From NCBI RefSeq assembly GCF_002848265.1, contig NZ_CP025422.1, positions 434,001 to 498,000 on the forward strand: a stretch of 64,000 bases of DNA, in the 5' to 3' direction. The stretch comes from Zhihengliuella sp. ISTPL4. Lineage in GTDB: Bacteria; Actinomycetota; Actinomycetes; Actinomycetales; Microbacteriaceae. Below the pieces are notes generated by a model. The model was not told where the DNA came from. It ran no database searches and worked only from the letters and a program-made list of their open reading frames with translations. Positions within the stretch are counted from its first letter, which is position 1. Every line of letters starts with the position of its first letter. Positions 1-64,000 of the stretch are shown here, piece after piece. The position numbers and the translations under genes are program-made.

Positions 1-632
1 TCGGCGGACTGGACACCCCGACGCGCGGGACGATCCGTCTGGACGGCTCCGGTGTCGCAGACGTCGACGAGCGCACGGCGATCGCGTTCCAGGAGCCGCG
101 GCTGCTCCCGTGGCGGACGCTCGCGCAGAACGTCGAGCTCGGTCTTCCCCGTGGCGTCTCCCGCCGAGCCGGACGTGCTCGGGTCCGCGAACTTCTGCAG
201 CTCGTGGGACTCGAGCACGCCGCCGACCAGCGCCCCCGTGAGGTGTCCGGAGGCATGGCGCAGCGGGCTTCCCTCGCTCGGGCTCTCGCCAGGAACCCGG
301 GGGTGCTGCTGCTCGACGAGCCGTTCGGCGCGCTCGACGCCCTCACGCGCCTCCGTATGCACGACCTGCTCCTGAAGATCCACGCGGCCGAGCCCACCAC
401 GGTGCTGCTCGTGACCCACGACGTAGAGGAAGCCCTCTACCTCGCCGACCGTGTGCTGCTGCTGCGCACCCTCGGTGAGGAAGACCACGAGTCGTCCGTC
501 GCGCGGACCATCAGCGTCCCCGGCGTCCGCCCCCGAGACCGCGCCGACCGCGGCCTCGCCGACCTGCGCGCCGAGCTCCTGGAAGGACTCGGCGTCGACA
601 CGCATCACCACACCCCCGAGGAGACCCGATGA
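1..632 (+). CDS. ABC transporter ATP-binding protein, sulfonate/nitrate/taurine type (5'-truncated by window edge)
   Basis: ATPase of an importer in the SsuB/TauB/NrtD family; it would power uptake of an organic sulfonate or related anion from the cytoplasmic face. The reading frame is open from base 3. Visible are the Q-loop FQEPRLLPW, typical of SsuB/TauB, the ABC signature SGGMAQR, Walker B LLLDEPFGALD and the switch histidine in VTHDVEEA. The Walker A loop lies upstream of the window, so roughly the first 50-60 residues are missing. The stop overlaps the next start (ATGA at 629-632), so it is translationally coupled to the lipoprotein gene. Family is clear; the substrate is inferred. Confidence 0.9.
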   Translation, partial: GGLDTPTRGTIRLDGSGVADVDERTAIAFQEPRLLPWRTLAQNVELGLPRGVSRRAGRARVRELLQLVGLEHAADQRPREVSGGMAQRASLARALARNPGVLLLDEPFGALDALTRLRMHDLLLKIHAAEPTTVLLVTHDVEEALYLADRVLLLRTLGEEDHESSVARTISVPGVRPRDRADRGLADLRAELLEGLGVDTHHHTPEETR

Positions 633-1669
633 GCACCATCACCCGCCGCATCATCCCTGCGATCGCCGTCGCCGGGACGATGATGCTCGTCGCCACCGGC
701 TGTGTCGCCGGTGAGAACGCGACCGCCGACGCCGAGTCCACCCCTGCCGGGAACGGCGAATGGTCTGCGGACACGCTGTCCATCGACTTCGCGACGTACA
801 ACCCGCTCAGCCTCGTGATCCGGGATCAGGGCATCCTCGAAGACATCCTCGGCGACGACGTGACCGTCGAGTGGGTGCAGTCCGCGGGGTCGAACAAGGC
901 GAACGAGCTGCTGCGCTCCGGCTCGGTCGACGTGGGCTCGACGGCCGGCTCGGCCGCGCTGCTCGCCCGGGCGAACGGTTCGCCCATCCAGGTCATCGAC
1001 ATCTACTCCCAGCCCGAGTGGTCGGCCATCGTCGTCGGCCCCGACAGTGACATCACGTCGGTCGCTGACCTGAAGGGTGCCTCCGTCGCGGCCACCAAGG
1101 GCACCGACCCGTACTTCTTCCTCCTCCAGGCGCTGGAGGAGGGTGGGCTGTCCCTCGCGGACGTCGAGGTGCAGAACCTTCAGCACGCCGACGGCCGGGC
1201 GGCGCTCGACGGGGGCTCCGTCGACGCGTGGGCCGGTCTCGACCCCATCATGGCCGCCGCGGAGCAGGAGTCGGGTGACCAGCTCATCTACCGCAACGTC
1301 GATTTCAACACCTACGGCTTCCTCAACGCGACCGAGGATTTCATCGACAACCACCCCGACCTCGCCCAGGCCGTCGTCGACGCCTATGAGGAGGCTCGCG
1401 TGTGGGCGCTGGAGAACCCGGAGGAGACGGCTACTCTGCTCGCCGACGTGGCCGGCATCGACCTCGACGTCGCGACCACGGTGATCCAGGAGCGCTCGAA
1501 CCTCGACGTGAGCGGCGTCCCTGGCGACGACCAGCTCGCCGTGCTCGAGAAGATCGCCCCGGTGCTCGTGGAGTCCGGCGACGTCCAGGGCGGACAGGCC
1601 TCCGTCGACAAGGCGCTCTCCACGATCATCAACGACACCTTCGCGACGAAGGCGGGCGCGAGCGAGTGA
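629..1669 (+). CDS. ABC transporter substrate-binding lipoprotein, SsuA/TauA-like
   Basis: 346-aa periplasmic-binding-type lipoprotein expected to capture the ligand outside the membrane. A basic N-terminus and hydrophobic stretch (residues 5-22) lead to a lipobox VATGC with the lipidated cysteine at residue 25. The body follows the NMT1/SsuA pattern: DFATYNPLSLV near the start, SVDVGSTAGSAALLARANG, then KGTDPYFFLLQALEEGGL. It overlaps the ATPase upstream by ATGA and the permease downstream by GTGA, giving a complete three-part importer. The ligand could be an alkanesulfonate, taurine or a related anion; the downstream sulfur gene favours a sulfonate. Confidence 0.9.
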   Translation: MSTITRRIIPAIAVAGTMMLVATGCVAGENATADAESTPAGNGEWSADTLSIDFATYNPLSLVIRDQGILEDILGDDVTVEWVQSAGSNKANELLRSGSVDVGSTAGSAALLARANGSPIQVIDIYSQPEWSAIVVGPDSDITSVADLKGASVAATKGTDPYFFLLQALEEGGLSLADVEVQNLQHADGRAALDGGSVDAWAGLDPIMAAAEQESGDQLIYRNVDFNTYGFLNATEDFIDNHPDLAQAVVDAYEEARVWALENPEETATLLADVAGIDLDVATTVIQERSNLDVSGVPGDDQLAVLEKIAPVLVESGDVQGGQASVDKALSTIINDTFATKAGASE

Positions 1670-2523
1670 GCGGGTTCGAGGATCGGGTGGTCGTCGCGGC
1701 GGAATCGCGGGACGCACTCGAGTTCGCGAAAGGCGCCTCCCGCCGCGAAGTCGGTAGGGCGCGCGCGGGTCTGCCGCCGGTCGTGCGGATCCTCGGAGGC
1801 TTCCTGCTCCCGGCCACGATCCTCGTCGCCTGGCAGGCGGTCACCACGGCCGGTCTCATCGAGCCGTACCGACTGCCGACGCCGGGATCGGTCTTCCAGG
1901 CAGGGGTGGAACTCGCCGAATCCGGGCAGCTCTGGACCCACATCGCCATCTCCGTCCAGAGGGTGCTGCTCGGATTCGCGATCGGCGCGGTCTTCGGGCT
2001 CGCGGCGGCCGGCATCGTCGGGTTGTCGCGGTGGGGCGACGTGCTGCTCAGCCCGACCCTCGCCGCCGTCCGTGCCGTCCCGTCGCTCGCCTGGGTGCCG
2101 CTTCTGATCCTGTGGATGCAGATCGGTGAAGAGTCCAAGGTGACGCTGATCGCGATCGGCGCCTTCTTCCCGGTCTACACGACGGTCGCCTCCGCGCTCC
2201 GGCATGTCGATCCGCAGCTCGTCGAGGCCGGGCGCTCGTTCAGCCTGCATGGCTGGTCGCTGTTCCGCACGGTCCAGCTGCCGGCCGTCGTGCCGTCGGT
2301 CGTCGCGGGCCTGCGGCTCGCCCTCGCTCAGGCGTGGCTGTTCCTCGTCGCCGCCGAGCTGATCGCGTCGTCCATGGGGCTCGGCTTCCTGTTGACCGAC
2401 TCGCAGAGCACGGGGCGCGTCGACCGCATCCTGCTCTCCATCGTGCTGCTGGCGCTGCTCGGTACGATCACCAACGGCGTGCTCGCGCTGTTGGAGAAGT
2501 ACCTGCTGCGGCGATGGACGTGA
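1666..2523 (+). CDS. ABC transporter permease, SsuC/TauC-like
   Basis: 285-aa inner-membrane permease of the BPD transporter family. The GTG at 1666 is chosen because it overlaps the stop of the binding-protein gene (GTGA) and gives a normal family length; an in-frame start farther upstream would run deep into that gene. Hydrophobic helices appear from about residue 40 (ILGGFLLPATILVAWQAV) to the C-terminus. The EAA-type cytoplasmic loop is seen as EAGRSFSLHGWSLFRTVQLPAVVPSVVAGLRL. It completes the importer with the two preceding genes. Confidence 0.9.
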   Translation: MSGFEDRVVVAAESRDALEFAKGASRREVGRARAGLPPVVRILGGFLLPATILVAWQAVTTAGLIEPYRLPTPGSVFQAGVELAESGQLWTHIAISVQRVLLGFAIGAVFGLAAAGIVGLSRWGDVLLSPTLAAVRAVPSLAWVPLLILWMQIGEESKVTLIAIGAFFPVYTTVASALRHVDPQLVEAGRSFSLHGWSLFRTVQLPAVVPSVVAGLRLALAQAWLFLVAAELIASSMGLGFLLTDSQSTGRVDRILLSIVLLALLGTITNGVLALLEKYLLRRWT

Positions 2524-4520
2524 CGACGATCGAGGCCCGCCTGCAGGAGGAACGGGTCTACCCGCCGTCGGCTGCGTTTCCTGACGCCAACGTCACCGCG
2601 GAAGCCTACGCCCGGGCGGCGGCCGATCCTGTCGCGTTCTGGGAGGATGCGGCGCGCCGGCTGGACTGGGCGGAGCCGTGGACGTCGGTGCACGAATGGG
2701 AGCCGCCCGTCGACGGTGCGGTGCCGGCGGCGCGATGGTTCCTGGGCGGGCGGTTGAACGTCGCGGTGAACTGCGTCGACCGGCATGTGGACGAGGGACG
2801 GGGTGACAAGGTCGCTCTGCACTTCGAGGGGGAGCCGGGCGACCGGGTCTCCGTGACCTACGCCGACCTGCAGCGCCGGGTGGCCCAGGCGGCGCACGCG
2901 CTGGAAGGCCTGGGGATAGGACCGGGGGATCGCGTGGTGGTCTACCTCCCCGTGCTCGTGGAGACGGTCGTCATCACGCTGGCATGCGCGCGCATCGGTG
3001 CCGTGCACTCCCTCGTCTTCGGAGGTTTCTCGGCGGAGGCCGTGCGGTTCCGGCTCGAGGACACCGGGGCGAAGCTGCTCGTCACCAGCGACGGCCAGTT
3101 CCGGCGGGGGACGGCGACCGAGGTCAAGTCCGCCGCCGATGCCGCCGCTGCGGGATTGCCGGACCTCGAACACGTCCTCGTCCTCCGCCGTACCGGACAG
3201 CCGGTCCCGTGGACCGAAGGCCGGGACGTGTGGTGGCACGACGTCGTCGACACGGCTCCCACCGTGCATCGGGCGGAAGCCTTCGACGCCGAGCACCCGC
3301 TGTTCATCATCTACACCTCCGGCACGACCGGGAAGCCGAAGGGGCTCGTGCACACGTCGGGCGGCTATCTGACGCACGCGAGCTGGGCGCACTGGGCGCA
3401 CTTCGACGCCAAGCCGAATGACGTCCATTGGTGCACGGCGGACCTCGCGTGGGTCACCGCGCACACCTACGAGATCTACGGACCGCTGTCGAACGGGCTC
3501 ACGCAGGTCATCTACGAGGGCACTCCGGACGCTCCGGGTCGTGAGCGGCACCTGGAGATCATCGAGCGCTACGGGGTCACGGTCTACTACACGGCTCCGA
3601 CGCTCATCCGCACCTTCATGACCTGGTTCGGCGACGAGCTGCCGAGCGGACACGATCTGTCGTCCCTTCGACTGCTGGGCACGGTGGGTGAGGCGATCAA
3701 CCCGGAAGCCTGGGTCTGGTTCCGCCGGAACTTCGGGCGGGACCAACTCCCCGTCATCGATACCTGGTGGCAGTCGGAGACCGGCGCGGCGATGATCGCC
3801 CCTTTGCCCGGCGTCACGCCATTGAAGCCCGGCTCCGCATCGATCCCTCTTCCCGGGATCGACGTCGCGGTGGTCGACGAGAACGGTGACGAGGTGGCGC
3901 CGGGGCGATCGGGGACGCTGGTCGTCCGGCGGCCGTGGCCGGGAATGGCGCGGACGGTCTGGGGAAATCCGACCCGGTACCGCGACGCGTACTGGTCGGC
4001 GTACGCCGGCGTGGGCACGCACGGCGGCTACTACGTCGCCGGAGACGGGGCGACCAGGGACGCCGACGGCTTCATCTGGATTCTGGGGCGGCTCGACGAC
4101 GTCGTGAACGTCTCCGGTCATCGCCTGTCCACGATCGAGATCGAGTCGGCGCTCGTGGCCCACGAGACGGTCGGCGAAGCCGGGTCCGCCGGAGTGGCGG
4201 ACCCGGTGACTGGGCAGGCGGTCGTGGCATTCGTCACCCCGTCCGGCCGGGCGGAGATCGACGTGCGCGCGCTGCGCGCGCAGGTCGCCCTTTCGATCGG
4301 ACCGGTCGCGAAGCCGAAGCACGTCGTCGTCGTACCCGATCTGCCCAAGACACGATCGGGGAAGATCATGCGCCGCCTCCTGGCCCAGCTCTGGGAGGCC
4401 GAGCAGGATCGACGCGCCGGACGGGAGCCGCAGGCGCTCGGCGATACGACATCACTGCAGAATCCCTGGACCGTCGACGACATCGCCGGCGCTCTCGCGG
4501 CAGAATCGAGGACATCATGA
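2514..4520 (+). CDS. acs: Acetyl-CoA synthetase (AMP-forming)
   Basis: 668-aa adenylate-forming ligase that makes acetyl-CoA from acetate, ATP and CoA. Motifs: phosphate loop YTSGTTGKPKG, the TWWQSETGA segment whose tryptophan restricts the acyl pocket to acetate in known Acs enzymes, YYVAGDGA, and C-terminal KTRSGKIMRRLL containing the lysine (about K617) that is acetylated in Acs. The usual DVGWVTGH reads DLAWVTAH here, a small departure near the active site. ATG 2514 overlaps the permease stop by 10 nt. Its place between a sulfonate importer and MetY is unusual: it may supply acetyl-CoA for O-acetylhomoserine or activate a carboxylate left from the imported compound (inference). Confidence 0.9.
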   Translation: MDVTTIEARLQEERVYPPSAAFPDANVTAEAYARAAADPVAFWEDAARRLDWAEPWTSVHEWEPPVDGAVPAARWFLGGRLNVAVNCVDRHVDEGRGDKVALHFEGEPGDRVSVTYADLQRRVAQAAHALEGLGIGPGDRVVVYLPVLVETVVITLACARIGAVHSLVFGGFSAEAVRFRLEDTGAKLLVTSDGQFRRGTATEVKSAADAAAAGLPDLEHVLVLRRTGQPVPWTEGRDVWWHDVVDTAPTVHRAEAFDAEHPLFIIYTSGTTGKPKGLVHTSGGYLTHASWAHWAHFDAKPNDVHWCTADLAWVTAHTYEIYGPLSNGLTQVIYEGTPDAPGRERHLEIIERYGVTVYYTAPTLIRTFMTWFGDELPSGHDLSSLRLLGTVGEAINPEAWVWFRRNFGRDQLPVIDTWWQSETGAAMIAPLPGVTPLKPGSASIPLPGIDVAVVDENGDEVAPGRSGTLVVRRPWPGMARTVWGNPTRYRDAYWSAYAGVGTHGGYYVAGDGATRDADGFIWILGRLDDVVNVSGHRLSTIEIESALVAHETVGEAGSAGVADPVTGQAVVAFVTPSGRAEIDVRALRAQVALSIGPVAKPKHVVVVPDLPKTRSGKIMRRLLAQLWEAEQDRRAGREPQALGDTTSLQNPWTVDDIAGALAAESRTS

Positions 4521-5821
4521 CGGACGACCACCGCTTCGGGTTCCGCACCCGCGCTCTCCATGCCGGTGGCACACCGGACGCCGCCACCGGAGCGCGGGCG
4601 GTGCCGATCTATCAGACGACGTCGTTCGTGTTCGACGATGCGGCAGACGCCGGGAACCTCTTCGCGCTGCAGAAGTACGGCAACATCTACTCGCGCATCG
4701 GCAACCCCACCGTCGCGGCTCTGGAGGAGCGGCTGGCCTCGTTGGAGGGTGGCATCGGCGCGGTGGCCACCGCCTCGGGGATGAGTGCCGAGTTCATCAC
4801 GTTCGCCGCGCTCGTCGGCGCCGGCGATCACGTCGTCGCGGCTGCACAGCTCTATGGCGGTACGGTCACGCAGCTCGATGTGACGCTGCGCCGCTTCGGC
4901 GTGGAGACGACGTTCGTCAGCTCCTCGGACCCGGCCGACTTCGCGGCGGCCATCCGGCCGGAGACTAAGGTCGTCTACGTCGAGATGATCGGGAACCCGT
5001 CCGGCGAGATCGCCGACATCGCGGGTCTCGCCGCCGTCGCGCATGAGGCGGGGGTGCCGCTCGTCGTCGACGCCACGCTGGCCACGCCGTACCTCGCGCG
5101 CCCACTGGAACACGGGGCGGACATCGTCATCCACTCGGTCACGAAGTTCCTCGGCGGGCACGGCACGACCCTCGGCGGCGTGGTCATCGAGAAGGGCACC
5201 TTCGACTGGGGCAACGGCAAGTTCCCCCAGATGACCGAACCGGTGGCCTCCTACGGCGGCATCTCCTGGTGGGGCAACTTCGGAGAGTACGGATTCCTCA
5301 CCAAGCTGCGCTCCGAGCAGCTGCGCGACATCGGGCCGGCGCTGAGCCCGCAGTCGGCCTTCGCGCTCCTGCAGGGCGTGGAGACGCTGCCGCAGCGCAT
5401 CGACGCCCACCTCGCGAATGCCCGGGTCGTCGCCGAGTGGCTGGCCGCCGACCCCCGCGTGTCCTACGTCACCTGGGCGGGGCTGGAAGGTCATCCGCAT
5501 CACGAGCGTGCCGCCAGGTATCTGCCCCTGGGACCGGGATCCGTGTTCGCGTTCGGGGTCGCCGCCGAGGACGGCCGCGCCGCGGGGGAGGCGTTCATCG
5601 AGAACCTTCAGCTCGCGTCCCACCTCGCCAACATCGGCGACGCCCGCACCCTGGTGATCCACCCGGCCTCCACCACGCACCGCCAGCTCACCGAGGAGCA
5701 GCTCGTCGCCGCGGGCGTGCGCCCCGACCTGATCCGCATCTCCGTCGGCCTGGAGGATGCGGAGGACATCATCTGGGACCTCGACCAGGCCCTCACCCTC
5801 GCGACGGGAGCCCACCGATGA
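4517..5821 (+). CDS. metY: O-acetylhomoserine aminocarboxypropyltransferase (O-acetylhomoserine sulfhydrylase)
   Basis: 434-aa PLP enzyme of the Cys/Met metabolism family that joins O-acetylhomoserine and sulfide to form homocysteine. The PLP-binding lysine is K210 in SVTKFLGGHGT. Also visible are the N-terminal RALHAGG, YSRIGNPTVAALEERLASLEGG and the C-terminal RISVGLEDAEDIIWDLDQAL. The long insert typical of MetY rather than MetB/MetC is present (WGNGKFPQMTEP to the WWGNFGEYGF region). ATGA couples it to acs upstream and to the CoA-binding gene downstream. Context fits sulfonate-sulfur assimilation into methionine. Confidence 0.93.
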   Translation: MTDDHRFGFRTRALHAGGTPDAATGARAVPIYQTTSFVFDDAADAGNLFALQKYGNIYSRIGNPTVAALEERLASLEGGIGAVATASGMSAEFITFAALVGAGDHVVAAAQLYGGTVTQLDVTLRRFGVETTFVSSSDPADFAAAIRPETKVVYVEMIGNPSGEIADIAGLAAVAHEAGVPLVVDATLATPYLARPLEHGADIVIHSVTKFLGGHGTTLGGVVIEKGTFDWGNGKFPQMTEPVASYGGISWWGNFGEYGFLTKLRSEQLRDIGPALSPQSAFALLQGVETLPQRIDAHLANARVVAEWLAADPRVSYVTWAGLEGHPHHERAARYLPLGPGSVFAFGVAAEDGRAAGEAFIENLQLASHLANIGDARTLVIHPASTTHRQLTEEQLVAAGVRPDLIRISVGLEDAEDIIWDLDQALTLATGAHR

Positions 5822-6390
5822 GCACGACCTCCGCCGGCGACGCCTGCGCCCTTCCTGCGACGACGGACGCGGCCAGCTGCGCGCTTCCCGCCGTCGCCGA
5901 CCCAGGCCGCACCTGGACAGGACCCTCGCAGCCGCAGCGGTTCGGGCTGCTGCGGCGGGCACGATCCATCGCCATCGTCGGCGCTTCCGGGAACCCGTCG
6001 CGGGCCTCGTACTTCGTCGCGACCTACCTGCTGTCCAGCACGGACTACGACGTCTATCTCGTGAATCCGAGGGAGACCGAGATCCTCGGACAGCCGGTGT
6101 ACCCCTCGCTGACCGCCCTTCCGGTGCAGCCGGACATCGTGGACGTGTTCCGCCGTCACGATGATCTCCCTGGCGTCGCGCAGGAGGCGGTCGACAGCGG
6201 GGCGAAGACCCTGTGGCTCCAGCTCGGATCCTGGAACGAGGAGGCCGCTGCGCTCGCGGAGGCGGCGGGTCTCTCGGTCGTCATGGACCGCTGCATCAAG
6301 ATCGAGCACGCCCGCTTCCATGGCGGCCTGCACCTCGCGGGCTTCGACACCGGCGTGATCAGCTCCCGACGGCAGCTGCTCGCGCGCTGA
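5818..6390 (+). CDS. CoA-binding domain protein
   Basis: 190-aa protein with the CoA-binding Rossmann fold found in succinyl-CoA synthetase alpha subunits and in small stand-alone YccU-like proteins. Seen: SIAIVGASGNPSRAS (nucleotide loop), DVYLVNPRETEILGQPVYPSL, and GAKTLWLQLGSWNEEAA. Residues 1-35 are a low-complexity leader with a near-duplicated CALPA motif holding two cysteines, not part of the fold. Last gene of the operon, coupled to metY by ATGA, and closed by the hairpin at 6387-6420. The biochemical role is unknown; stand-alone members often sit beside metY-type genes. Confidence 0.85.
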   Translation: MSTTSAGDACALPATTDAASCALPAVADPGRTWTGPSQPQRFGLLRRARSIAIVGASGNPSRASYFVATYLLSSTDYDVYLVNPRETEILGQPVYPSLTALPVQPDIVDVFRRHDDLPGVAQEAVDSGAKTLWLQLGSWNEEAAALAEAAGLSVVMDRCIKIEHARFHGGLHLAGFDTGVISSRRQLLAR

Positions 6391-6420
6391 GGGGCGCGCG
6401 CTCCGTTCCGCGCCCCTCAG
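6387..6420. terminator. Bidirectional terminator overlapping both stop codons
   Basis: Perfect 12-bp inverted repeat, CTGAGGGGCGCG and CGCGCCCCTCAG, around a 10-nt loop. The left arm contains the stop codon of the CoA-binding gene and the right arm the stop codon of the minus-strand gene ending at 6417. Only 26 nt separate the convergent genes. There is no clear T-run, as is common in high-GC actinobacteria. Confidence 0.8.
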
Positions 6421-6947
6421 GTGCAGATCGTGTCCGCCGTGGTGCGCTGCAGCGTCACGGGAACCTGAAGGTCGGTGAGGTGCCAGTCGAGGCTACGGCC
6501 GGTGAGCCGGGGCAACGAGGAGCACGTCCACGCGGGGTCCGGCGTGACGTGGCTGCCCGCGAGCACCCCCGCAGCGGTCCAGGAGGTCCACGTCCGGGGA
6601 AGGCCCGTCGCCTTCTTCAGATCCACGTCGACGTCGACGTGGTGCGACGCGCCCGGGGCGTTCGTGCTGATGTAGAAGTGGCCGGCGGTGTCGCTGATCT
6701 CCTCGTAGCGGATCGCCGTGATCGCGCAGGTGGTGGGGGCGGCCGACGGGCTGCTGTAGGCCTTGCATGTGTTCCCCGCGAACGGGGATAGCCACGCCGA
6801 GGCGGACGTCACCGTCGCCGTGACCACGGTCCGGTCCGTCCACGCGGCGCTGGTGGTCGGACTCCCTTGAGCGAACGCGGCGAAGACGAGCATCATCGCG
6901 AGGAGGAAGCCCACCATCGGGAGCGTTCCCCGCCATACCGCGGTCAT
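6417..6947 (-). CDS. Exported protein with SipW-type (alternate) signal peptide
   Basis: 176-aa secreted protein of unknown function. The N-terminus has one hydrophobic helix (residues 9-27, MVGFLLAMMLVFAAFAQGS) followed by SAAWTDRT, the hallmark of substrates of SipW-class signal peptidases. The mature part has four cysteines (CK at 61, C74, C142, C175) that could form disulfides. ATG 6947 overlaps the stop of the adjacent signal peptidase gene (ATGA on the minus strand). No enzymatic motif is visible. It is the third gene of a three-gene minus-strand cluster. Confidence 0.8.
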   Translation of the reverse strand: MTAVWRGTLPMVGFLLAMMLVFAAFAQGSPTTSAAWTDRTVVTATVTSASAWLSPFAGNTCKAYSSPSAAPTTCAITAIRYEEISDTAGHFYISTNAPGASHHVDVDVDLKKATGLPRTWTSWTAAGVLAGSHVTPDPAWTCSSLPRLTGRSLDWHLTDLQVPVTLQRTTADTICT

Positions 6948-7459
6948 GTGGTCGCGGGCCGACGCACGGGGCGCTCGACGGGACTCATCATGGTGAGGCC
7001 GAGCAGCCCCAGGAGTCCGAGGAACAGAGGCACCGCGACGGCGGGTGTCGTCATTCTCACGATCACGGTTCCCCACCCGGGGAGTTGCACGGTCGGCTTC
7101 CAGACTTCGCCGGACACGTGATAGTCGAGAGCGTCGGAGAATTCGTTGTCGTCGCCCTTCATCGTGATCGTGTAGGACCCATCGGCGGGTTCGATGGCCG
7201 TGATGCGATGTGTGACCAGCGAATCGGTGAGCGCACTCGGGAGGCTGACGACGTCGCCGACTTCCAGCGAGTCGGCCGGAGCCTTGGTGGCGATGAGAAG
7301 GTCTCCGGTCATGATCTCCGGTTCCATCGAACCCGAGATCACGACGAGAGGCTGGATGACCCCGGCGGCGGTGGCGCCCCAGACGACGCCACACGCCAAT
7401 CCCGCAGCGGCCAGCGCCCAGAGGACGACGAGCGAGATCCGACGGAGGAGCTGCACCAT
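6944..7459 (-). CDS. sipW: Signal peptidase I, SipW/ER-type
   Basis: 171-aa membrane protease that removes signal peptides from a dedicated set of exported proteins. Catalytic serine S44 lies in SGSMEP. The general base is a histidine (H84 in VTHRI) rather than the lysine of ordinary LepB, as in SipW and eukaryotic/archaeal signal peptidases. A further conserved patch is MKGDDNEFSD. Transmembrane helices lie at about residues 10-32 and 137-157. It sits between two genes whose products carry the matching SAAWTD signal peptides, so its substrates are probably its neighbours. Confidence 0.88.
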   Translation of the reverse strand: MVQLLRRISLVVLWALAAAGLACGVVWGATAAGVIQPLVVISGSMEPEIMTGDLLIATKAPADSLEVGDVVSLPSALTDSLVTHRITAIEPADGSYTITMKGDDNEFSDALDYHVSGEVWKPTVQLPGWGTVIVRMTTPAVAVPLFLGLLGLLGLTMMSPVERPVRRPATT

Positions 7460-7494
7460 GATTCGTCCTGTCTCTCGGCTACTGCGGCGGGGGG

Positions 7495-8052
7495 TCAGTT
7501 GGTGGCGGAGGCGGAGACCGTGACGACGATCGTGCCGGTCTTGCCCTGGTTGGTGGTCGGCCAGTCGGCGGGAGTGGTGACGACGAGTTCGAACTCGTCG
7601 GTCGCCGTGGCGCCGGACGCGGTCAGCGTCGGAGCCAACCCGTTGATCGTCGCGGTCGGCTTGACGGTGAAGTCCGTCGCGGCGTTGCCTGCGGCATACT
7701 CGACGACCGAGGTGAGTGCGGCGTTGACGGAGCTGGCGTTCTTCACCCAGAGCTTGATGGTCCGGGTCTCGCCCGGGAGCAGGTTCGCCAGCTTCTCGGC
7801 GGGGACGACGAGCTCGATGCTGTTCTTGTTGGCCGACTCCTTCCAGGTGGTTCCGTCGGTGGAGCCCTGAAGGTTGAAGGTGGCCCCCGCGGCGGGAGCG
7901 CTGAAGAAGGTGTTGTCGGTCCAGGCAGCGCTGGTGAGCGCGGCGCCGATCCCGCCGGTCGCAAGCACGGCCAGCGCGAAGGCCATGATCGGGCGGCGCC
8001 GTGAGCGCCGCTCGGTGCGGACAGGGGGTGTGGTGGCTTCCGTGTTCATCAT
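7495..8052 (-). CDS. Alternate signal peptide domain exported protein (SipW-dependent)
   Basis: 185-aa exported protein. A basic region (RTERRSRRR) precedes a hydrophobic helix (IMAFALAVLATGGIGAAL) and the SipW-type cleavage region TSAAWTDNTFFSAPAAGATF. The mature part looks like a beta-sandwich (KLWVKNASSVNAALTSVVEY; GTIVVTVSASATN), as in TasA/camelysin-like proteins, but no identity is claimed. Start is ambiguous: tandem ATGs at 8052 and 8049, with an upstream in-frame GTG at 8073; none has a strong Shine-Dalgarno. First gene of the cluster, 35 nt ahead of the signal peptidase. Confidence 0.8.
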   Translation of the reverse strand: MMNTEATTPPVRTERRSRRRPIMAFALAVLATGGIGAALTSAAWTDNTFFSAPAAGATFNLQGSTDGTTWKESANKNSIELVVPAEKLANLLPGETRTIKLWVKNASSVNAALTSVVEYAAGNAATDFTVKPTATINGLAPTLTASGATATDEFELVVTTPADWPTTNQGKTGTIVVTVSASATN

Positions 8053-8181
8053 GGCTTTAACGTTACGTACCACACCTCAGGGGGCTCTCAAGACCTCCTT
8101 AAGAAGGGCTGAGGTTTCCCCGATAGTTCGGTTTCGGCGACTCTCGAGCGCGCATTCGGGCCCGCGTGAGAGGATGGTCGG

Positions 8182-8781
8182 ATGCCGCTCATCGCTCTCA
8201 CCGGAGGCATCGCGTCAGGGAAGTCCACCATCGCGAACCGGCTCGCCGAGCTCGGCGCCGAGGTCGTCGACGCGGATCAGATCGTGCGAGAGGTGCAGGC
8301 GCCCGGATCCGAGGTGCTCGGAGAAATCGCACAGACGTTCGGCGAGGCCGTCATCGCCGAGGACGGCTCCCTCGACCGGGTTGCCCTCGGGGCGACCGTG
8401 TTCGGCGACCCGGACCGGCTCGCGCAGTTGAACGCCATCGTGCACCCCGCGGTGCGGGCAGAGTCCCAACGCCGTTTCGACGCCGCGTTCCGCGCTGATC
8501 CGGACGCCGTGGTCGTCTATGACGTGCCGCTCCTCGTGGAGGCTCGTGTGGATGACCCCTGGGATGAGATCGTCGTGGCGCACGCGCCGGAGGAGATTCG
8601 GCTCGAGAGGCTCGTCAGCCTGCGCGGGATGACCCCCGAGGCAGCTCGCGATCGGATCGCCGCCCAGGTCTCCGACGAACGGCGGCTCGCGATCGCCGAC
8701 GTCGTGATCGACACCGCGGGGTCGATCGAGCACACTCTGGCGCAGACCGACGCGCTCTGGGAGCGGCTCCGCGCGCGCTGA
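8182..8781 (+). CDS. coaE: Dephospho-CoA kinase
   Basis: 199-aa kinase that phosphorylates dephospho-CoA at the ribose 3'-hydroxyl, the last step of CoA synthesis. Visible are the P-loop GGIASGKST at the N-terminus, DADQIVREV, the lid region HPAVRAESQRRF, YDVPLLVE and the C-terminal RIAAQVSDERRLAIADVVIDTAGS. The length is that of the core enzyme; the C-terminal GrpB-like extension found on CoaE of some other actinobacteria is absent. It is followed 73 nt later by uvrB, a common actinobacterial neighbour. Confidence 0.95.
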   Translation: MPLIALTGGIASGKSTIANRLAELGAEVVDADQIVREVQAPGSEVLGEIAQTFGEAVIAEDGSLDRVALGATVFGDPDRLAQLNAIVHPAVRAESQRRFDAAFRADPDAVVVYDVPLLVEARVDDPWDEIVVAHAPEEIRLERLVSLRGMTPEAARDRIAAQVSDERRLAIADVVIDTAGSIEHTLAQTDALWERLRAR

Positions 8782-8854
8782 CCGCACGTCCGGGGACCGG
8801 CCGCCCTTCCGACGGACCGGCCCCGATGTCGGAGGGGCGGCATACGCTTGATGT

Positions 8855-10927
8855 ATGCAGCCCACCCGCAGTGTCCGCCCCTTCGAGGTCATCAGCGAGT
8901 ACGCCCCTGCCGGTGATCAGCCGCAGGCCATCGCCGAGCTGGCTTCCCGCATCAACGCGGGCGAGACCGACATCGTGCTGCTCGGCGCCACCGGAACAGG
9001 CAAGTCGGCGACCACGGCCTGGCTCGTCGAGCAGGTGCAGCGCCCGACGCTCGTGCTCGCGCACAACAAGACTCTCGCCGCGCAACTCGCCAACGAGTTC
9101 CGCGAGCTCATGCCGAACAACGCCGTCGAGTACTTCGTCTCGTACTACGACTACTACCAGCCCGAGGCCTACGTGCCGCAGACGGACACCTTCATCGAGA
9201 AGGACTCCTCGATCAACGCGGAGGTCGAGCGGCTCCGCCACTCGACGACGAACTCCCTGCTGAGCCGTCGCGACGTGGTCGTGGTGTCGACCGTCTCCTG
9301 CATCTACGGCCTGGGCGCTCCGGAGGAGTACCTGCGCGCGATGGTCGCGCTCCAGGTGGGGGAGCGGTACGACCGCGACGCCCTCATTCGCCAGTTCATC
9401 GCGATGCAGTACAACCGCAACGACGTCGACTTCTCGCGCGGCAACTTCCGGGTCCGCGGCGACACGATCGAGATCATCCCGGTATACGAGGAGCACGCGA
9501 TCCGCATCGAGCTCTTCGGTGACGAGATCGAGGCGCTCTACTCGCTGCACCCGCTCACCGGCGAGGTCATCGAGAAGCTCGACGCGGTGCCGATCTTCCC
9601 CGCCTCGCATTATGTCGCCGGCACCGACGTCATCCAGCGCTCGATCGGCACCATCGAGCACGAGCTGGAAGAGCGCTTGAAGGAGTTCGAGCGTCAGGGC
9701 AAGCTCCTGGAAGCGCAGCGCCTGCGGATGCGGACGACCTTCGACCTGGAGATGCTGCAGCAACTCGGCTTCTGTTCCGGCATCGAGAACTACTCGCGTC
9801 ACATGGATGGACGCATGCCGGGCGAGCCTCCGCACACGCTCCTCGACTTCTTCCCCGACGACTTCCTGCTCGTCATCGACGAGTCCCACGTCACCGTGCC
9901 GCAGATCGGTGCGATGTACGAAGGCGATGCGTCCCGTAAGCGCACGCTCGTCGACCACGGCTTCCGCCTGCCGAGCGCGATGGACAACCGACCGCTGCGC
10001 TGGGACGAGTTCAAGAACCGCGTGGGTCAGACCGTCTACCTGTCCGCGACCCCGGGCAAGTACGAGATGGGCATCGCCGACGGTGTGGTGGAGCAGATCA
10101 TCCGACCCACCGGCCTCGTCGACCCGGAGATCATCGTCAAGCCCTCGAAGGGGCAGATCGACGATCTGCTCGAAGAGATCCGGCTGCGCGTGGAGCGGGA
10201 CGAGCGTGTCCTCGTGACCACGCTCACGAAGAAGATGGCCGAGGAGTTGACCGACTTCCTCGGCGAGCACGGCGTGCGCGTGCGCTACCTGCACTCCGAC
10301 GTCGACACCCTTCGTCGTGTCGAACTGCTGAGCGAGCTGCGTGCCGGTGTGTACGACGTCCTGGTGGGCATCAACCTGCTGCGAGAGGGACTCGACCTCC
10401 CGGAGGTGTCGCTCGTGGCGATCCTCGACGCCGACAAGGAAGGATTCCTCCGCTCCGGGACCTCACTCATCCAGACCATCGGCCGTGCGGCGCGTAACGT
10501 CTCGGGCGAGGTGCACATGTACGCCGACAACATGACGGATTCGATGGCCAAAGCCATCGAGGAGACCGATCGCCGGCGTGAGAAGCAGATCGCGTACAAC
10601 AAGGAGCACGGCATCGATCCGCAGCCGCTGCGCAAGCGCATCGCGGACATCACGGAGGTGCTGGCACGCGAGGGGCAGGACACGGCGGAACTGATGTCCG
10701 GCCGCGGGCGTGCGTCGGGCAAGGGCAAGTCGCCCACGCCGAACCTGCGGCGCACCGGCATCGCGGCAGAGGGAGCCCAGCAGCTCGAGGCTACGATCCA
10801 GGACCTCACTGATCAGATGCTCGCGGCGGCCGCGGAGCTGAAGTTCGAGCTCGCCGGACGCCTGCGTGACGAGGTGCAGGATCTGAAGAAGGAGCTCCGC
10901 TCGATGGAGCGGGCGGGGCATGCGTAG
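8855..10927 (+). CDS. uvrB: UvrABC system protein B (excinuclease helicase subunit)
   Basis: 690-aa damage-verification subunit of nucleotide excision repair, which receives damaged DNA from UvrA and recruits UvrC. Walker A is GATGTGKS. The beta-hairpin region [21 protein letters not shown], the DEAD-like VIDESHVT, helicase motifs V/VI ([39 protein letters not shown]) and the C-terminal UVR domain ([26 protein letters not shown]) are all present. ATG 8855 lies inside an imperfect palindrome (GCATAC-7 nt-GTATGC, 8840-8858). No actinobacterial LexA box was seen upstream. Confidence 0.97.
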
Positions 10928-10938
10928 ACGGGGTCGAC

Positions 10939-11286
10939 ATGGATGCCGCAGGAGAGGAACTCGCGGACCGCGTCCGGGCCCTGCTCGGTGCTGACCCGTC
11001 TATCGAGGAGCGGCGGATGTTCGGAACCAGGGCATTCCTCGACGAGGGACGCATCCTGGTGGGAGCACGGAAGGACGGCACGCTTCTCGTCCGCGTGGAC
11101 GAAGAGAACGGTGCGGTCGCCGTGACCCAGCCGGGAGCCTCGCGGGCGGTGATGGGCTCGCGCACGATGGGTTCCGGGTGGATCGATGTCGCCGCCTCCG
11201 CCATCGCGGACGATGCGGCGCTGATGATGTGGATCGATATGGCCCGCGAGTCCGTCGGCGCGGCGGTCGCAGAGGCCGACGACTGA
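10939..11286 (+). CDS. TfoX N-terminal domain protein
   Basis: 115-aa cytoplasmic protein of the TfoX/Sxy N-terminal family, recognised by RVRALLGADPSIEERRMFGTRAFLDEGRILVGARKDGTLLVRVD. The C-terminal TfoX domain is absent, as in most stand-alone actinobacterial members, so a competence role should not be assumed. It starts 11 nt after uvrB and is probably co-transcribed with it; it converges on the gene ending at 11295 with only 8 nt between. Confidence 0.82.
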   Translation: MDAAGEELADRVRALLGADPSIEERRMFGTRAFLDEGRILVGARKDGTLLVRVDEENGAVAVTQPGASRAVMGSRTMGSGWIDVAASAIADDAALMMWIDMARESVGAAVAEADD

Positions 11287-11294
11287 GGGGTTGC

Positions 11295-11537
11295 CTACGG
11301 GCAGTGCACCAGCGTTCTGGGGCCAGAGCGGTCGATCTCGTGTTCGGTCATCGGCGCCCCGCAGAGGGGGCAGGCGCGTTCTGCGCGCTCGGCGGGAGTC
11401 GGCGGCGGCGTCTTCTCGTACGGTCCGACCGATGCCGGCCCGGCGAGGCGGACGAGGTTGGTGTTCACCCAGGCGTAGAGGCCGCCCGCTTCGCGGATGC
11501 GGGTGCGAAGCGGGGGGCGGCTGGAGTCGCGTGACAT
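11295..11537 (-). CDS. Small zinc-ribbon-like protein divergent from OhrR
   Basis: 80-aa protein of unknown function. The N-terminal half is basic (SRDSSRPPLRTRIREAGGLYAWVNTNLVRLAG). The C-terminus has CPLCGAPMTEHEI ending in HCP, a CxxC plus HC arrangement that could bind one zinc. ATG 11537 is used; an in-frame ATG at 11543 would start inside the operator palindrome. The promoter region is shared with the OhrR-like regulator, which makes this the obvious candidate target of that regulator. Confidence 0.7.
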   Translation of the reverse strand: MSRDSSRPPLRTRIREAGGLYAWVNTNLVRLAGPASVGPYEKTPPPTPAERAERACPLCGAPMTEHEIDRSGPRTLVHCP

Positions 11538-11538
11538 G

Positions 11539-11558
11539 ATCATTAGCGTACTAATGAT
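11539..11558. promoter_or_regulatory. Palindromic MarR/OhrR operator
   Basis: Perfect 8-bp arms ATCATTAG and CTAATGAT around a 4-nt centre, AT-rich in otherwise GC-rich DNA. It lies in the 45-bp divergent region between the zinc-ribbon gene and the OhrR-like gene. Size and symmetry fit a MarR-family dimer site, and its position would block both promoters. Confidence 0.75.
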
Positions 11559-11582
11559 TCGTGCAGATGTATAGTCGGGAGC

Positions 11583-12026
11583 GTGACTGACACCGACGAT
11601 CTGCTCCGGCTCGAGAACCAGCTCTGCTTCGCTGTAGTCACGGCGGCGCGGAACGTCGTGGCGATCTACCGGCCGATCCTCGAGCCGCTCGGCCTCACCC
11701 ATCCGCAATACCTCGTGATGCTTGCACTCTGGGAACGTGCGCCTCGCACGCTGAACGACCTCGCGGCCGACCTCGCGCTCGAGCCCGCGACGGCCTCGCC
11801 CCTGGTCAAACGGCTCGAGGCCGATGGGCTCGTGGCGCGCCAGCGCAGCAGTCAGGACGAGCGTCGGCTCGAGATCACGCTCACGGACGCCGGTACGGCG
11901 CTGCGGGAACGGGCGGTCGACGTCCCGCGTCAGGTGATGGCCGCCGTGGGCATGGACATCGACGAGGTGGCGACGCTGCGCGACGGACTGGGCGCCTTCG
12001 CCGGGCGCCGCCCCGAGCACTCCTGA
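11583..12026 (+). CDS. ohrR: OhrR-type organic-hydroperoxide-sensing MarR regulator
   Basis: 147-aa winged-helix repressor. The N-terminal LENQLCF places a cysteine at residue 15, the position of the peroxide-sensing cysteine in Bacillus subtilis OhrR. It is the only cysteine, so this is a one-Cys type. YRPILEPLGLTHPQYLVMLALWE is also OhrR-like, and the recognition helix and wing follow (LEPATASPLVKRLEADGLVARQRSSQDERRLEI). GTG start at 11583. Normally OhrR controls an adjacent ohr peroxidase, but none is present here; the divergent gene is the small zinc-ribbon protein. Autoregulation through the palindrome at 11539-11558 is likely. Confidence 0.85.
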   Translation: MTDTDDLLRLENQLCFAVVTAARNVVAIYRPILEPLGLTHPQYLVMLALWERAPRTLNDLAADLALEPATASPLVKRLEADGLVARQRSSQDERRLEITLTDAGTALRERAVDVPRQVMAAVGMDIDEVATLRDGLGAFAGRRPEHS

Positions 12027-12089
12027 CGGTTCCGCGGCATCCCGGTACGAAGCGCTGATGCGCGCATCCGCACCTCTAGGGTGGGAGGC

Positions 12090-12842
12090 ATGTCGCGCCC
12101 CGAGCCTCCGGTCCTTGCGCCGGAGCGCGTGCGCCGACCGGGACCGCCGTTGCTCCTCGGCCTGGCCGCCGTCGCCGGACTGTTCGGTCTCCTCATGTTC
12201 GCGGCGGCCCTGCAGGGCACCCCGCAGTTCCCGTCGACGGACGCCGCGAGCCCATCGCCGCCGCCGGACAACGTCGTGCTCCCCGCCCCGGCGGCGACGG
12301 AGACGCCGCTGCCCCCGGAATCGTGGGGGGACTCGGTTCTCGCACAGGTGCTCGGGGTGGTCTTCGGTCTCGTGCTGGGGCTGGTCGTCCTCGCCCTCGT
12401 TCTCGTGGTCGTTCGCCAGCTCATCCGGTTCCTCATGCGGCTGTGGCGGGACCGCCCCCTCGCACGCCGCGATGGCGCGGCCACCGGGCCGGATGCCGGC
12501 CCCACGCCGCCGGAGATCCTTCCCGACGAGGTGATCATCCGCCACGGAGTGTCCGATGCGCTCCGCACGGTCATCGAACGACCAGAACCCGGTGACGCGA
12601 TCATTGCGGCGTGGATCGGCTTGGAGGAATCCGCCGCGGACGCCGGTCAGGGTCGCGCGCCGACGGAGACCCCGGCAGAATTCACCGCCAGGGTGATCGG
12701 CGCCCGCCGCGGCATCGCGGCGGACGTCGTGGTCCTGCAAAGCCTCTATGAGCGGGTGCGTTTCGGCGGGCTGATCGCAGCCGAAGGCGACCGGCGGAGC
12801 GCCGCCGACGCGCTTCGCGGCATCAAGGCGGGATGGCGATGA
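12090..12842 (+). CDS. DUF4129-type membrane protein
   Basis: About 250-aa protein with two transmembrane segments (LLLGLAAVAGLFGLLMFAAAL; VLGVVFGLVLGLVVLALVLVVV) joined by a proline/alanine/serine-rich outer loop. The C-terminal cytoplasmic region matches the DUF4129 pattern (AIIAAWIGLEESAADAGQGRAPTETPAEFTARV). ATG 12090 follows GGGAGG closely; a GTG at 12081 is an alternative. First gene of the MoxR/DUF58 cluster, in which DUF4129 proteins recur. Its function is unknown; such clusters are tied to cell-envelope or protein-assembly roles in other bacteria. Confidence 0.75.
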   Translation: MSRPEPPVLAPERVRRPGPPLLLGLAAVAGLFGLLMFAAALQGTPQFPSTDAASPSPPPDNVVLPAPAATETPLPPESWGDSVLAQVLGVVFGLVLGLVVLALVLVVVRQLIRFLMRLWRDRPLARRDGAATGPDAGPTPPEILPDEVIIRHGVSDALRTVIERPEPGDAIIAAWIGLEESAADAGQGRAPTETPAEFTARVIGARRGIAADVVVLQSLYERVRFGGLIAAEGDRRSAADALRGIKAGWR

Positions 12843-13312
12843 GGGGGAGGATCATCCTGGTTCTGATCGGCGCCCTCGTCGCCGCTGGGCTTCTCGTCGT
12901 GATGCTCCTCTTCGGAGTGCCCGCCCCCTTCGCCGTCGCCTGGTCCCTCACCCTGCTCGCGATCGTCGCGGCCACTCGTCAGGCCTTCGTCGACGAGGTG
13001 GTCGTGTGGCCGCCGGAGGCGCCGCGAGCGGAGGTGCGCGGCTCGGACGTATCGCGGCTGGCGTGGGCCATCAACACCCGCACCGGCGTTGCGGGTCATG
13101 TCGTCGTCCGGCGGGTCCAGGGCGTGGTCCGTCGGCGCCTCGCGCATCTGGGCCTCGATCTCGATGACCCGGAGGACCACCCGCGTATCGACGTCGTGCT
13201 GGGAGACGGTGTCCGCGCCTCCCTGCATGCGCGAGAAGTGCAACGCGCGGACATCGAGCGCGTCCTCGACGCCCTTGACCGCATCCCTGCTGACACGGAG
13301 GAGACACCATGA
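12833..13312 (+). CDS. Hypothetical membrane protein of the MoxR cluster
   Basis: 159-aa protein with two N-terminal transmembrane helices (IILVLIGALVAAGLLVVMLLFG; FAVAWSLTLLAIVAA) and a charged cytoplasmic C-terminal domain ending in ADIERVLDALDRI. No family is recognised. ATG 12833 is listed, but ATG 12839 gives a classical ATGA overlap with the previous stop and is equally possible. Coupled to moxR downstream by ATGA at 13309. Conserved position between the DUF4129 and MoxR genes suggests a shared membrane complex (inference). Confidence 0.7.
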   Translation: MAMRGRIILVLIGALVAAGLLVVMLLFGVPAPFAVAWSLTLLAIVAATRQAFVDEVVVWPPEAPRAEVRGSDVSRLAWAINTRTGVAGHVVVRRVQGVVRRRLAHLGLDLDDPEDHPRIDVVLGDGVRASLHAREVQRADIERVLDALDRIPADTEETP

Positions 13313-14280
13313 CCACCGACGAAACCGCCCAGATCGCCGACGTCGGACGCCGCGTGCTCGCGGGCGTCAAGACGGCCGTCGTCGGAATGGACGAGTCTCT
13401 GACCATCGCGCTCGGGGCCATCCTCGCGGGCGGGCACGTGCTGTTCGAGGACGTCCCCGGGCTCGGCAAGACGCTCGCCGCACGCAGCCTCGCCGGTGCA
13501 CTCGGTCTGGACTTCCGTCGGCTGCAGTGCACGCCCGACATGTTGCCCGGCGATGTCACCGGGTCGTATGTCTACTCGCCGTCCACCGGCGACTTCACCT
13601 TCCGTCCTGGCCCGATCTTCACGGGTCTGCTGCTTGCGGATGAGATCAACCGGACGACGCCGAAGACACAGTCAGCGATGCTCGAGGCGATGGCCGAGCG
13701 ACAGGTGACGGTGGAGGGCAACAGGTTCCCGCTCCCGCGTCCGTTCCACGTGATCGCCACCGCGAATCCGATCGAATACGAGGGGACGTACGCGTTGCCG
13801 GAGGCGCAGCTCGATCGCTTCATGGTGCGGCTCGCGGTGGGGTACCCCCAGCCGGAGGAGGAAGCGCGCATCATCCTCGACCGCATCGAGCGGCGGAGTC
13901 CGGATGTCGAGGTCGAGCCGGTCGTGGACGCCGAGGGTCTGCGAAGCATCCAGGCGGCGGTCGAGCGCATCCACGTCGATGCGGACGTCGTTCGGTACGG
14001 CGTCGAGCTCACCCGGGCGACGAGAGAGGCGGCGACGGTCGCCGTCGGCGCGTCGCCACGGGGCTCGCAAGCGCTCATCCTCCTCGGCCGTGCGCTCGCT
14101 GCTTTGGACGGGCGGGCCTATGTGCGGCCCGATGACCTCAAGCGCATCGCGGTGCCGGTCCTCGCGCATCGGCTGACGCTGACACCGCAGGCCTGGGCGC
14201 AGGGGGTGGACCCGCGAACGGTGGTCGACGCGGCCCTGGCGCGGACGGCCGTGCCTCCGACCGTCGCGGCGGCCCCGTGA
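13309..14280 (+). CDS. MoxR family AAA+ ATPase
   Basis: 323-aa AAA+ chaperone-like ATPase. Walker A is GLGKT in FEDVPGLGKTLAARSLA; Walker B is LLADEIN, followed by RTTPKTQSAMLEAMAERQVTVEG, which is diagnostic for MoxR. Sensor 1 lies in IATANPIEYEGTYALPEAQLDRFM. MoxR proteins help assemble or activate partner complexes, commonly with DUF58 and VWA proteins; the next gene encodes DUF58 and overlaps it by GTGA. Cytoplasmic. Confidence 0.93.
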   Translation: MTTDETAQIADVGRRVLAGVKTAVVGMDESLTIALGAILAGGHVLFEDVPGLGKTLAARSLAGALGLDFRRLQCTPDMLPGDVTGSYVYSPSTGDFTFRPGPIFTGLLLADEINRTTPKTQSAMLEAMAERQVTVEGNRFPLPRPFHVIATANPIEYEGTYALPEAQLDRFMVRLAVGYPQPEEEARIILDRIERRSPDVEVEPVVDAEGLRSIQAAVERIHVDADVVRYGVELTRATREAATVAVGASPRGSQALILLGRALAALDGRAYVRPDDLKRIAVPVLAHRLTLTPQAWAQGVDPRTVVDAALARTAVPPTVAAAP

Positions 14281-15584
14281 CGGACGAAACGGCGGTGCAG
14301 ACGGCGACCACGGTCGCCTGGCGGCGGACGCCGGCCATCGCTCTCGGCATCGGCGGCGCCGCGATCATCGCCGCGGTGGGGCTCGCCTTCTCGCGTCCGG
14401 ATGTCGTCGCCATCGGCCTGCCGTTGGCCCTGGCCGCGGGGTGGGCGCTTCTCCGCCGCCCGAGCCCCGGAGAAGCGCGGATCGCTCTGCGTGCGCACGC
14501 CGCGGGCAGCATCGATCGCCCGGAAGTGCGGACGGTCCTGGATGTGGTGCTGGCGGCGGATGCGGTACAGATCGCCGTGGACCAGGACGGGCGGCGAACC
14601 GGTCTCGCCGACGTTCGACCGGGAACGGCGTGCCTGATGGCGCGTGGCCTTCTGCAGCACTCGGGTCCGAGTGAGCCGCTCGCGGTGACTGTGCGGGGGG
14701 CGTGTCTCGACGGCGCCTGGGTCTCCGAGATCGTCCCTCGGACAGCGATCGCCTGGAACGCACCGCCGCGCGCGGTCCGGATCGGCAGCCTCCCGGTGGC
14801 GCCACGGCTCACCGGCCTGCACGGGTCGCACGTGGGCTCGCGTCCTGGACAGGGTGGCGACTTCCGGGATATCCAGCCCTTCGTCCCCGGAGACGAACTG
14901 CGTCGGGTGGACTGGCGCGCGACCGCCCGCGTCGCGCGCCGCCCTGGAGATCTCCTGGTGCGCAGGGATGACGCGCTCAGCGACTCTTCTGTCGTGCTCG
15001 CGATCGACACCGCCGAGGACCTTGGTGCTGCCGTGGCCGGCTGGGGGAGCGGCGACCCCGATCGCTCCGGAGTGACCTCGCTGGATCTCGCGCGGAAAGC
15101 GGCCCTCGCCATCGCCACCGCGGCGATCGGCATGGGCGACCGCGTGGCTTATCACGCGCTCTCTCCGGACGGCGTCTCGCTGCCCTCCGGCGGCGGCGCA
15201 CGGCACCTCGCCCGGTTGCGCCGCGCGATCGCCGCGACCGGCATCGGCACCGACCCGTCCTATCGACGGTCCCCGGTCGTGCCGCCGGGGTCGATCGTCT
15301 TCGTGCTCTCGACGTTCGTGGACGGCGTGGCGGCGCGGCTGGCGACGAGCTGGCGCGCCGCCGGCCATGCCGTCGTCGCCGTCGATGTGCTTCCGACTCC
15401 CGAGGAGGGCCGCCTCGGTCGCGAGCAGCGGATCGCGCTCCGCACGCTGCTCGCCGAGCGCACCGACATCCTGGCCGAGCTGAGGCATGCGGGCATCGAG
15501 GTGGTGCCGTGGTCCGAGGACGTCGATGCCGCGATGCGGCTTGCTGCGCGCCGCCTTGCGCATCGCAGGACGGGGCGCCGATGA
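14277..15584 (+). CDS. DUF58 domain protein
   Basis: 435-aa protein with a GTG start overlapping the moxR stop. Two hydrophobic helices near residues 20-60 anchor it; the DUF58 core is [37 protein letters not shown], followed by a VWA-like fold ([30 protein letters not shown]). DUF58 proteins are standard MoxR partners. The C-terminus overlaps the next gene by ATGA. No transglutaminase gene, often present in such clusters, was found. Confidence 0.88.
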
Positions 15585-16156
15585 CTCGCGCCGTCCGCTC
15601 CTTCCGCGCCGGTCCCGCGGTCCCGGGTGCCGTCCTCCGGCTGGCGGTGCTCGCCCTGGCCGCCGGGGGCGCACTGCTCCTGGTCCCGTTCCCGCTGTGG
15701 CAGGGCATCGCGGTGCTCGCCGCTGTCGTCGCCGGCGCGATCCCGCGCAGTCTCGCCGCCTGGGTGGCGCTGGCCTGCCTCCCGTTCGGCGTGATCCTCT
15801 CGGAGCCGGATCCCGTCAGGACCGCCCTTGCTGTGCTGTTCGTGCACGCCCTGCATGTCTGCGCGTCGCTGAGCCTGGTGGTGCCGCCGTCGTCGCGCGT
15901 GGCCCTGTCCGTCCTGCTCCCGAGTGCCGGCCGTCTCCTCGCCGTCCAGTCGATCGCGCAGCCGCTGGCCTTCGGCGTCTGGCTGCTCGCCGAGCGGCCG
16001 GACGCCCCCGAGGCCGCGATCTTCGCTCCGCTCGCCGCGGCGATGCTGCTCGGCGGGATCCTGGTCGCCCTCCGTGCGGCGAAACGGGCGGGCGAGGCGG
16101 CGTCCGGGGCAGGCGCGTTCGGCGTTCTCGGAGCCGATGTCCGTGGCCCCTCGTAG
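15581..16156 (+). CDS. Hypothetical integral membrane protein
   Basis: 191-aa protein with four to six hydrophobic segments, including [60 protein letters not shown] and [18 protein letters not shown]. No soluble domain or catalytic motif is seen. ATG 15581 overlaps the DUF58 stop (ATGA), which favours it over an upstream in-frame GTG at 15509. Last gene of the MoxR cluster; uvrA starts 10 nt later, probably from its own promoter. Confidence 0.75.
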
Positions 16157-16159
16157 ACT
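16154..16159 (+). promoter_or_regulatory. Candidate -10 box for leaderless uvrA transcript
   Basis: TAGACT ends 6 nt before the uvrA GTG (16166). With a usual -10 to start distance, transcription would begin at or next to the GTG, giving a leaderless mRNA; no Shine-Dalgarno is visible. The -35 is not obvious. Confidence 0.5.
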
Positions 16160-16165
16160 TGTTCG

Positions 16166-19054
16166 GTGCCCATCGTCCCCGTTGCTTCCCCAGGAAAACT
16201 CAGTGTCCGCGGCGCCCGCGTGCACAATCTCAAGAACGTCGACATCGACATCCCCCGCGACTCGCTGGTGGTCTTCACCGGCCTCTCCGGATCGGGGAAG
16301 TCGAGCCTCGCCTTCGACACGATCTTCGCCGAGGGGCAGCGCCGGTACGTCGAGTCGCTGAGCGCCTACGCGCGGCAGTTCCTCGGTCAGGTCGACCGGC
16401 CGGACGTCGACTTCATCGAGGGGCTGAGCCCGGCGGTGTCGATCGATCAGAAGTCGACGAACCGCAACCCGCGGTCGACGGTCGGCACGATCACCGAGAT
16501 CTACGACTACATGCGTCTGCTCTGGGCGCGCATCGGCGTCCCGCACTGTCCCGTGTGCGGGGAGAAGATCCAGCGTCAGACCGTGCAGCAGATCGCCGAT
16601 CAGCTGATGGAGCTCCCGGAGCGCACCCGCTACCAGGTGGTCGCGCCGATCGTCTCGCAGAAGAAGGGCGAGTTCGTCGATCTGTTCCGCGAGCTGGGTG
16701 CGAAGGGCTACTCGCGCGCCATCGTCGACGGCGATCTCATCCAGCTGGCCGAGCCGCCGACGCTCAAGAAGAGCTACAAGCACGACATCGCGGTGGTCGT
16801 CGACCGCCTCGTCGCCTCGCCCGACATCCTCGGACGCGTCACCGACTCGGTGGAGACCGCGCTCGGGCTCGCCGGCGGCGTCGTGCAGATCAACTACGTG
16901 GACGGCGAGGGCGACGACGCCTGGCAGACGTTCTCGGAGAAGCTCGCGTGCCCCAACGGCCACGCGCTCACCCTCACCGAGATCGAGCCGCGCACGTTCT
17001 CCTTCAACGCGCCGTTCGGCGCCTGCCCGGCCTGTTCGGGCCTCGGCACGCGGATGTCCGTGGACGTGGACCTGATGCTCGGCGACGAAGACCTCTCGAT
17101 CCGCGAAGGGGTCATCATCCCCTGGACCACGCAGGGCAAGGGGCTCTTCCAGTACTACGAGCGGCTGCTCGAAGGACTCTCCCGAGACCTGGACTTCTCC
17201 CTCGACACCCCGTGGCGAGAACTCCACTCCGACGTCAAGGAGGCGGTCCTCCGCGGAGAGAACTACAAGGTCACCGTCAAGTGGAAGAACCGCTACGGCC
17301 GTGAGATGCGGTACGCGTCGGGCTTCGAGGGCGTGGTGCCGTACATCGAGCGCCAGTACCTGCAGGCCGAGTCGGACACCCAGCGCAGCCGCTGGGGCGA
17401 GTACCTCCGCGAGGTCCCCTGCCCCGTCTGCAACGGCGACCGCCTGAAGCCCGAGGTGCTGGCCGTGCAGGTGCACGGCCACTCCATCGCCGAGGTCTCG
17501 CACCTCAGCCTCGCCGATGCCCGCGCGTTCATGGAGAAGCTGCAGCTCACCGAGCGCGAGGCCAAGATCGCCGCGCAGGTGCTTCGCGAGATCCGCCTGC
17601 GTCTCGACTTCCTTCTCCAGGTCGGTCTGTCGTACCTCAACCTCAGCCGTTCGGCGGGGTCGCTGTCCGGTGGTGAGGCGCAGCGCATCCGTCTCGCGAC
17701 CCAGATCGGCTCGGGCCTGACCGGAGTGCTCTACGTCCTCGACGAGCCCTCGATCGGCCTCCATCAGCGCGACAACCGTCGACTCATCGAGACGCTGCTC
17801 ACCCTGCGCGACCTCGGGAACACTCTGATCGTCGTCGAGCACGACGAGGAGACCATCGAGGCGGCCGACTGGGTGGTCGACATCGGCCCCGGCGCCGGCG
17901 TCAACGGCGGTGCGGTGGTCCACTCGGGTCCGTATTCCGCGCTGCTCGCCGACACCGACTCCATGACCGGCGACTACCTCTCCGGTCGCCGGGAGATCCC
18001 GATGCCGGACAAGCGGCGGAAGATCGACAAGAAGCGCATGCTGAGCGTCGTCGGCGCGCGCGCGAACAACCTCCGCAACGTCACGGCCGACTTCCCGCTC
18101 GGCGTGCTCACCGCCGTCACCGGCGTCAGCGGGTCCGGGAAGTCGTCCCTCGTGAACGACATCCTGTATCAGGTGCTCGCCTCGCGACTCAACGGGGCGC
18201 GGACCGTCCCGGGCAAGCACACGCGCGTGACCGGGCTCGACAACCTCGACAAGGTCGTGCACGTCGACCAGGCGCCGATCGGCCGCACGCCGCGGTCGAA
18301 CCCGGCGACGTACACCGGCGTCTTCGACCGCATCCGCACGCTCTTCAGCGAGACGCCCGAGGCGAAGGTCCGCGGCTATCAGCCGGGCCGGTTCAGCTTC
18401 AACGTCAAGGGCGGGCGCTGCGAGGCCTGCTCGGGCGACGGCACGATCAAGATCGAGATGAACTTCCTCCCGGACGTCTACGTCGACTGCGAGGTGTGCC
18501 ACGGCAAGCGGTACAACCGCGACACCCTGGCCGTGCATTACAAGGGCAAGAACATCGCCGAGGTTCTGGAGATGCCCATCGAGGAAGCGGCCGAGTTCTT
18601 CGAGCCGATCCAGGCCATCCACCGCTACATGAAGACGCTGGTCGACGTGGGGCTGGGATACGTCCGCCTCGGTCAGTCGGCGACCACGCTCTCCGGCGGC
18701 GAGGCGCAGCGCGTGAAGCTCGCGACCGAGCTCCAGCGCCGCAGCAACGGCCGCAGCATCTACGTGCTCGACGAGCCGACGACGGGTCTGCACTTCGAAG
18801 ACGTCCGTAAGCTCCTCGAGGTGCTGAACGGCCTGGTGGACAAGGGCAACACGGTCATCGTCATCGAGCACAACCTCGACGTGATCAAGTCGGCCGACTG
18901 GGTGATCGACCTCGGTCCCGAGGGCGGCTCCGGCGGCGGCACGATTCTCGCCACCGGCACGCCGGAGCAGATCGCGCGGGTCGAGGAGAGCCACACCGGC
19001 CAGTTCCTCGCCGAGATCCTGGGTGAGGGGCGCGCCGCGCGGAAGGCCAGTTGA
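16166..19054 (+). CDS. uvrA: UvrABC system protein A (excinuclease ATPase subunit)
   Basis: 962-aa damage-recognition ATPase of nucleotide excision repair. Both ABC cassettes are complete: Walker [10 protein letters not shown] near the N-terminus and GVSGSGKSS in the second half, with signatures [15 protein letters not shown] and [15 protein letters not shown]. Zinc fingers are seen at [16 protein letters not shown] and CEACSGDG with the [10 protein letters not shown] pair. [16 protein letters not shown] is the classic UvrA segment. GTG start, likely leaderless. It overlaps uvrC by TGATG, so the two are co-translated. Confidence 0.97.
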
Positions 19055-20958
19055 TGGCCGACGTCCTACCGTACAAACCCCGGGCCGGCGAGATCCCGAC
19101 CGACCCGGGGGTGTACCGGTTCCGTGACGCCAACGGCCGCGTGCTGTACGTCGGCAAGGCGAAGAACCTCCGTCAGCGGCTGTCGAACTACTTCGCTCCG
19201 CTGCGGACGCTGCACGAGCGCACCCGGCGGATGGTGACGACGGCGGCCTCGGTGGAGTGGACGGTGGTCCCGACGGATGTGGACTCGCTGCAGCTCGAGT
19301 ACATGTGGATCAAGGAGTTCGATCCGCCGTTCAACGTCAAGTACCGGGACGACAAGTCGTATCCGTTCATGGCGGTGACGCTGGGGGACGAGGCGCCGCG
19401 TGTGCTCGTCACTCGCAACCGGAAGATCCCCGGTGCGCGCTACTTCGGCCCGTATCCGAAGGTCTGGGCCGTGCACGAGACCATCGACCTGATGATCAAG
19501 GCGTTCCCGATCCGCACCTGCAGCGACGCGAGCTACAAGCGCGCGATGCAGACCGGACGGCCGTGCTTCCCCGGCCAGATCGGCAAGTGTGGCGGGCCGT
19601 GCTCGATGACCGTCTCGATCGAGGAGCATCGCGCCATGGTCGATGACTTCGTCGCGTTCATGGCAGGCGGTGACGAGCGTTTCACCCGCGAGCTCACCCA
19701 GCGCATGCTCGCGGCTTCGGCGGCCATGGACTACGAAGCGGCGGCGAAGTACCGCGACAAGCTCACGGCGATCGAGGCTGTCCTCGGCAAGAGCGCCCTC
19801 GTGCTGCCCGCCGACGAGGACGCCGATCTGTTCGGCATCGCCGAGGACGAGCTCGCCGCCGCGGTGCAGCATTTCGTCATCCGCGGTGGCCGGGTGCGGG
19901 GCGTCCGGGCCCTGACGATCGAGAAGGAGATCGACATCACGGGTGGCGACCTCGTGGAGCAGGTCCTCCAGCAGGCGTACGGCGAGGCGCAGGATGTGCC
20001 GAGGCGCATCCTCGTCCCGGTGCTTCCCGACGATGCCTCCGAACTCGAGGTGTGGCTGCGCGAACGCCGTGGACGGAAGGTCGAGATCGCGGTGGCGCAT
20101 CGGGGCCAGCGCGCCGACCTCATGCGCACCGCCACCCTCAACGCGCAGCAGGCGCTGATCCGGCACAAGACCCGGCGCACGAGCGACTACGTCGCCCGCA
20201 CCCAGGCGCTCACCGACCTCCAGGAAGCTCTGGGCATGGAGGAGGCGCCGCTCCGGATCGAGTGCTTCGACATCTCTCACCTCGGCGGGACCAACGTCGT
20301 GGCCTCCATGGTCGTCTTCGAGGACGGGCTGCCGCGGAAGGACCAGTATCGGACCTTCAACATCGCGGAGACCACCGACGACACCGACTCGATGTATCAG
20401 GTGCTGCGACGCCGGCTGGCCTACCTCGATCGGCCGGAGGAGCAGGAGACCATCGACCCGACCACCGACGACATCGTGGCGGAGGACGTCGGTGAGGCCG
20501 GAGTGCGCCGCAAGCCGCGCTTCGCCTATCCGCCGCAGCTGCTGCTCGTGGACGGCGGAAAGCCGCAGGTGGAGGCAGCCGCCCGTGCGCTGCGCGACGC
20601 CGGGCACACCGAGATCGCCGTGTGCGGCATCGCCAAGCGGCTGGAGGAGATCTGGCTGCCCGACGATGACTTCCCGGTGATCCTGCCGCGTACCAGCGAG
20701 TCCCTGTACCTGCTCCAGCGCCTTCGCGACGAAGCCCACCGCTTCGCCATCACGCATCAGCGCAAGAAGCGCAAGAAGGACATCACCACGGTGCTCGCCG
20801 AGGTCCCGGGACTGGGCGCCTCGCGGATCAAGGTGCTGCTCAAGCACTTCGGATCGGTCACCGCGTTGCGAGCCGCCGAACCCCAGCAGATCCAGGAGGT
20901 CCAGGGGATCGGACCGGTGCTGGCGCAGAACATCCATACGCACCTGTCCACTCGCTAG
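19054..20958 (+). CDS. uvrC: UvrABC system protein C (excinuclease nuclease subunit)
   Basis: 634-aa dual-incision nuclease of nucleotide excision repair. N-terminal GIY-YIG domain ([25 protein letters not shown]), a UVR motif ([18 protein letters not shown]) that contacts UvrB, the RNase H-like endonuclease domain ([35 protein letters not shown]) and a C-terminal helix-hairpin-helix ([30 protein letters not shown]). ATG 19054 shares its A with the uvrA stop; a TTG three bases upstream is less likely. Confidence 0.97.
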
Positions 20959-20993
20959 GCTGGGAGGCCGAGGGGGAGAAGGAGCAGTGAGCA

Positions 20994-21866
20994 ATGTCTG
21001 ACGGGGAACAGGGCGAATTCCTCATCGTCACCGGGATGTCCGGCGCGGGTCGGACCACGGTCGCGAACGCGTTGGAGGATCTCGACTGGTACGTCGTCGA
21101 CAACCTGCCGCCGCAGATCCTCCGTCCGCTCCTCGACCTCACCGGCATGGGCGGCGACGCCCTTCCGAAGGTCGCAGCGGTCGTGGACGTGCGAGGCCGC
21201 AACCTCTTCGACGACTTCCCCGGCGTCGCGCGGGTGTTGCGTACCCGGGGGTCGATCCGCGTGCTCTTCCTGGACGCGTCCGACGATGTGCTCGTCCGTC
21301 GCTTCGAGGCGGTGCGGCGTCCGCACCCCTTGCAGGGCGACGGAACGCTGCTCGACGGGATCCGGACCGAACGGACCCGCCTCGCGCCGATCCGCGAAGC
21401 CGCGGACCTCGTGATCGACACCTCAGCGTTGAACATCCACCAACTCGCGACGAAGGTGTTCGACATCTTCTCCGAGGAGGGCGAGGCGCGACACCGGGTC
21501 ACGCTCCTCAGCTTCGGGTTCAAGTACGGGCTCCCCACCGACGTGGATGTCGTGGCAGACATGCGTTTCCTCCCGAATCCGTACTGGAATGAGGATCTGC
21601 GCGGACTCACCGGACAGGATGAGACGGTGCGGGAGTATGTGCTCTCGCGGGACGGAGCGGAGGAGTTCCTCGACGCCTACGCGAAAGCTCTCGTCCCGGT
21701 CCTCGAGGGGTACCAGCGCGAGAACAAGAGCCACTCCACGATCGCGATCGGGTGCACCGGTGGCAAGCACCGCTCGGTGGCGATGTCGGAGGAGCTGGCC
21801 CGCCGCCTGGCCGGAATCCCCGGTGTCGCCGTGAACGTCCGCCACCGAGACCTCGGCAGGGAATAG
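20994..21866 (+). CDS. rapZ: RapZ family nucleotide-binding protein (RNase adapter homologue)
   Basis: 290-aa P-loop protein of the RapZ/YvcJ family. The N-terminal loop is GMSGAGRTT, with arginine where most P-loops have lysine, as in other actinobacterial members. DNLPPQIL and the C-terminal GCTGGKHRSVAMSEELARRL are family hallmarks. In enterobacteria RapZ guides RNase E to a small RNA controlling GlmS; in Gram-positives the role is less defined. A -10-like TAGGCT (20956-20961) and a strong GGAGAAGGAG ribosome site precede ATG 20994. It lies in the conserved uvrC-rapZ-whiA order. Confidence 0.93.
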   Translation: MSDGEQGEFLIVTGMSGAGRTTVANALEDLDWYVVDNLPPQILRPLLDLTGMGGDALPKVAAVVDVRGRNLFDDFPGVARVLRTRGSIRVLFLDASDDVLVRRFEAVRRPHPLQGDGTLLDGIRTERTRLAPIREAADLVIDTSALNIHQLATKVFDIFSEEGEARHRVTLLSFGFKYGLPTDVDVVADMRFLPNPYWNEDLRGLTGQDETVREYVLSRDGAEEFLDAYAKALVPVLEGYQRENKSHSTIAIGCTGGKHRSVAMSEELARRLAGIPGVAVNVRHRDLGRE

Positions 21867-21929
21867 GCCCCCGAGCGAGTAAGCTGGAGGTTTGCGTCGC
21901 GACCCGGCGCGTGAACGTGAAGGAGTCTC

Positions 21930-22907
21930 GTGGCACTAACCACCGACGTCAAGGCTGAGCTCGTCAGCATCCGCAATGCACCCCCCACGGTGCGCGTCGC
22001 TGAGGTGACGGCCATCCTCCGGTTCGCCGGTGGTCTGCACTCCATCGCCGGCCGCGTGGCGGTGGAGGCGGAGGTGGATGCCGAGACCCTCGCCCGCCGT
22101 GTGGCGCGCGATCTCGCTGAGATCTACGGCGTCCGGCCGGAGATCGCCCAGGTCCAGTCGAGCACCGCCAACGACGGCGCGCGGTGGGCCGTCCGCGTCA
22201 TCGCGCAGGGGGAGACCCTGGCGCGTCAGACGGGTCTGCTCGACCAGCGCCGCCGTCCCGTCCGAGGTCTTCCCAACCGTCTCACCACGGGTTCCCGTGC
22301 GGAGATCGCCGGCCTCTGGCGCGGCGCCTTCCTCGCTGCCGGCACGCTCAGCGAGCCGGGCCGGTCCGCGATGCTCGAGGTCGCCTGCCCGTCGTCGGAA
22401 GCGGCCATGGCTCTCGTCGGTGCCGCGCACCGCCTCGGCGTTGCCGCGAAGGCGCGCGAGGTCCGTGGCCTTCCTCGCGTCGTCGTGCGCGAGGGGGAGG
22501 CCATCCGCACGATCCTCAGCGAGATGGGTGCCCAGCGCACCGCTCTCGCGTGGGAGGAGCTGCGGCAGCGCCGCGAGGTGCGTGCCGGGGTGAACCGCCT
22601 CGTCAACTTCGACGACGCGAACCTCCGCCGTTCCGCGCAGGCCGCCGTCGCTGCCTGCGCCCGCGTCGAGCGTGCCCTCGAGATCCTGGCCGACGAGGTT
22701 CCCGACCACCTCCGCGTCGCCGGCGAGCTCCGCCTCGCGCACCGCGACGCCAGCCTCGATGAGCTCGGGCACCACGCGGACCCGCCGCTCACGAAGGACG
22801 CCGTGGCGGGCCGTATCCGTCGTCTGCTGGCGATGGCCGACAAGCGCGCGCAGCAGGAGGGCATCCCCGGCACCGAGGCCGCTGTTCCGGCCGGACTCGA
22901 CGTCTGA
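21930..22907 (+). CDS. whiA: WhiA, sporulation/cell-division regulator homologue
   Basis: 325-aa DNA-binding protein with an N-terminal LAGLIDADG-derived domain and a C-terminal helix-turn-helix ([33 protein letters not shown]). The start [13 protein letters not shown] is characteristic. WhiA controls sporulation septation in Streptomyces and division in other Gram-positives; it is also kept in non-sporulating actinobacteria. GTG start with AAGGAG eight bases upstream; TAAGCT at 21880-21885 could be a -10. YvcK/CuvA, usually between rapZ and whiA, is absent. Confidence 0.94.
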
Positions 22908-23072
22908 TCACCGCCCCGTCCACTCCGCGGCGTGGCGTGTCAACCCCGGGAAGGAACCCGGCACGGGGGGCGTTGTCGTCAGTAGGATGAAAGTCGTCCG
23001 CTCTCCGTCGCACACCGGCGACGCGGAGCATCGGCAAGCGCCGCGGCGCGGCGCGGATTGGATGAAAGCGAT

Positions 23073-23699
23073 ATGGCCACCTACACGCTCCCCGACCTCC
23101 CTTACGACTTCGCCGCTCTCGAGCCGCACATCAGCGGCAAGATCATGGAGCTGCACCACGACAAGCACCACGCGACCTACGTCGCGGGCGCCAACACCGC
23201 TCTGGAGCAGCTCGCCGAGGCCCGCGAGAGCGGCAACCTCGCGAACGTGAACAAGCTCGAGAAGGACCTCGCATTCAACCTCGGCGGCCACGTCAACCAC
23301 TCGATCTTCTGGACCAACCTGTCGCCGAACGGCGGCGGTCAGCCCGAGGGCGAGCTCAAGGCAGCCATCGACGAGTACTTCGGCTCCTTCGAGAAGTTCC
23401 AGGCGCACTTCACCGCCGCCGCCACCGGCATCCAGGGCTCGGGCTGGGCCGTGCTGAGCTGGGACTCGATCGGCTCGCGCCTCATCATCCAGCAGCTCTT
23501 CGACCAGCAGTCGAACACCGCCCAGGGCACCATCCCGCTGTTCCAGCTGGACATGTGGGAGCACGCCTTCTACCTCGACTACCTCAACGTGAAGGCCGAC
23601 TACGTCAAGGCCGCATGGAACATCGCCAACTGGGAGAACGTCGCCCAGCGCCTCGAGGTCGCCCGTCAGCAGACGAACGGCCTGCTGGTACTGTCGTAA
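23073..23699 (+). CDS. sodA: Superoxide dismutase (Fe/Mn family)
   Basis: 208-aa enzyme that dismutates superoxide. Metal ligands appear in order: the first histidine in [15 protein letters not shown], the second in [10 protein letters not shown], then Asp and His in [11 protein letters not shown]. Complete two-domain length. ATG 23073 gives the typical [20 protein letters not shown] start; an in-frame TTG at 23058 is not needed. A -10-like TAGGAT lies at 22982-22987, leaving a leader of about 80 nt. Manganese or iron preference cannot be judged here. Confidence 0.95.
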
Positions 23700-23710
23700 T
23701 CGGGTCGCGT

Positions 23711-23735
23711 CCCGGCGGGCCCACGGCTCGTCGGG
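23711..23735. terminator. Hairpin downstream of sodA
   Basis: Ten-bp stem (CCCGGCGGGC with GCTCGTCGGG, two G-T pairs) around a 5-nt loop, 12 nt after the sodA stop and ahead of gap. There is no T-run directly after it, so it is a weak terminator candidate. Confidence 0.45.
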
Positions 23736-23814
23736 GCGCCATCTCAGCCAAAAAACCCGCGCATGGCGCACGCTCGACGGCGGCGCTCGGCGCATGAGAA
23801 ACAGGGAGACCTGA

Positions 23815-24825
<1,011 letters not shown>

Positions 24826-24835
24826 GCTCCGACAC

Positions 24836-26050
24836 ATGACTCTGCGTACCCTGGACTCACTGGGTTCGCTCGAGGGCAAGCGCGTCATCGTCCGTTGTGA
24901 TCTGAACGTCCCCCTGCGGGACGGGGTCATCACGGACGATGGCCGTGTCCGCGCCTCGCTGCCGACCCTGAAGGCCCTCATCGACGCGGGCGCCCGCGTC
25001 GTCGTCTGCTCGCACCTCGGACGCCCCGACGGCGCGCCGGACCCGCAGTACAGCCTGGAGCCGGTCGCGCAGCGGCTGTCCGAGCTGCTCGGCGCGCCGG
25101 TCGCCTTCGCGGGCGACACGGTCGGCGAGGCCGCGAAGGATGCCGTGGCTTCCCTCGAGAACGGTCAGGTCGTCGTGATCGAGAACCTCCGGTTCAACCC
25201 GGGGGAGACCTCGAAGGATGACGCCGAGCGGGGTGCCTTCGCGGCGCAGCTCGCGGAGCTGGGCGACGTGCTCGTATCCGACGGCTTCGGCGTCGTGCAC
25301 CGCAAGCAGGCGAGCGTCTACGACCTCGCGAAGCTGCTGCCGTCGGCGGCGGGCCTCCTGATCGCGACCGAGCTCGATGTGCTCGACCGCCTGACGGAGA
25401 ACCCGGAGCGGCCGTACGCGGTGGTGCTCGGCGGGTCCAAGGTGAGCGACAAGCTCGGAGTCATCTCGCACCTGCTGCCGCGGGTCGACCGCATCCTCGT
25501 CGGCGGCGGCATGCTCTTCACCTTCCTGAAGGCGCAGGGGCATGCCGTCGCGTCGAGCCTCCTTGAGGAGGACCAGCTCGAGACCGTGCGCGGCTACATT
25601 GCCGAGGCGGCCGAGCGCGGCGTGGAGCTCGTGCTCCCGACCGACGTGGTCGTCGCCGCCTCCTTCGGTGCCGACGCGGACCACGAGGTGGCCGCCGCGG
25701 ACGCGATCGAGGAGACGGCATTCGGCTCGTCGGGCATCGGCCTGGACATCGGGCCGGAGACCGCAGCGCGCTTCGCCGAGGTCATCCGCGGATCGAAGAC
25801 CGTGTTCTGGAACGGCCCGATGGGCGTGTTCGAGTTCCCTGCCTTCGCCGCGGGCACCAAGGCGGTCGCACAGGCGCTGACCGAGGTCGACGGCCTCAGT
25901 GTGGTCGGCGGCGGCGACTCCGCCGCAGCCGTCCGCCAGCTCGGATTCACCGACGACCAGTTCGGTCACATCTCGACCGGCGGCGGCGCGAGCCTCGAAT
26001 TCCTCGAGGGCAAGAAACTACCTGGGCTGGAGGTCCTCGGATGGGCGTGA
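24836..26050 (+). CDS. pgk: Phosphoglycerate kinase
   Basis: 404-aa enzyme that transfers phosphate from 1,3-bisphosphoglycerate to ADP. Seen: [63 protein letters not shown], the nucleotide region [14 protein letters not shown] and the GGGDSAAAV to [13 protein letters not shown] end. It starts 10 nt after gap and overlaps tpiA by 10 nt. Full length and intact. Confidence 0.97.
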
Positions 26051-26832
26051 GCTCCCGTACCCCGCTGATCGCGGGCAACTGGAAGATGAACCTGGATCAC
26101 CTGCAGGCGGTGGCGTTCGTGCAGAAGCTGCACTGGACGCTGAAGGACGCCAAGCACGAGGACGGATCGGTCGAGGTGGCGGTCTTCCCGCCGTTCACCG
26201 ACATCCGCAGCGTGCAGACGCTGATCGACGCGGACAAGATCCCGTTCGCGTTCGGCGCGCAGGACGTCTCGGCGCACGACTCGGGGGCGTACACCGGCGA
26301 GATCTCCGGGGCGTTCCTGGCGAAGCTCGACGCGAAGTACGTCATCATCGGGCACTCCGAGCGTCGCGAGTACCACGCCGAGTCCGACGAGATCGTGGCC
26401 GGGAAGGTGAAGGCCGCGCTCAAGCACGGCCTCTCCCCGGTGATCTGCGTCGGCGAGACGGCGGAGGACCTGGAGAAGTTCGGCGCCAGTGCCGTTCCGG
26501 CCGGACAGCTCGAGGCCGCGCTCCAGGGCGTCTCGCCCTCCGCGGACATCGTCGTGGCGTACGAGCCGGTCTGGGCCATCGGGTCGGGTCAGGCGGCCAC
26601 CCCGCAGCAGGCGCAGGACGTCTGCGCGGCGCTCCGCGGCGTGATCGCGAGGGTCCTCGGCGACGAGGCGGCCGCCCGCACCCGCATCCTCTATGGCGGC
26701 TCGGTCAAGGCGGCGAACATCGCCAGCTTCATGCGCGAGCCCGACGTGGACGGTGCTCTGGTCGGCGGCGCGAGCCTCGTCGTCGACGAGTTCGCGGCGA
26801 TCATCCGCTTCGAGAAGCACGTCGGCGTGTGA
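26041..26832 (+). CDS. tpiA: Triosephosphate isomerase
   Basis: 263-aa TIM-barrel enzyme interconverting the triose phosphates. [13 protein letters not shown] carries the N-terminal catalytic lysine, [11 protein letters not shown] the catalytic histidine, and [11 protein letters not shown] the catalytic glutamate with the flexible loop. [14 protein letters not shown] and [10 protein letters not shown] form the phosphate site. The start at 26041 overlaps pgk by 10 nt. A hairpin follows the stop. Confidence 0.97.
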
Positions 26833-26860
26833 GTGCAGCGGGGCTCCGGCCCCGCTGCAC
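26833..26860. terminator. Hairpin between tpiA and secG
   Basis: Perfect 11-bp stem GTGCAGCGGGG / CCCCGCTGCAC with a 6-nt loop, beginning at the tpiA stop. It probably attenuates or ends the glycolytic transcript; the secG promoter follows at once. Confidence 0.75.
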
Positions 26861-26862
26861 CG

Positions 26863-26868
26863 TATACT
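26863..26868 (+). promoter_or_regulatory. -10 box for secG-rbpA
   Basis: TATACT, close to consensus, 44 nt before the secG GTG. It lies directly downstream of the tpiA hairpin, which supports a separate secG-rbpA transcript. Confidence 0.55.
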
Positions 26869-26912
26869 TGACCGTTACGGGGGCGCTCCGGCCCCAGCGA
26901 AAGGCTCTTTCC

Positions 26913-27161
26913 GTGGCAATTCTCGAGTTCGTCCTGCAGGTCGTGCTGGGCATCACCAGCGTCCTGCTGACTCTTCTCATCCTCTTGCACAAGGGCCGCG
27001 GTGGCGGCCTGTCCGACATGTTCGGCGGTGGCATGACCACTGCGGTCGGCTCCTCCGGTCTCGCGGAGCGGAACCTGAACCGCTTCACCGTCGTCCTGGC
27101 GCTCACGTGGTTCGTCGCCATCGTGGCGCTCGGCCTCATCACGAAGTTCGAGGTGATCTGA
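26913..27161 (+). CDS. secG: Preprotein translocase subunit SecG
   Basis: 82-aa membrane protein that assists SecYEG-mediated export. Two transmembrane helices (ILEFVLQVVLGITSVLLTLLILL and FTVVLALTWFVAIVALGLI) flank the conserved loop HKGRGGGLSDMFGGG. GTG start with AAAGG upstream. Its place after tpiA is the usual actinobacterial one; it overlaps rbpA by one base (TGATG). Confidence 0.93.
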   Translation: MAILEFVLQVVLGITSVLLTLLILLHKGRGGGLSDMFGGGMTTAVGSSGLAERNLNRFTVVLALTWFVAIVALGLITKFEVI

Positions 27162-27514
27162 TGGCTACCGGTGGAAACGCCATTCGCGGTACCCGTGTCG
27201 GTTCCGGCCCCATGGGGGAGCAGGACCACGGCTACCACGCCGACCGCATCGCGGTGTCGTATTGGGACGGCCTCGGCAACGAGACGGTCCGCTACTTCGC
27301 CGCCGGCCTCCCCGAGGAGGAGATCCCCGAGATCATCGACCACCCGCAGTCGGGTCTGCCGGCCGGGCGCGACAAGGAGAACCCTCCGGCCGTCGCGAAG
27401 GCCGAGCCGTACAAGACGCACCTCGCGTACGTGAAGGAGCGCCGGACGGACGAAGAGGCCGTCCAGCTCCTGGAGGACGCCCTCACCCAGCTGCGCGAGC
27501 GTCGGGGTCAGTGA
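27161..27514 (+). CDS. rbpA: RNA polymerase-binding protein RbpA
   Basis: 117-aa actinobacteria-specific transcription factor that binds the principal sigma factor and stabilises the open promoter complex. Recognised by IRGTRVGSGPMGE near the start, the central RYFAAGLPEEEIPEIIDHPQSG and the C-terminal sigma-interacting helix YKTHLAYVKERRTDEEAVQLLEDALTQLRERRG. Central zinc-binding cysteines are absent, as in part of the family. Coupled to secG; a strong hairpin follows. Confidence 0.92.
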   Translation: MATGGNAIRGTRVGSGPMGEQDHGYHADRIAVSYWDGLGNETVRYFAAGLPEEEIPEIIDHPQSGLPAGRDKENPPAVAKAEPYKTHLAYVKERRTDEEAVQLLEDALTQLRERRGQ

Positions 27515-27535
27515 TCTCCGACTGAACGCGAGGAG

Positions 27536-27564
27536 AAGCCGCCGTGGTGATCACGGCGGCTTCT
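27536..27564. terminator. Bidirectional terminator after rbpA
   Basis: Perfect 12-bp arms GAAGCCGCCGTG / CACGGCGGCTTC with a 5-nt loop, between the rbpA stop and the convergent gene ending at 27571. It is followed by TTCC. Confidence 0.85.
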
Positions 27565-27570
27565 TCCGTC

Positions 27571-28860
27571 TCAGCGGCAGCCGGCCGCCGCGTCGATGTA
27601 GTTCTGCGGGGGATACCCGTAGGCCCAGACCCCGTTCGCGTCGTCGGTGAAGCCCATGCTGATGGCCCAGGCCGTCGCCCACTTCTCGATGCTGTCCTGC
27701 GTGGACGAGTCGTACATGCCCTCGCACTTGACGCTGATGGCATGGCCCACCTCATGGGCGACCAGCGCGCGGCTGCGTTCGGCGGGCCACTGCTCCGCGA
27801 CCGAGTCCGACAGCTGGATGACCGCGCGCCCCGGATCGTCCCACCACCAGGTGGTGTACCCGCCCATGCTGCCGTTGTACCCGGCGCCGTTGACGACCGG
27901 GGCCCAGTCGAACTCCAGCAGGACGCCGGGCGCGAGAGACCGCGCGAACGCCTCCACCTCGAGCCGGGCGTTCTGCAGCGGACCGGCCTTCTCCGCCAGC
28001 TCCGCGTTCTCGGTCGCTATCACCTGCGCGGCCGCGTTCTGCAGGGTGGCGTAGACGGTGGCGGTCGTGTCATCGACCGTGGTCGCGGCGGTGGCGTCCG
28101 CGGCGGCGTCGCGCAGGGCGATCACGGCAGCGTTGCGGGCGGAGAGGTGCTCGGCCTCGAAGGCGGTCGCCGCGCTTCCGGCCGCTGTGATGACCGCGAC
28201 CCCGCTCTCGGAGACGGCGTTCCGGCCGGCAGCGGCGTCGGTGGAGGCCGTCCTCAGGTCGTGGACGAGGTTCTCCACTCGTTCCCGGTCCGCGTAGAGG
28301 GCGGACGTGGCTCCGTAGAGCTCCCAGAACCACGACGGCTTCTCTCCTTTCGGCGGAGGCGTCGCCGCGGCGACCTTCTCGACCTCGGCGCCGATCGCCT
28401 CACCGTCGGCGACCGCGGACATCAACGAGTCCCAGGCGTCATCCGGCACGGGGAGGCTGGTGTCTCCGGTGTCGAGGATCACGTGTCCGGCGTCGGTCGA
28501 TTCGACGAGTTCCCCGTAGCGGTGGTCGACCTCCGTGCTCTGCGCATGGAAGCTGCGCGAGGCGGTCTCGAACTCGCGCCGGGCGTCGTCATAGCCGAGG
28601 TTCGCCGACACCTGTGCGGTGGCCAGTCCGCCGACCACGACGAACCCGCCCAGGAGTCCGGCGATGACCCTTCCACGAGGGGGACGGCGTCTCCGGGGCG
28701 TCGTATCGGCGGAGGTTCGCGCCTCGACGGGCTGTGACAGCACGGCCGGAAGGCCGTGGCCGCCGTGCGGCGGGCTCTCCGGCGTGACAGGGCCGGAGGG
28801 GAGCGCATCCGTCACGACATATCCATTCGCTCGGGCCTTCCGGTCGGGGACTGCGTGCAT
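27571..28860 (-). CDS. Membrane-anchored HExxH metallopeptidase-like protein
   Basis: 429-aa protein without a recognised family name. A cytoplasmic proline-rich leader with RRRRPPRGR precedes one transmembrane helix (about residues 65-83, VIAGLLGGFVVVGGLATAQV). A long alanine-rich helical, probably coiled-coil region (about 90-290) follows. The outer C-terminal domain contains the zinc-protease motif HEVGH at 369-373 within LVAHEVGHAISVKCEGM and a final cysteine (GCR). Start at ATG 28860; an in-frame GTG 45 nt downstream is possible. The topology puts the putative active site outside the cell. Its substrate is unknown. Confidence 0.75.
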   Translation of the reverse strand: MHAVPDRKARANGYVVTDALPSGPVTPESPPHGGHGLPAVLSQPVEARTSADTTPRRRRPPRGRVIAGLLGGFVVVGGLATAQVSANLGYDDARREFETASRSFHAQSTEVDHRYGELVESTDAGHVILDTGDTSLPVPDDAWDSLMSAVADGEAIGAEVEKVAAATPPPKGEKPSWFWELYGATSALYADRERVENLVHDLRTASTDAAAGRNAVSESGVAVITAAGSAATAFEAEHLSARNAAVIALRDAAADATAATTVDDTTATVYATLQNAAAQVIATENAELAEKAGPLQNARLEVEAFARSLAPGVLLEFDWAPVVNGAGYNGSMGGYTTWWWDDPGRAVIQLSDSVAEQWPAERSRALVAHEVGHAISVKCEGMYDSSTQDSIEKWATAWAISMGFTDDANGVWAYGYPPQNYIDAAAGCR

Positions 28861-28925
28861 CTGCTGTCAGCGTATTGGACGCAGCGCGTCATCGTCGCGG
28901 GGCGGGGGACTGCCAGGATGAGCGC

Positions 28926-29402
28926 ATGGCAGGTGTGACGGTGCGGACCATGACCGCGGACGAGTTCGACGAATGGATGGACGAGATCGCGCGTGCGTAC
29001 GCCCATGAGCAGGTTGCCGCAGGGCGCTGGCCCGCGGACGGGGCGGTGGAGCGGGCGCGTGCCGACAACGCGCGCATGCTGCCGCAAGGGCCGGACACAC
29101 CGCGCATGCTCGTGCTCCGCGGACTCGACGCGGACGGGCGAGCCATCGGCCGCGCCTGGGTGGGGCTCGATCATCCGCGCGGCGCTCCTGGAGTGGCGTT
29201 CCTCTACGACATCGAGGTGGGGGCCGCTCGCCGCGGTGAGGGACTGGGGCGGGGACTGCTCGCGGCGGCGGAGCACGCGGCACGCGCTGCGGGTGCGACG
29301 GCACTCGAACTCAACGTCTTCGGCGGGAACCGGACGGCGATCGGGATGTACGAGACGGCGGGGTACGAGGTCGTCACGCAGCAGATGCGGAAGCAGCTCT
29401 GA
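28926..29402 (+). CDS. GNAT family N-acetyltransferase
   Basis: 158-aa acyltransferase. The acetyl-CoA loop is ARRGEGLGRGLLAAAEHAA, preceded by the beta-strand VAFLYDIEVG and followed by LELNVFGGNRTAIGMYETAGYEVV, a typical GNAT C-terminus. ATG 28926 is chosen because an earlier in-frame start would extend into the divergent promoter. Monocistronic, followed by tRNA-Gly on the other strand. Substrate unknown. Confidence 0.85.
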   Translation: MAGVTVRTMTADEFDEWMDEIARAYAHEQVAAGRWPADGAVERARADNARMLPQGPDTPRMLVLRGLDADGRAIGRAWVGLDHPRGAPGVAFLYDIEVGAARRGEGLGRGLLAAAEHAARAAGATALELNVFGGNRTAIGMYETAGYEVVTQQMRKQL

Positions 29403-29427
29403 GCGAGGGAAGGCTGCGAAGAAGGGG

Positions 29428-29498
29428 AGGGGGTGACGGGAATCGAACCCGCGCAATCAGTTTGGAAGACTGAGACTCTACCATTGAGCTACACCCCC
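29428..29498 (-). tRNA. tRNA-Gly (anticodon TCC)
   Basis: 71-nt cloverleaf on the minus strand. The acceptor stem GGGGGTG pairs with CACCCCC, D-stem GCTC/GAGT, anticodon stem TCAGT/ACTGA with loop CTTCCAA (anticodon TCC), a 4-nt variable loop and T-loop TTCGATT. The CCA end is not encoded. Confidence 0.95.
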
Positions 29499-29592
29499 GG
29501 AACCGGAGTCCGGACTCCATCGATCATAGCGGACGGTCGGGCGTGCTCCGGTCCGTTAGACTCGATGGGGCTGAATCTGCGTGCGGATTCCC

Positions 29593-29666
29593 CGGGGCGT
29601 AGCTCAGCTTGGTAGAGCGCCCGCTTTGGGAGCGGGAGGTCGCAGGTTCAACTCCTGTCGCCCCGA
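29593..29666 (+). tRNA. tRNA-Pro (anticodon TGG)
   Basis: 74-nt cloverleaf. Acceptor CGGGGCG pairs with CGCCCCG, discriminator A; anticodon stem CCCGC/GCGGG with loop TTTGGGA (anticodon TGG); T-loop TTCAACT. CCA is not encoded. It lies 60 nt before the trigger factor gene in the same direction. Confidence 0.95.
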
Positions 29667-29725
29667 CTCGACCCCACGACCTTTCAGCCGCGTCCCGCGC
29701 GGAAACCACAAGGAGACACACCAGC

Positions 29726-31204
29726 ATGGCGAACAGCACCGTCGAGAAGCTGACCCCGACCCGGGTCAAGCTCACCATCACGGTCACCCCGGACGACCTC
29801 AAGCCGAGCATCGCGCACGCGTACGAGCACATCGCGCAGGACGTCCAGATCCCCGGCTTCCGCAAGGGCAAGGTGCCCGCTCCGATCATCGACCAGCGCA
29901 TCGGCCGTGGCGCCGTCATCGAGCACGCCGTCAACGAAGGCCTGGACAAGTTCTTCCGCGAGGCGACCACCGAGCACAAGCTCCGCATCGTCGGCCGCCC
30001 GTCGGCCGAGATCACGCAGTGGCCGAACGAGAAGGACTTCTCGGGCGACCTGCTCGTCGACGTCGAGGTCGACGTGCGCCCGGAGATCGAGCTCCCCGAC
30101 TACGCGGGCATCACCCTCGAGGTCGACGCCGTGGAGGCCGACGAGGCCGCCCTCGACGCCGAGCTGGAGAACATGCGGGCCCGCTTCGGCACGCTCATCC
30201 CCGTCGACCGCCCCGCGGCCAAGGGCGACTTCGTCGAGCTGGACCTCGTCGCCACCATCGACGGCGCCGAGATCGACCGCGCCGAGGGCGTCTCCTACGA
30301 GATCGGCTCCGGTGAGCTCCTCGAGGGCATCGACGACGCGATCGAGTCGCTCACCGCGGGTGAGGACACCACGTTCCGCTCCGCCCTCGTCGGCGGTGAC
30401 CACGCCGGCAAGGAGGCGGAGGTCTCCGTCACCGTCAAGGCCGTCAAGGAGCGCGAGCTTCCCGAGGCCGACGACGAGTTCGCGCAGATCGCCAGCGAGT
30501 TCGACACCATCGCCGAGCTGCGCGACAGCCTGCGCGAGCGCGTCGAGCAGCAGGGCGTCTTCACGCAGGGCTCCGCCGCCCGCGACAAGCTCGTCGAGAC
30601 GCTGCTCGCGCAGATCGAGATCCCGGTCCCGCCGCAGCTCATCGAGGACGAGGTGCACAACCACCTCGAGGGCGAGGGTCGTCTCGAGGACGACGTGCAC
30701 CGCGCCGAGGTGACCGAGGCCAGCGAGAAGCAGTTCCGCACGCAGGTGCTGCTCGACACGATCGCCGAGCAGGCCGACGTGCAGGTCTCGCAGGAGGAGC
30801 TCTCGCAGTACCTCATCCAGTCCGCCGCGCAGTACGGCATGGCGCCGCAGGAGTTCGTCGAGGCGCTGCAGTCCTCGAACCAGCTCCCCGCGCTGGTCGG
30901 CGAGGTCGCCCGGAACAAGGCGCTCGCGATCGCGCTGGGCAAGGTCAAGGTCGTGGACACCAACGGCAAGGCCGTCGACCTCTCCGACTTCGTCGTGACC
31001 GACGACGAGGCCGAGGCCGAGGACGAGAAGCCCGCCGAGGCCGAGGAGAAGCCGGCCGCGAAGAAGAAGGCTCCGGCCAAGAAGGCGGCCGCCAAGAAGG
31101 ACGCCGACGCGGACGAGAAGCCCGCTGCGGAGAAGAAGCCCGCCGCCAAGAAGCCGGCGGCGAAGAAGGCTCCGGCCAAGAAGGACGCCGACACCGCCGA
31201 GTGA
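29726..31204 (+). CDS. tig: Trigger factor, ribosome-associated chaperone/prolyl isomerase
   Basis: 492-aa chaperone that binds nascent chains at the ribosome exit. The ribosome-docking loop is seen in [21 protein letters not shown], the FKBP-type PPIase domain in [14 protein letters not shown] and [20 protein letters not shown], and the C-terminal chaperone arms follow. The last about 55 residues form a Lys/Ala/Asp-rich tail of repeated AKK(A/P) units, absent from E. coli trigger factor. ATG 29726 gives the standard N-terminus and has an AAGGAG site. A strong hairpin follows. Confidence 0.95.
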
Positions 31205-31220
31205 TCGGTACGGTCGAGTG

Positions 31221-31253
31221 AAGAGGGCGGGTGCTGCGGCATCCGCCCTCTTT
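31221..31253 (+). terminator. Rho-independent terminator after tig
   Basis: 14-bp stem (AAGAGGGCGGGTGC / GCATCCGCCCTCTT, one G-T pair) with a TGCG tetraloop and a short T-run, 17 nt after the stop. Confidence 0.85.
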
Positions 31254-31276
31254 CTCATCGAGGGAAGGACGACGGG

Positions 31277-31771
31277 ATGACGAGTTGGGACGACCGCATC
31301 GAGCAGGTGTGGGCGGAGGCCTCAGGAGAAGAGGTCGGCGACGAGACGATCGCGCGCATCGACGCCCTCGCCGCCGAGCGGGCTTCGGACGACGCCAGGG
31401 CCGAGTTCGAGCGCGCCGGTGCCCGCGACTCCGCGGGGCGACCGGCGGAGGCCGTGGCGCTGTACCGCCGCGCCCTGGCCCTCGGCCTCGACGAGGAGCA
31501 TCGCCCGCAGTGCGTGATCCAGCTCGCGAGCTCGCTGCGCAACCTCGGCGACTACGACGAGGCGCTGCGCGTCATCCGCGCCGAGGAGGAGATCGCGGCG
31601 GACGGACCCTATCGCGACGCCGTGGCGGTGGTGCATGCTCTCATCCTCGCCAGCGCTGGACGGCCGGCGCAGGGGCTGTCGGTGGCCATCCTCGCGCTCG
31701 TCCCGCACCTCCCGCGCTACCACCGATCCATGACGGCGTACGCGCACGAGATCGCCGGCAGCGACACCTGA
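31277..31771 (+). CDS. Tetratricopeptide-repeat protein
   Basis: 164-aa cytoplasmic protein with two recognisable TPR units: ARAEFERAGARDSAGRPAEAVALYRRALALGL and CVIQLASSLRNLGDYDEALRVIRAEEEI, plus a degenerate third. N-terminus SWDDRIEQVWAEASGEE is typical of actinobacterial TPR proteins of this size. There is no catalytic motif, so a protein-binding role is likely. It sits between tig and clpP1 but the terminator at 31221-31253 separates it from tig. Confidence 0.8.
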   Translation: MTSWDDRIEQVWAEASGEEVGDETIARIDALAAERASDDARAEFERAGARDSAGRPAEAVALYRRALALGLDEEHRPQCVIQLASSLRNLGDYDEALRVIRAEEEIAADGPYRDAVAVVHALILASAGRPAQGLSVAILALVPHLPRYHRSMTAYAHEIAGSDT

Positions 31772-31814
31772 TATGCCGACGGCGAACACGACCTAGGGGC
31801 TGTGCGCGCGCCGG

Positions 31815-31820
31815 TAGATT
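31815..31820 (+). promoter_or_regulatory. -10 box for clpP1-clpP2
   Basis: TAGATT 32 nt before the clpP1 ATG, with GCAGGAG as ribosome site. No ClgR-type palindrome was recognised upstream. Confidence 0.45.
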
Positions 31821-31852
31821 CGAATCACTGAAACACGGAAGCAGGAGCTGAC

Positions 31853-32440
31853 ATGGCTGAACCCCTCGTCGCGACAAGCGTCTTCGACAGGTTGCTGAAG
31901 GACCGCATCATCTGGCTCGGCTCGGAGGTGCGAGACGACAACGCCAACGAGATCTGCGCGAAGATCCTCCTTCTCGCCGCCGAAGACTCCGAGAAGGACA
32001 TCTACCTCTACATCAACTCGCCGGGCGGCTCGATCACCGCGGGCATGGCGATCTACGACACGATGCAGTTCGTGCCGAACGACATCGTCACGGTCGGCAT
32101 CGGCATGGCCGCTTCCATGGGCCAGCTGCTGCTCACCAGCGGCACCAAGGGCAAGCGCTACATCACGCCGAACGCCCGCGTGCTGCTGCACCAGCCGCAC
32201 GGCGGCTTCGGCGGCACCGCGAGCGACATCCAGACCCAGGCGCAGCTCATCCTGTCGATGAAGAAGCGCCTCGCCGAGATCACCGCGTCGCAGACCGGCA
32301 AGCCCGTCGAGCAGATCAACGCCGACGGCGACCGCGACCGCTGGTTCACGGCGGAGGAGGCCCTCGAGTACGGCTTCGTCGACCACATCCGCGAGCACGC
32401 CAGCGACGTCACCGGCGGCGGCGGCACCGGCGTCGAGTAA
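31853..32440 (+). CDS. clpP1: ATP-dependent Clp protease proteolytic subunit 1
   Basis: 195-aa serine protease subunit. Catalytic triad: Ser in GMAASMGQ, His in LLHQPHGG, Asp in the ADGDRDRWF region. [20 protein letters not shown] is the substrate-binding strand. In actinobacteria ClpP1 and ClpP2 assemble into one mixed tetradecamer that is fed by ClpX or ClpC. clpP2 follows after 17 nt. Confidence 0.96.
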
Positions 32441-32457
32441 GGATTCGAGAGGACACC

Positions 32458-33099
32458 ATGTACACACCCACGTTCCAGTCCGCCGGAAACCTGCCCTCCA
32501 GCCGGTATGTGCTGCCGCAGTTCGAGGAGCGCACCGCCTACGGCTTCAAGCGCCAGGACCCGTACAACAAGCTGTTCGAAGACCGCGTGATCTTCCTCGG
32601 CGTGCAGGTCGACGACGCGTCGGCCGACGACGTCATGGCGCAGCTCCTCGTCCTGGAGAGCCAGGACTCCGAGCGCGACATCACGATGTACATCAACTCG
32701 CCCGGTGGCTCCTTCACCGCGATGACGGCGATCTACGACACGATGCAGTACGTCGCGCCGCAGATCCAGACCGTCGTGCTCGGCCAGGCGGCCTCGGCCG
32801 CCTCCGTGCTGCTCGCGGCGGGCGCCCCCGGCAAGCGTCTCGCGCTGCCGAACGCCCGCGTGCTGATGCACCAGCCCGCAATGGGGGAGGCCGGACACGG
32901 TCAGGCCTCCGACATCGAGATCCAGGCGGCGGAGATCCTCCGCATGCGCACCTGGCTCGAGGAGACCATGGCCCGTCACACCGGCAAGCCGGTCGAGCAG
33001 GTCAACCGCGACATCGATCGCGACAAGATCCTCTCGGCCAACGAGGCGCTGGAGTACGGCATCGTCGACCAGGTGCTCACCTCGCGCAAGCGCGCGTAG
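32458..33099 (+). CDS. clpP2: ATP-dependent Clp protease proteolytic subunit 2
   Basis: 213-aa partner of ClpP1. Triad residues are in GQAASAASVLL (Ser), LMHQPAMGEAGHGQ (His) and NRDIDRDKILSANEALEYGIVD (Asp). The N-terminal extension (PTFQSAGNLPSSRYVLPQFEERT) is typical of ClpP2. Downstream, a perfect 17-bp palindromic terminator closes the transcript, so clpX is expressed separately here. Confidence 0.96.
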   Translation: MYTPTFQSAGNLPSSRYVLPQFEERTAYGFKRQDPYNKLFEDRVIFLGVQVDDASADDVMAQLLVLESQDSERDITMYINSPGGSFTAMTAIYDTMQYVAPQIQTVVLGQAASAASVLLAAGAPGKRLALPNARVLMHQPAMGEAGHGQASDIEIQAAEILRMRTWLEETMARHTGKPVEQVNRDIDRDKILSANEALEYGIVDQVLTSRKRA

Positions 33100-33111
33100 T
33101 CCGCATCCGCA

Positions 33112-33147
33112 GAGAAGGACGCCCGTCGATCGACGGGCGTCCTTCTC
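33112..33147. terminator. Strong palindromic terminator after clpP2
   Basis: Perfect 17-bp arms (GAGAAGGACGCCCGTCG and its complement) separated by AT, so the practical loop is GATC. It begins 13 nt after the clpP2 stop. Confidence 0.85.
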
Positions 33148-33185
33148 GCGTCTCCGGCGGATGCGCGCGGGAGGATGGCGGGACT

Positions 33186-33209
33186 GCGCATGTGAGCAGA
33201 TGGATGCGC
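33186..33209. promoter_or_regulatory. Candidate operator upstream of the deo operon
   Basis: Inverted repeat GCGCAT-12 nt-ATGCGC; a further ATGCGCG copy lies at about 33163. It sits 44 nt before the regulator GTG. Possible SorC/DeoR binding site, judged from position and symmetry only. Confidence 0.3.
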
Positions 33210-33252
33210 GAACGCTGAATCCGGCCTACCCTGGAGGAGGAAGGAGGACACC

Positions 33253-34188
33253 GTGGAAGAAGATCTGCTCATGGTCCGAGTCGCCGAGCTGTACTACGAC
33301 GAGGACAAGACGCAGGACGAGATCGGTGGTCTCCTGAAGATCTCCCGCTGGAAGGTCGGGCGCCTCCTCACGCAGGCGCGGCAGCGGGGGATCGTTCGCA
33401 TCGAGATCGTCCACCCGCGCGCCCGTCGGCTCGGCCTCGAACGCGAGCTCGTGGAGCGGTTCGGGCTCACTGACGCCGTGGTCGTCCCCTCGCCGGAGGG
33501 CGACGAGGGCACCCTGGAGCGCGTCGCTCAGGCAGCCGCCGACTTCCTGACCGCCCTCCGTCCTGTTCCGCGCACCCTCGGGGTGAGCTGGGGCAAGACG
33601 CTCCGCGCCGTCGCCGAGGCGCTTCCCGACGGCTGGGCGAACGGCGTCACCGTCGTGCAGCTCAACGGCGGTGTCAGCCTCAACCGGCGCTCGGGAGGGG
33701 CCGCGGGACTCGCGGTGACCATCGCCCAGCGCGCCTCCGGCCAGGTCTCCCTGCTGCCGAGCCCCGCGATCCTGGAGCACGTCGAGACGAAGCAGGCCAT
33801 CGAAGGCGACCGCACCGTCGCGGCCGTGCTGGAGGAGGCGGCGGACGCTCAGGCGTTCCTGTTCACCGCCGGACCGTGCGACGCGACCTCCGCCCACGTC
33901 GAGAACGGCTATCTCACGGCCGCCGATGTGGAGGAGCTGGCACGTCGCGGTGCCGTCGGCGACGTCCTCGGGCGCTACGTCGACGCCGAGGGCAACATCG
34001 TCGACCCGCAGCTGGATGCCCGCACGGTCGGCGTCTCGCTCGACCGCCTGCGCGGCGCCGCGCGGGCCATCTTCGTGACGGCGGGCCCCGCCAAGCACGA
34101 CATCGCGCGCACGGTCGTGACCAGCGGCCTGTGCGGGGTCCTGGTGACCGATGAGACCACAGCACGAGCATTGTTGGAGGAACAGTGA
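33253..34188 (+). CDS. SorC/DeoR-type sugar-binding transcriptional regulator
   Basis: 311-aa regulator. The N-terminal HTH (YYDEDKTQDEIGGLLKISRWKVGRLLTQARQRGIVRIEI) is followed by a SorC sugar-phosphate-binding domain (RTLGVSWGKTLRAVAEALP; VVQLNGGV; VFTAGPC-like FLFTAGPCD). This is the architecture of Bacillus DeoR, which senses deoxyribose 5-phosphate. GTG start with two tandem GGAGG sites. It overlaps deoC by GTGA, so the likely targets are its own operon and the ligand is a deoxyribose phosphate (inference). Confidence 0.88.
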   Translation: MEEDLLMVRVAELYYDEDKTQDEIGGLLKISRWKVGRLLTQARQRGIVRIEIVHPRARRLGLERELVERFGLTDAVVVPSPEGDEGTLERVAQAAADFLTALRPVPRTLGVSWGKTLRAVAEALPDGWANGVTVVQLNGGVSLNRRSGGAAGLAVTIAQRASGQVSLLPSPAILEHVETKQAIEGDRTVAAVLEEAADAQAFLFTAGPCDATSAHVENGYLTAADVEELARRGAVGDVLGRYVDAEGNIVDPQLDARTVGVSLDRLRGAARAIFVTAGPAKHDIARTVVTSGLCGVLVTDETTARALLEEQ

Positions 34189-35186
34189 CGACGACAGAAC
34201 TCAGCCGCAGGACGGCGGTGGACGTCCTCGGCGGTGAGCCGGACGACGCGACCCTCCGTCGCTTCCTGCACGGCCTCCCCGGTGTGGACGCCGTCGGGCT
34301 GGAGCAGCGCGCTGCCGGCCTCGGCACGCGCTCCATCAAGACGACGTCGAAGGCATGGGCCCTCGACACGATCATCAAGCTGATCGACCTGACCACCCTG
34401 GAGGGGGCGGACACCCCCGGCAAGGTCCGTTCGCTCGTCGCCAAGGCGAAGAACCCGGACGCGGCGGATCCGTCCACGCCTCGGGTGGCGGCCGTGTGCG
34501 TCTACGGCGACATGGTCGCCGGCGCGGTCGAGGCTCTCGGCAGCCTGCACGGCGACCCCGACGACGGCCTCATCTCGGTCGCTGCGGTGGCCACCGCCTT
34601 CCCGAGCGGCCGGTCCTCCCTCGCGATCAAGCTCGCCGACACCGCGGAAGCGGTGGCCGCGGGCGCGGACGAGATCGACATGGTCATCGACCGCGGTGCG
34701 TTCCTGTCCGGCCGCTACGGTCTGGTGTTCGACCAGATCGCCCAAGTCAAGGAGGCGTGCCGCCGCGAGGACGGCTCGTACGCGTCGCTCAAGGTGATCC
34801 TCGAGACCGGCGAGCTGAACACGTACGACAACATCAAGCGCGCCTCCTGGCTCGGCATCCTCGCCGGCGGCGACTTCATCAAGACCTCGACGGGCAAGGT
34901 GCAGCCGGCGGCGACGCTGCCGACCACGCTGCTCATGCTGGAGACGGTGCGCGACTGGTATCGCGGGACGGGCGAGCGCATCGGCGTGAAGCCCGCCGGC
35001 GGCATCCGCTCCTCGAAGGACGCGGTCAAGTACCTCGTCACCGTCGCCGAGACCGTGGGGGAGGAGTGGCTCCAGCCGCACCTGTTCCGCTTCGGCGCCT
35101 CCAGCCTGCTCAACGACGTGCTCCTGCAGCGCCAGAAGCTCACCACCGGCCACTACTCCGGCCCCGACTACGTCACGATCGACTAG
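34185..35186 (+). CDS. deoC: Deoxyribose-phosphate aldolase, long (eukaryote-like) form
   Basis: 333-aa class I aldolase that splits 2-deoxyribose 5-phosphate into acetaldehyde and glyceraldehyde 3-phosphate. The Schiff-base lysine is K233 in GGDFIKTSTGKVQPAAT. KPAGGIRSSKDAVKYL and the end EEWLQPHLFRFGASSLLNDV resemble animal DERA more than the about 260-aa E. coli enzyme. GTG start. The acetaldehyde produced fits the aldehyde dehydrogenase encoded next. Confidence 0.93.
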   Translation: MTTTELSRRTAVDVLGGEPDDATLRRFLHGLPGVDAVGLEQRAAGLGTRSIKTTSKAWALDTIIKLIDLTTLEGADTPGKVRSLVAKAKNPDAADPSTPRVAAVCVYGDMVAGAVEALGSLHGDPDDGLISVAAVATAFPSGRSSLAIKLADTAEAVAAGADEIDMVIDRGAFLSGRYGLVFDQIAQVKEACRREDGSYASLKVILETGELNTYDNIKRASWLGILAGGDFIKTSTGKVQPAATLPTTLLMLETVRDWYRGTGERIGVKPAGGIRSSKDAVKYLVTVAETVGEEWLQPHLFRFGASSLLNDVLLQRQKLTTGHYSGPDYVTID

Positions 35187-35197
35187 GAAAACCCGAC

Positions 35198-36640
35198 ATG
35201 TCATTCCTGGAATACGCTCCGGCTCCGGAGTCCACGGCGGCGCTGAATCTCAAGGACAGCTACGGGCTGTTCATCGACGGCGAGTTCGTCGACGGCTCCG
35301 GCACGCCCTTCCGCACCATCTCCCCGGCGACGGAGAAGGAGATCGCCGAGATCGCCTCCGCCGACGATGCGGACATCGACCGCGCCGTCGCCGCGGCCCG
35401 GCGCGCCTACGACAAGGTCTGGTCGCGGATGAGCGGTCGCGACCGGGGCAAGTACCTGTTCCGCATCGCCCGCCTCGTGCAGGAGCGCGCCCGCGAGCTG
35501 GCCGTCGCCGAGAGCCTCGACAACGGCAAGCCGATCAAGGAGAGCCGCGATGTGGACGTGCCGCTCGTCGCGTCCTGGTTCTTCTACTACGCGGGCTGGG
35601 CAGACAAGCTCGACTACGCCGGTCTGGGCGCGAACCCGCGTGCGCTGGGCGTCGCCGGGCAGGTCATCCCGTGGAACTTCCCGCTGTTGATGCTCGCGTG
35701 GAAGCTCGCGCCCGCGCTGGCGGCCGGCAACACGGTCGTGCTCAAGCCGGCCGAGACCACGCCGCTGACGGCGCTGATCTTCGCGGAGATCCTGCAGCAG
35801 GCCGATCTCCCCGCGGGTGTCGTGAACATCGTCACGGGGGCCGGGTCGACCGGCGCCGCCCTCGTCCGTCACCCCGACGTCGACAAGGTCGCGTTCACCG
35901 GCTCGACGGGTGTCGGCCGCGACATCGCCCGGGCCGTCGCCGGGACGAACAAGAAGCTGACCCTGGAGCTGGGTGGCAAGGCCGCGAACATCGTGTTCGA
36001 CGACGCGCCGATCGATCAGGCCGTCGAGGGCATCGTCAACGGGATCTTCTTCAACCAGGGCCACGTCTGCTGCGCAGGCAGCCGCCTGCTGGTGCAGGAG
36101 TCGATCCACGACGAGGTCGTCGACCGGCTGAAGAACCGGCTGTCGACGCTGCGTCTCGGCGACCCGCTCGACAAGAACACGGACATCGGCGCGATCAACT
36201 CCGCCGCGCAGCTCGCCCGCATCCGGGAGCTCAGCGACATCGGCGAGGCCGAGGGCGCGGAGCGCTGGACCGCCGACTGCGCGATCCCGGAGCAGGGCTT
36301 CTGGTTCGCTCCGACGATCTTCACGGGCGTCGAGGCCTCGCACCGCATCGCCCGCGACGAGGTCTTCGGTCCGGTGCTGTCGGTCCTCACCTTCCGGACC
36401 CCCGCCGAGGCGATCGCCAAGGCCAACAACACGCCGTACGGTCTCTCCGCCGGCATCTGGTCGGACAAGGGCTCGCGTATCCTCGCGGTCGCCGACCGGC
36501 TGCGCGCCGGCGTCGTGTGGGCGAACACGTTCAACCGTTTCGACCCGTCGAGCCCGTTCGGCGGCTACAAGGAGTCCGGGTACGGCCGCGAGGGCGGTCG
36601 TCAGGGCCTCACCGCCTATCTCAAGGGAGCCGCAGCATGA
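35198..36640 (+). CDS. Aldehyde dehydrogenase family protein (complete)
   Basis: 480-aa NAD(P)-dependent dehydrogenase. Catalytic cysteine C291 in GHVCCAGSR, general-base glutamate in TLELGGKAANIVF, cofactor region PWNFPLLMLAWKLAPALAAGNTVVLKPAE and FTGSTGVGR. The C-terminal FGGYKESGYGREGG is also intact. Lying 11 nt after deoC, it probably oxidises the acetaldehyde released by the aldolase (inference). It overlaps the next gene, a shortened paralogue, by ATGA. Confidence 0.93.
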   Translation: MSFLEYAPAPESTAALNLKDSYGLFIDGEFVDGSGTPFRTISPATEKEIAEIASADDADIDRAVAAARRAYDKVWSRMSGRDRGKYLFRIARLVQERARELAVAESLDNGKPIKESRDVDVPLVASWFFYYAGWADKLDYAGLGANPRALGVAGQVIPWNFPLLMLAWKLAPALAAGNTVVLKPAETTPLTALIFAEILQQADLPAGVVNIVTGAGSTGAALVRHPDVDKVAFTGSTGVGRDIARAVAGTNKKLTLELGGKAANIVFDDAPIDQAVEGIVNGIFFNQGHVCCAGSRLLVQESIHDEVVDRLKNRLSTLRLGDPLDKNTDIGAINSAAQLARIRELSDIGEAEGAERWTADCAIPEQGFWFAPTIFTGVEASHRIARDEVFGPVLSVLTFRTPAEAIAKANNTPYGLSAGIWSDKGSRILAVADRLRAGVVWANTFNRFDPSSPFGGYKESGYGREGGRQGLTAYLKGAAA

Positions 36641-37488
36641 GCAAGCGACTGACCGTTCCGAAGACCTACAAGCTCGCGATCGGCGGGGCCTTCCCCCGGA
36701 GCGAGTCCGGACGCACGTACGAGGTCGTCTCCCGCAAGGGCGCCTTCCTCGCGAACGCCGCCAAGGCCTCCCGCAAGGACGCTCGCGACGCGGTCGTCGC
36801 CGCGCGCGCCGCCGTCAAGGCCTGGTCGGGGGCGACGGCCTACAATCGCGGCCAGGTGCTCTACCGGGTCGCCGAGGTCCTGGAAGGGCGTCGCGCGCAG
36901 TTCGTCGACGAGATCGTGGCGCAGGAGGGCATCTCGTCTTCTGCGGCCACGGCGCAGGTCGACGAGGCGATCGACCTCTGGGTCTGGTACGCCGGCTGGT
37001 GCGACAAGTACGCCCAGGTGGCGGGCAACGCCAACCCCGTCTCCGGTCCGTACTTCAACATCTCGGTGCCCGAGCCCACCGGCGTGGTCGCCATCGTGGC
37101 CCCGCAGGACTCGGCGCTGCTCGGCCTGGTCTCTGTGGTCGCCCCGGCCCTCGTCGCCGGGAACACCGTCGTCGTGGTCGCGAGCGAACAGTACCCGTTG
37201 TCGGCGATCAGTCTCGCGGAGGTGCTCGCGACCAGCGACGTGCCCGGGGGCGTGGTGAACGTGCTCACCGGCTCGCCTGCGGAGATCGCGCCGTGGCTCG
37301 CCTCGCACCAGGATGTGAACGCCCTCGACCTCGCCGGCGCGGGCGCGCTGGAGTGGGTCGACATGCAGATCGCCGCGGCGGAGACGCTGAAGCGCGTGCT
37401 CGCCCCCGGTGATGTGGTCGCGTCGCCGGAGCGGATCGCCGCCTTCACCGAGGTCAAGACGGTCTGGCACACCAAGAGCATGGTCTGA
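36637..37488 (+). CDS. Aldehyde dehydrogenase paralogue lacking the catalytic domain
   Basis: 283-aa relative of the upstream enzyme. It keeps the N-terminal segment and cofactor-binding fold (VAIVAPQDSALLGLVSVVAPALVAGNTVVVV; DVPGGVVNVLTGSPAEIAPWLASH) up to AAAETLKRVLAP. It then jumps straight to AAFTEVKTVWHTKSMV, which corresponds to the extreme C-terminal oligomerisation strand of full aldehyde dehydrogenases. The catalytic Cys, the ELGG glutamate and about 170 residues between are missing. There is no frameshift remnant in the following DNA, and the gene is coupled to the complete enzyme, so it looks like a maintained subunit rather than decay. Possible role: hetero-oligomer partner. Confidence 0.88.
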   Translation: MSKRLTVPKTYKLAIGGAFPRSESGRTYEVVSRKGAFLANAAKASRKDARDAVVAARAAVKAWSGATAYNRGQVLYRVAEVLEGRRAQFVDEIVAQEGISSSAATAQVDEAIDLWVWYAGWCDKYAQVAGNANPVSGPYFNISVPEPTGVVAIVAPQDSALLGLVSVVAPALVAGNTVVVVASEQYPLSAISLAEVLATSDVPGGVVNVLTGSPAEIAPWLASHQDVNALDLAGAGALEWVDMQIAAAETLKRVLAPGDVVASPERIAAFTEVKTVWHTKSMV

Positions 37489-37509
37489 CGACACGTCAGG
37501 ATGACCGAG

Positions 37510-37538
37510 GGCCCCGTCGCGCACCGCGCGGCGGGGCC
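37510..37538. terminator. Terminator after the deo operon
   Basis: 13-bp stem GGCCCCGTCGCGC / GCGCGGCGGGGCC with one T-G pair and a 3-nt loop, 21 nt after the stop. Confidence 0.7.
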
Positions 37539-37590
37539 TCGTCGTTCGAGCAGCGTGCGGGTGACGCCGCTGCTGTGGTTTCATGACGGG

Positions 37591-38115
37591 ATGATGGCGA
37601 TCTCCGGCGCCCGCGCCCGCCCCGGGCGAGTGACGCTCGTGCTGGCGGCGATCCTGCTTCTCGGCGGCTGTGCTCCGGCGCCGGCCGACGTCGCCGCCGG
37701 AGAGCCGACGCCGACTGTGACTCCCACCGTCGCCTGCCCGCAGGTGGACGGCGCCGAGCTTCCGCCGGAGTGTGCGCCGTACGACCCGGAACACGCGATG
37801 GAACAGAACGACCGGCATCGTGAGCGGATGGACACGTCGGCCGAGGCGCGGGCCGCCGCCGAGCAGCCGGCGGCGGACCTCCGCGTGCGTCTCGAAGCGC
37901 TGCGCACGGAGGGCATGATCTCCGTGATCGCCGTCGAGGACGCCTTGCGCGAGGTCGGCCTCGTCCATCACGTCGCCCGGGGAGATGCGCGCGCGGTGGC
38001 GTTCGGGGCCGACGGTCCCGCGGGCGGCTGCGTCTTCGGGGAACTGCGTCCCGACGAGGTCCGCGTCGAGGTCGGGGGATACATCATGGACGGCGGCTGC
38101 CTCCCCGCGGAATGA
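37591..38115 (+). CDS. Putative lipoprotein of unknown function
   Basis: 174-aa secreted protein. Signal peptide GRVTLVLAAILLLGGC with a lipobox LLGGC, then a threonine/proline-rich linker. The mature domain has paired cysteines (CPQVDGAELPPEC; GGCVFGE; DGGC) and ends EVRVEVGGYIMDGGCLPAE. No family recognised. Tandem ATGs at 37591 and 37594. It lies alone between the deo terminator and clpX. Confidence 0.72.
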   Translation: MMAISGARARPGRVTLVLAAILLLGGCAPAPADVAAGEPTPTVTPTVACPQVDGAELPPECAPYDPEHAMEQNDRHRERMDTSAEARAAAEQPAADLRVRLEALRTEGMISVIAVEDALREVGLVHHVARGDARAVAFGADGPAGGCVFGELRPDEVRVEVGGYIMDGGCLPAE

Positions 38116-38232
38116 CGCCGGAGACACCGTCGTCCGCCGGACCCGCCGAACGACTCGTCGCCAATGCGGCCCGGTGTCGTATGCAGCGGTTAGGCTCGAA
38201 GAACGATCCTGATCCCCCCGAGGAGGACGCGC

Positions 38233-39501
38233 ATGGCCCGCATCGGTGAAAGCGCTGACCTGTTCAAGTGCTCTTTCTGCGGAAAGAGCCAGAAGCAGGT
38301 GCAGCAGCTCATCGCCGGACCCGGCGTGTACATCTGCGACGAGTGCGTCGAGCTCTGCAACGAGATCATCGAAGAGCGCATGGCGGAGTCGTCTGCCGAG
38401 GGTGTCGCCGAGTTCGAGCTGCCGAAGCCCCGCGAGATCTTCACGTTCCTCGAGGAGTACGTCGTCGGACAGGAGCCCGCGAAGCGTGCGCTGTCCGTCG
38501 CCGTCTACAACCACTACAAGCGCGTGCGCGCTCACGGCACCCTGCAGCCTGCTGAGCAGAAGGCCGACGAGGTCGAGATCGCCAAGAGCAACATCCTGCT
38601 CATCGGACCCACGGGCTGCGGCAAGACCTACCTGGCGCAGACGCTCGCCAAGCGCCTCAACGTGCCGTTCGCCGTTGCTGACGCGACCGCGCTGACGGAG
38701 GCCGGCTATGTCGGCGAAGACGTCGAGAACATCCTCCTCAAGCTCATCCAGGCCGCCGACTACGACGTGAAGCGCGCCGAGCAGGGAATCATCTACATCG
38801 ACGAGGTCGACAAGATCGCCCGCAAGGCCGAAAACCCGTCGATCACCCGCGACGTGTCGGGCGAGGGCGTGCAGCAGGCGCTGCTGAAGATCATCGAGGG
38901 CACGGTCGCCTCGGTGCCGCCGCAGGGCGGACGCAAGCACCCGCACCAGGAGTTCCTGCAGATCGACACCTCGAACGTGCTCTTCATCGTGGCCGGCGCC
39001 TTCGCCGGGCTGGAGGACATCGTCTCGGCGCGCGTCGGCAAGCACGGCGTCGGCTTCGGCGCTCCGCTTCACGACAAGGGCAAGGACCTCGACCTGTTCA
39101 GCGAGGTGCTCCCGGAAGACCTCCACAAGTTCGGGCTCATCCCGGAGTTCATCGGTCGCCTGCCCGTCGTCACGAACGTGTCGCCCCTCGACCAGGCTGC
39201 GCTCATCGACATCCTCACGGGTCCGCGCAATGCGCTCGTGAAGCAGTACCAGCGCATGTTCGAGCTCGACGGCGTCCAGCTCGAGTTCGAGGAGGACGCG
39301 CTGCGATCGATCGCGGATCTCGCCGTCGAGCGCAAGACCGGTGCCCGTGGACTCCGTGCCATCCTGGAGGACGTGCTCGGCCCGGTGATGTTCGAGATCC
39401 CCTCTGCCGAGGACGTCGCGAAGGTGATCATCACCCGTGCCGCCGTCGACGAGGGCGCCGCGCCCACCATCGTGATGGAGCGCAAGCGCAAGAGCGCCTG
39501 A
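38233..39501 (+). CDS. clpX: ATP-dependent Clp protease ATP-binding subunit ClpX
   Basis: 422-aa AAA+ unfoldase that feeds proteins to ClpP1P2. N-terminal zinc-binding domain with [11 protein letters not shown] and CDECVELC; Walker [10 protein letters not shown], Walker [14 protein letters not shown], the [18 protein letters not shown] segment and the ClpP-docking loop (IGF-type) region around [13 protein letters not shown] 38233 with GAGGAGG upstream; a -10-like TTAGGCT is at 38189-38195. In most actinobacteria clpX directly follows clpP2; here five genes intervene. Confidence 0.97.
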
Positions 39502-39535
39502 ACGTCGCGCGTCGGCGAGGCTCAGACGCGCCTAC

Positions 39536-40033
39536 TCACGCCACGGGCATGAGCAGGTCCGTGCGCAGCTCGTCCGGGTCGACTCCGGGGTCCGAGACGT
39601 AGATCTCGATCCACACACCGCGGGGGTGCAGCCCTGCCTCCGCGGCGCGAGCGACCAGCCCGGCCCACCCGTCGCCCAGGCCGTCGTAGGAGCCGAGAAC
39701 CGTGCTCGCGACGGCCTGCCCGCTCGGCAGGGTCGACGCCACGATGGCCGTCCCGTCGCCGGTGGCGATCGGGTCGGACGGCGGTGTCTGGACGGGGAAG
39801 CCGAGTTCCAGGTCGAACTCGCCCATGGGATCGCCATGGTAGATCGCGAGTGCCGGACCGGTGGGAATCAGCGTGCCCGCGGCGAAGGCGGCGCCGATCG
39901 CCGCGTATCCCGAGTCGAAAGCGTCGCTGAGGTCGGCGAGGCGGATGCCCTCGTGTCGGATGACGGCGAGGGGAACGGGGTCCAGCTCCAGGCTGTCCAC
40001 CGGGCCGAACGGAGCGTCAGGGAATGCGTCCAT
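39536..40033 (-). CDS. GyrI-like small-molecule-binding domain protein
   Basis: 165-aa cytoplasmic protein resembling the AraC effector-binding/GyrI-like domain as a stand-alone unit. Seen: [73 protein letters not shown] and [24 protein letters not shown]. There is no HTH. Ligand unknown; relatives bind hydrophobic drugs or inhibit gyrase. It lies 19 nt downstream of the M3 peptidase in the same direction. Confidence 0.78.
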
Positions 40034-40052
40034 GGGCTCAGGGTCTCACGAC

Positions 40053-42104
40053 TCAGGAGTCCAGTCCACGGCGTTTCAGGAGCGGCTCGATCTCCGCGTC
40101 CCGCCCGCGGAAGTGGCGGTAGGCGGCCAGGGGGTCCTTCGAACCGCCGACCCCGAGCAGGCGATCGCGGAAGCGGTCCCCGTTCTCCCTGCTGAGCCCG
40201 CCGTTCTCGCGAAACCACTCCACCGTATCGGCGTCGAGCACCTCGCTCCAGATGTACGAGTAGTACCCGGCGCTGTAGCCCCCGGAGAAGACGTGGGCGA
40301 AGTAGGTGGAGGAGTATCGGGTCGGAACGGCGGGGTCGTCGAGCCCGATGTCGGCCAGCGCTGCCGCCTCGAAGTCGGCGACATCGTCCACAGCGTTTTC
40401 GGCGGAGAGCCGGTGCCACGCCTGATCCAGCCACGCCGCCGCCAGATACTCGCTGGTCGCGTGCCCCTGATCGAACGTCGCGGTCGCCCGCAGTCTCTCC
40501 ACGATGGCGGGATCGAGCGGCGCGCCGGTCTCGTGGTGCCGGGCGTAGTGGTCGAGGACCTCCGGCCAGAGGATCCACATCTCGTTCACCTGGCTGGGGA
40601 ACTCGACGAAGTCGCGGAACACGTTGGTCCCGGCGAAGTGCGGGTAGGTCACCGTGGCGAACAGGCCGTGCAGGGCGTGCCCGAACTCATGGAACAGCGT
40701 CGTCACCTCGTCGAGCGTCAGCAGCGTGGGCTCGCCGTCCCCGGGCTGCGGGACGTTGAGGTTGTTGACCACGACCGGGGTGCTGCCGCGCAGGCGGGAC
40801 TGGCTGACGATCGCGTTCATCCAGGCGCCGCCGCGCTTGGAGTCACGGGTGTAGAGGTCGAGCACATAGAGCCCGAGCGGGGAGGCATCGGCGTTGCGTA
40901 CCTCGAAGACCCGGGCCTGCGGATGATAGGCCGCGAGGTCACGGCGCTCGTGGAAGGTCACCCCGTACAGGCGGGTCGCCGCGAAAAACACGCCGTCCTG
41001 GAGCACGCGCTCCGCCTCGAACCAGGGGCGCAGGGCGGCGGTGTCGATGTCGTAGCGGGAGGTGCGCACGCGCTCGGTGTAGAACGCCCAGTCGTGGGCC
41101 TCGACGGCGAAGGGCTCGGACTCCGTCTCGTCGACGATCGCCTGGAGCGCGTCCCGTTCGGCGCGAGCGTTCCGGGCGGATGGCGCCGCCAACCGGCGCA
41201 GCATCCGTTCGACGGCCTCGGGGGAGCCCGCCGTCTCGTCGGCGGTGACGTACGCGGCATGCGACGGGTACCCGAGGAGGCGCGCACGCTCGGCGCGGAG
41301 GCGCACGATCTCGCGCAGCACCGGGCGGTTGTCGTTGTTGTTGTCGCGCGAGCCCCGCGCGCGGGACGCCGCCATGATCCGACGGCGGGATTCCCGCACA
41401 GCGAGGCGGGCGAGCGCGGGGTGGCCGGTGAACAGCGGCAGGGTGAGGAGGTAGCGTCCGTCGAGCCCGCGGTCACCCGCGGCGCGCGCGGCAGCGGAGA
41501 GCTCGCCCGAGCTCAGACCCTCCAGCTCGGCCGCGGAGTCGAACACCACGGCGAGGTCGTTCGTGTCGCTCAGCAGGTTCCGCTCGAACGTGTTCGTGAG
41601 CACGGACAGCTTCTGGTTCAGAGTCGTGAGCTGCGCCTTCGCCTCGTCGTCGAGCCCGGCCCCGGCGTGCGTCATCTCGCGGTGGTAGCGCTCTACGAGG
41701 TAGCGCTGCTCAGGGTCGAGATCGAGGGCGTTGCGCTGCTCGTACACGTGGGCCACGCGCGCGTAGAGCGCCGCATCGAGCGTGATCGCGTCCTGGTGAG
41801 CGGCCATGAGCGGCGCGAGCTCCTCGTCGATCGCCTGGATCTCCGGCGTGGCATCGGCGGAGCTCACCGTGTAGAACGCGTGCGCCACCCGGTCGAGCAG
41901 CTCGCCGGACCTCTCCAGCGCCTCGAGGGTGTTCTCGAACGTCGGCATCGACCGCACGCGGGTGATGTTCGCCACTTCGGTGAGCTGCTCCGCGAACCCG
42001 GCGCGGAAGGCGGGGAGGTAGTGCTCCGGGCGGATGGCCCGATAGTCCGGGAGTCCGAAGGGAAGGGTCGACGGCTGCAGCAGCGGGTTCGTGGCGTCGC
42101 TCAT
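40053..42104 (-). CDS. dcp: M3 family metallopeptidase, peptidyl-dipeptidase Dcp-like
   Basis: 683-aa cytoplasmic zinc peptidase that removes dipeptides or trims short peptides. Zinc motif HEFGHALHG at about residue 470 ([18 protein letters not shown]), with the third ligand in [12 protein letters not shown]-terminal [20 protein letters not shown] and C-terminal [22 protein letters not shown] are typical of the Dcp/oligopeptidase A branch. No signal peptide. It probably acts on intracellular peptide degradation. Confidence 0.93.
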
Positions 42105-42113
42105 CCTCCGAGC

Positions 42114-43046
42114 CTAGCCACCGCCGTCTCCGGAACGCTCCGCGCTCAGACGGGTCATCACCTCTCGCAGGGCATCGAGGACGACGCGCACGGCGCGGCG
42201 CCGCAGGTTCTCCGGCCGTGCGAGGACATCGACCATGCGGTGCGTGCTCACGCCTCGGAGGGGGATGCGCACGATGTCCCGATCGTCGACGCTGCGCGAG
42301 GTGAACCGGGGGAGCATCCCGAGGACGCCTCCGGCTGCGACCACCGCCGACACCGCGCCGTAGTCGTTGATGCGGTGACGGACCTCGACCGGGCGACGGG
42401 CGACGGCGGCGACGGCACGCAGCACGTCGTCGGGGGAGTAGCCCACGCGGCTCGTCACCCACTGCTCGTCGGCGACCTCGTCCGGCGAGAGCGTGCGGCG
42501 ATCGGCGAGCGGGTGCTTGGCGGAGACCGCGACATCCAGGGGCTCGCGCACGAGACCGACCGCGCGGATGCCCTCGGTCGGCCACGGCGCGGAGTGCTCC
42601 ATCCGATGGGCGAGGACGAGGTCGTACCGCGCGGTGAGCCCCGGGAACTCGCTCTGCGCGACGTCTTCGTCCGTGAGGCGCACGGTCGGGGCGTGCTCCT
42701 TCCCGGACAGCTCACGGACGAGCGGGCCGAAGAGCGCCTGACCGACGCTGTGGAAGCCGCTGATGCTCACCTCTCCCGTCGCCGCGCCCTCGAAGTCGTC
42801 CAGCGCGTGGCGCGCCGCGGCCATCGCGTCGATGGCCTCGGCCCCGGCCGCCGCGAGGATCTCGCCGGCGGACGTCAGCTCGAGCGTGCGGCCCTGCCGG
42901 CGGGTGAGCGGCGCCGGGAAGGAGCGCTGCAGCGCGGCGAGTTGCTGCGAGACGGCGGACGGGGTGACCCGGAGAGCCTCGGCGACGGCGGTGACGCTTC
43001 CCAGGGCTCCGAGTTCGCGGAGGATCTGGAGCTGATGGAGTTCCAT
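42114..43046 (-). CDS. LysR family transcriptional regulator
   Basis: 310-aa regulator with the N-terminal winged HTH ([35 protein letters not shown]) and a LysR effector domain beginning [20 protein letters not shown]. It is divergent from tdh-kbl across an 81-bp gap, so it is the probable regulator of threonine degradation (inference). Its stop lies 9 nt from the dcp start, so it may also read into dcp. Confidence 0.9.
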
Positions 43047-43076
43047 GCGGAAAGTTTAGTGCCAGCTATACAGACA

Positions 43077-43103
43077 GTACAGAACCTGCCGATTGTTCTA
43101 CAC
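43077..43103. promoter_or_regulatory. Candidate LysR-type operator
   Basis: Imperfect inverted repeat GTACAGAAC-9 nt-GTTCTACAC (seven of nine positions match) in the divergent LysR/tdh intergenic region. Position and spacing are reasonable for a LysR site. Confidence 0.45.
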
Positions 43104-43127
43104 CGTGCGATGCGATGGGATCGGAGC

Positions 43128-44171
43128 ATGAGAGCTCTGTTCAAGGAGGAACCCGGCGCCGGCCTGGCACTCGTGGAGCGTCCCGACCCCGTCGCGGGTC
43201 CCGGCGAGGTCGTCATCCGCGTGCTCCGCACCGGCATCTGCGGAACCGATCTGCACATCCGGCGATGGGACGACTGGGCGGCCTCCGCGATCTCCGCGCC
43301 CCTCATCCCGGGACATGAGTTCTACGGGGAAGTCGTCGAGGTCGGACCGCTCGTCCACGACATCGCCGTCGGCGACCGGGTGTCCGGCGAGGGACACATC
43401 GTCTGCGGCACCTGCCGGAACTGCCGTGCCGGACGGCGGCAGATGTGCATCCGCACGATCGGACTCGGGCTGCAGCGCGACGGCGCCTTCGCCGAGTACC
43501 TCTCGCTTCCGGCGACGAACGTGTGGGTCCACCACGCCGAGGTCACCCCGGAGCTCGGTGCGATCTTCGACCCGCTCGGCAACGCCGTGCACACCGCCCT
43601 GCGCTTCCCGCTCGTCGGCGAGGACGTGCTCGTCACCGGGTGCGGCCCGATCGGCCTGATGGCGATCGCCGTCGCCCGGCATGCCGGCGCCCGCTTCATC
43701 GTCGGGACCGACGTGAGTGCGCCGCGCCTGGAGATGGCGCGGGGGATGGGCGCCGACGAGGTCGTCGACGTCTCCCGCCAGGAGATCCGCGACGCGCAGC
43801 GGGCGCTCGGCATGCGCGAGGGGTTCGACATCGGCTTCGAGATGAGCGGCGCGGCATCGGCGCTCCCGGCGATGATCGACAACATGAACCACGGCGGACG
43901 CATCGCCATGCTCGGGCTGCCGTCGGCCGGGTTCGACATCGACTGGGGCAAGCTCGTCACGCACATGCTCACGATCACCGGCATCTACGGCCGTGAGATG
44001 TTCGAGACCTGGAACGCCATGGGGGCGATGCTGCAGACGAGTGCGACGTTACGCGACGCGATCAGCCGGGTGATCGCCGAGGTCGTGCCGGCGCGCGACT
44101 GGGAGCGCGGATTCGCGGCGGCGGAGTCCGCCGGCACGGGCAAGATCATCCTCGACTGGACGGAGCTGTGA
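43128..44171 (+). CDS. tdh: L-threonine 3-dehydrogenase
   Basis: 347-aa zinc-dependent medium-chain dehydrogenase that oxidises L-threonine to 2-amino-3-oxobutyrate. Catalytic zinc ligands C38 (GICGTDLHI) and H63/E64 (PGHEFYGEV); structural zinc cysteines C93, C96, C99 and C107. The Rossmann loop is [20 protein letters not shown], and [11 protein letters not shown] is Tdh-specific. It overlaps kbl by one base, which supports the assignment over a generic alcohol dehydrogenase. Confidence 0.93.
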
Positions 44172-45349
44172 TGTACGCGACCTTCAAGGACCATGTGGCG
44201 CAGGAGCTGGCGGGAATCGAGGAGGCGGGGCTCACCAAGCACGAGCGCGGCATCCGCGGACCGCAGCGGGCGGAGATCACGGCCGACGGCGCCGAGGTGC
44301 TCAACTTCTGCGCCAACAACTACCTGGGGCTGGCCGACGACCCCCGCATCCTGAGCGCCGCGCGGACGGCCCTGGACGAGTGGGGGTACGGGCTCGCGAG
44401 CGTCCGCTTCATCTGCGGCACGCAGGAGCAGCACCTCGAACTGGAGCGTCGGCTCGCGGACTTCCTCGGCACCGATGACGCGATCCTCTACTCCTCCTGC
44501 TTCGACGCGAACGGCGGTGTCTTCGAGACGCTGTTCTCCGCGGAGGACGCGATCATCTCGGACGAGTTGAACCACGCGTCCATCATCGACGGGATCCGGC
44601 TGTCGAAGGCGCGCCGGCTCCGCTACCGCAATCGCGACATGGCGGACCTGGAGGAGCAGCTGCGGGCGGCGTCCGACGCCCGGTTCCGCGTGATCGTGAC
44701 CGACGGTGTCTTCTCGATGGACGGCTACATCGCCCCGCTGGCCGAGATCTGCGACCTCGCTGAGCGGTACGACGCCCTCGTCTTCGTGGACGACTCGCAC
44801 GCGGTCGGCTTCGTCGGCGAGAACGGGCGCGGAACGCCGGAGCTGTGCGGCGTCGCGGATCGCGTGGACATCTACACCGGCACGTTCGGCAAGGCGCTGG
44901 GCGGGGCCTCCGGCGGGTACGTCGCCTCCCACGCGGAGATCGTCGCGCTGTTGCGCGAGCGTTCCCGTCCCTACCTGTTCTCGAACACCCTCGCTCCAAC
45001 GATCGTGGCCGGGACGCTGACCGCCCTCGATCTGATCGAGGGGTCGGCGGACCTGCGGGCGCGACTGGGCGACAATGCGGTCCTGTTCCGTGCCCGGATG
45101 ACGGAGGAGGGCTTCGACCTGCTTCCGGGTGAGCACCCGATCGTTCCCGTCATGTTCGGCGATGCCGCTCTGACGGCCCGGATCGCCGCGGCGATGCAGG
45201 AGCAGGGCGTGTACGTGACCGCGTTCAGCTTTCCTGTCGTGCCGCGGGGGAAGGCGCGCATCCGCGTGCAGCTCTCCGCCGCGCACACCGCCGAGCAGGT
45301 CGAGCGTTGCGTCGCGGCCTTCGTCGCGGCGCGGGAGACCGTGAGCTGA
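44171..45349 (+). CDS. kbl: Glycine C-acetyltransferase (2-amino-3-ketobutyrate CoA ligase)
   Basis: 392-aa PLP enzyme of the alpha-oxoamine synthase family that converts the Tdh product plus CoA into glycine and acetyl-CoA. PLP lysine K241 is in [29 protein letters not shown] and [17 protein letters not shown] are family marks. The ATG shares its A with the tdh stop; a GTG one codon earlier is possible. tdh-kbl is the standard threonine-catabolic pair. Confidence 0.95.
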
Positions 45350-45354
45350 CATGG

Positions 45355-45400
45355 TGCAAAGAAACGCTTGCAAAGAAGTATTTGCAAGCGTATCTTTGCA
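45355..45400. promoter_or_regulatory. Nested palindromic operator and promoter of the ArsR-like gene
   Basis: A 46-bp symmetric site. The inner arms CGCTTGCAAA and TTTGCAAGCG are perfect around a 6-nt centre; the outer arms TGCAAAG and CTTTGCA are also perfect, with 3-nt linkers between. It contains a promoter: -35 TTGCAA (45368-45373), 17-bp spacer, -10 TATCTT (45391-45396). The predicted start is within a base or two of the ATG at 45404, giving a leaderless mRNA. Binding here would block the promoter. Confidence 0.8.
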
Positions 45401-45403
45401 TGC

Positions 45404-46003
45404 ATGACGAACGAGACGCAGATCCGGACACTGGATGCGGGGGCGCTGAAAGCGCTGGCGCATCCGCTGCGGGTCAAGATCTTCGATCTGCTCGCCTCCA
45501 GGGGCCCGCAGACCGCCAGCTCCCTGGCGGCTCTCGTGGGGGAGACCTCGGGGTCGACCAGCTATCACCTCCGCGCCCTTGCCGCGCACGACCTCATCCG
45601 CGAAGTGGAAGGCCGGGGTACGGCACGGGAGCGATGGTGGGAGCGCCCGAGGGGCCGGATCGACGTGCCGGGGCCGGACGAGCAGATGTCTCCGGCCAAC
45701 CGTGCCGCGGCGCAGATCGTGACCTCGGAGTTCTTCCGGCTCCGGCACGAGACGCTCATGCGGTATCTCAACCGCCCGGAGTCCGAGGTGCCTGAGGGCT
45801 GGCGCGACGTCGGCGTGACGATCACCACGCACCTCGACATGACCGCGGAGCAGGCGATGTCGCTGCGGGCCGAGCTGGAGGCGGTCGTGGAAAGGGCCAT
45901 CGAGCAGTACCGCGGTCAGGAGGGCCCCGATGTCCGGCGCGTGTCGCTGCGCGCCGAGCTGTTCGACCTGCCGACGCCGGGCGAGACGGCGGAGGCATCA
46001 TGA
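45404..46003 (+). CDS. ArsR-like winged-helix transcriptional regulator
   Basis: 199-aa regulator. N-terminal winged helix: LKALAHPLRVKIFDLLASRG, then TASSLAALVGETSGSTSYHLRALAAHDLIREVEGRG. The C-terminal half (MSPANRAAAQIVTSEFFRLR; TAEQAMSLRAELEAVVERAIEQY) is helical, without the metal-binding cysteines of ArsR/SmtB, so a small-molecule or autonomous role is more likely than metal sensing. The ATG directly follows the operator; no ribosome site is visible, consistent with leaderless translation. ATGA overlap with the next small gene. Confidence 0.85.
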   Translation: MTNETQIRTLDAGALKALAHPLRVKIFDLLASRGPQTASSLAALVGETSGSTSYHLRALAAHDLIREVEGRGTARERWWERPRGRIDVPGPDEQMSPANRAAAQIVTSEFFRLRHETLMRYLNRPESEVPEGWRDVGVTITTHLDMTAEQAMSLRAELEAVVERAIEQYRGQEGPDVRRVSLRAELFDLPTPGETAEAS

Positions 46004-46218
46004 CCGCCGCGACCCTTCACCTCGTCAGCCCCACGCGTACGGAGCGCGGACTGCTGCGCCTCGCCGACCGGGTCACCGCCGTGGTCGAGCATCGGATCGA
46101 GCGTCGCGCACAGCGGCGGACCCTTGCCCTCGCCCTCCTCCGCGAACAGCAGGCCCGCCGCCACGACCCGCGCGCCGTGGATCATCTCCTCGCGCAGCTC
46201 GGAGCCCCGCGCCGCTGA
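46000..46218 (+). CDS. Small basic protein coupled to the ArsR-like regulator
   Basis: 72-aa protein, predicted almost entirely alpha-helical and strongly basic (ERGLLRLADRVTAVVEHRIERRAQRRTLALALLREQQARR). No membrane segment and no recognised family. ATGA overlap with the regulator indicates co-translation. It could assist the regulator or be its only structural target in the window. Confidence 0.65.
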   Translation: MTAATLHLVSPTRTERGLLRLADRVTAVVEHRIERRAQRRTLALALLREQQARRHDPRAVDHLLAQLGAPRR

Positions 46219-46220
46219 GT

Positions 46221-46298
46221 CGAGACCCCGGCTCCACGACGAGACCCCCTCGTATCCGGGCGGATGCGAGGGGGTCTCGGCGACGAAGCGGGGTCTCG
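46221..46298. terminator. Nested double hairpin between convergent genes
   Basis: Inner perfect 12-bp arms GAGACCCCCTCG (46241-46252) and CGAGGGGGTCTC (46267-46278). Outer 10-bp arms CGAGACCCCG (46221-46230) and CGGGGTCTCG (46289-46298). The element fills nearly the whole 84-nt gap and probably ends transcription in both directions. Confidence 0.75.
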
Positions 46299-46302
46299 GC
46301 GA

Positions 46303-46512
46303 TCAGAAGGGGCGGGCGATGACCTCGCCGGAGGGGGTCTGGAGGAGCTCCCAGCCGGCGTCGAGCTCCGCGATCGCACGGCCCTCGAGCCAGGTGAGCG
46401 TCCAGTGGCCGGTGAGGCCTCGGGACTCGACCTCGGCGATCGCGGGACGCAGCGCTTCGGGAACCGATGCGGGCGGCTGCGCCCCCGTGGCCCAGCGCGT
46501 ACCGAGCTGCAT
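46303..46512 (-). CDS. Small protein coupled to valS
   Basis: 69-aa protein, MQLGTRWATGAQPP at the start, then VPEALRPAIAEVESRG and WTLTWLEGRAIAELDAGWELLQTPSG. No membrane segment or known domain. The start ATG overlaps the valS stop (ATGA on the minus strand), so it is translated from the valS message. Function unknown. Confidence 0.7.
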   Translation of the reverse strand: MQLGTRWATGAQPPASVPEALRPAIAEVESRGLTGHWTLTWLEGRAIAELDAGWELLQTPSGEVIARPF

Positions 46513-49106
46513 CAGGAGGCCTCGACCGGGGCGAGCTCGATCGCGGTGATCGCGAACTCCTCCGCCTCGGAGATCTCGAGCTCGGCGATGCGGCCGACCG
46601 CGCGGAGGTCGTCCGCCGCGGCGCGCAGGGCCTCGACCTTCGTGGCGGGAGCGGCGATGGCGGCGCGGGACACCGGGGTCTTCTGCGACGCCTTCGCCTC
46701 GGTCTTCGCGCGCCGGATGCCGATGAGCGCCTCGCTCGCGGCGGCCAGCACGGCCGGGTCGCCCTCGATGCCGAGCTTCTCGGGCCACGCGGCGGTGTGC
46801 ACGGAGCCCTCCTCGAACCACGACCAGGCCTCCTCCGTGGCGAAGGAGAGCACCGGCGCGAGCAGACGGAGCAGCGTGGACAGCGCCAGACGCAGCGCGA
46901 GGGCGGCCGAGGCCTGGCCGACGTCGTTCTGGTTGTAGGCGCGCTCCTTCACGAGCTCCAGGTAGTCGTCGCAGAACGTCCAGAAGAACGCCTCGGTCAG
47001 CTCGAGCGCCCTGGCGGCGTCATACCGGTCGAAGGCCGCGGTCGCCTCGGCCACCACGCCATCGAGTGCCGTGAGCATCGAGGCGTCGAGCGCGTGCGTC
47101 ACCTGAGCACCTGCGGGCACCGGGAACGACAGCACGAACTTGGCGGCGTTGAGCACCTTGATCGCGAGACGCCGGCCGATCTTCACCTGGGTCGGGTTCT
47201 GCGGGTCGAAGGCCGCGTCCATGCCGAGGCGGCTCGACGCTGCCCAGTAGCGCACCGCGTCCGACCCGTGGGCGTCGAGCACGTCGGCCGGGGTGACCAC
47301 GTTGCCCTTCGACTTCGACATCTTCTTGCGGTCGGGGTCGACGATGAAGCCGGAGATGGCGGCGTTCTTCCACGGGGCGCGGCCGTCCTCCAGCGTGGAG
47401 CGCAGCATGGTCGAGAAGAGCCAGGTGCGGATGATGTCCTGTCCCTGCGGGCGCAGGTCGAACGGAGCGGTGAGCTGCCACAGCTCCTCGTCGCGCTGCC
47501 AGCCGCCCGCGAGCTGCGGGGTCAGCGACGAGGTCGCCCACGTGTCGAGGATGTCGGCCTCGGCGTCGAACCCGCCCGGCACGCCGCGCTGGGCCTCGGT
47601 GTAGCCGGCCGGCACATCCGTGGTCGGGTCGATGGGCAGCGCGGCCGCATCCGGGGTGAGCACGCGGTCGTAGTCGCGCTCGCCGTTCTCGTCCAGCGCG
47701 TACCAGAGCGGGATCGGCACGCCGAAGAACCGCTGCCGGGACACGAGCCAGTCGCCGGTGAGGCCGCCGACCCAGTTCTCGTAGCGGACCCGCATGAAGT
47801 CGGGGTGCCAGGCCAGCTCAGTACCGTGCGCGAGGAGCTGATCGCGCAGCTCGCCGTCGCGGGCACCGTTGCGGATGTACCACTGCCGGGTCGAGACGAT
47901 CTCGAGCGGACGGTCGCCCTTCTCGAAGAACTTCACGGCGTGCTGGAAGGGCTTGCCGACGGCCGTCATGTCGCCGGTCTCCTGCAGCTTCTCCACGATC
48001 GCCTTGCGGGCGCTGAAGACGGTCTTGCCCGCCACGTTCTCCGCGTACCAGGCGCGCGCGTCGGCGTCAGCGACGATCGACGGGGCCTCGGCGAGGAAGC
48101 GGCCGTCGAGGCCGATCGTCGTCATGTTCGGCAGGGACTCGCCGGCAGCGGTGCGCAGCTCGCGCCACCAGATGATGTCGGTCACATCGCCGAAGGTGCA
48201 GACCATGGCCGCGCCCGTGCCCTTGTCGGGCTGGGCGAGGTGGTGGCCGTGGATCTCGATCTCGGCGCCGAAGTACGGCGTGCGGACCTTGGTGCCGATG
48301 AGGTGCTTGTGCGGCCCCTCGGGGTGGGTGACGATCGCGATGCACGCGGGGAGGAGCTCCGGACGCGTGGTGTCGATCGCGATGGAGCCGGAGCCGTCCG
48401 CGAACGGGAACTCGATCGTGTGGTACGCCGCCTGCTGGTCGCGGTCCTCGAGTTCGGCCTGCGCGATCGCGGAGCGGAAGTCGATGTCCCACAGCGTCGG
48501 TGCCAGGGCCTGATAGGCCTCGCCGCGCTCGATGTTGCGGAGGAAGGCGAGCTGGCTCTGCCGGATCGTGTCGTCGGAGATGGTGCGGTAGGTCTGCGTC
48601 CAGTCGACGCTCAACCCGAGCTGACGGAACAGCGCCTCGAACTGCTTCTCGTCCTCGATCGTGAGGCGCTCGCACAGCTCGATGAAGTTGCGACGGCTGA
48701 TCGGCTGCTGGTCCGCGGCGCGGCTCGACTTGTTGTCGCCGCCTTCGAACGGCGGGGTGAAGTCGGCGTCGTAGGGGAGGGACGGGTCGCAGCGCACGCC
48801 GTAGTAGTTCTGCACGCGGCGCTCCGTGGGCAGGCCGTTGTCATCCCAGCCCATCGGGTAGAACACGGTCTTGCCGCGCATGCGCTCGTATCGCGCCTTG
48901 ACGTCGGTGTGGGTGTAGGAGAACACGTGACCGATGTGGAGGCTGCCCGAAGCCGTGGGCGGCGGGGTGTCGATCGAGTAGACGCCGTCGCGGCCGAGCT
49001 CGGCGGCGCGCAGACGATCGAACAGGTACGTGCCCTGCTCCGCCCACGCGGCGTCCCACTTCGCTTCGAGACCTTCGAGTGCGGGCTTGTCGGGAATGGC
49101 GGACAT
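46512..49106 (-). CDS. valS: Valyl-tRNA synthetase
   Basis: 864-aa class I synthetase that charges tRNA-Val. Signature HIGH is in GSLHIGHVFSYTHTDVKARYERM and KMSKS in DRKKMSKSKGNVVTP. The editing (CP1) domain and anticodon-binding region are complete. N-terminus IPDKPALEGLEAKWDAAW is typical. ATG 49106 follows an AGGAGACCTCC site; a longer upstream frame is open but lacks homology. TAGACT on the minus strand (49177-49172) is a candidate -10. Confidence 0.97.
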   Translation of the reverse strand: MSAIPDKPALEGLEAKWDAAWAEQGTYLFDRLRAAELGRDGVYSIDTPPPTASGSLHIGHVFSYTHTDVKARYERMRGKTVFYPMGWDDNGLPTERRVQNYYGVRCDPSLPYDADFTPPFEGGDNKSSRAADQQPISRRNFIELCERLTIEDEKQFEALFRQLGLSVDWTQTYRTISDDTIRQSQLAFLRNIERGEAYQALAPTLWDIDFRSAIAQAELEDRDQQAAYHTIEFPFADGSGSIAIDTTRPELLPACIAIVTHPEGPHKHLIGTKVRTPYFGAEIEIHGHHLAQPDKGTGAAMVCTFGDVTDIIWWRELRTAAGESLPNMTTIGLDGRFLAEAPSIVADADARAWYAENVAGKTVFSARKAIVEKLQETGDMTAVGKPFQHAVKFFEKGDRPLEIVSTRQWYIRNGARDGELRDQLLAHGTELAWHPDFMRVRYENWVGGLTGDWLVSRQRFFGVPIPLWYALDENGERDYDRVLTPDAAALPIDPTTDVPAGYTEAQRGVPGGFDAEADILDTWATSSLTPQLAGGWQRDEELWQLTAPFDLRPQGQDIIRTWLFSTMLRSTLEDGRAPWKNAAISGFIVDPDRKKMSKSKGNVVTPADVLDAHGSDAVRYWAASSRLGMDAAFDPQNPTQVKIGRRLAIKVLNAAKFVLSFPVPAGAQVTHALDASMLTALDGVVAEATAAFDRYDAARALELTEAFFWTFCDDYLELVKERAYNQNDVGQASAALALRLALSTLLRLLAPVLSFATEEAWSWFEEGSVHTAAWPEKLGIEGDPAVLAAASEALIGIRRAKTEAKASQKTPVSRAAIAAPATKVEALRAAADDLRAVGRIAELEISEAEEFAITAIELAPVEAS

Positions 49107-49263
49107 GGAGGTCTCCTCGAGCGATGTATGCGGCACTGTGTGAGCGTGCCTGAGTGTGGGTGGTGCCGCCCAGTCTACCGAGCGCACGGGCGGGGCGCTC
49201 GACCCGGGGGAGGGTCCGGCGCGGCGCTGCCGTCGGCCCCTCCGACGCTGGAAGGATCGGAGC

Positions 49264-50307
49264 ATGACACCGCCGTCGTCCTCGTCCTCCCGTCCCCGTC
49301 TCGCCGACCTCGGCGTGCCGTCCGGAGCCTTCTCGCGCGGCGCGGAGAACGCGATCACCGACGTCCCCGGTGTGCGGGTGGGGCACGCCACGCTGCACGG
49401 CGACGGTCTGCACACGGGCGTGACGGCGATCGTCCCCGATGCCCTCACCGCAGAGCGCCGCAGCCTTCCCGCGAACCTCTCCGTGGGCAACGGCTTCGGC
49501 AAACTCGTCGGCGCCACACAGCTCCGGGAGCTCGGGGCGCTGGAGACGCCGATCCTGCTGACCTCGACGCTGTCCGTGTTCCGCGTCGCGGATGCGCTGC
49601 TCGGGCACCTGCTGGCGACGCCGGCGCACGCACGGACGACCACGTTGAACCCGGTGGTGGGCGAGACGAACGACGGATTCCTCTCCGACATCCGTCGCCG
49701 AGCCGTAGGAGAGGCGCAGGTGACGGAGGCACTGGCTGCGGCCGCTCCGGGTGCAGTTGCGGAGGGAGGCGTGGGCGCCGGAGCCGGGACCGTCGCCCTC
49801 GGGTACAAGGGCGGCATCGGCACGGCCTCGCGTCTGGTCGAGGTCGCGGGGAGTGCGTACACCGTCGGCGCTCTCGTGCAGACGAACTTCAGCGGCACCC
49901 TGCGGATCGCCGGGGTCCCGCTGCCCGCCGAGGAGCTGCTCGCCGAAGTTCCGGCACAACCCGTCGGTAACTCGTGCATGATCGTCGTCGCGACGGACGC
50001 CCCCGTCGACGGGCGGCAGCTCGGCCGCGTGGCCAACCGTGCCGTGTTCGCGATGCGCGGTGTCGGTGCGGACTATGCGCAGGGCAGTGGCGACTACGCC
50101 ATCGCCTTCTCGGTGCACGAGGAGCGCCGTCCGGTGGCGGATGACGACCTCTCGCCGCTCTTCGCCGCGACGATGGACGCGGTCGAGGAGGCGCTGATCA
50201 ACTCGGTGCTCGCCGCGGAGACCACGGCGGGCCCGGAGGGGCGGACGGCGCACGCGGTGCCGATCGATCGGGTGCACGAGCGTCTGGCTCGTGCCGGAGC
50301 CGTCTGA
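49264..50307 (+). CDS. P1 family peptidase, DmpA/L-aminopeptidase-D-esterase-like
   Basis: 347-aa self-processing N-terminal-nucleophile hydrolase of family S58. Predicted autocleavage is between N236 and S237 in QPVGNSCMIVVATDAP, freeing Ser237 as the nucleophile. NAITDVPGVRVGHATL and GAGAGTVALGYKGGIGTASR are family marks. DmpA of Ochrobactrum releases N-terminal L- and D-residues from peptides, and D-alanine peptides are among its substrates. No signal peptide is seen. ATG 49264 is preceded by GGATCGGAG. It lies next to the D-peptide cluster on the other strand. Confidence 0.88.
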   Translation: MTPPSSSSSRPRLADLGVPSGAFSRGAENAITDVPGVRVGHATLHGDGLHTGVTAIVPDALTAERRSLPANLSVGNGFGKLVGATQLRELGALETPILLTSTLSVFRVADALLGHLLATPAHARTTTLNPVVGETNDGFLSDIRRRAVGEAQVTEALAAAAPGAVAEGGVGAGAGTVALGYKGGIGTASRLVEVAGSAYTVGALVQTNFSGTLRIAGVPLPAEELLAEVPAQPVGNSCMIVVATDAPVDGRQLGRVANRAVFAMRGVGADYAQGSGDYAIAFSVHEERRPVADDDLSPLFAATMDAVEEALINSVLAAETTAGPEGRTAHAVPIDRVHERLARAGAV

Positions 50308-50312
50308 CCCGC

Positions 50313-50398
50313 GTTCACAACTCAGGAGAAGCCGGGCCGGTGGCGCCGCAGGCGCGGCGCGTCGCCCCGACCGCCATCGGGTGTCCTGAGTTGTGAAC
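50313..50398. repeat. 86-bp REP-like inverted-repeat element
   Basis: Perfect 15-bp terminal arms GTTCACAACTCAGGA and TCCTGAGTTGTGAAC. Between them are two smaller hairpins: GCGCCGC/GCGGCGC (50343-50349 with 50354-50360) and CCCGA/TCGGG (50366-50370 with 50377-50381). The whole can fold into a cloverleaf-like structure. It fills the 96-bp gap between two convergent genes almost exactly. Its AT-richer ends differ from its GC-rich centre. It may be a dispersed repeat or a bidirectional terminator. Confidence 0.7.
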
Positions 50399-50403
50399 CG
50401 TGG

Positions 50404-51216
50404 TCAGCCGGCGAGCGCGGCGTGGATACCCTCGCCGATGCGGCGCATGGCGGCCAGCACCGGTCCGCGTCCGTCGGCGCCCCGGTCCCAGTTCGCCAAG
50501 ACGGCGTAGGCGATCCGGCGGGTGGGGGACATGACGATTCCGGTGTCGGCCCGGACGCGGGAGATCGTGCCGGTCTTGTTCAGCAGCCAGATGCCGCGGT
50601 CGAAGCCCCAGTGCGCGAGCGGGTCGAGGTCGAAGGCCGAGGCGACCATGGACAGGTCCATGCCGGCGCCCAGCCAGCGGCGCAGCGTGTCGGCCGAGGC
50701 GGGGGAGAGGTCTGTCCCGTCGGCCAGTCGCGACATGAAGCGCACGAGCTCCGCAGCGTTCGCGTGCGACAGCGTCTTCGGGGCGCCGGGCGGGATCGGC
50801 CACCGCACGATGTCGTCGAGCGCCGAGGCGGTGTAGCCCAGGGCGCGGGTGTGCTCCTGCACGGTCGGGATGCCGATGACGCGGCCCAGCGTGTTGGTCG
50901 CGGCGTTGTCGCTCACCGCACCGATGAGCGCGGCCACGTCGTACAGCGACAGCTCGGACGCCTGCAGCAGGTACCAGAGCCCGGAGTCCTCGATGGCCTC
51001 GACCGGCCGTCGGGTCACGCGCTCGTCGAGAGTCCGCGTGCCGGCGTCCACCTCGGCGAGGAGGCGGTGCAGGAGGAAGATCTTGCCGACGCTCGCCGTG
51101 TCCTGCACCGCCTCCGGGTCATGACGCAGCAGCACCTCGCCGGAGTCGATGTCCTGGACGAGGATCGACCACACCGTGCCGTTCTCGTCGGGGAGGTCCA
51201 CGTCGATCGCGCTCAT
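50404..51216 (-). CDS. Serine hydrolase of the class A beta-lactamase/penicillin-recognising fold (copy 2)
   Basis: 270-aa protein with the three active-site motifs: S42-VGK (SxxK), S102-D-N and K214-T-G. The ExxLN motif that holds the deacylating glutamate of class A beta-lactamases is not found, and there is no signal peptide, so an antibiotic-resistance role is unlikely. A cytoplasmic D-specific peptidase or amidase fits better. Last gene of the operon, overlapping copy 1 by ATGA. It shares layout with copy 1 (EDSGLWYLL; VAALIGAVSDNAATN). Confidence 0.85.
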   Translation of the reverse strand: MSAIDVDLPDENGTVWSILVQDIDSGEVLLRHDPEAVQDTASVGKIFLLHRLLAEVDAGTRTLDERVTRRPVEAIEDSGLWYLLQASELSLYDVAALIGAVSDNAATNTLGRVIGIPTVQEHTRALGYTASALDDIVRWPIPPGAPKTLSHANAAELVRFMSRLADGTDLSPASADTLRRWLGAGMDLSMVASAFDLDPLAHWGFDRGIWLLNKTGTISRVRADTGIVMSPTRRIAYAVLANWDRGADGRGPVLAAMRRIGEGIHAALAG

Positions 51217-52046
51217 GCGTCCTCCTCGTCTCGTGCGCGTCCGGTGACGTGCGCGCGGATGAGCTCACCCACGGCGCGCATGCCGTCGAGCACGGGCGCG
51301 CGGAGATCGGCCGCAGAGTCCTTCCAGTTCGCCGCCACCGCATACGCGACGGCGGCCCTCGGGCCCCGCAGCAGCCCGACGTCGACGCGGGCGAAGCTCA
51401 CGCTGCCGGTCTTGTGGCGCAGCACCATGCCCTGATATTCGGTCTCGACGTGGGCGAGAGGATCGAGGAGGAAGGCGTCGGCGGTCATCGACGTGTCGGT
51501 GTCGGCGGCGAGCCAGTCCAGCACCCGTGCGCTCACCGCGGGGGAGAACGCCTCGCCGGCCCCGAGCCGGCGCATCACGTCGGACAGTTCGGCCGCGGTG
51601 CCGAACGACGGCGTCCATGGTAGGTCGGGTGTGCGCTCGTTGCGGATGTAGTCGTGCAGGGCGGTGTCGCGGTATCCGAGTTCCGGAGCGACGGCCCGCA
51701 CCTCCTCCAGACCACAGAGGTGGATCAGGGCGTTCGTGGCGAGGTTGTCACTCACCGCCCCGACGAGGAGCGCCGCATCGTGGACCGTGATGCGCTGGTC
51801 GTGCATGCGGTACAGGAGCCCGGAGTCCTCGACGCGGTGCTCGTCCGGGATCTCGATCCGGTCGTCCTCGGCGAGCGTGCCCGCCTCCAGCCGTCGAGCG
51901 ACCTCGAGGAGCAGGAAGATCTTGCCGATGCTCGCGGTCTCGCACTGCGTGTGCGGCTCCTGCTCGGCGAGGGTCTCCCCGGTGTCGGCGTCGACGAGCC
52001 GGATCGACCAGGTGACGCGGGGGGCGAGGGGCGGAAGAGCGATCAT
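51213..52046 (-). CDS. Serine hydrolase of the class A beta-lactamase/penicillin-recognising fold (copy 1)
   Basis: 277-aa paralogue of the next gene. Motifs S39-IGK, S99-D-N and K212-T-G are intact. Like copy 2 it lacks both a signal peptide and a clear ExxLN motif. Shared blocks include VEDSGLLYRMHD, ALLVGAVSDNLATNALIHL and AFLLDPLAHV. It overlaps the LD-carboxypeptidase stop by ATGA. Presumed to act on peptides brought in by the ABC transporter of the same operon (inference). Confidence 0.85.
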   Translation of the reverse strand: MIALPPLAPRVTWSIRLVDADTGETLAEQEPHTQCETASIGKIFLLLEVARRLEAGTLAEDDRIEIPDEHRVEDSGLLYRMHDQRITVHDAALLVGAVSDNLATNALIHLCGLEEVRAVAPELGYRDTALHDYIRNERTPDLPWTPSFGTAAELSDVMRRLGAGEAFSPAVSARVLDWLAADTDTSMTADAFLLDPLAHVETEYQGMVLRHKTGSVSFARVDVGLLRGPRAAVAYAVAANWKDSAADLRAPVLDGMRAVGELIRAHVTGRARDEEDA

Positions 52047-53005
52047 GGCCGTCCCACCGTGAGGCGGGGCTCGGCGCCGGTCGCGTCGAGCACCCCGTCG
52101 ACGCCCAGGGGGATGGTCAGGGCGTGCGGGTCGTGTCCGAAGCCCTGCTCCCACAGCACGGGGACGCCGGCATCCTGGAACTCGTCCCGCATGAGCGCGT
52201 GGACGAGGTCGAGGTCGCCGCACTCGTGCCAGGAGCCGAGCACGACACCCGTGGCCTGTGCGAGGCGGCCCGCCCGCCGCAGCTGGGTAACGAAGCTGTC
52301 CAGGCGGTACGGCTCCTCGGTGATGTCCTCCAGGAACAGGATGCCGGGGGAGGGGACGTCCGCCTCCGGGGCGCCGAGTCCAGCCGCCAGCAGGCTGAGG
52401 TTGCCGCCGGTGAAGCGCCCCTCGGCGCGGCCCGGCGTCATGATCTCCGTCTTCGGGCCGATGAGCTCCCGTCCGCGCCAGGGTTCGAAGAGCCAGCGCT
52501 GCACGTCGTCGCGCACCTGCTCCGAATCGCGGAAGACGTTGTTGCCCGCCATGGGGCAGAAGAGCGTCGCGACGTCGAGGTGCGCGCGCCACGTCTCGTG
52601 CAGCGCGGTCACGTCGGACGAGCCCGTGAGCAGCTTCGGTCGTCCGTCCTTGCGCAGCGCCCCGCGGCGCATGTCGGCCCAGTCGATGCGGTCGAGGAGG
52701 CGCAGGGCGCCGTAGCCGCCGCGTGCCGCGACGACGGCGTCCACGTCCGGATCGAGCCAGGCGTCGACGAGGTCGGCGCGGCGGAGGTCGTCCGGCCCCG
52801 CGAGGTACGACGCGCGCGGGTGCGGCGTGAGGACGTGCGCGCCCACGCGGACCTTCAGACCCCACGACTCGTAGTAGCCGACGGCGCGCTGGGTGTTCTC
52901 CTCGTTGCCGGGACCGGACGGCGAGACGATCGCCACCGTGTCGCCGGGTTGCAGGGGAGCCGTGTCGAGATACGGCGACACCGCCGCCTCCGTCAGGGCG
53001 CTCAT
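52043..53005 (-). CDS. LD-carboxypeptidase (S66 family, LdcA/MccF-like)
   Basis: 320-aa serine peptidase that cleaves an amide between an L- and a D-amino acid, such as the terminal D-Ala of murein tetrapeptides. Nucleophile S130 in LTGSSDVTALH; the catalytic Glu and His are expected in FLEDITEEPYRLD and LGSWHECGD. DTVAIVSPSGPG and AARGGYGALRLLDRIDW are family hallmarks. Cytoplasmic, as for LdcA in muropeptide recycling. The alternative MccF-like role (cleaving microcin C-type toxins) cannot be excluded. Overlaps the ATPase gene by ATGA. Confidence 0.9.
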   Translation of the reverse strand: MSALTEAAVSPYLDTAPLQPGDTVAIVSPSGPGNEENTQRAVGYYESWGLKVRVGAHVLTPHPRASYLAGPDDLRRADLVDAWLDPDVDAVVAARGGYGALRLLDRIDWADMRRGALRKDGRPKLLTGSSDVTALHETWRAHLDVATLFCPMAGNNVFRDSEQVRDDVQRWLFEPWRGRELIGPKTEIMTPGRAEGRFTGGNLSLLAAGLGAPEADVPSPGILFLEDITEEPYRLDSFVTQLRRAGRLAQATGVVLGSWHECGDLDLVHALMRDEFQDAGVPVLWEQGFGHDPHALTIPLGVDGVLDATGAEPRLTVGRP

Positions 53006-54651
53006 GCCGTCTTCTCCTCGATGCGCGGCGCCGCGGACAGCAGGTGCCGGGTGTACTCGTGCTGCGGGTTCAGCAGCACCTCTTCGGTGGGTCCGTGCTC
53101 GACGATCTGTCCGTGGTACATCACCGCGACCGTGTGGGCGATGTTCCAGGCCAGGCCGAGGTCGTGCGTGATCACGAGGGCGGAGAGCCCGAGGCGGCGA
53201 CGCAGCTCCAGCAGGAGTCCGAGGATCTCTCCGCGCACGGACGCGTCGAGCGAGGCGACGGGTTCGTCGGCGATGAGCATCTGCGGCTGCACGGCGAGCG
53301 CACCCGCGATGACGACACGCTGCCGCTGCCCGCCGCTGAGCTCCTGCGGGATCGCGCCGAAGTACCGCTCCGGCGGGGTGAGTTCCGCGTCCGCGAGGCT
53401 CTGCGCCACGCGTTCGCGCTCGTCGCCGGGGAAGCGCTGCACACGCAGCCCCTCGGCCACGGACTCGTACACGCTGTGCTTCGGGTTCAGCGCGGCCCAC
53501 GGGTCCTGCAGCACGAGCTGCACCTGCGAGCGGAACCGCGCGAGGTCGCGTCCTTTCGACGGGATCGGTGCGCCGTCGAAGAGGATCTGCGACCCTGAGT
53601 CGGCGGGCTGGAGTCCCATGAGCGCGCGGGCGAGGGTCGACTTGCCGGAGCCGGACTGGCCGACGAGAGCGACGATCTCGCCCTTGCGCACGGAGAGGTC
53701 GACGTCGCGGACCGCATGCACGGGGCGCCCGCCGGAGCGGTAGGTGACGTTGACGCCGCGGGCCTCCAGCAGCACCTCGTCGCCGTGGGTGATCTCCGGC
53801 ACGTCGTCCGCGCCACGGCCGTGCCGGGTCACCGGGGCCATCCGCGAGGCCGGGTCGCCGATCGTGGGGAAGGCGTCGGCGAGCTGACGCGTGTACGCCT
53901 CCTGCGGGGTGGTGCAGACCGCGTAGCTCTCGCCGACCTCGACGAGCTCCCCGTCGCGCATGATGGCGATCCGGTCGCACGCCGTGGCGAGCACCGACAG
54001 GTCGTGGCTGATCATGAGCATCGAGATGCCGCGCTCCGCCACCAGACGCGAGATCATGTCGAGGATCTGCTTCTGCACGATCACGTCGAGCGCGGTGGTC
54101 GGCTCGTCCGCGATGATGACCTCGGGATCGCAGGCGAGGGCCATCGCGATCATGACGCGCTGCTTCTGGCCGCCGGAGAGCTCGTGCGGGTACGACTCGC
54201 TCTTCTGCTGCGGCAGGTCGACGATGTCGAGCAGCTCCCGCACCCGCTCCTTGCGCGCCTTCTCGCCCTTCCATCGGTCGGAGGCGTGCAGCTCCAGCGC
54301 CTCCATGAGCTGCCACCCGACCGTGCGGACCGGGTTGAGCGAGTGCATCGCACCCTGGAACACGATGGACGTCTGCGCCCAGCGCACGGCGCGCAGCTGC
54401 CCGAAGGACAACGTGGCGACGTCCTGGTCGCCCAGCAGCACGCGGCCGCTGAGCCGGGCGTTGCGCGGCAGGAGCCGCAGGACGCTCATGGCGAGCGTGG
54501 ACTTCCCGGACCCGGACTCGCCGGCGATGCCGAGGGTCTGCCCCGCGGGGAGGGTGAGCGAGACGTGGCGCACGGCCGCCACCTCGTCTCGCCCGGACCG
54601 CCCGGAGGTGCGGTACCTGATGGAGACGTCGTCGAAGATCAGGTCGGGCAT
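53002..54651 (-). CDS. Peptide ABC transporter, fused double ATP-binding protein (DppD-DppF type)
   Basis: 549-aa protein with two complete ABC cassettes. First: Walker A GESGSGKST, signature ELSGGQKQR, Walker B VIIADEPTTALD. Second: GQSGSGKST, ELSGGQRQR, MLIADEPVASLD. C-terminal extensions of the oligopeptide type follow each (NPQHEYTRHLLSAAP). It energises uptake through the two permeases encoded upstream; one nucleotide separates it from the DppC-like gene. Confidence 0.94.
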   Translation of the reverse strand: MPDLIFDDVSIRYRTSGRSGRDEVAAVRHVSLTLPAGQTLGIAGESGSGKSTLAMSVLRLLPRNARLSGRVLLGDQDVATLSFGQLRAVRWAQTSIVFQGAMHSLNPVRTVGWQLMEALELHASDRWKGEKARKERVRELLDIVDLPQQKSESYPHELSGGQKQRVMIAMALACDPEVIIADEPTTALDVIVQKQILDMISRLVAERGISMLMISHDLSVLATACDRIAIMRDGELVEVGESYAVCTTPQEAYTRQLADAFPTIGDPASRMAPVTRHGRGADDVPEITHGDEVLLEARGVNVTYRSGGRPVHAVRDVDLSVRKGEIVALVGQSGSGKSTLARALMGLQPADSGSQILFDGAPIPSKGRDLARFRSQVQLVLQDPWAALNPKHSVYESVAEGLRVQRFPGDERERVAQSLADAELTPPERYFGAIPQELSGGQRQRVVIAGALAVQPQMLIADEPVASLDASVRGEILGLLLELRRRLGLSALVITHDLGLAWNIAHTVAVMYHGQIVEHGPTEEVLLNPQHEYTRHLLSAAPRIEEKTA

Positions 54652-54652
54652 C

Positions 54653-55567
54653 TCAGCGGCTCCTCAGCGTCGGGTTGGTGATGTTCTCGACGGCACGGCC
54701 CATCAGGGTGAACGACAGCACGACGAGAACGATGGCGATGCCGGGCACGAGCACGTACCACCAGTAGCCGCTGGTCGCCGCGGAGACGTCCATCGCGTTC
54801 TTCAGGATCGAGCCCCAGGACTGCAGGGTGGTGTCGCCGAGGCCGAGGAACGCCAGGGTGGACTCGGAGATGATCGCCGAGCCGACCGTGAGCGTCGTGT
54901 TGGCGAGCACGAGCGGGAGCACCCCGGGGAGGAGGTGCTTCATGATGATGTGCCAGTGCCCGGCGCCGAGAGCCCGAGAGCGCTCGATGTAGTCGCGCGA
55001 TTCGACGGACAGGGTCTGCGCGCGGACGACGCGGGCGGTACCGGCCCAGGAGGTCAGGCCGATCGCGATGATGATCGTCCAGACGCCGCGGCTCAGCACC
55101 GACGACAGCACGATCGCGAGGATCAGCGACGGCAGCACGAGGAAGAAGTCGATGATGCGCATCATCAGCCCGCCGAAGAAGCCGGTGAAGTGGCCCGCCG
55201 AGAGGCCGACGAGGGTGCCGATGATCATCGACATCGCCGTGGCGGCGAGGCCGACGAGCAGGGACACCCGGGCGCCCCACACCATGCGGACCCAGATCTC
55301 GCGACCCTGATGGTCGGTGCCGAGGGGATGCTCCCAGGACGGTGGGGCGAAGCGCTGCACGTCGACGAGCTTCGTGACGTCGAGCATGCTGGCGGGGGCG
55401 ATCACGGGGGCGAAGATCGCGATGAGCGCCACGATCACGAGGAAGACGAGACCCACCATGCCCGCCCGGTGTTGGGCGAACTGCCGGCAGAAGTCGACGA
55501 AGGCGGTGCCGCGGCGGTGCCACGCCAGGGCACGGGGCGAACGGATGGTCGGGGATGCCGTGGTCAT
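54653..55567 (-). CDS. Peptide ABC transporter permease (DppC-like)
   Basis: 304-aa inner-membrane permease. N-terminal helix GLVFLVIVALIAIFAPVIAP, the DppC-type HPLGTDHQGREIWVRMVWGARVSLLVG, and the EAA loop ERSRALGAGHWHIIMKHLLPGVLPLVLAN. About six transmembrane helices. ATG 55567 overlaps the DppB-like stop by ATGA. Confidence 0.93.
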   Translation of the reverse strand: MTTASPTIRSPRALAWHRRGTAFVDFCRQFAQHRAGMVGLVFLVIVALIAIFAPVIAPASMLDVTKLVDVQRFAPPSWEHPLGTDHQGREIWVRMVWGARVSLLVGLAATAMSMIIGTLVGLSAGHFTGFFGGLMMRIIDFFLVLPSLILAIVLSSVLSRGVWTIIIAIGLTSWAGTARVVRAQTLSVESRDYIERSRALGAGHWHIIMKHLLPGVLPLVLANTTLTVGSAIISESTLAFLGLGDTTLQSWGSILKNAMDVSAATSGYWWYVLVPGIAIVLVVLSFTLMGRAVENITNPTLRSR

Positions 55568-56607
55568 GCGCGCCTCACCCTCGGGTCGAGCTGCCGGTAG
55601 ATGAGGTCCGCGATGAGGTTCATCGCGATGATGATCGTGGAGAACACCACGAAGGTGCCCTGCAGGAGCGGGAGGTCGGGGCCGGAGATGGCCTCGAAGG
55701 TGAGCTTCCCGAGCCCGGGCCAGGAGAACACCGTCTCCACCGTGACGGCCCCGGCGATGAGACCGCCGATGTGCATGAAGACGAGGGTGACGGTGGGCAG
55801 GAGCGCGTTGGGGACGGCGTGCCGACGGCGGACGAGGTCTTCCCGGAGGCCCTTGGCCCGAGCAGTGGTGAGGTAGTCGGCGCCCATCTCCTCGAGGAGT
55901 GAGCTGCGCATCACCATGAGGTACTGCGCGTACACGACCGCGACCATCGTGATCACCGGGAGCACCATGTGCGAGATCACGTCCAGGACCGCGCCGACCG
56001 GATCGGTGGGCGGGTTGGGGGAGACCATGCCTCCCGTCGGGAACCAGTGCAGCGTGCCGCCGAAGATCATCAGGAGCAGCAGGGCCAGCCAGAAGGTCGG
56101 CACCGACCAGAACACGAGCGATGTGCCGGAGACGATGCGGTCGAAGGTGGAGCCGTGCTTCCAGGCCGCCTTCTGTCCGAGCCAGAGGCCGAGGGCGATC
56201 GCGATGATCGCCGCCGTGCCGGTGAGGAGGATCGTGTTCCAGAAGTACTGGCCGATGAGCTCGGACACCGACGTGCGGTAGACGTAGCTCGTGCCGAAGT
56301 TCAGCGTGAAGACGTTGCCGAGGTAGTCGACGAACTGCTGCCACAGGGGCTTGTTCAGACCGAGCTGCTCGCGCAGCTGGTCGGCCTGCTCGGCGCTCAT
56401 CCCGCGCTCCCGGGCGATCGAGGCGACCGGATCGCCCGGCAGGATCTTGAAGGCGAAGAATCCGAGGAGGATCACCATCGCCAGGCTGATGGCCGCGCCG
56501 CCGAGCTTGACCAGGAAGTAGCGGAGGGCGCCGACGCCCTTCGGCTGCTCCTCGGCCGCGGCGCTCGTCGCGATGGCGGAGGTGGACGGGGGAACCGCGT
56601 TGGACAT
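55564..56607 (-). CDS. Peptide ABC transporter permease (DppB-like)
   Basis: 347-aa permease. An N-terminal extension of about 28 residues precedes the first helix (ISLAMVILLGFFAFKILPGDPVASI). GLNKPLWQQFVDYLGNVFTLNFGTSY and the EAA loop DYLTTARAKGLREDLVRRRHAVPNALLPTVT are typical of DppB. It starts 72 nt after the binding-protein stop, a gap that could host a processing hairpin. Confidence 0.93.
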   Translation of the reverse strand: MSNAVPPSTSAIATSAAAEEQPKGVGALRYFLVKLGGAAISLAMVILLGFFAFKILPGDPVASIARERGMSAEQADQLREQLGLNKPLWQQFVDYLGNVFTLNFGTSYVYRTSVSELIGQYFWNTILLTGTAAIIAIALGLWLGQKAAWKHGSTFDRIVSGTSLVFWSVPTFWLALLLLMIFGGTLHWFPTGGMVSPNPPTDPVGAVLDVISHMVLPVITMVAVVYAQYLMVMRSSLLEEMGADYLTTARAKGLREDLVRRRHAVPNALLPTVTLVFMHIGGLIAGAVTVETVFSWPGLGKLTFEAISGPDLPLLQGTFVVFSTIIIAMNLIADLIYRQLDPRVRRA

Positions 56608-56679
56608 GGGGGTCTCCTTACAGCGGACCGGGAGACGCCGCGGGGGCGGAAGCCCGCCACCCGCGGCGTCTCGCCGGAC

Positions 56680-58512
56680 TCATTCGACGTCGGCGATGTT
56701 GCGGCGACGGATCAGGAAGAAGATGAGCCCTCCGATGAGGACCACCCCCACCACGACGCCTCCGATGAGGAGTCCGGTGTTCGTGCCGGTGCCGCCGGCG
56801 GTCGCCCCCTCGACGGGCTCGACGGTCAGGTAGCCCCAGTAGCCGGCCTGGTTGGCGATGATGCCGCCGTCCTTCGGCTGCAGCGTGAAGCCCGTGAAGC
56901 GGTCCGAGCGGTAGGCCTCCAGCGAGTTGGCGTACCAGGTGGCGACCTGGGCGGTGTCGGTGTAGTTCAGCGCGAGCATGTCGTGCACGATCTCCTGGCG
57001 CTTCTCCGCGTCGATCTCGGAGCGCTGCGCGGCGTACATCTCGTCGAACTCCGGGTTGCAGTACCCGTCCTGCGTGGTGCCGCCGGTGCCGTCGGTCGCG
57101 GTCGGCAGGTTCATGCAGGTGTTGATGCCCAGCTGGTAGTCGGGGTCGGGGTTGACCGACCAGCCGCTGAAGTACAGGTCGTAGTCGCCGGAGGTGGCCT
57201 TCGCGCTGATCGTGTCGGAGTCGGTGGACTCGACCGTGATCTCGATGCCGATGTCCTTCATCCACGGGACGAAGAAGTCGGAGATGGACTGCTCGTTCGC
57301 GTCGTCCGCGTCCGTCAGCAGGCGCAGGCTCAGGCGCTGGCCGTCCTTCTCGCGGATGCCGTCCGCGCCGGGGACCCAGCCCGCCTCGTCGAGCTTCGCC
57401 TGCGCGGCCTCGGGGTCGAAGCCCACGATCACGTCGTCGTCGTCCGACAGGTGCCACTTCGGGAAGGACGCCGGGATGAAGCTCGTCGCGAGCGTGCCCT
57501 CGCCGTCCAGGACCTTGTCGAGGAGGGTGGCCGTGTCGGTGCCGAGACGGATGGCCTGGCGCACCTCGAGCTCCTTCAGCGCGGCGTTGCCGGTGCCGTA
57601 GGGCACATTGTCGCGGGTCTGCTGACCGACGTTGATGCTGATCGAGTGGTAGCGGCGGCCCTCACCGGAGTGCGTGGTGATGCCGTCGACGCCCTCGAGT
57701 GCCGAGAACTGGGTGGGGGTGAGGCCCGTGACGAGGTCGACGTCGCCCGCCTTGAGCGCCTGCACCTGGGCGTCCGAGTTCGTGTAGTACACGTACTGGA
57801 TCGCGTCGATCTTGGGGGCGCCCCGCCAGAAGTTCTCGTTCGCCTTCAGCACGATGGACTGGTTGGCCGAGTAGCTGTCGAGGACGAACGGGCCGGAGCC
57901 GACCACGTCGGCGTCGTTGGTGAAGGTCGTCGGGTCGTCGACCTCCTCCCAGATGTGCTTCGGGACGATCGGGATCTCCGAGCCGGGGTTCGGGGCCTGC
58001 GGGGTCTTCAGGGTGATCACGACGGTCTTGTCGTCCGGGGTCTCGACGCTGTCGAAGTTGGAGACGAGGTTGCCGTTGGCGGTGCCGAGCGCGGGCACCG
58101 TCATCATCTGGTCGTACGTGTACTTCACATCGGCCGAGGTGATCGGCTCACCGTCCGACCAGACGAGGTCGTCCTGGAGGGTGAAGGTCCACGTCTGACC
58201 ACCGTCGGTCGCCTCCCAGCTGTCGGCGAGGCCCTTCGTGGGCGAGCCGTCCTCGGCGTCGTTCTGCACGAGCGACTCGTAGACGTACCGGATGATGTTC
58301 GTCGGCGTCAGGTAGATCGAGATGAACGGGTTGAACGTGTCCACGAACCCGGAGGTGGCGATCCGGAGCGTCGTGTCGGAGGCCGGGGATTCGGTGGCGG
58401 CGCTGACGGACTGCGCCTGAGCGGCACCGACCGGAGCGGCGAGGAGGAGCGCGGAGGCGATCGCGGCGGCGGTCAGACTTCGCACGGTTCTGGAGCGGGG
58501 GGCAAGACGCAT
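56680..58512 (-). CDS. Peptide-binding protein with C-terminal membrane anchor (SBP family 5)
   Basis: 610-aa extracytoplasmic solute-binding protein of the DppA/OppA family. A Sec signal peptide (residues 1-34, ending GAAQAQ) lacks a lipobox cysteine. SBP_bac_5 features include DSWEATDGGQTWTFTLQDDLVWSDGEPITSADVKYTYD. Unlike most Gram-positive binding proteins it is held by a C-terminal transmembrane helix (GLLIGGVVVGVVLIGGLIFFLIRRR, about residues 578-603). First gene of the seven-gene operon; a -35/-10 pair lies upstream. Confidence 0.92.
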   Translation of the reverse strand: MRLAPRSRTVRSLTAAAIASALLLAAPVGAAQAQSVSAATESPASDTTLRIATSGFVDTFNPFISIYLTPTNIIRYVYESLVQNDAEDGSPTKGLADSWEATDGGQTWTFTLQDDLVWSDGEPITSADVKYTYDQMMTVPALGTANGNLVSNFDSVETPDDKTVVITLKTPQAPNPGSEIPIVPKHIWEEVDDPTTFTNDADVVGSGPFVLDSYSANQSIVLKANENFWRGAPKIDAIQYVYYTNSDAQVQALKAGDVDLVTGLTPTQFSALEGVDGITTHSGEGRRYHSISINVGQQTRDNVPYGTGNAALKELEVRQAIRLGTDTATLLDKVLDGEGTLATSFIPASFPKWHLSDDDDVIVGFDPEAAQAKLDEAGWVPGADGIREKDGQRLSLRLLTDADDANEQSISDFFVPWMKDIGIEITVESTDSDTISAKATSGDYDLYFSGWSVNPDPDYQLGINTCMNLPTATDGTGGTTQDGYCNPEFDEMYAAQRSEIDAEKRQEIVHDMLALNYTDTAQVATWYANSLEAYRSDRFTGFTLQPKDGGIIANQAGYWGYLTVEPVEGATAGGTGTNTGLLIGGVVVGVVLIGGLIFFLIRRRNIADVE

Positions 58513-58568
58513 GGAAGGTCCCTTCGGGCGCCGCCCGGATCCACAGTGAAGCCGGGTCGGTGCTGACC

Positions 58569-58597
58569 ATGCAAGCGGAAGACGGCCCTGTGGTCAA
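58569..58597 (-). promoter_or_regulatory. Candidate promoter of the peptide-uptake operon
   Basis: On the minus strand, TTGACC (58597-58592), a 17-bp spacer and TTGCAT (58574-58569). The -35 is good and the -10 weak. The 287-nt region 58513-58799 holds no other supported gene. Confidence 0.4.
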
Positions 58598-58799
58598 GAC
58601 ATTCGATGCGTATCGCGGAAGAAAAATCGCGCGGATCAGAAAGATCACCGGCCGTCGAGCGGCTGTAACACGGCGGAAATACGCGGATGCCAGGATGCGC
58701 GCATCGGAATGACGGGAGCGAAGGATGACTACTCGACGCGGACATCCGGAACGTATCTCGGGTCGGTTCGGGTCGGGCACGCGAACCGGAATCGTATCG

Positions 58800-59948
58800 T
58801 CACTCCGCCGGGACGGTGAGCACGGCACGCAGGAGCGCGATGCGTTCGTGCAGGGAGGAGCGCAGGAAGTGCTCGTCCAGCGCATGCGCACCGCCGCCCC
58901 GGGGGCCGAAGCCGTCGACGGTCGGCAGACCCTTTCCGCCGAGGAGGTTCGTGTCGCCCGCGCCGGCCGCGGGGCGGCCGTCGACGTGCTGGCCGAGTGC
59001 GGCGCCGGCCGCGGCGATCCGGGCGAGGAGGTCGGTGTCCTCCGCCGAGGCCTGCCAGGCGGGCCGGGCGCTCAGCACGGCGACCTCGAGGCGGGCGCCG
59101 GGGCGCACCGGCGCCAGTTCCTGGAGGGCGGTGAGGACGCGCTGCTCGCTGTCCGGGTCTCGGAAGCGGAGGCCGATCTCGGCCGCCGCGTGCGCCGGCA
59201 CCACGTTGGTCCTCGCGCCGCCGTCGATGACGCCGACGTTGCACAGCACCGGACTCGGAAGCTCCGGGTCGGCCACGATCGCTCGGGCCAGGAGGAGCTG
59301 GTCCACGAGCTCGTCGATCGCCGAGACGCCGTGCTCGGGATCGAGTGCGGCGTGGGCCGCGCGGCCGGTGACGGCGATGCGCACCCGGGCACTGCCGCGG
59401 CGGCCGACCTTGAGGGCGCCGTCGGGATGCGGGGACTCGAATCCGATGGCGCAGGACGCGCCCCTGGCCCGTTCCGCGAGCAGGGGGCCCGAGACGGGGG
59501 AGCCGATCTCCTCGTCCGCGACGAGCACGATCCGCACGGCGCGCCGCTGTTCGAGCGGCACGGACTGCAGGTGCCGCAGGGCCTCGAGCATCACCACGAT
59601 GCCGGCCTTCATGTCGTAGGCACCGGGGCCGCGCACGACATCCCCGTCCTCGGTCCACGGCAGGTCGTCCGCCAGGGTGCCGACCGGCCAGACGGTATCG
59701 GTGTGGCCGATGAGGAGAACCGGGTCTCCGGTACCGGGGACGTCGATGACGAGATCGGTCCCGAGCTCGTGCGGGATCCGCTGGACGCTGCCGCCGACGC
59801 CGGCGAACCAGGCGGACAGCAGGTCGGCGATGCGGGCGCTCGCCTCCGTGTCGCGGCTCGGCGTCTCGATCAGCACGAGTTCGCGCACGAGTGCGATGAT
59901 GTCGTCGGAAGGATGGTCCCCGTCGCGCACTGCCGAGAGAGTCGTCAC
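58800..59948 (-). CDS. M20 family metallopeptidase/deacylase
   Basis: 382-aa two-zinc hydrolase of the ArgE/DapE/CPG2 family. Metal-binding motifs: GHTDTVW, AYDMKAG, the catalytic pair in VADEEIGSP and FGPRGGGAHALDE. The dimerisation domain is complete (KVGRRGSARVRIAVTGRAAHAA). GTG 59948 gives a compact N-terminus; no signal peptide. It is divergent from the GNAT-racemase operon across 93 nt. In the known D-to-L amino-acid pathway an M20 enzyme removes the N-acyl group from the L-product, and it may do so here; a dipeptidase is the alternative. Confidence 0.85.
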   Translation of the reverse strand: MTTLSAVRDGDHPSDDIIALVRELVLIETPSRDTEASARIADLLSAWFAGVGGSVQRIPHELGTDLVIDVPGTGDPVLLIGHTDTVWPVGTLADDLPWTEDGDVVRGPGAYDMKAGIVVMLEALRHLQSVPLEQRRAVRIVLVADEEIGSPVSGPLLAERARGASCAIGFESPHPDGALKVGRRGSARVRIAVTGRAAHAALDPEHGVSAIDELVDQLLLARAIVADPELPSPVLCNVGVIDGGARTNVVPAHAAAEIGLRFRDPDSEQRVLTALQELAPVRPGARLEVAVLSARPAWQASAEDTDLLARIAAAGAALGQHVDGRPAAGAGDTNLLGGKGLPTVDGFGPRGGGAHALDEHFLRSSLHERIALLRAVLTVPAE

Positions 59949-60041
59949 GGTTACGAACCGTATCTTGCCCCTTGATCGCCCCGCAACCCGCCGATAGCAT
60001 CGCTCAAAGCAGCAGGACTCCTCAATCTTAGGAAACGTATC

Positions 60042-60818
60042 GTGCCTCATTCTTCGGTGGCCGCCGGTGTTGCCCACGGCTGCCGCGAACTCACCCGGTA
60101 CACCGAGTTCCGTGAGGCCGCCGCGCTGTACGCCCGCGTCTTCGCATACACGGAGAACGAGTACGCCCTCAACGCCAACCTGCTCACCGCCCTCGCCCGC
60201 AACGGCGGTTCCGCGGTCGGCGCCTTCGCCGACGACGGAGAGCTGATCGGGTTCGCGTACGGGTTCGCCGGCTGTGACACCACCGGCGCGTCCTTCCACT
60301 ACTCGCAGGCGGCCGCCGTCGATGCCGCGCACCAGGGACGCGGCGTCGGCCAGGCGCTCAAGCTCGCGCAGCGTGCCGTGGCCCTGCGCTGGGGGCAGCG
60401 GACGATGCGGTGGACGTTCGATCCGCTGCTGTCACGCAACGCGCACTTCAACCTGAGCTCTCTCGGGGCCGTCGGCATCGCCTACGAGCGCGACTACTAC
60501 GCCCGTCCCGATACCGACCGTCTGGTGGTCTCCTGGGACCTGGACGTCGCCGATCGCCCGGCCCGTCGGTCGCTTCCCGTCCCGCCCGTGCTCGGGCCGG
60601 ACGACTGGGGGCGAGCCGTGGCGGCGGACGGCGGCACCTGGATCGCGATCCCGACGCGACCCGGCGCCCTCGACGCCGAGGAGCGCGCGGTGCTGCGGCG
60701 GGATCTGGAGCGGACGATGACCGCGGCATTCCGCCGCGGGGACCTCCTCGTAGGGGCCGCGCGCCTCGACGACGACACGGCGGTCTACCGCGCGACACCT
60801 CGGGAGGGCACGGCATGA
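60042..60818 (+). CDS. GNAT N-acyltransferase, COG3375-like (candidate D-amino-acid N-acyltransferase)
   Basis: 258-aa acyltransferase. Acyl-CoA loop AAVDAAHQGRGVGQALKLAQR; the distinctive WTFDPLLSRNAHFNLSSLGAVGIAYERDYY and PTDRLVVSWDLD-like end (DTDRLVVSWDLD) match a GNAT subfamily that accompanies N-acylamino-acid racemases. GTG start at 60042. In Geobacillus a GNAT of this context was assigned as succinyl-CoA:D-amino-acid N-succinyltransferase (recalled from the literature). First gene of the plus-strand operon. Confidence 0.82.
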   Translation: MPHSSVAAGVAHGCRELTRYTEFREAAALYARVFAYTENEYALNANLLTALARNGGSAVGAFADDGELIGFAYGFAGCDTTGASFHYSQAAAVDAAHQGRGVGQALKLAQRAVALRWGQRTMRWTFDPLLSRNAHFNLSSLGAVGIAYERDYYARPDTDRLVVSWDLDVADRPARRSLPVPPVLGPDDWGRAVAADGGTWIAIPTRPGALDAEERAVLRRDLERTMTAAFRRGDLLVGAARLDDDTAVYRATPREGTA

Positions 60819-61504
60819 ACGACCACGACCACGACCAGGAGGATCGCGACCTCGTCTCTCCGCGAGACCGCTACGGCGAGCGCATCCGCACCAACCTCTC
60901 CGCCGAGAGCATTCAGGCGCGGATCATCGAGACCGAGCAGCGCACCCTCGCCCAGACCTTCGAGGAGCTCAGCCGCTCGGCCCAGGTGCCGCAGGCCGCC
61001 GCGCTGCTGCTCGGCGCCCGACGACGGTACGTGGCCGGCGAGGGCAAGGCGGCGGCGTACGCGCAGCTCCTCAACGCGGATCTCTCGGCGACGCTGTCGA
61101 ACGTCTTCCTCGTCGACGGGCACGCGCTGCAGCCGCTCACCGTGCTCACCGACGTCCGGGCCAGCGACGTCCTCATCGCGTTCTCCCTGCGGCGCTACCG
61201 GGAGGAGACCGTGCGGCTCGGGCGGCTCTTCCACGAGGCGGGCGGTCAGCTCGTCGTCATCACCGACAGCGAGGATGCCCCGCTCGCATCCATCGCGACC
61301 TCGCTCATCCGGGTGCGCACGGGATCGGCGTCGTACGCCGACTCGCCGACCCCGGTCGCGGCGGTGTGCCACCTGCTGAGCGCGCTCACCACGGCGAGCG
61401 CGAAGGGAGCGCGACGGCGGCTCGCCGAACGCGACCGGCTGGTGGCGCGCCTGGGTCTCTACGGCCCCGAGACCGCGCGGGCCCGCCCGGAGGAGGACGC
61501 GTGA
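60815..61504 (+). CDS. SIS-domain protein lacking the RpiR/MurR helix-turn-helix
   Basis: 229-aa protein related to the C-terminal half of MurR/RpiR regulators. After a polar leader (residues 1-40) a SIS sugar-isomerase fold runs from LLLGARRRYVAGEGKAAAYAQLLNADLS through VRASDVLIAFSLRRYREETVRLGRLFHEAGGQLVVITDS. The 75-80-residue HTH domain is absent, so direct DNA binding is unlikely. It may be a phosphosugar-binding or isomerase-like protein, perhaps for a MurNAc derivative. ATGA/GTGA overlaps on both sides show tight coupling. Confidence 0.8.
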   Translation: MNDHDHDQEDRDLVSPRDRYGERIRTNLSAESIQARIIETEQRTLAQTFEELSRSAQVPQAAALLLGARRRYVAGEGKAAAYAQLLNADLSATLSNVFLVDGHALQPLTVLTDVRASDVLIAFSLRRYREETVRLGRLFHEAGGQLVVITDSEDAPLASIATSLIRVRTGSASYADSPTPVAAVCHLLSALTTASAKGARRRLAERDRLVARLGLYGPETARARPEEDA

Positions 61505-62649
61505 GGGTCGTCCGCGTCCGGCTGTTCGCCCTGCGCCAGCCGCTGCGTCACAGCTTCGAGACGAGCTCGCACCGCAAGTCCGGCATCGAGCATGTGCTCG
61601 TCGAGGTCACCGATGCCGACGGCCAGACGGGGTGGGGGGAGATCGCGTCGCCGTCCGATCCGTTCTACGGAGCGGAGACCACGGTCACCGCGTGGGAGAT
61701 CGTGACCCGCTACCTGGTGCCCGCGCTGCTCCGCGCCGAGGGGGAGGAGCCGGCGGAGCTGGAGGCGTCGTGGGCGCGGGTCCGCGGGCACGAGTTCGCG
61801 AAGGCCGGGTTCTCCGGCGCGGTGTGGGACCTGGCCTCCCGGCGGCGGGGGATCGCGCTCGCCGCGGCCCTCGGCGGGACGCGCGACGAGGTCGTCGCGG
61901 GGGTGTCGTTGGGCATCGAGCCGTCGATCGACGAGCTGCTGGCCCAGGTGGAGCTGCAGCGCGCCGCCGGCTACCCCCGCGTCAAGCTCAAGATCGCTCC
62001 GGGCTGGGATGTGGAGCCGGTGCGTGCGGTGCGCGGCGCCTACCCCGACCTCGACCTTCACGTGGACGCGAACGGCGCGTATGCCGACGACGAGCGGGCG
62101 GCCGCGGTGTTCGCACGCCTGGATCGCGAGGCGCTCACCATGATCGAGCAGCCCTTCGCGCCGCGGGATCTCGTGGCCCACGCTGATCTGCAGGCGCGGC
62201 TCGACACGGACGTGTGCCTGGACGAGTCGGTCGTCGACCTCGGCGACCTGCGGACCATGATCCGGCTGGGGGCGGGGCGGGTCCTCAACATCAAGGTGTC
62301 GCGGATGGGCGGGCTCACCGTCGCCCGCGCGGCGCACGACGTGGCGCGGGACGCGGGCATCCCCGTGTGGTGCGGCGGGATGCACGAGTTCGGCGTCGGG
62401 CGGGCTGCGAACGTCGCGCTGTCCTCGCTCCCCGGTTTCCTGCTGCCGTCGGATGTGTCGGGATCGGACAAGTACTACGAGTCGGACATCATCGCGCCTC
62501 CGGTGACCGCCGTCGCCGGTCGCGTCACGGTCCCCACCGGACCGGGGATCGGACACGAGGTGCTCGCCGAGCGCATCGCCCGTGACGCGTCCCGCGTCTT
62601 CGACTCCTCCGCGGCCGAGGCCCCTGAGGCCGTCCTGACCGCGGGCTGA
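61501..62649 (+). CDS. N-acylamino-acid racemase/o-succinylbenzoate synthase-type enolase
   Basis: 382-aa enolase-superfamily enzyme of the NSAR/OSBS subgroup. Catalytic residues: K162/K164 (VKLKI), D189 (DANGAY), E216 (IEQP), D241 (LDES) and K265 (NIKVSRMGG). GIPVWCGGMHEFGVGRAANVALSSLPGF is closely similar to the Amycolatopsis racemase. GTG 61501 overlaps the SIS stop. OSBS activity (menaquinone synthesis) is possible, but the absence of men genes and the neighbouring GNAT and M20 genes favour racemisation of N-acylated amino acids. Confidence 0.88.
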   Translation: MRVVRVRLFALRQPLRHSFETSSHRKSGIEHVLVEVTDADGQTGWGEIASPSDPFYGAETTVTAWEIVTRYLVPALLRAEGEEPAELEASWARVRGHEFAKAGFSGAVWDLASRRRGIALAAALGGTRDEVVAGVSLGIEPSIDELLAQVELQRAAGYPRVKLKIAPGWDVEPVRAVRGAYPDLDLHVDANGAYADDERAAAVFARLDREALTMIEQPFAPRDLVAHADLQARLDTDVCLDESVVDLGDLRTMIRLGAGRVLNIKVSRMGGLTVARAAHDVARDAGIPVWCGGMHEFGVGRAANVALSSLPGFLLPSDVSGSDKYYESDIIAPPVTAVAGRVTVPTGPGIGHEVLAERIARDASRVFDSSAAEAPEAVLTAG

Positions 62650-62681
62650 CCGGCCCCCGAACCCTGCGAGAGCGGAATCCC

Positions 62682-63569
62682 ATGCGCGCACTGCTGCTGT
62701 ACCGGCTCGATCTCGCCGCCGAGGCGGCGGAGGACGGGATCCATGCCGTCGATCCGCGGGAGCCGATCATCCGGGCGACCGACCTCGGCGTCGCCCGCGG
62801 CGACGGCGTGTTCGAGACCGCCGTGGTGCGCGGAGGAAGGCCGCAGGCCCTGGAGGCGCATCTCGTGCGGCTGGAGCGGTCCGCGCAGCTCCTGGGGCTG
62901 CCCGCGCCGGGCCGCGAGCGGTGGGCACGGGCGGTGCTCCGCGCGGCCGCCGAGGTCTCCCGCCCCGGAGTGCTGCGGGACGGGGAGATCGCCTCGATCA
63001 AGTTCGCGATGACCCGCGGAGACGAGATCGACCCGGCCGGGCCGACGGGGTGGGTGCTCGGCTTCGCGGGCGAGGACCCGGAGGTCGTCCGCGCGCGCGG
63101 CGTCTCGGCGGTGGTCCTCGACCGCGGGTACCGGCACGACGTCATGGAGACGGCGCCCTGGCTGCTGCAGGGAGCGAAGTCCCTCGCCTACGCCGTGAAC
63201 CAGGCGGCCCTGCGGGAGGCGCGGAGCAGGGGCGCGGACGACGTCCTCTTCGTCAGCGCCGACGGGTTCGTCCTCGAAGGGCCGCGGTCGACGCTGATCG
63301 CGCGGCTCGACGGCGCGCTGGTCACGCCACCGCCCGAGTACGGGGTGCTCCCCGGGACGACCCAGGCCGACGTCTTCGCGGGACTCGCCGAGGTGCCCTC
63401 CCGCGTCGGTCCGATGGTGCGGGACGATCTGGAGCGGGCGGACGCCCTCTGGCTCTGCTCCAGCACCCGCGGTGCGGTGCCCGTGCGGGAGCTGGACGGC
63501 GTCGCGCGCGCCGTGGACTCGGCGCTCACCGCGCGGATGAACGCGGTGCTGGATGGACGAGAGGACTGA
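62682..63569 (+). CDS. Class IV aminotransferase (4-amino-4-deoxychorismate lyase/D-amino-acid aminotransferase type)
   Basis: 295-aa PLP enzyme of fold type IV. The PLP lysine is K166 in LQGAKSLAYAVNQAAL. GVARGDGVFETAVVRGGRPQALEAHLVRLERSA, ADDVLFVSADGFVLEGPRSTLIA and YGVLPGTTQADVF match the PabC/DAAT branch. Actinobacterial members are usually named ADC lyase, but the surrounding D-amino-acid genes make a D-amino-acid transaminase a real alternative. It starts 32 nt after the racemase. Confidence 0.85.
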   Translation: MRALLLYRLDLAAEAAEDGIHAVDPREPIIRATDLGVARGDGVFETAVVRGGRPQALEAHLVRLERSAQLLGLPAPGRERWARAVLRAAAEVSRPGVLRDGEIASIKFAMTRGDEIDPAGPTGWVLGFAGEDPEVVRARGVSAVVLDRGYRHDVMETAPWLLQGAKSLAYAVNQAALREARSRGADDVLFVSADGFVLEGPRSTLIARLDGALVTPPPEYGVLPGTTQADVFAGLAEVPSRVGPMVRDDLERADALWLCSSTRGAVPVRELDGVARAVDSALTARMNAVLDGRED

Positions 63570-63570
63570 G

Positions 63571-64000
63571 ATGGTCGACGCGGACCTGCCGATCGATCGG
63601 GTGATCGACGGCCACAACGACCTCGCCTGGGCGAGTAGGACGCTGCTCGGCTACCGGGTCGCGGAGCTCTCCGGCCGGGTGACGGCCACGCAGACCGATC
63701 TGCCGCGACTGACCGCGGGCGGGGTCGCCGGCCAGTTCTGGTCGGTCTGGGTCGATCCCGTGCTGGAGGGGGCGGAGCAGGTCGTGGCCACGCTCGAGCA
63801 GATCGACTTCGTGCACCGCCTCGTCGACGCCCACCCGCAGCGCTTCGCGATCGCTCGGACGGCGGCCGACGTGCGTGCGGCGATGGCGGAGGGGCGGATC
63901 GCCTCGCTCATCGGCATCGAGGGCGGCGACCAGCTCGGCGGATCGCTGGCCGTGCTGCGGCAGTTCGCGCGGCTCGGCGCGAGGTATCTGACGCTCACCT
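63571..64000 (+). CDS. Membrane dipeptidase family (M19) protein, 3'-truncated by window edge
   Basis: 143 residues of an amidohydrolase-fold dipeptidase. Zinc-binding HxD is in VIDGHNDLAW; the bridging glutamate is in IGIEGGDQLGGSLAVLRQF. VTATQTDLPRLTAGGVAGQFWSVWV is typical of M19. Many M19 enzymes cleave L-D dipeptides, which fits the cluster. ATG 63571 has GAGAGG upstream; ATG 63553 in the same frame is an alternative. It follows the aminotransferase stop by one base. The zinc ligands beyond residue 143 cannot be checked. Confidence 0.88.
   Translation, partial: MVDADLPIDRVIDGHNDLAWASRTLLGYRVAELSGRVTATQTDLPRLTAGGVAGQFWSVWVDPVLEGAEQVVATLEQIDFVHRLVDAHPQRFAIARTAADVRAAMAEGRIASLIGIEGGDQLGGSLAVLRQFARLGARYLTLT

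Follow-up and report, generated by a model that had tools for sequence, protein, structure and literature searches.

A conserved gene block of Zhihengliuella sp. ISTPL4 as a candidate catabolic island for D-amino-acid peptides

The combination of a GNAT acyltransferase and an NSAR is described as a route for the conversion of D- into L-amino acids (Sakai et al. 2006, via PMC8762209). The described GNAT N-acylates aromatic D-amino acids (PMC8762209), and the NSAR kinetics tabulated in PMC8142540 have N-succinyl-phenylglycine and N-succinyl-phenylalanine as substrates. In Bacillus subtilis, the ykfA-D genes, which belong to murein peptide metabolism, adjoin dppB-E (PMC2954226). The DgcN-DgcA pathway is presented as a one-way conversion of D-Glu into L-Glu (PMC10845958, PMC12363236). 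Last, D-Ala and alpha-ketoglutarate or D-Glu serve as substrates of the transaminases CpuTA1, BlasaTA and Rv0812, Rv0812 having aminodeoxychorismate lyase activity as well (PMC5131300, PMC10671532, PMC8105722).

Outside E. coli and Bacillus, the recovery of D-Glu and D-Ala nitrogen from murein is apparently little described in the literature. Here we consider a stretch of 64,000 nucleotides from Zhihengliuella sp. ISTPL4 (the window; NZ_CP025422.1, positions 434,001 to 498,000), which holds a compact candidate locus for the salvage of D-residue nitrogen in Actinomycetota.

Gene content of the block

The gene families named in a first-pass annotation of the window are all found by Pfam where it had placed them. 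On the minus strand, a family 5 peptide-type binding protein (56680..58512, SBP_bac_5), an OppB-type permease (55564..56607, BPD_transp_1), an OppC-type permease (54653..55567, BPD_transp_1 and OppC_N) and a fused two-domain ABC ATPase (53002..54651, two ABC_tran stretches and oligo_HPY) make up a peptide importer. They are followed by an LdcA-type L,D-carboxypeptidase of family S66 (52043..53005; PF02016, PF17676) and by two putative cytosolic serine hydrolases of one family with a class A beta-lactamase fold (PF13354), SH2 (51213..52046) and SH1 (50404..51216). According to the coordinates, the SH1-SH2-LdcA-ATPase junctions and the permease-permease junction are 4-bp overlaps; the ATPase and OppC-type permease genes are 1 bp apart, and the binding-protein gene is 72 bp from the neighbouring permease gene.

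The plus strand carries a GNAT, putatively a D-amino acid N-acyltransferase (60042..60818), a SIS-domain protein that is RpiR-like without the DNA-binding part (60815..61504, PF01380), an NSAR-type racemase of the enolase superfamily (61501..62649), a class IV aminotransferase that is likely a D-amino acid transaminase (62682..63569; PF01063, Aminotran_4) and an M19 dipeptidase (PF01244) that runs from 63553 to the end of the window at 64000, its true end being at 64683. GNAT, SIS and NSAR overlap by 4 bp at each junction, and the transaminase and M19 genes by 17 bp. The two opposed operons seen by the first-pass annotation are thus real, except that the M20 deacylase/peptidase gene between them (58800..59948; PF01546, PF07687) lies on the minus strand too and diverges from GNAT. 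Two further limits of the block had to be redrawn. It does not end at position 64000, since a GATase-fold protein, an S12 hydrolase and a second Opp-type importer continue it (the binding protein of the latter, SBP2, which may cross-match the first one, is left out of the counts below). The S58/DmpA-type aminopeptidase (49264..50307, plus strand, PF03576), which had been counted as a member, is loosely associated: it adjoins the block in just 3 of the 8 Microbacterium genomes checked, and elsewhere lies upstream in one locus (L018) and downstream in 5 of 80 actinobacterial loci.

The NSAR-type protein matches 1sja (E 7.8e-83) and has the signature of the NSAR/OSBS family (KxK, a second catalytic lysine and three metal ligands); K162, K164, D189, E216, D241 and K265 are conserved in 75/75 sequences, 5 of the 80 loci having been dropped because their reading frame was unreadable. 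The specificity loop reads TSSHxK and HEF, versus TSFG and I/L-ET in the known type, and its residues S23, H24 and K26 are also conserved in 75/75; by its sequence, the cluster NSAR is a distinct subfamily with a differing specificity loop. The protein passes the MenC equivalog TIGR01928 (288.6 bits, cut-off 200.65) and scores 52 bits with the MenC model NF002782, with which another locus of the genome scores 468 (cut-off 288). Since this separate locus passes the actinobacterial MenC model, it is unlikely that the main role of the cluster NSAR is that of MenC. Nor do two AEE models identify it as an L-Ala-D/L-Glu epimerase (61.9 bits for a cut-off of 343, 57.5 for a cut-off of 500). An apparent SIS-NSAR fusion in one locus (L077) is a wrong-frame read-through.

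The GNAT matches are weak (one Pfam GNAT model is above its cut-off and one below), and Q98, G101 and G103 of the acyl-CoA loop are present in 78/78 sequences. The nearest solved relative of the M20 protein is carboxypeptidase G2 (1cg2, E 4.7e-32). It does not match, at the threshold used, the M20 protein of the Lysinibacillus record mentioned below, which suggests that the deacylases may not be one subfamily. The SIS protein resembles 3sho (E 1.4e-8) and has 23 aligned relatives of similar length; the SIS domain alone was matched by Pfam, without the helix-turn-helix of RpiR/MurR regulators. Copies of SIS without NSAR, seen in two genomes, have an MFS transporter (named by eye) and an S12 protein as neighbours.

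As for the peptide module, the SxxK, SDN and KTG motifs of SH1 are kept in 4/4 relatives compared, and the best solved match of SH2 is 4ewf (E 4e-15). That these proteins are beta-lactamases was rejected: SH2 is far under the cut-off of the equivalog NF033103 (47.4 bits, cut-off 200), which SH1 does not match at 1e-10. The cluster LdcA is closer to the solved LdcA 5z01 (E 1.5e-26) than to MccF (E 5.7e-16), and was not retained as an MccF immunity protein; its domains and the residues that we take to be the Ser-Glu-His triad are kept in the 17-18 relatives compared. The hydropathy of the binding protein reveals N-terminal and C-terminal hydrophobic stretches, and NCBIfam places it nearest to binders of nickel, oligopeptides and opines, with scores well short of every cut-off. 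The enzymes of the block have no strong hydrophobic stretch, in keeping with a cytosolic location. In the transaminase, R39, P201 and R263 are present in 30/30 sequences and K107 in 29/30, and the motif set of non-canonical D-amino acid transaminases (R...F, K/R, GPxS, S-x-x-R; PMC10671532) is found.

Linkage across genomes and a shared cis-element

Among 198 Microbacterium genomes, 25 have an NSAR orthologue (E <= 1e-100) and 25/25 of these also have an LdcA orthologue (E <= 1e-60), while two extra LdcA matches are 43% identical. The two genes are on one contig in 24 of the 25 pairs, on opposite strands and 8480-10104 bp apart, which supports the adjacency as a real unit (Fisher p 1e-29 for the co-occurrence, ignoring the kinship between genomes). 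In a sample of 150 genomes of the family, 6/7 LdcA orthologues (own genome included) are at most 15 kb from an NSAR orthologue, and GNAT, NSAR and M20 are adjacent in 10/10 orthologue loci. Two incomplete cases were noted: in G062 the importer part and the core are on separate contigs, and in G065, a genome 83% complete, the importer part is found but NSAR gives no match.

In the survey of 80 actinobacterial loci, GNAT is present in 78/79, a divergent M20 in 62/76, and the core (M20 divergent from GNAT-SIS-NSAR) is complete in 57/76. A GATase-fold protein is found in 29/29 importer loci, and a C39-like protein in 13/80 loci of relatives. All the importer loci form one clade of the NSAR tree, so that the locus counts are not independent. 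The importer, LdcA and NSAR, whose co-occurrence the first-pass annotation had proposed as a check, do occur together both in Microbacterium and in the actinobacterial loci; a rarity of the two operons together can therefore no longer be held against the proposal.

Similar gene company is seen in four plasmid records: NSAR-GNAT-permeases-binding protein-serine hydrolase in Deinococcus, M20-S12-M19-GNAT-NSAR in Arthrobacter, M20-GNAT-NSAR adjoining a peptide transporter in Lysinibacillus, and MurR/RpiR-amino acid importer-NSAR-GNAT in Sulfitobacter. The NSAR-type gene next to GNAT is annotated menC in all four, which suggests that such routes may be masked by annotation.

An element, ATACG-N3-CGTATC, precedes the core in 53/65 loci. 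In the window, two copies lie before the importer operon (58601..58614 and 58744..58757) and two in the M20-GNAT gap (59951..59964 and 60028..60041, the latter abutting the GNAT start codon); the importer gap has a third CGTATC (58793..58798), which departs from the longer pattern. Both gaps carry the element in the window and in nine close relatives, and the two operons are probably under common control in this group; outside it, the importer-gap element is found in 3/8 loci. There are six other matches, and no regulator was recognised beside five of them. The remaining one, in L134, is intragenic, with a gene judged ArsR-like by eye some 0.6 kb away.

Control by GlnR was rejected, the pattern GTNAC-N6-GNAAC, with one mismatch allowed, not being enriched in the window (18 found versus 28.9 expected). 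Even so, GlnR-like sites occur at 58665, inside the importer gap, and at 59944, overlapping the M20 start, and these count as a lead. Between 50200 and 60200, the promoter scan found none, and one terminator-like site was found for 1.4 expected.

Proposed function and competing explanations

We consider it fairly probable, given the families of the enzymes, that the block serves to catabolise peptides with D-amino acids, most plausibly murein peptides. Short peptides would be taken in by the Opp-type importer; in the cytosol, LdcA would cut off a terminal D-Ala, L-Ala-D-Glu and other L-D dipeptides would be cleaved by the M19 enzyme, and the bonds that remain would be left to the serine hydrolases and the GATase-fold protein. 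The freed D-amino acid would be N-acylated by GNAT, inverted as the N-acyl derivative by the NSAR-type racemase and released in the L-form by the M20 enzyme, for a net D-to-L conversion that runs one way only. The class IV transaminase would move the nitrogen of D-Ala into D-Glu, or act beside the core. Perhaps the D- to L-conversion passes through D-glutamate. More tentatively, we can imagine a whole murein-peptide route that dispenses with an AEE-type epimerase, in which the GATase-fold protein would be a gamma-D-glutamyl peptidase, the transaminase would transfer D-Ala nitrogen to alpha-ketoglutarate, giving D-Glu, and all D-nitrogen would be funnelled via D-Glu to L-Glu, one way, by a new NSAR subfamily with a basic specificity loop, its GNAT and the carboxypeptidase-G2-like M20, both operons sharing one dedicated operator.

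Relatives of most of the enzymes use D- or L,D-substrates, in line with the D-residue theme of the first-pass annotation, which can be widened to the D-selective characterised relatives of the transaminase, to D-amino-acid-dehydrogenase-like proteins (5/80 loci) and to N-acyl-D-amino-acid deacylase homologues (E 3.4e-94 with 1m7j; 13/80 loci, of which 12/51 without and 1/29 with the importer). The single scavenging pathway that it had proposed is sustained in part, by the co-occurrence and the D-residue partners; against it, DmpA is unstable and the core also exists without a peptide module. The latter situation is common (39/68 loci with enough flank), so a link between core and murein is not obligatory, and the interchangeable front ends (peptide importer or deacylase) point to a core for D-to-L conversion in general.

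It may be, then, that the core converts hydrophobic or aromatic D-amino acids in general and that mixed peptides or D-peptide antibiotics, not murein, are what the importer and hydrolases handle. Besides these free-standing cores, the aromatic D-amino acids on which the described GNAT acts (PMC8762209) and the tabulated phenylglycine and phenylalanine derivatives of NSAR (PMC8142540) agree with this idea; we nevertheless regard it as rather unlikely, because LdcA and M19 accompany the importer (LdcA or SH in 26/68 loci with enough flank, M19 in 29/29 importer loci) and the NSAR specificity loop is unlike the known type.

That the island regains D-diamino acids and D-Glu from the turnover of the cell's own wall seems improbable. 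D-diamino acids and D-Glu bridges are indeed abundant in the peptidoglycan of Microbacteriaceae, a chemistry typical of the family, and importer-type loci are mostly found in Microbacteriaceae. However, a block present in 25/198 Microbacterium genomes is patchy, unlike a housekeeping route, and Gordonia amarae, whose wall type differs, has the whole module and is placed inside the importer clade of the NSAR tree.

Very improbable is a mere juxtaposition of an importer and general peptidases with an OSBS-like gene, kept through a history of transfer: the single importer clade, the lack of a single Microbacterium group in the NSAR tree and the TIGR01928 match would fit, but gene order is kept in relatives while the flanking genes vary, the genome has a separate MenC, the element is in both gaps of close relatives, and the same company recurs in other phyla.

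Comparison with described systems

The island for D-amino-acid peptides that we favour is less new than the first-pass annotation thought, as both the GNAT-NSAR-M20 pathway and, in Bacillus, the association of import, LdcA and epimerase were already described; the combination itself is new.

Sco3058 is a bacterial renal-dipeptidase homologue that uses L-D dipeptides, and the whole cluster M19 protein resembles it (3id7, E 1.1e-105), metal ligands included. The cluster transaminase likewise shares the motif residues of the CpuTA1, BlasaTA and Rv0812 group and is 51% identical to CpuTA1 (E 2.7e-70), no nearer than the other class IV copy of the genome (52%).

The DgcN-DgcA pathway, in which an enolase-superfamily racemase acts after N-acylation, is one-way from D-Glu to L-Glu, as proposed for the cluster. 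Its acyltransferase family differs from the cluster's GNAT, and the cluster NSAR is far under the DgcA model (94.8 bits, cut-off 400).

Like the dpp-ykf region of B. subtilis, the block unites a peptide ABC importer, an LdcA-type carboxypeptidase and a stereo-inverting enzyme of the enolase superfamily. In contrast, no dipeptide epimerase is found in it, a scan of the window and L005 proteins reveals no NlpC/P60 endopeptidase, and inversion of the D-residue would take place on an N-acyl monomer, following M19 cleavage.

With the GNAT-NSAR pathway, whose third enzyme is reportedly an M20 protein, the block shares the three adjacent enzyme families and the catalytic residues of NSAR. It differs in the TSSHxK/HEF loop, in an M20 enzyme of the carboxypeptidase-G2 kind, and in that the three are joined to an importer, LdcA, serine hydrolases, M19, a GATase-fold protein, SIS and a transaminase. 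If our proposal is true, the block would make a single route of nitrogen salvage out of two pathways that were known in part; what is new with respect to them is the gene combination, the distinct NSAR subfamily, the exchangeable front ends and the shared cis-element.

Gene content and linkage of the block

Pfam confirmed every enzyme and importer family named in the first-pass annotation. The minus strand carries two serine hydrolases (SH1 and SH2), an L,D-carboxypeptidase (LdcA), a fused ABC ATPase, two permeases and a binding protein (56680-58512); the M20 gene (58800-59948) lies upstream of this series. On the plus strand are a GNAT (60042-60818), a SIS protein (60815-61504), an N-succinylamino-acid-type racemase (NSAR, 61501-62649), a class IV aminotransferase (62682-63569) and an M19 gene (from 63553) that ends at 64683. 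Past it, outside the window (about 64680-71920 in window coordinates; 1680-8920 of L005, the continuation of this genome), lie a class-I GATase-fold protein, an S12 serine hydrolase and a second Opp-type importer. Solved matches of the S12 protein include alkaline D-peptidase, D-amino acid amidase and DD-carboxypeptidases, none of them close. On either side the region is bordered by a class I aminoacyl-tRNA synthetase gene (valS and ileS, by visual reading), and the closest named relative is Microbacterium sp. LCT-H2 (NSAR identity 97-98%). In Leucobacter sp. cx-328 (L070 12230-14413) one open frame holds both the GATase-fold and S12 hydrolase domains; a further locus, L072, has a gene of equal length at the matching position.

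A simple hydropathy scan, used without a signal-peptide program, found no strong hydrophobic stretch in the enzymes of the cluster and one at each end of the binding protein. In the latter, RRR follows the C-terminal stretch, as if the protein were anchored there; no lipobox was seen in it by eye.

The anticipated co-occurrence of LdcA with NSAR holds in Microbacterium: NSAR is found in 25 of 198 genomes (E <= 1e-100), all 25 of which have LdcA. LdcA is found in 27 of the 198 (E <= 1e-60), the two beyond the NSAR set being 43% identical. The pair lies on one contig in 24 of the 25, on opposite strands and 8480-10104 bp apart; the 25th genome is split into about 540 contigs. In a family sample of 150 genomes, our own included, NSAR matches occur in 42 (1e-30), 11 of which form the orthologue group (at least 57% identity). 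LdcA (1e-40) occurs in seven, in six of them at most 15 kb from an NSAR orthologue; SIS (1e-20) in 12, with NSAR adjoining in 10; and the binding protein (1e-80) in 10, seven times near an NSAR orthologue. It lies near an NSAR of 46-47% identity in genome G028 and on a different contig from NSAR in G062, while G065 has the binding protein and no NSAR match. M19 proteins of at least 68% identity adjoin NSAR in all six genomes that have them; another 19 M19 matches (46-58%) do not. SH2-like proteins (about 38-44%, 1e-40) are widespread, in 97 of 150 genomes, so that this family as such is not diagnostic. We conclude that the block is one linked unit, whose operons are probably co-regulated.

In the G028 cluster (L124 1054-18640), NSAR and GNAT are joined by an importer of the window's kind, an S12 protein and a D-aminoacylase homologue; this is possibly a second version of the island. 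At two further loci lacking NSAR (L122 and L123), a cluster-type SIS homologue has an MFS transporter and an S12 protein as neighbours.

The NSAR subfamily, its gene company and its descent

A scan with the NSAR alignment gave 250 relatives; the counts that follow come from the best 80, and for the genes up to and including the aminotransferase, loci with short flanks are excluded from each denominator. GNAT is upstream of NSAR in 78/79 loci, SIS in 67/80, and a divergent M20 is found in 62/76; all three are present in 57/76. In 68 loci the upstream flank covers 9 kb or more: three or more importer genes occur in 29 of these, LdcA or a serine hydrolase in 26, and both modules together in 25. 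M19 is present in 29/29 importer loci against 1/39 others, and the aminotransferase in 21/29 against 7/39. Counted over the entire set of 80, the GATase-fold protein accompanies 29/29 importer loci and four others, and the S12 protein 27/29 and four others. Conversely, an N-acyl-D-amino-acid deacylase homologue is found in 1/29 importer loci versus 12/51 others, some of the latter short-flanked.

In the NSAR tree, a single 40-row clade (100/99) contains every importer locus, along with importer-less loci. The counts above thus trace back to a single assembly event with later losses and transfers, and are not independent trials. Microbacterium does not form one group and Gordonia amarae falls inside the importer clade, which, with the presence in only 25/198 Microbacterium genomes, suggests that the island moved between genera by transfer.

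NSAR keeps its two lysine motifs, its metal ligands and S23, H24 and K26 in 75/75 readable relatives. H295 sits within the scan pattern VWCGGMH, so that its constancy among scan-found relatives is partly selected; it is also present in all ten NSAR sequences of alignment A1, collected without this pattern. The motif residues of M20, LdcA, M19, aminotransferase and GNAT are retained in nearly all relatives compared; for SH1, motif conservation is based on four relatives, and for the KTG of SH2 on three. We take the conserved motif positions to be catalytic residues. The cluster NSAR clade has TSSHxK and HEF where the Amycolatopsis NSAR and five Microbacteriaceae paralogues (43-47%) have TSFG and I/L-ET; a GNAT match is nearby at four of five loci with NSARs of 43-47% identity. 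Judged by sequence, the cluster NSARs are a distinct subfamily. The TSSHxK-type loop presumably shapes specificity, and an acidic substrate would be in keeping with its extra basic residues.

Similar gene company is found in other phyla. A GNAT homologue occurs on 28 plasmid records, and in all four examined a menC-labelled gene adjoins it; these menC-annotated, NSAR-type genes (L118-L121) lie on plasmids of four phyla, one of them typed conjugative. A Lysinibacillus plasmid has M20-GNAT-menC beside a peptide transporter, its M20 giving no match to that of the window at the threshold used. An Arthrobacter plasmid has M20-serine hydrolase-M19-GNAT-menC, the M19 detected by tblastn only. A Deinococcus plasmid has menC-GNAT-permeases-binding protein-serine hydrolase and the conjugative Sulfitobacter plasmid MurR/RpiR-amino acid importer-menC-GNAT; no M20 was seen in either stretch. 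The Sulfitobacter locus has a full RpiR regulator; in the actinobacterial cluster, a SIS protein that lacks the DNA-binding part stands in its place. Relatives of this SIS protein share an invariant patch near the C-terminus (K197-G198 and R201-R202-R206); in the alignment, this patch is missing from the RpiR match 3sho.

A conserved element in the two intergenic gaps

CGTATC is not unusual in the window overall (21 observed, 17.5 expected), and five of the 21 copies fall within two gaps, one preceding the importer operon and the other separating M20 from GNAT. Copies of an ATACG-N3-CGTATC element lie at 58601-58614, 58744-58757, 59951-59964 and 60028-60041. The gap copies of CGTATC are kept in nine close relatives, and the aligned copies give the consensus ATA(C/G)G-N3-CGTATC. 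The pattern WTNSGNNNCGTATC, derived from these very sites, matches 10 sites in the 3.53-Mb genome, four of them in this block, against none for the reversed control.

In the M20-GNAT gap of 56 other loci there are 68 CGTATC against 2.9 expected, with at least one copy in 44; with the close set included, the element is found in 53/65 actinobacterial loci. The importer gap has 28 copies against 1.1 expected in nine close loci, and six against 1.2 in eight others, five of which have none. Sharing of the element by both operons is thus established just among the close relatives. In some cases the element overlaps a TANNNT -10-like sequence immediately before the start codon; it may be either a component of the promoter or an operator covering a leaderless one.

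Candidate substrates and known systems

D-glutamate is a candidate substrate, since the aminotransferase has solved relatives that are D-selective and the best match of M20 is carboxypeptidase G2. CpuTA1 pairs D-Ala, but not L-Ala, with alpha-ketoglutarate (PMC5131300), BlasaTA has its top kcat/Km with D-Glu and alpha-ketoglutarate (PMC10671532), and Rv0812 is active on D-Ala and D-Glu and is an aminodeoxychorismate lyase too (PMC8105722). Against D-glutamate, we count that aromatic D-amino acids were the substrates acylated by the described GNAT (PMC8762209), that the substrates tabulated for NSAR are N-succinyl-phenylglycine and -phenylalanine (PMC8142540), that another class IV paralogue of this genome is as near to CpuTA1 (52%) as the cluster aminotransferase (51%), and that the nearest NCBIfam models of the latter, below cut-off, are aminodeoxychorismate lyases.

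The block as a linked unit is most likely a D-peptide salvage island, with activities predicted from protein families. Plant GGP1 is a gamma-glutamyl peptidase. Likeness to it, the sole basis here, suggests that the GATase-fold protein may be one as well; GGP1 is described as a class-I GATase-like protein (PMC5442658).

No description of this gene combination was found among the papers listed by searches of an open library, from which most subscription papers are absent. GNAT with NSAR is described as a D-to-L route (Sakai 2006, via PMC8762209), and ykfA-D adjoin dppB-E (PMC2954226). The island is a variation on already known kinds of system.
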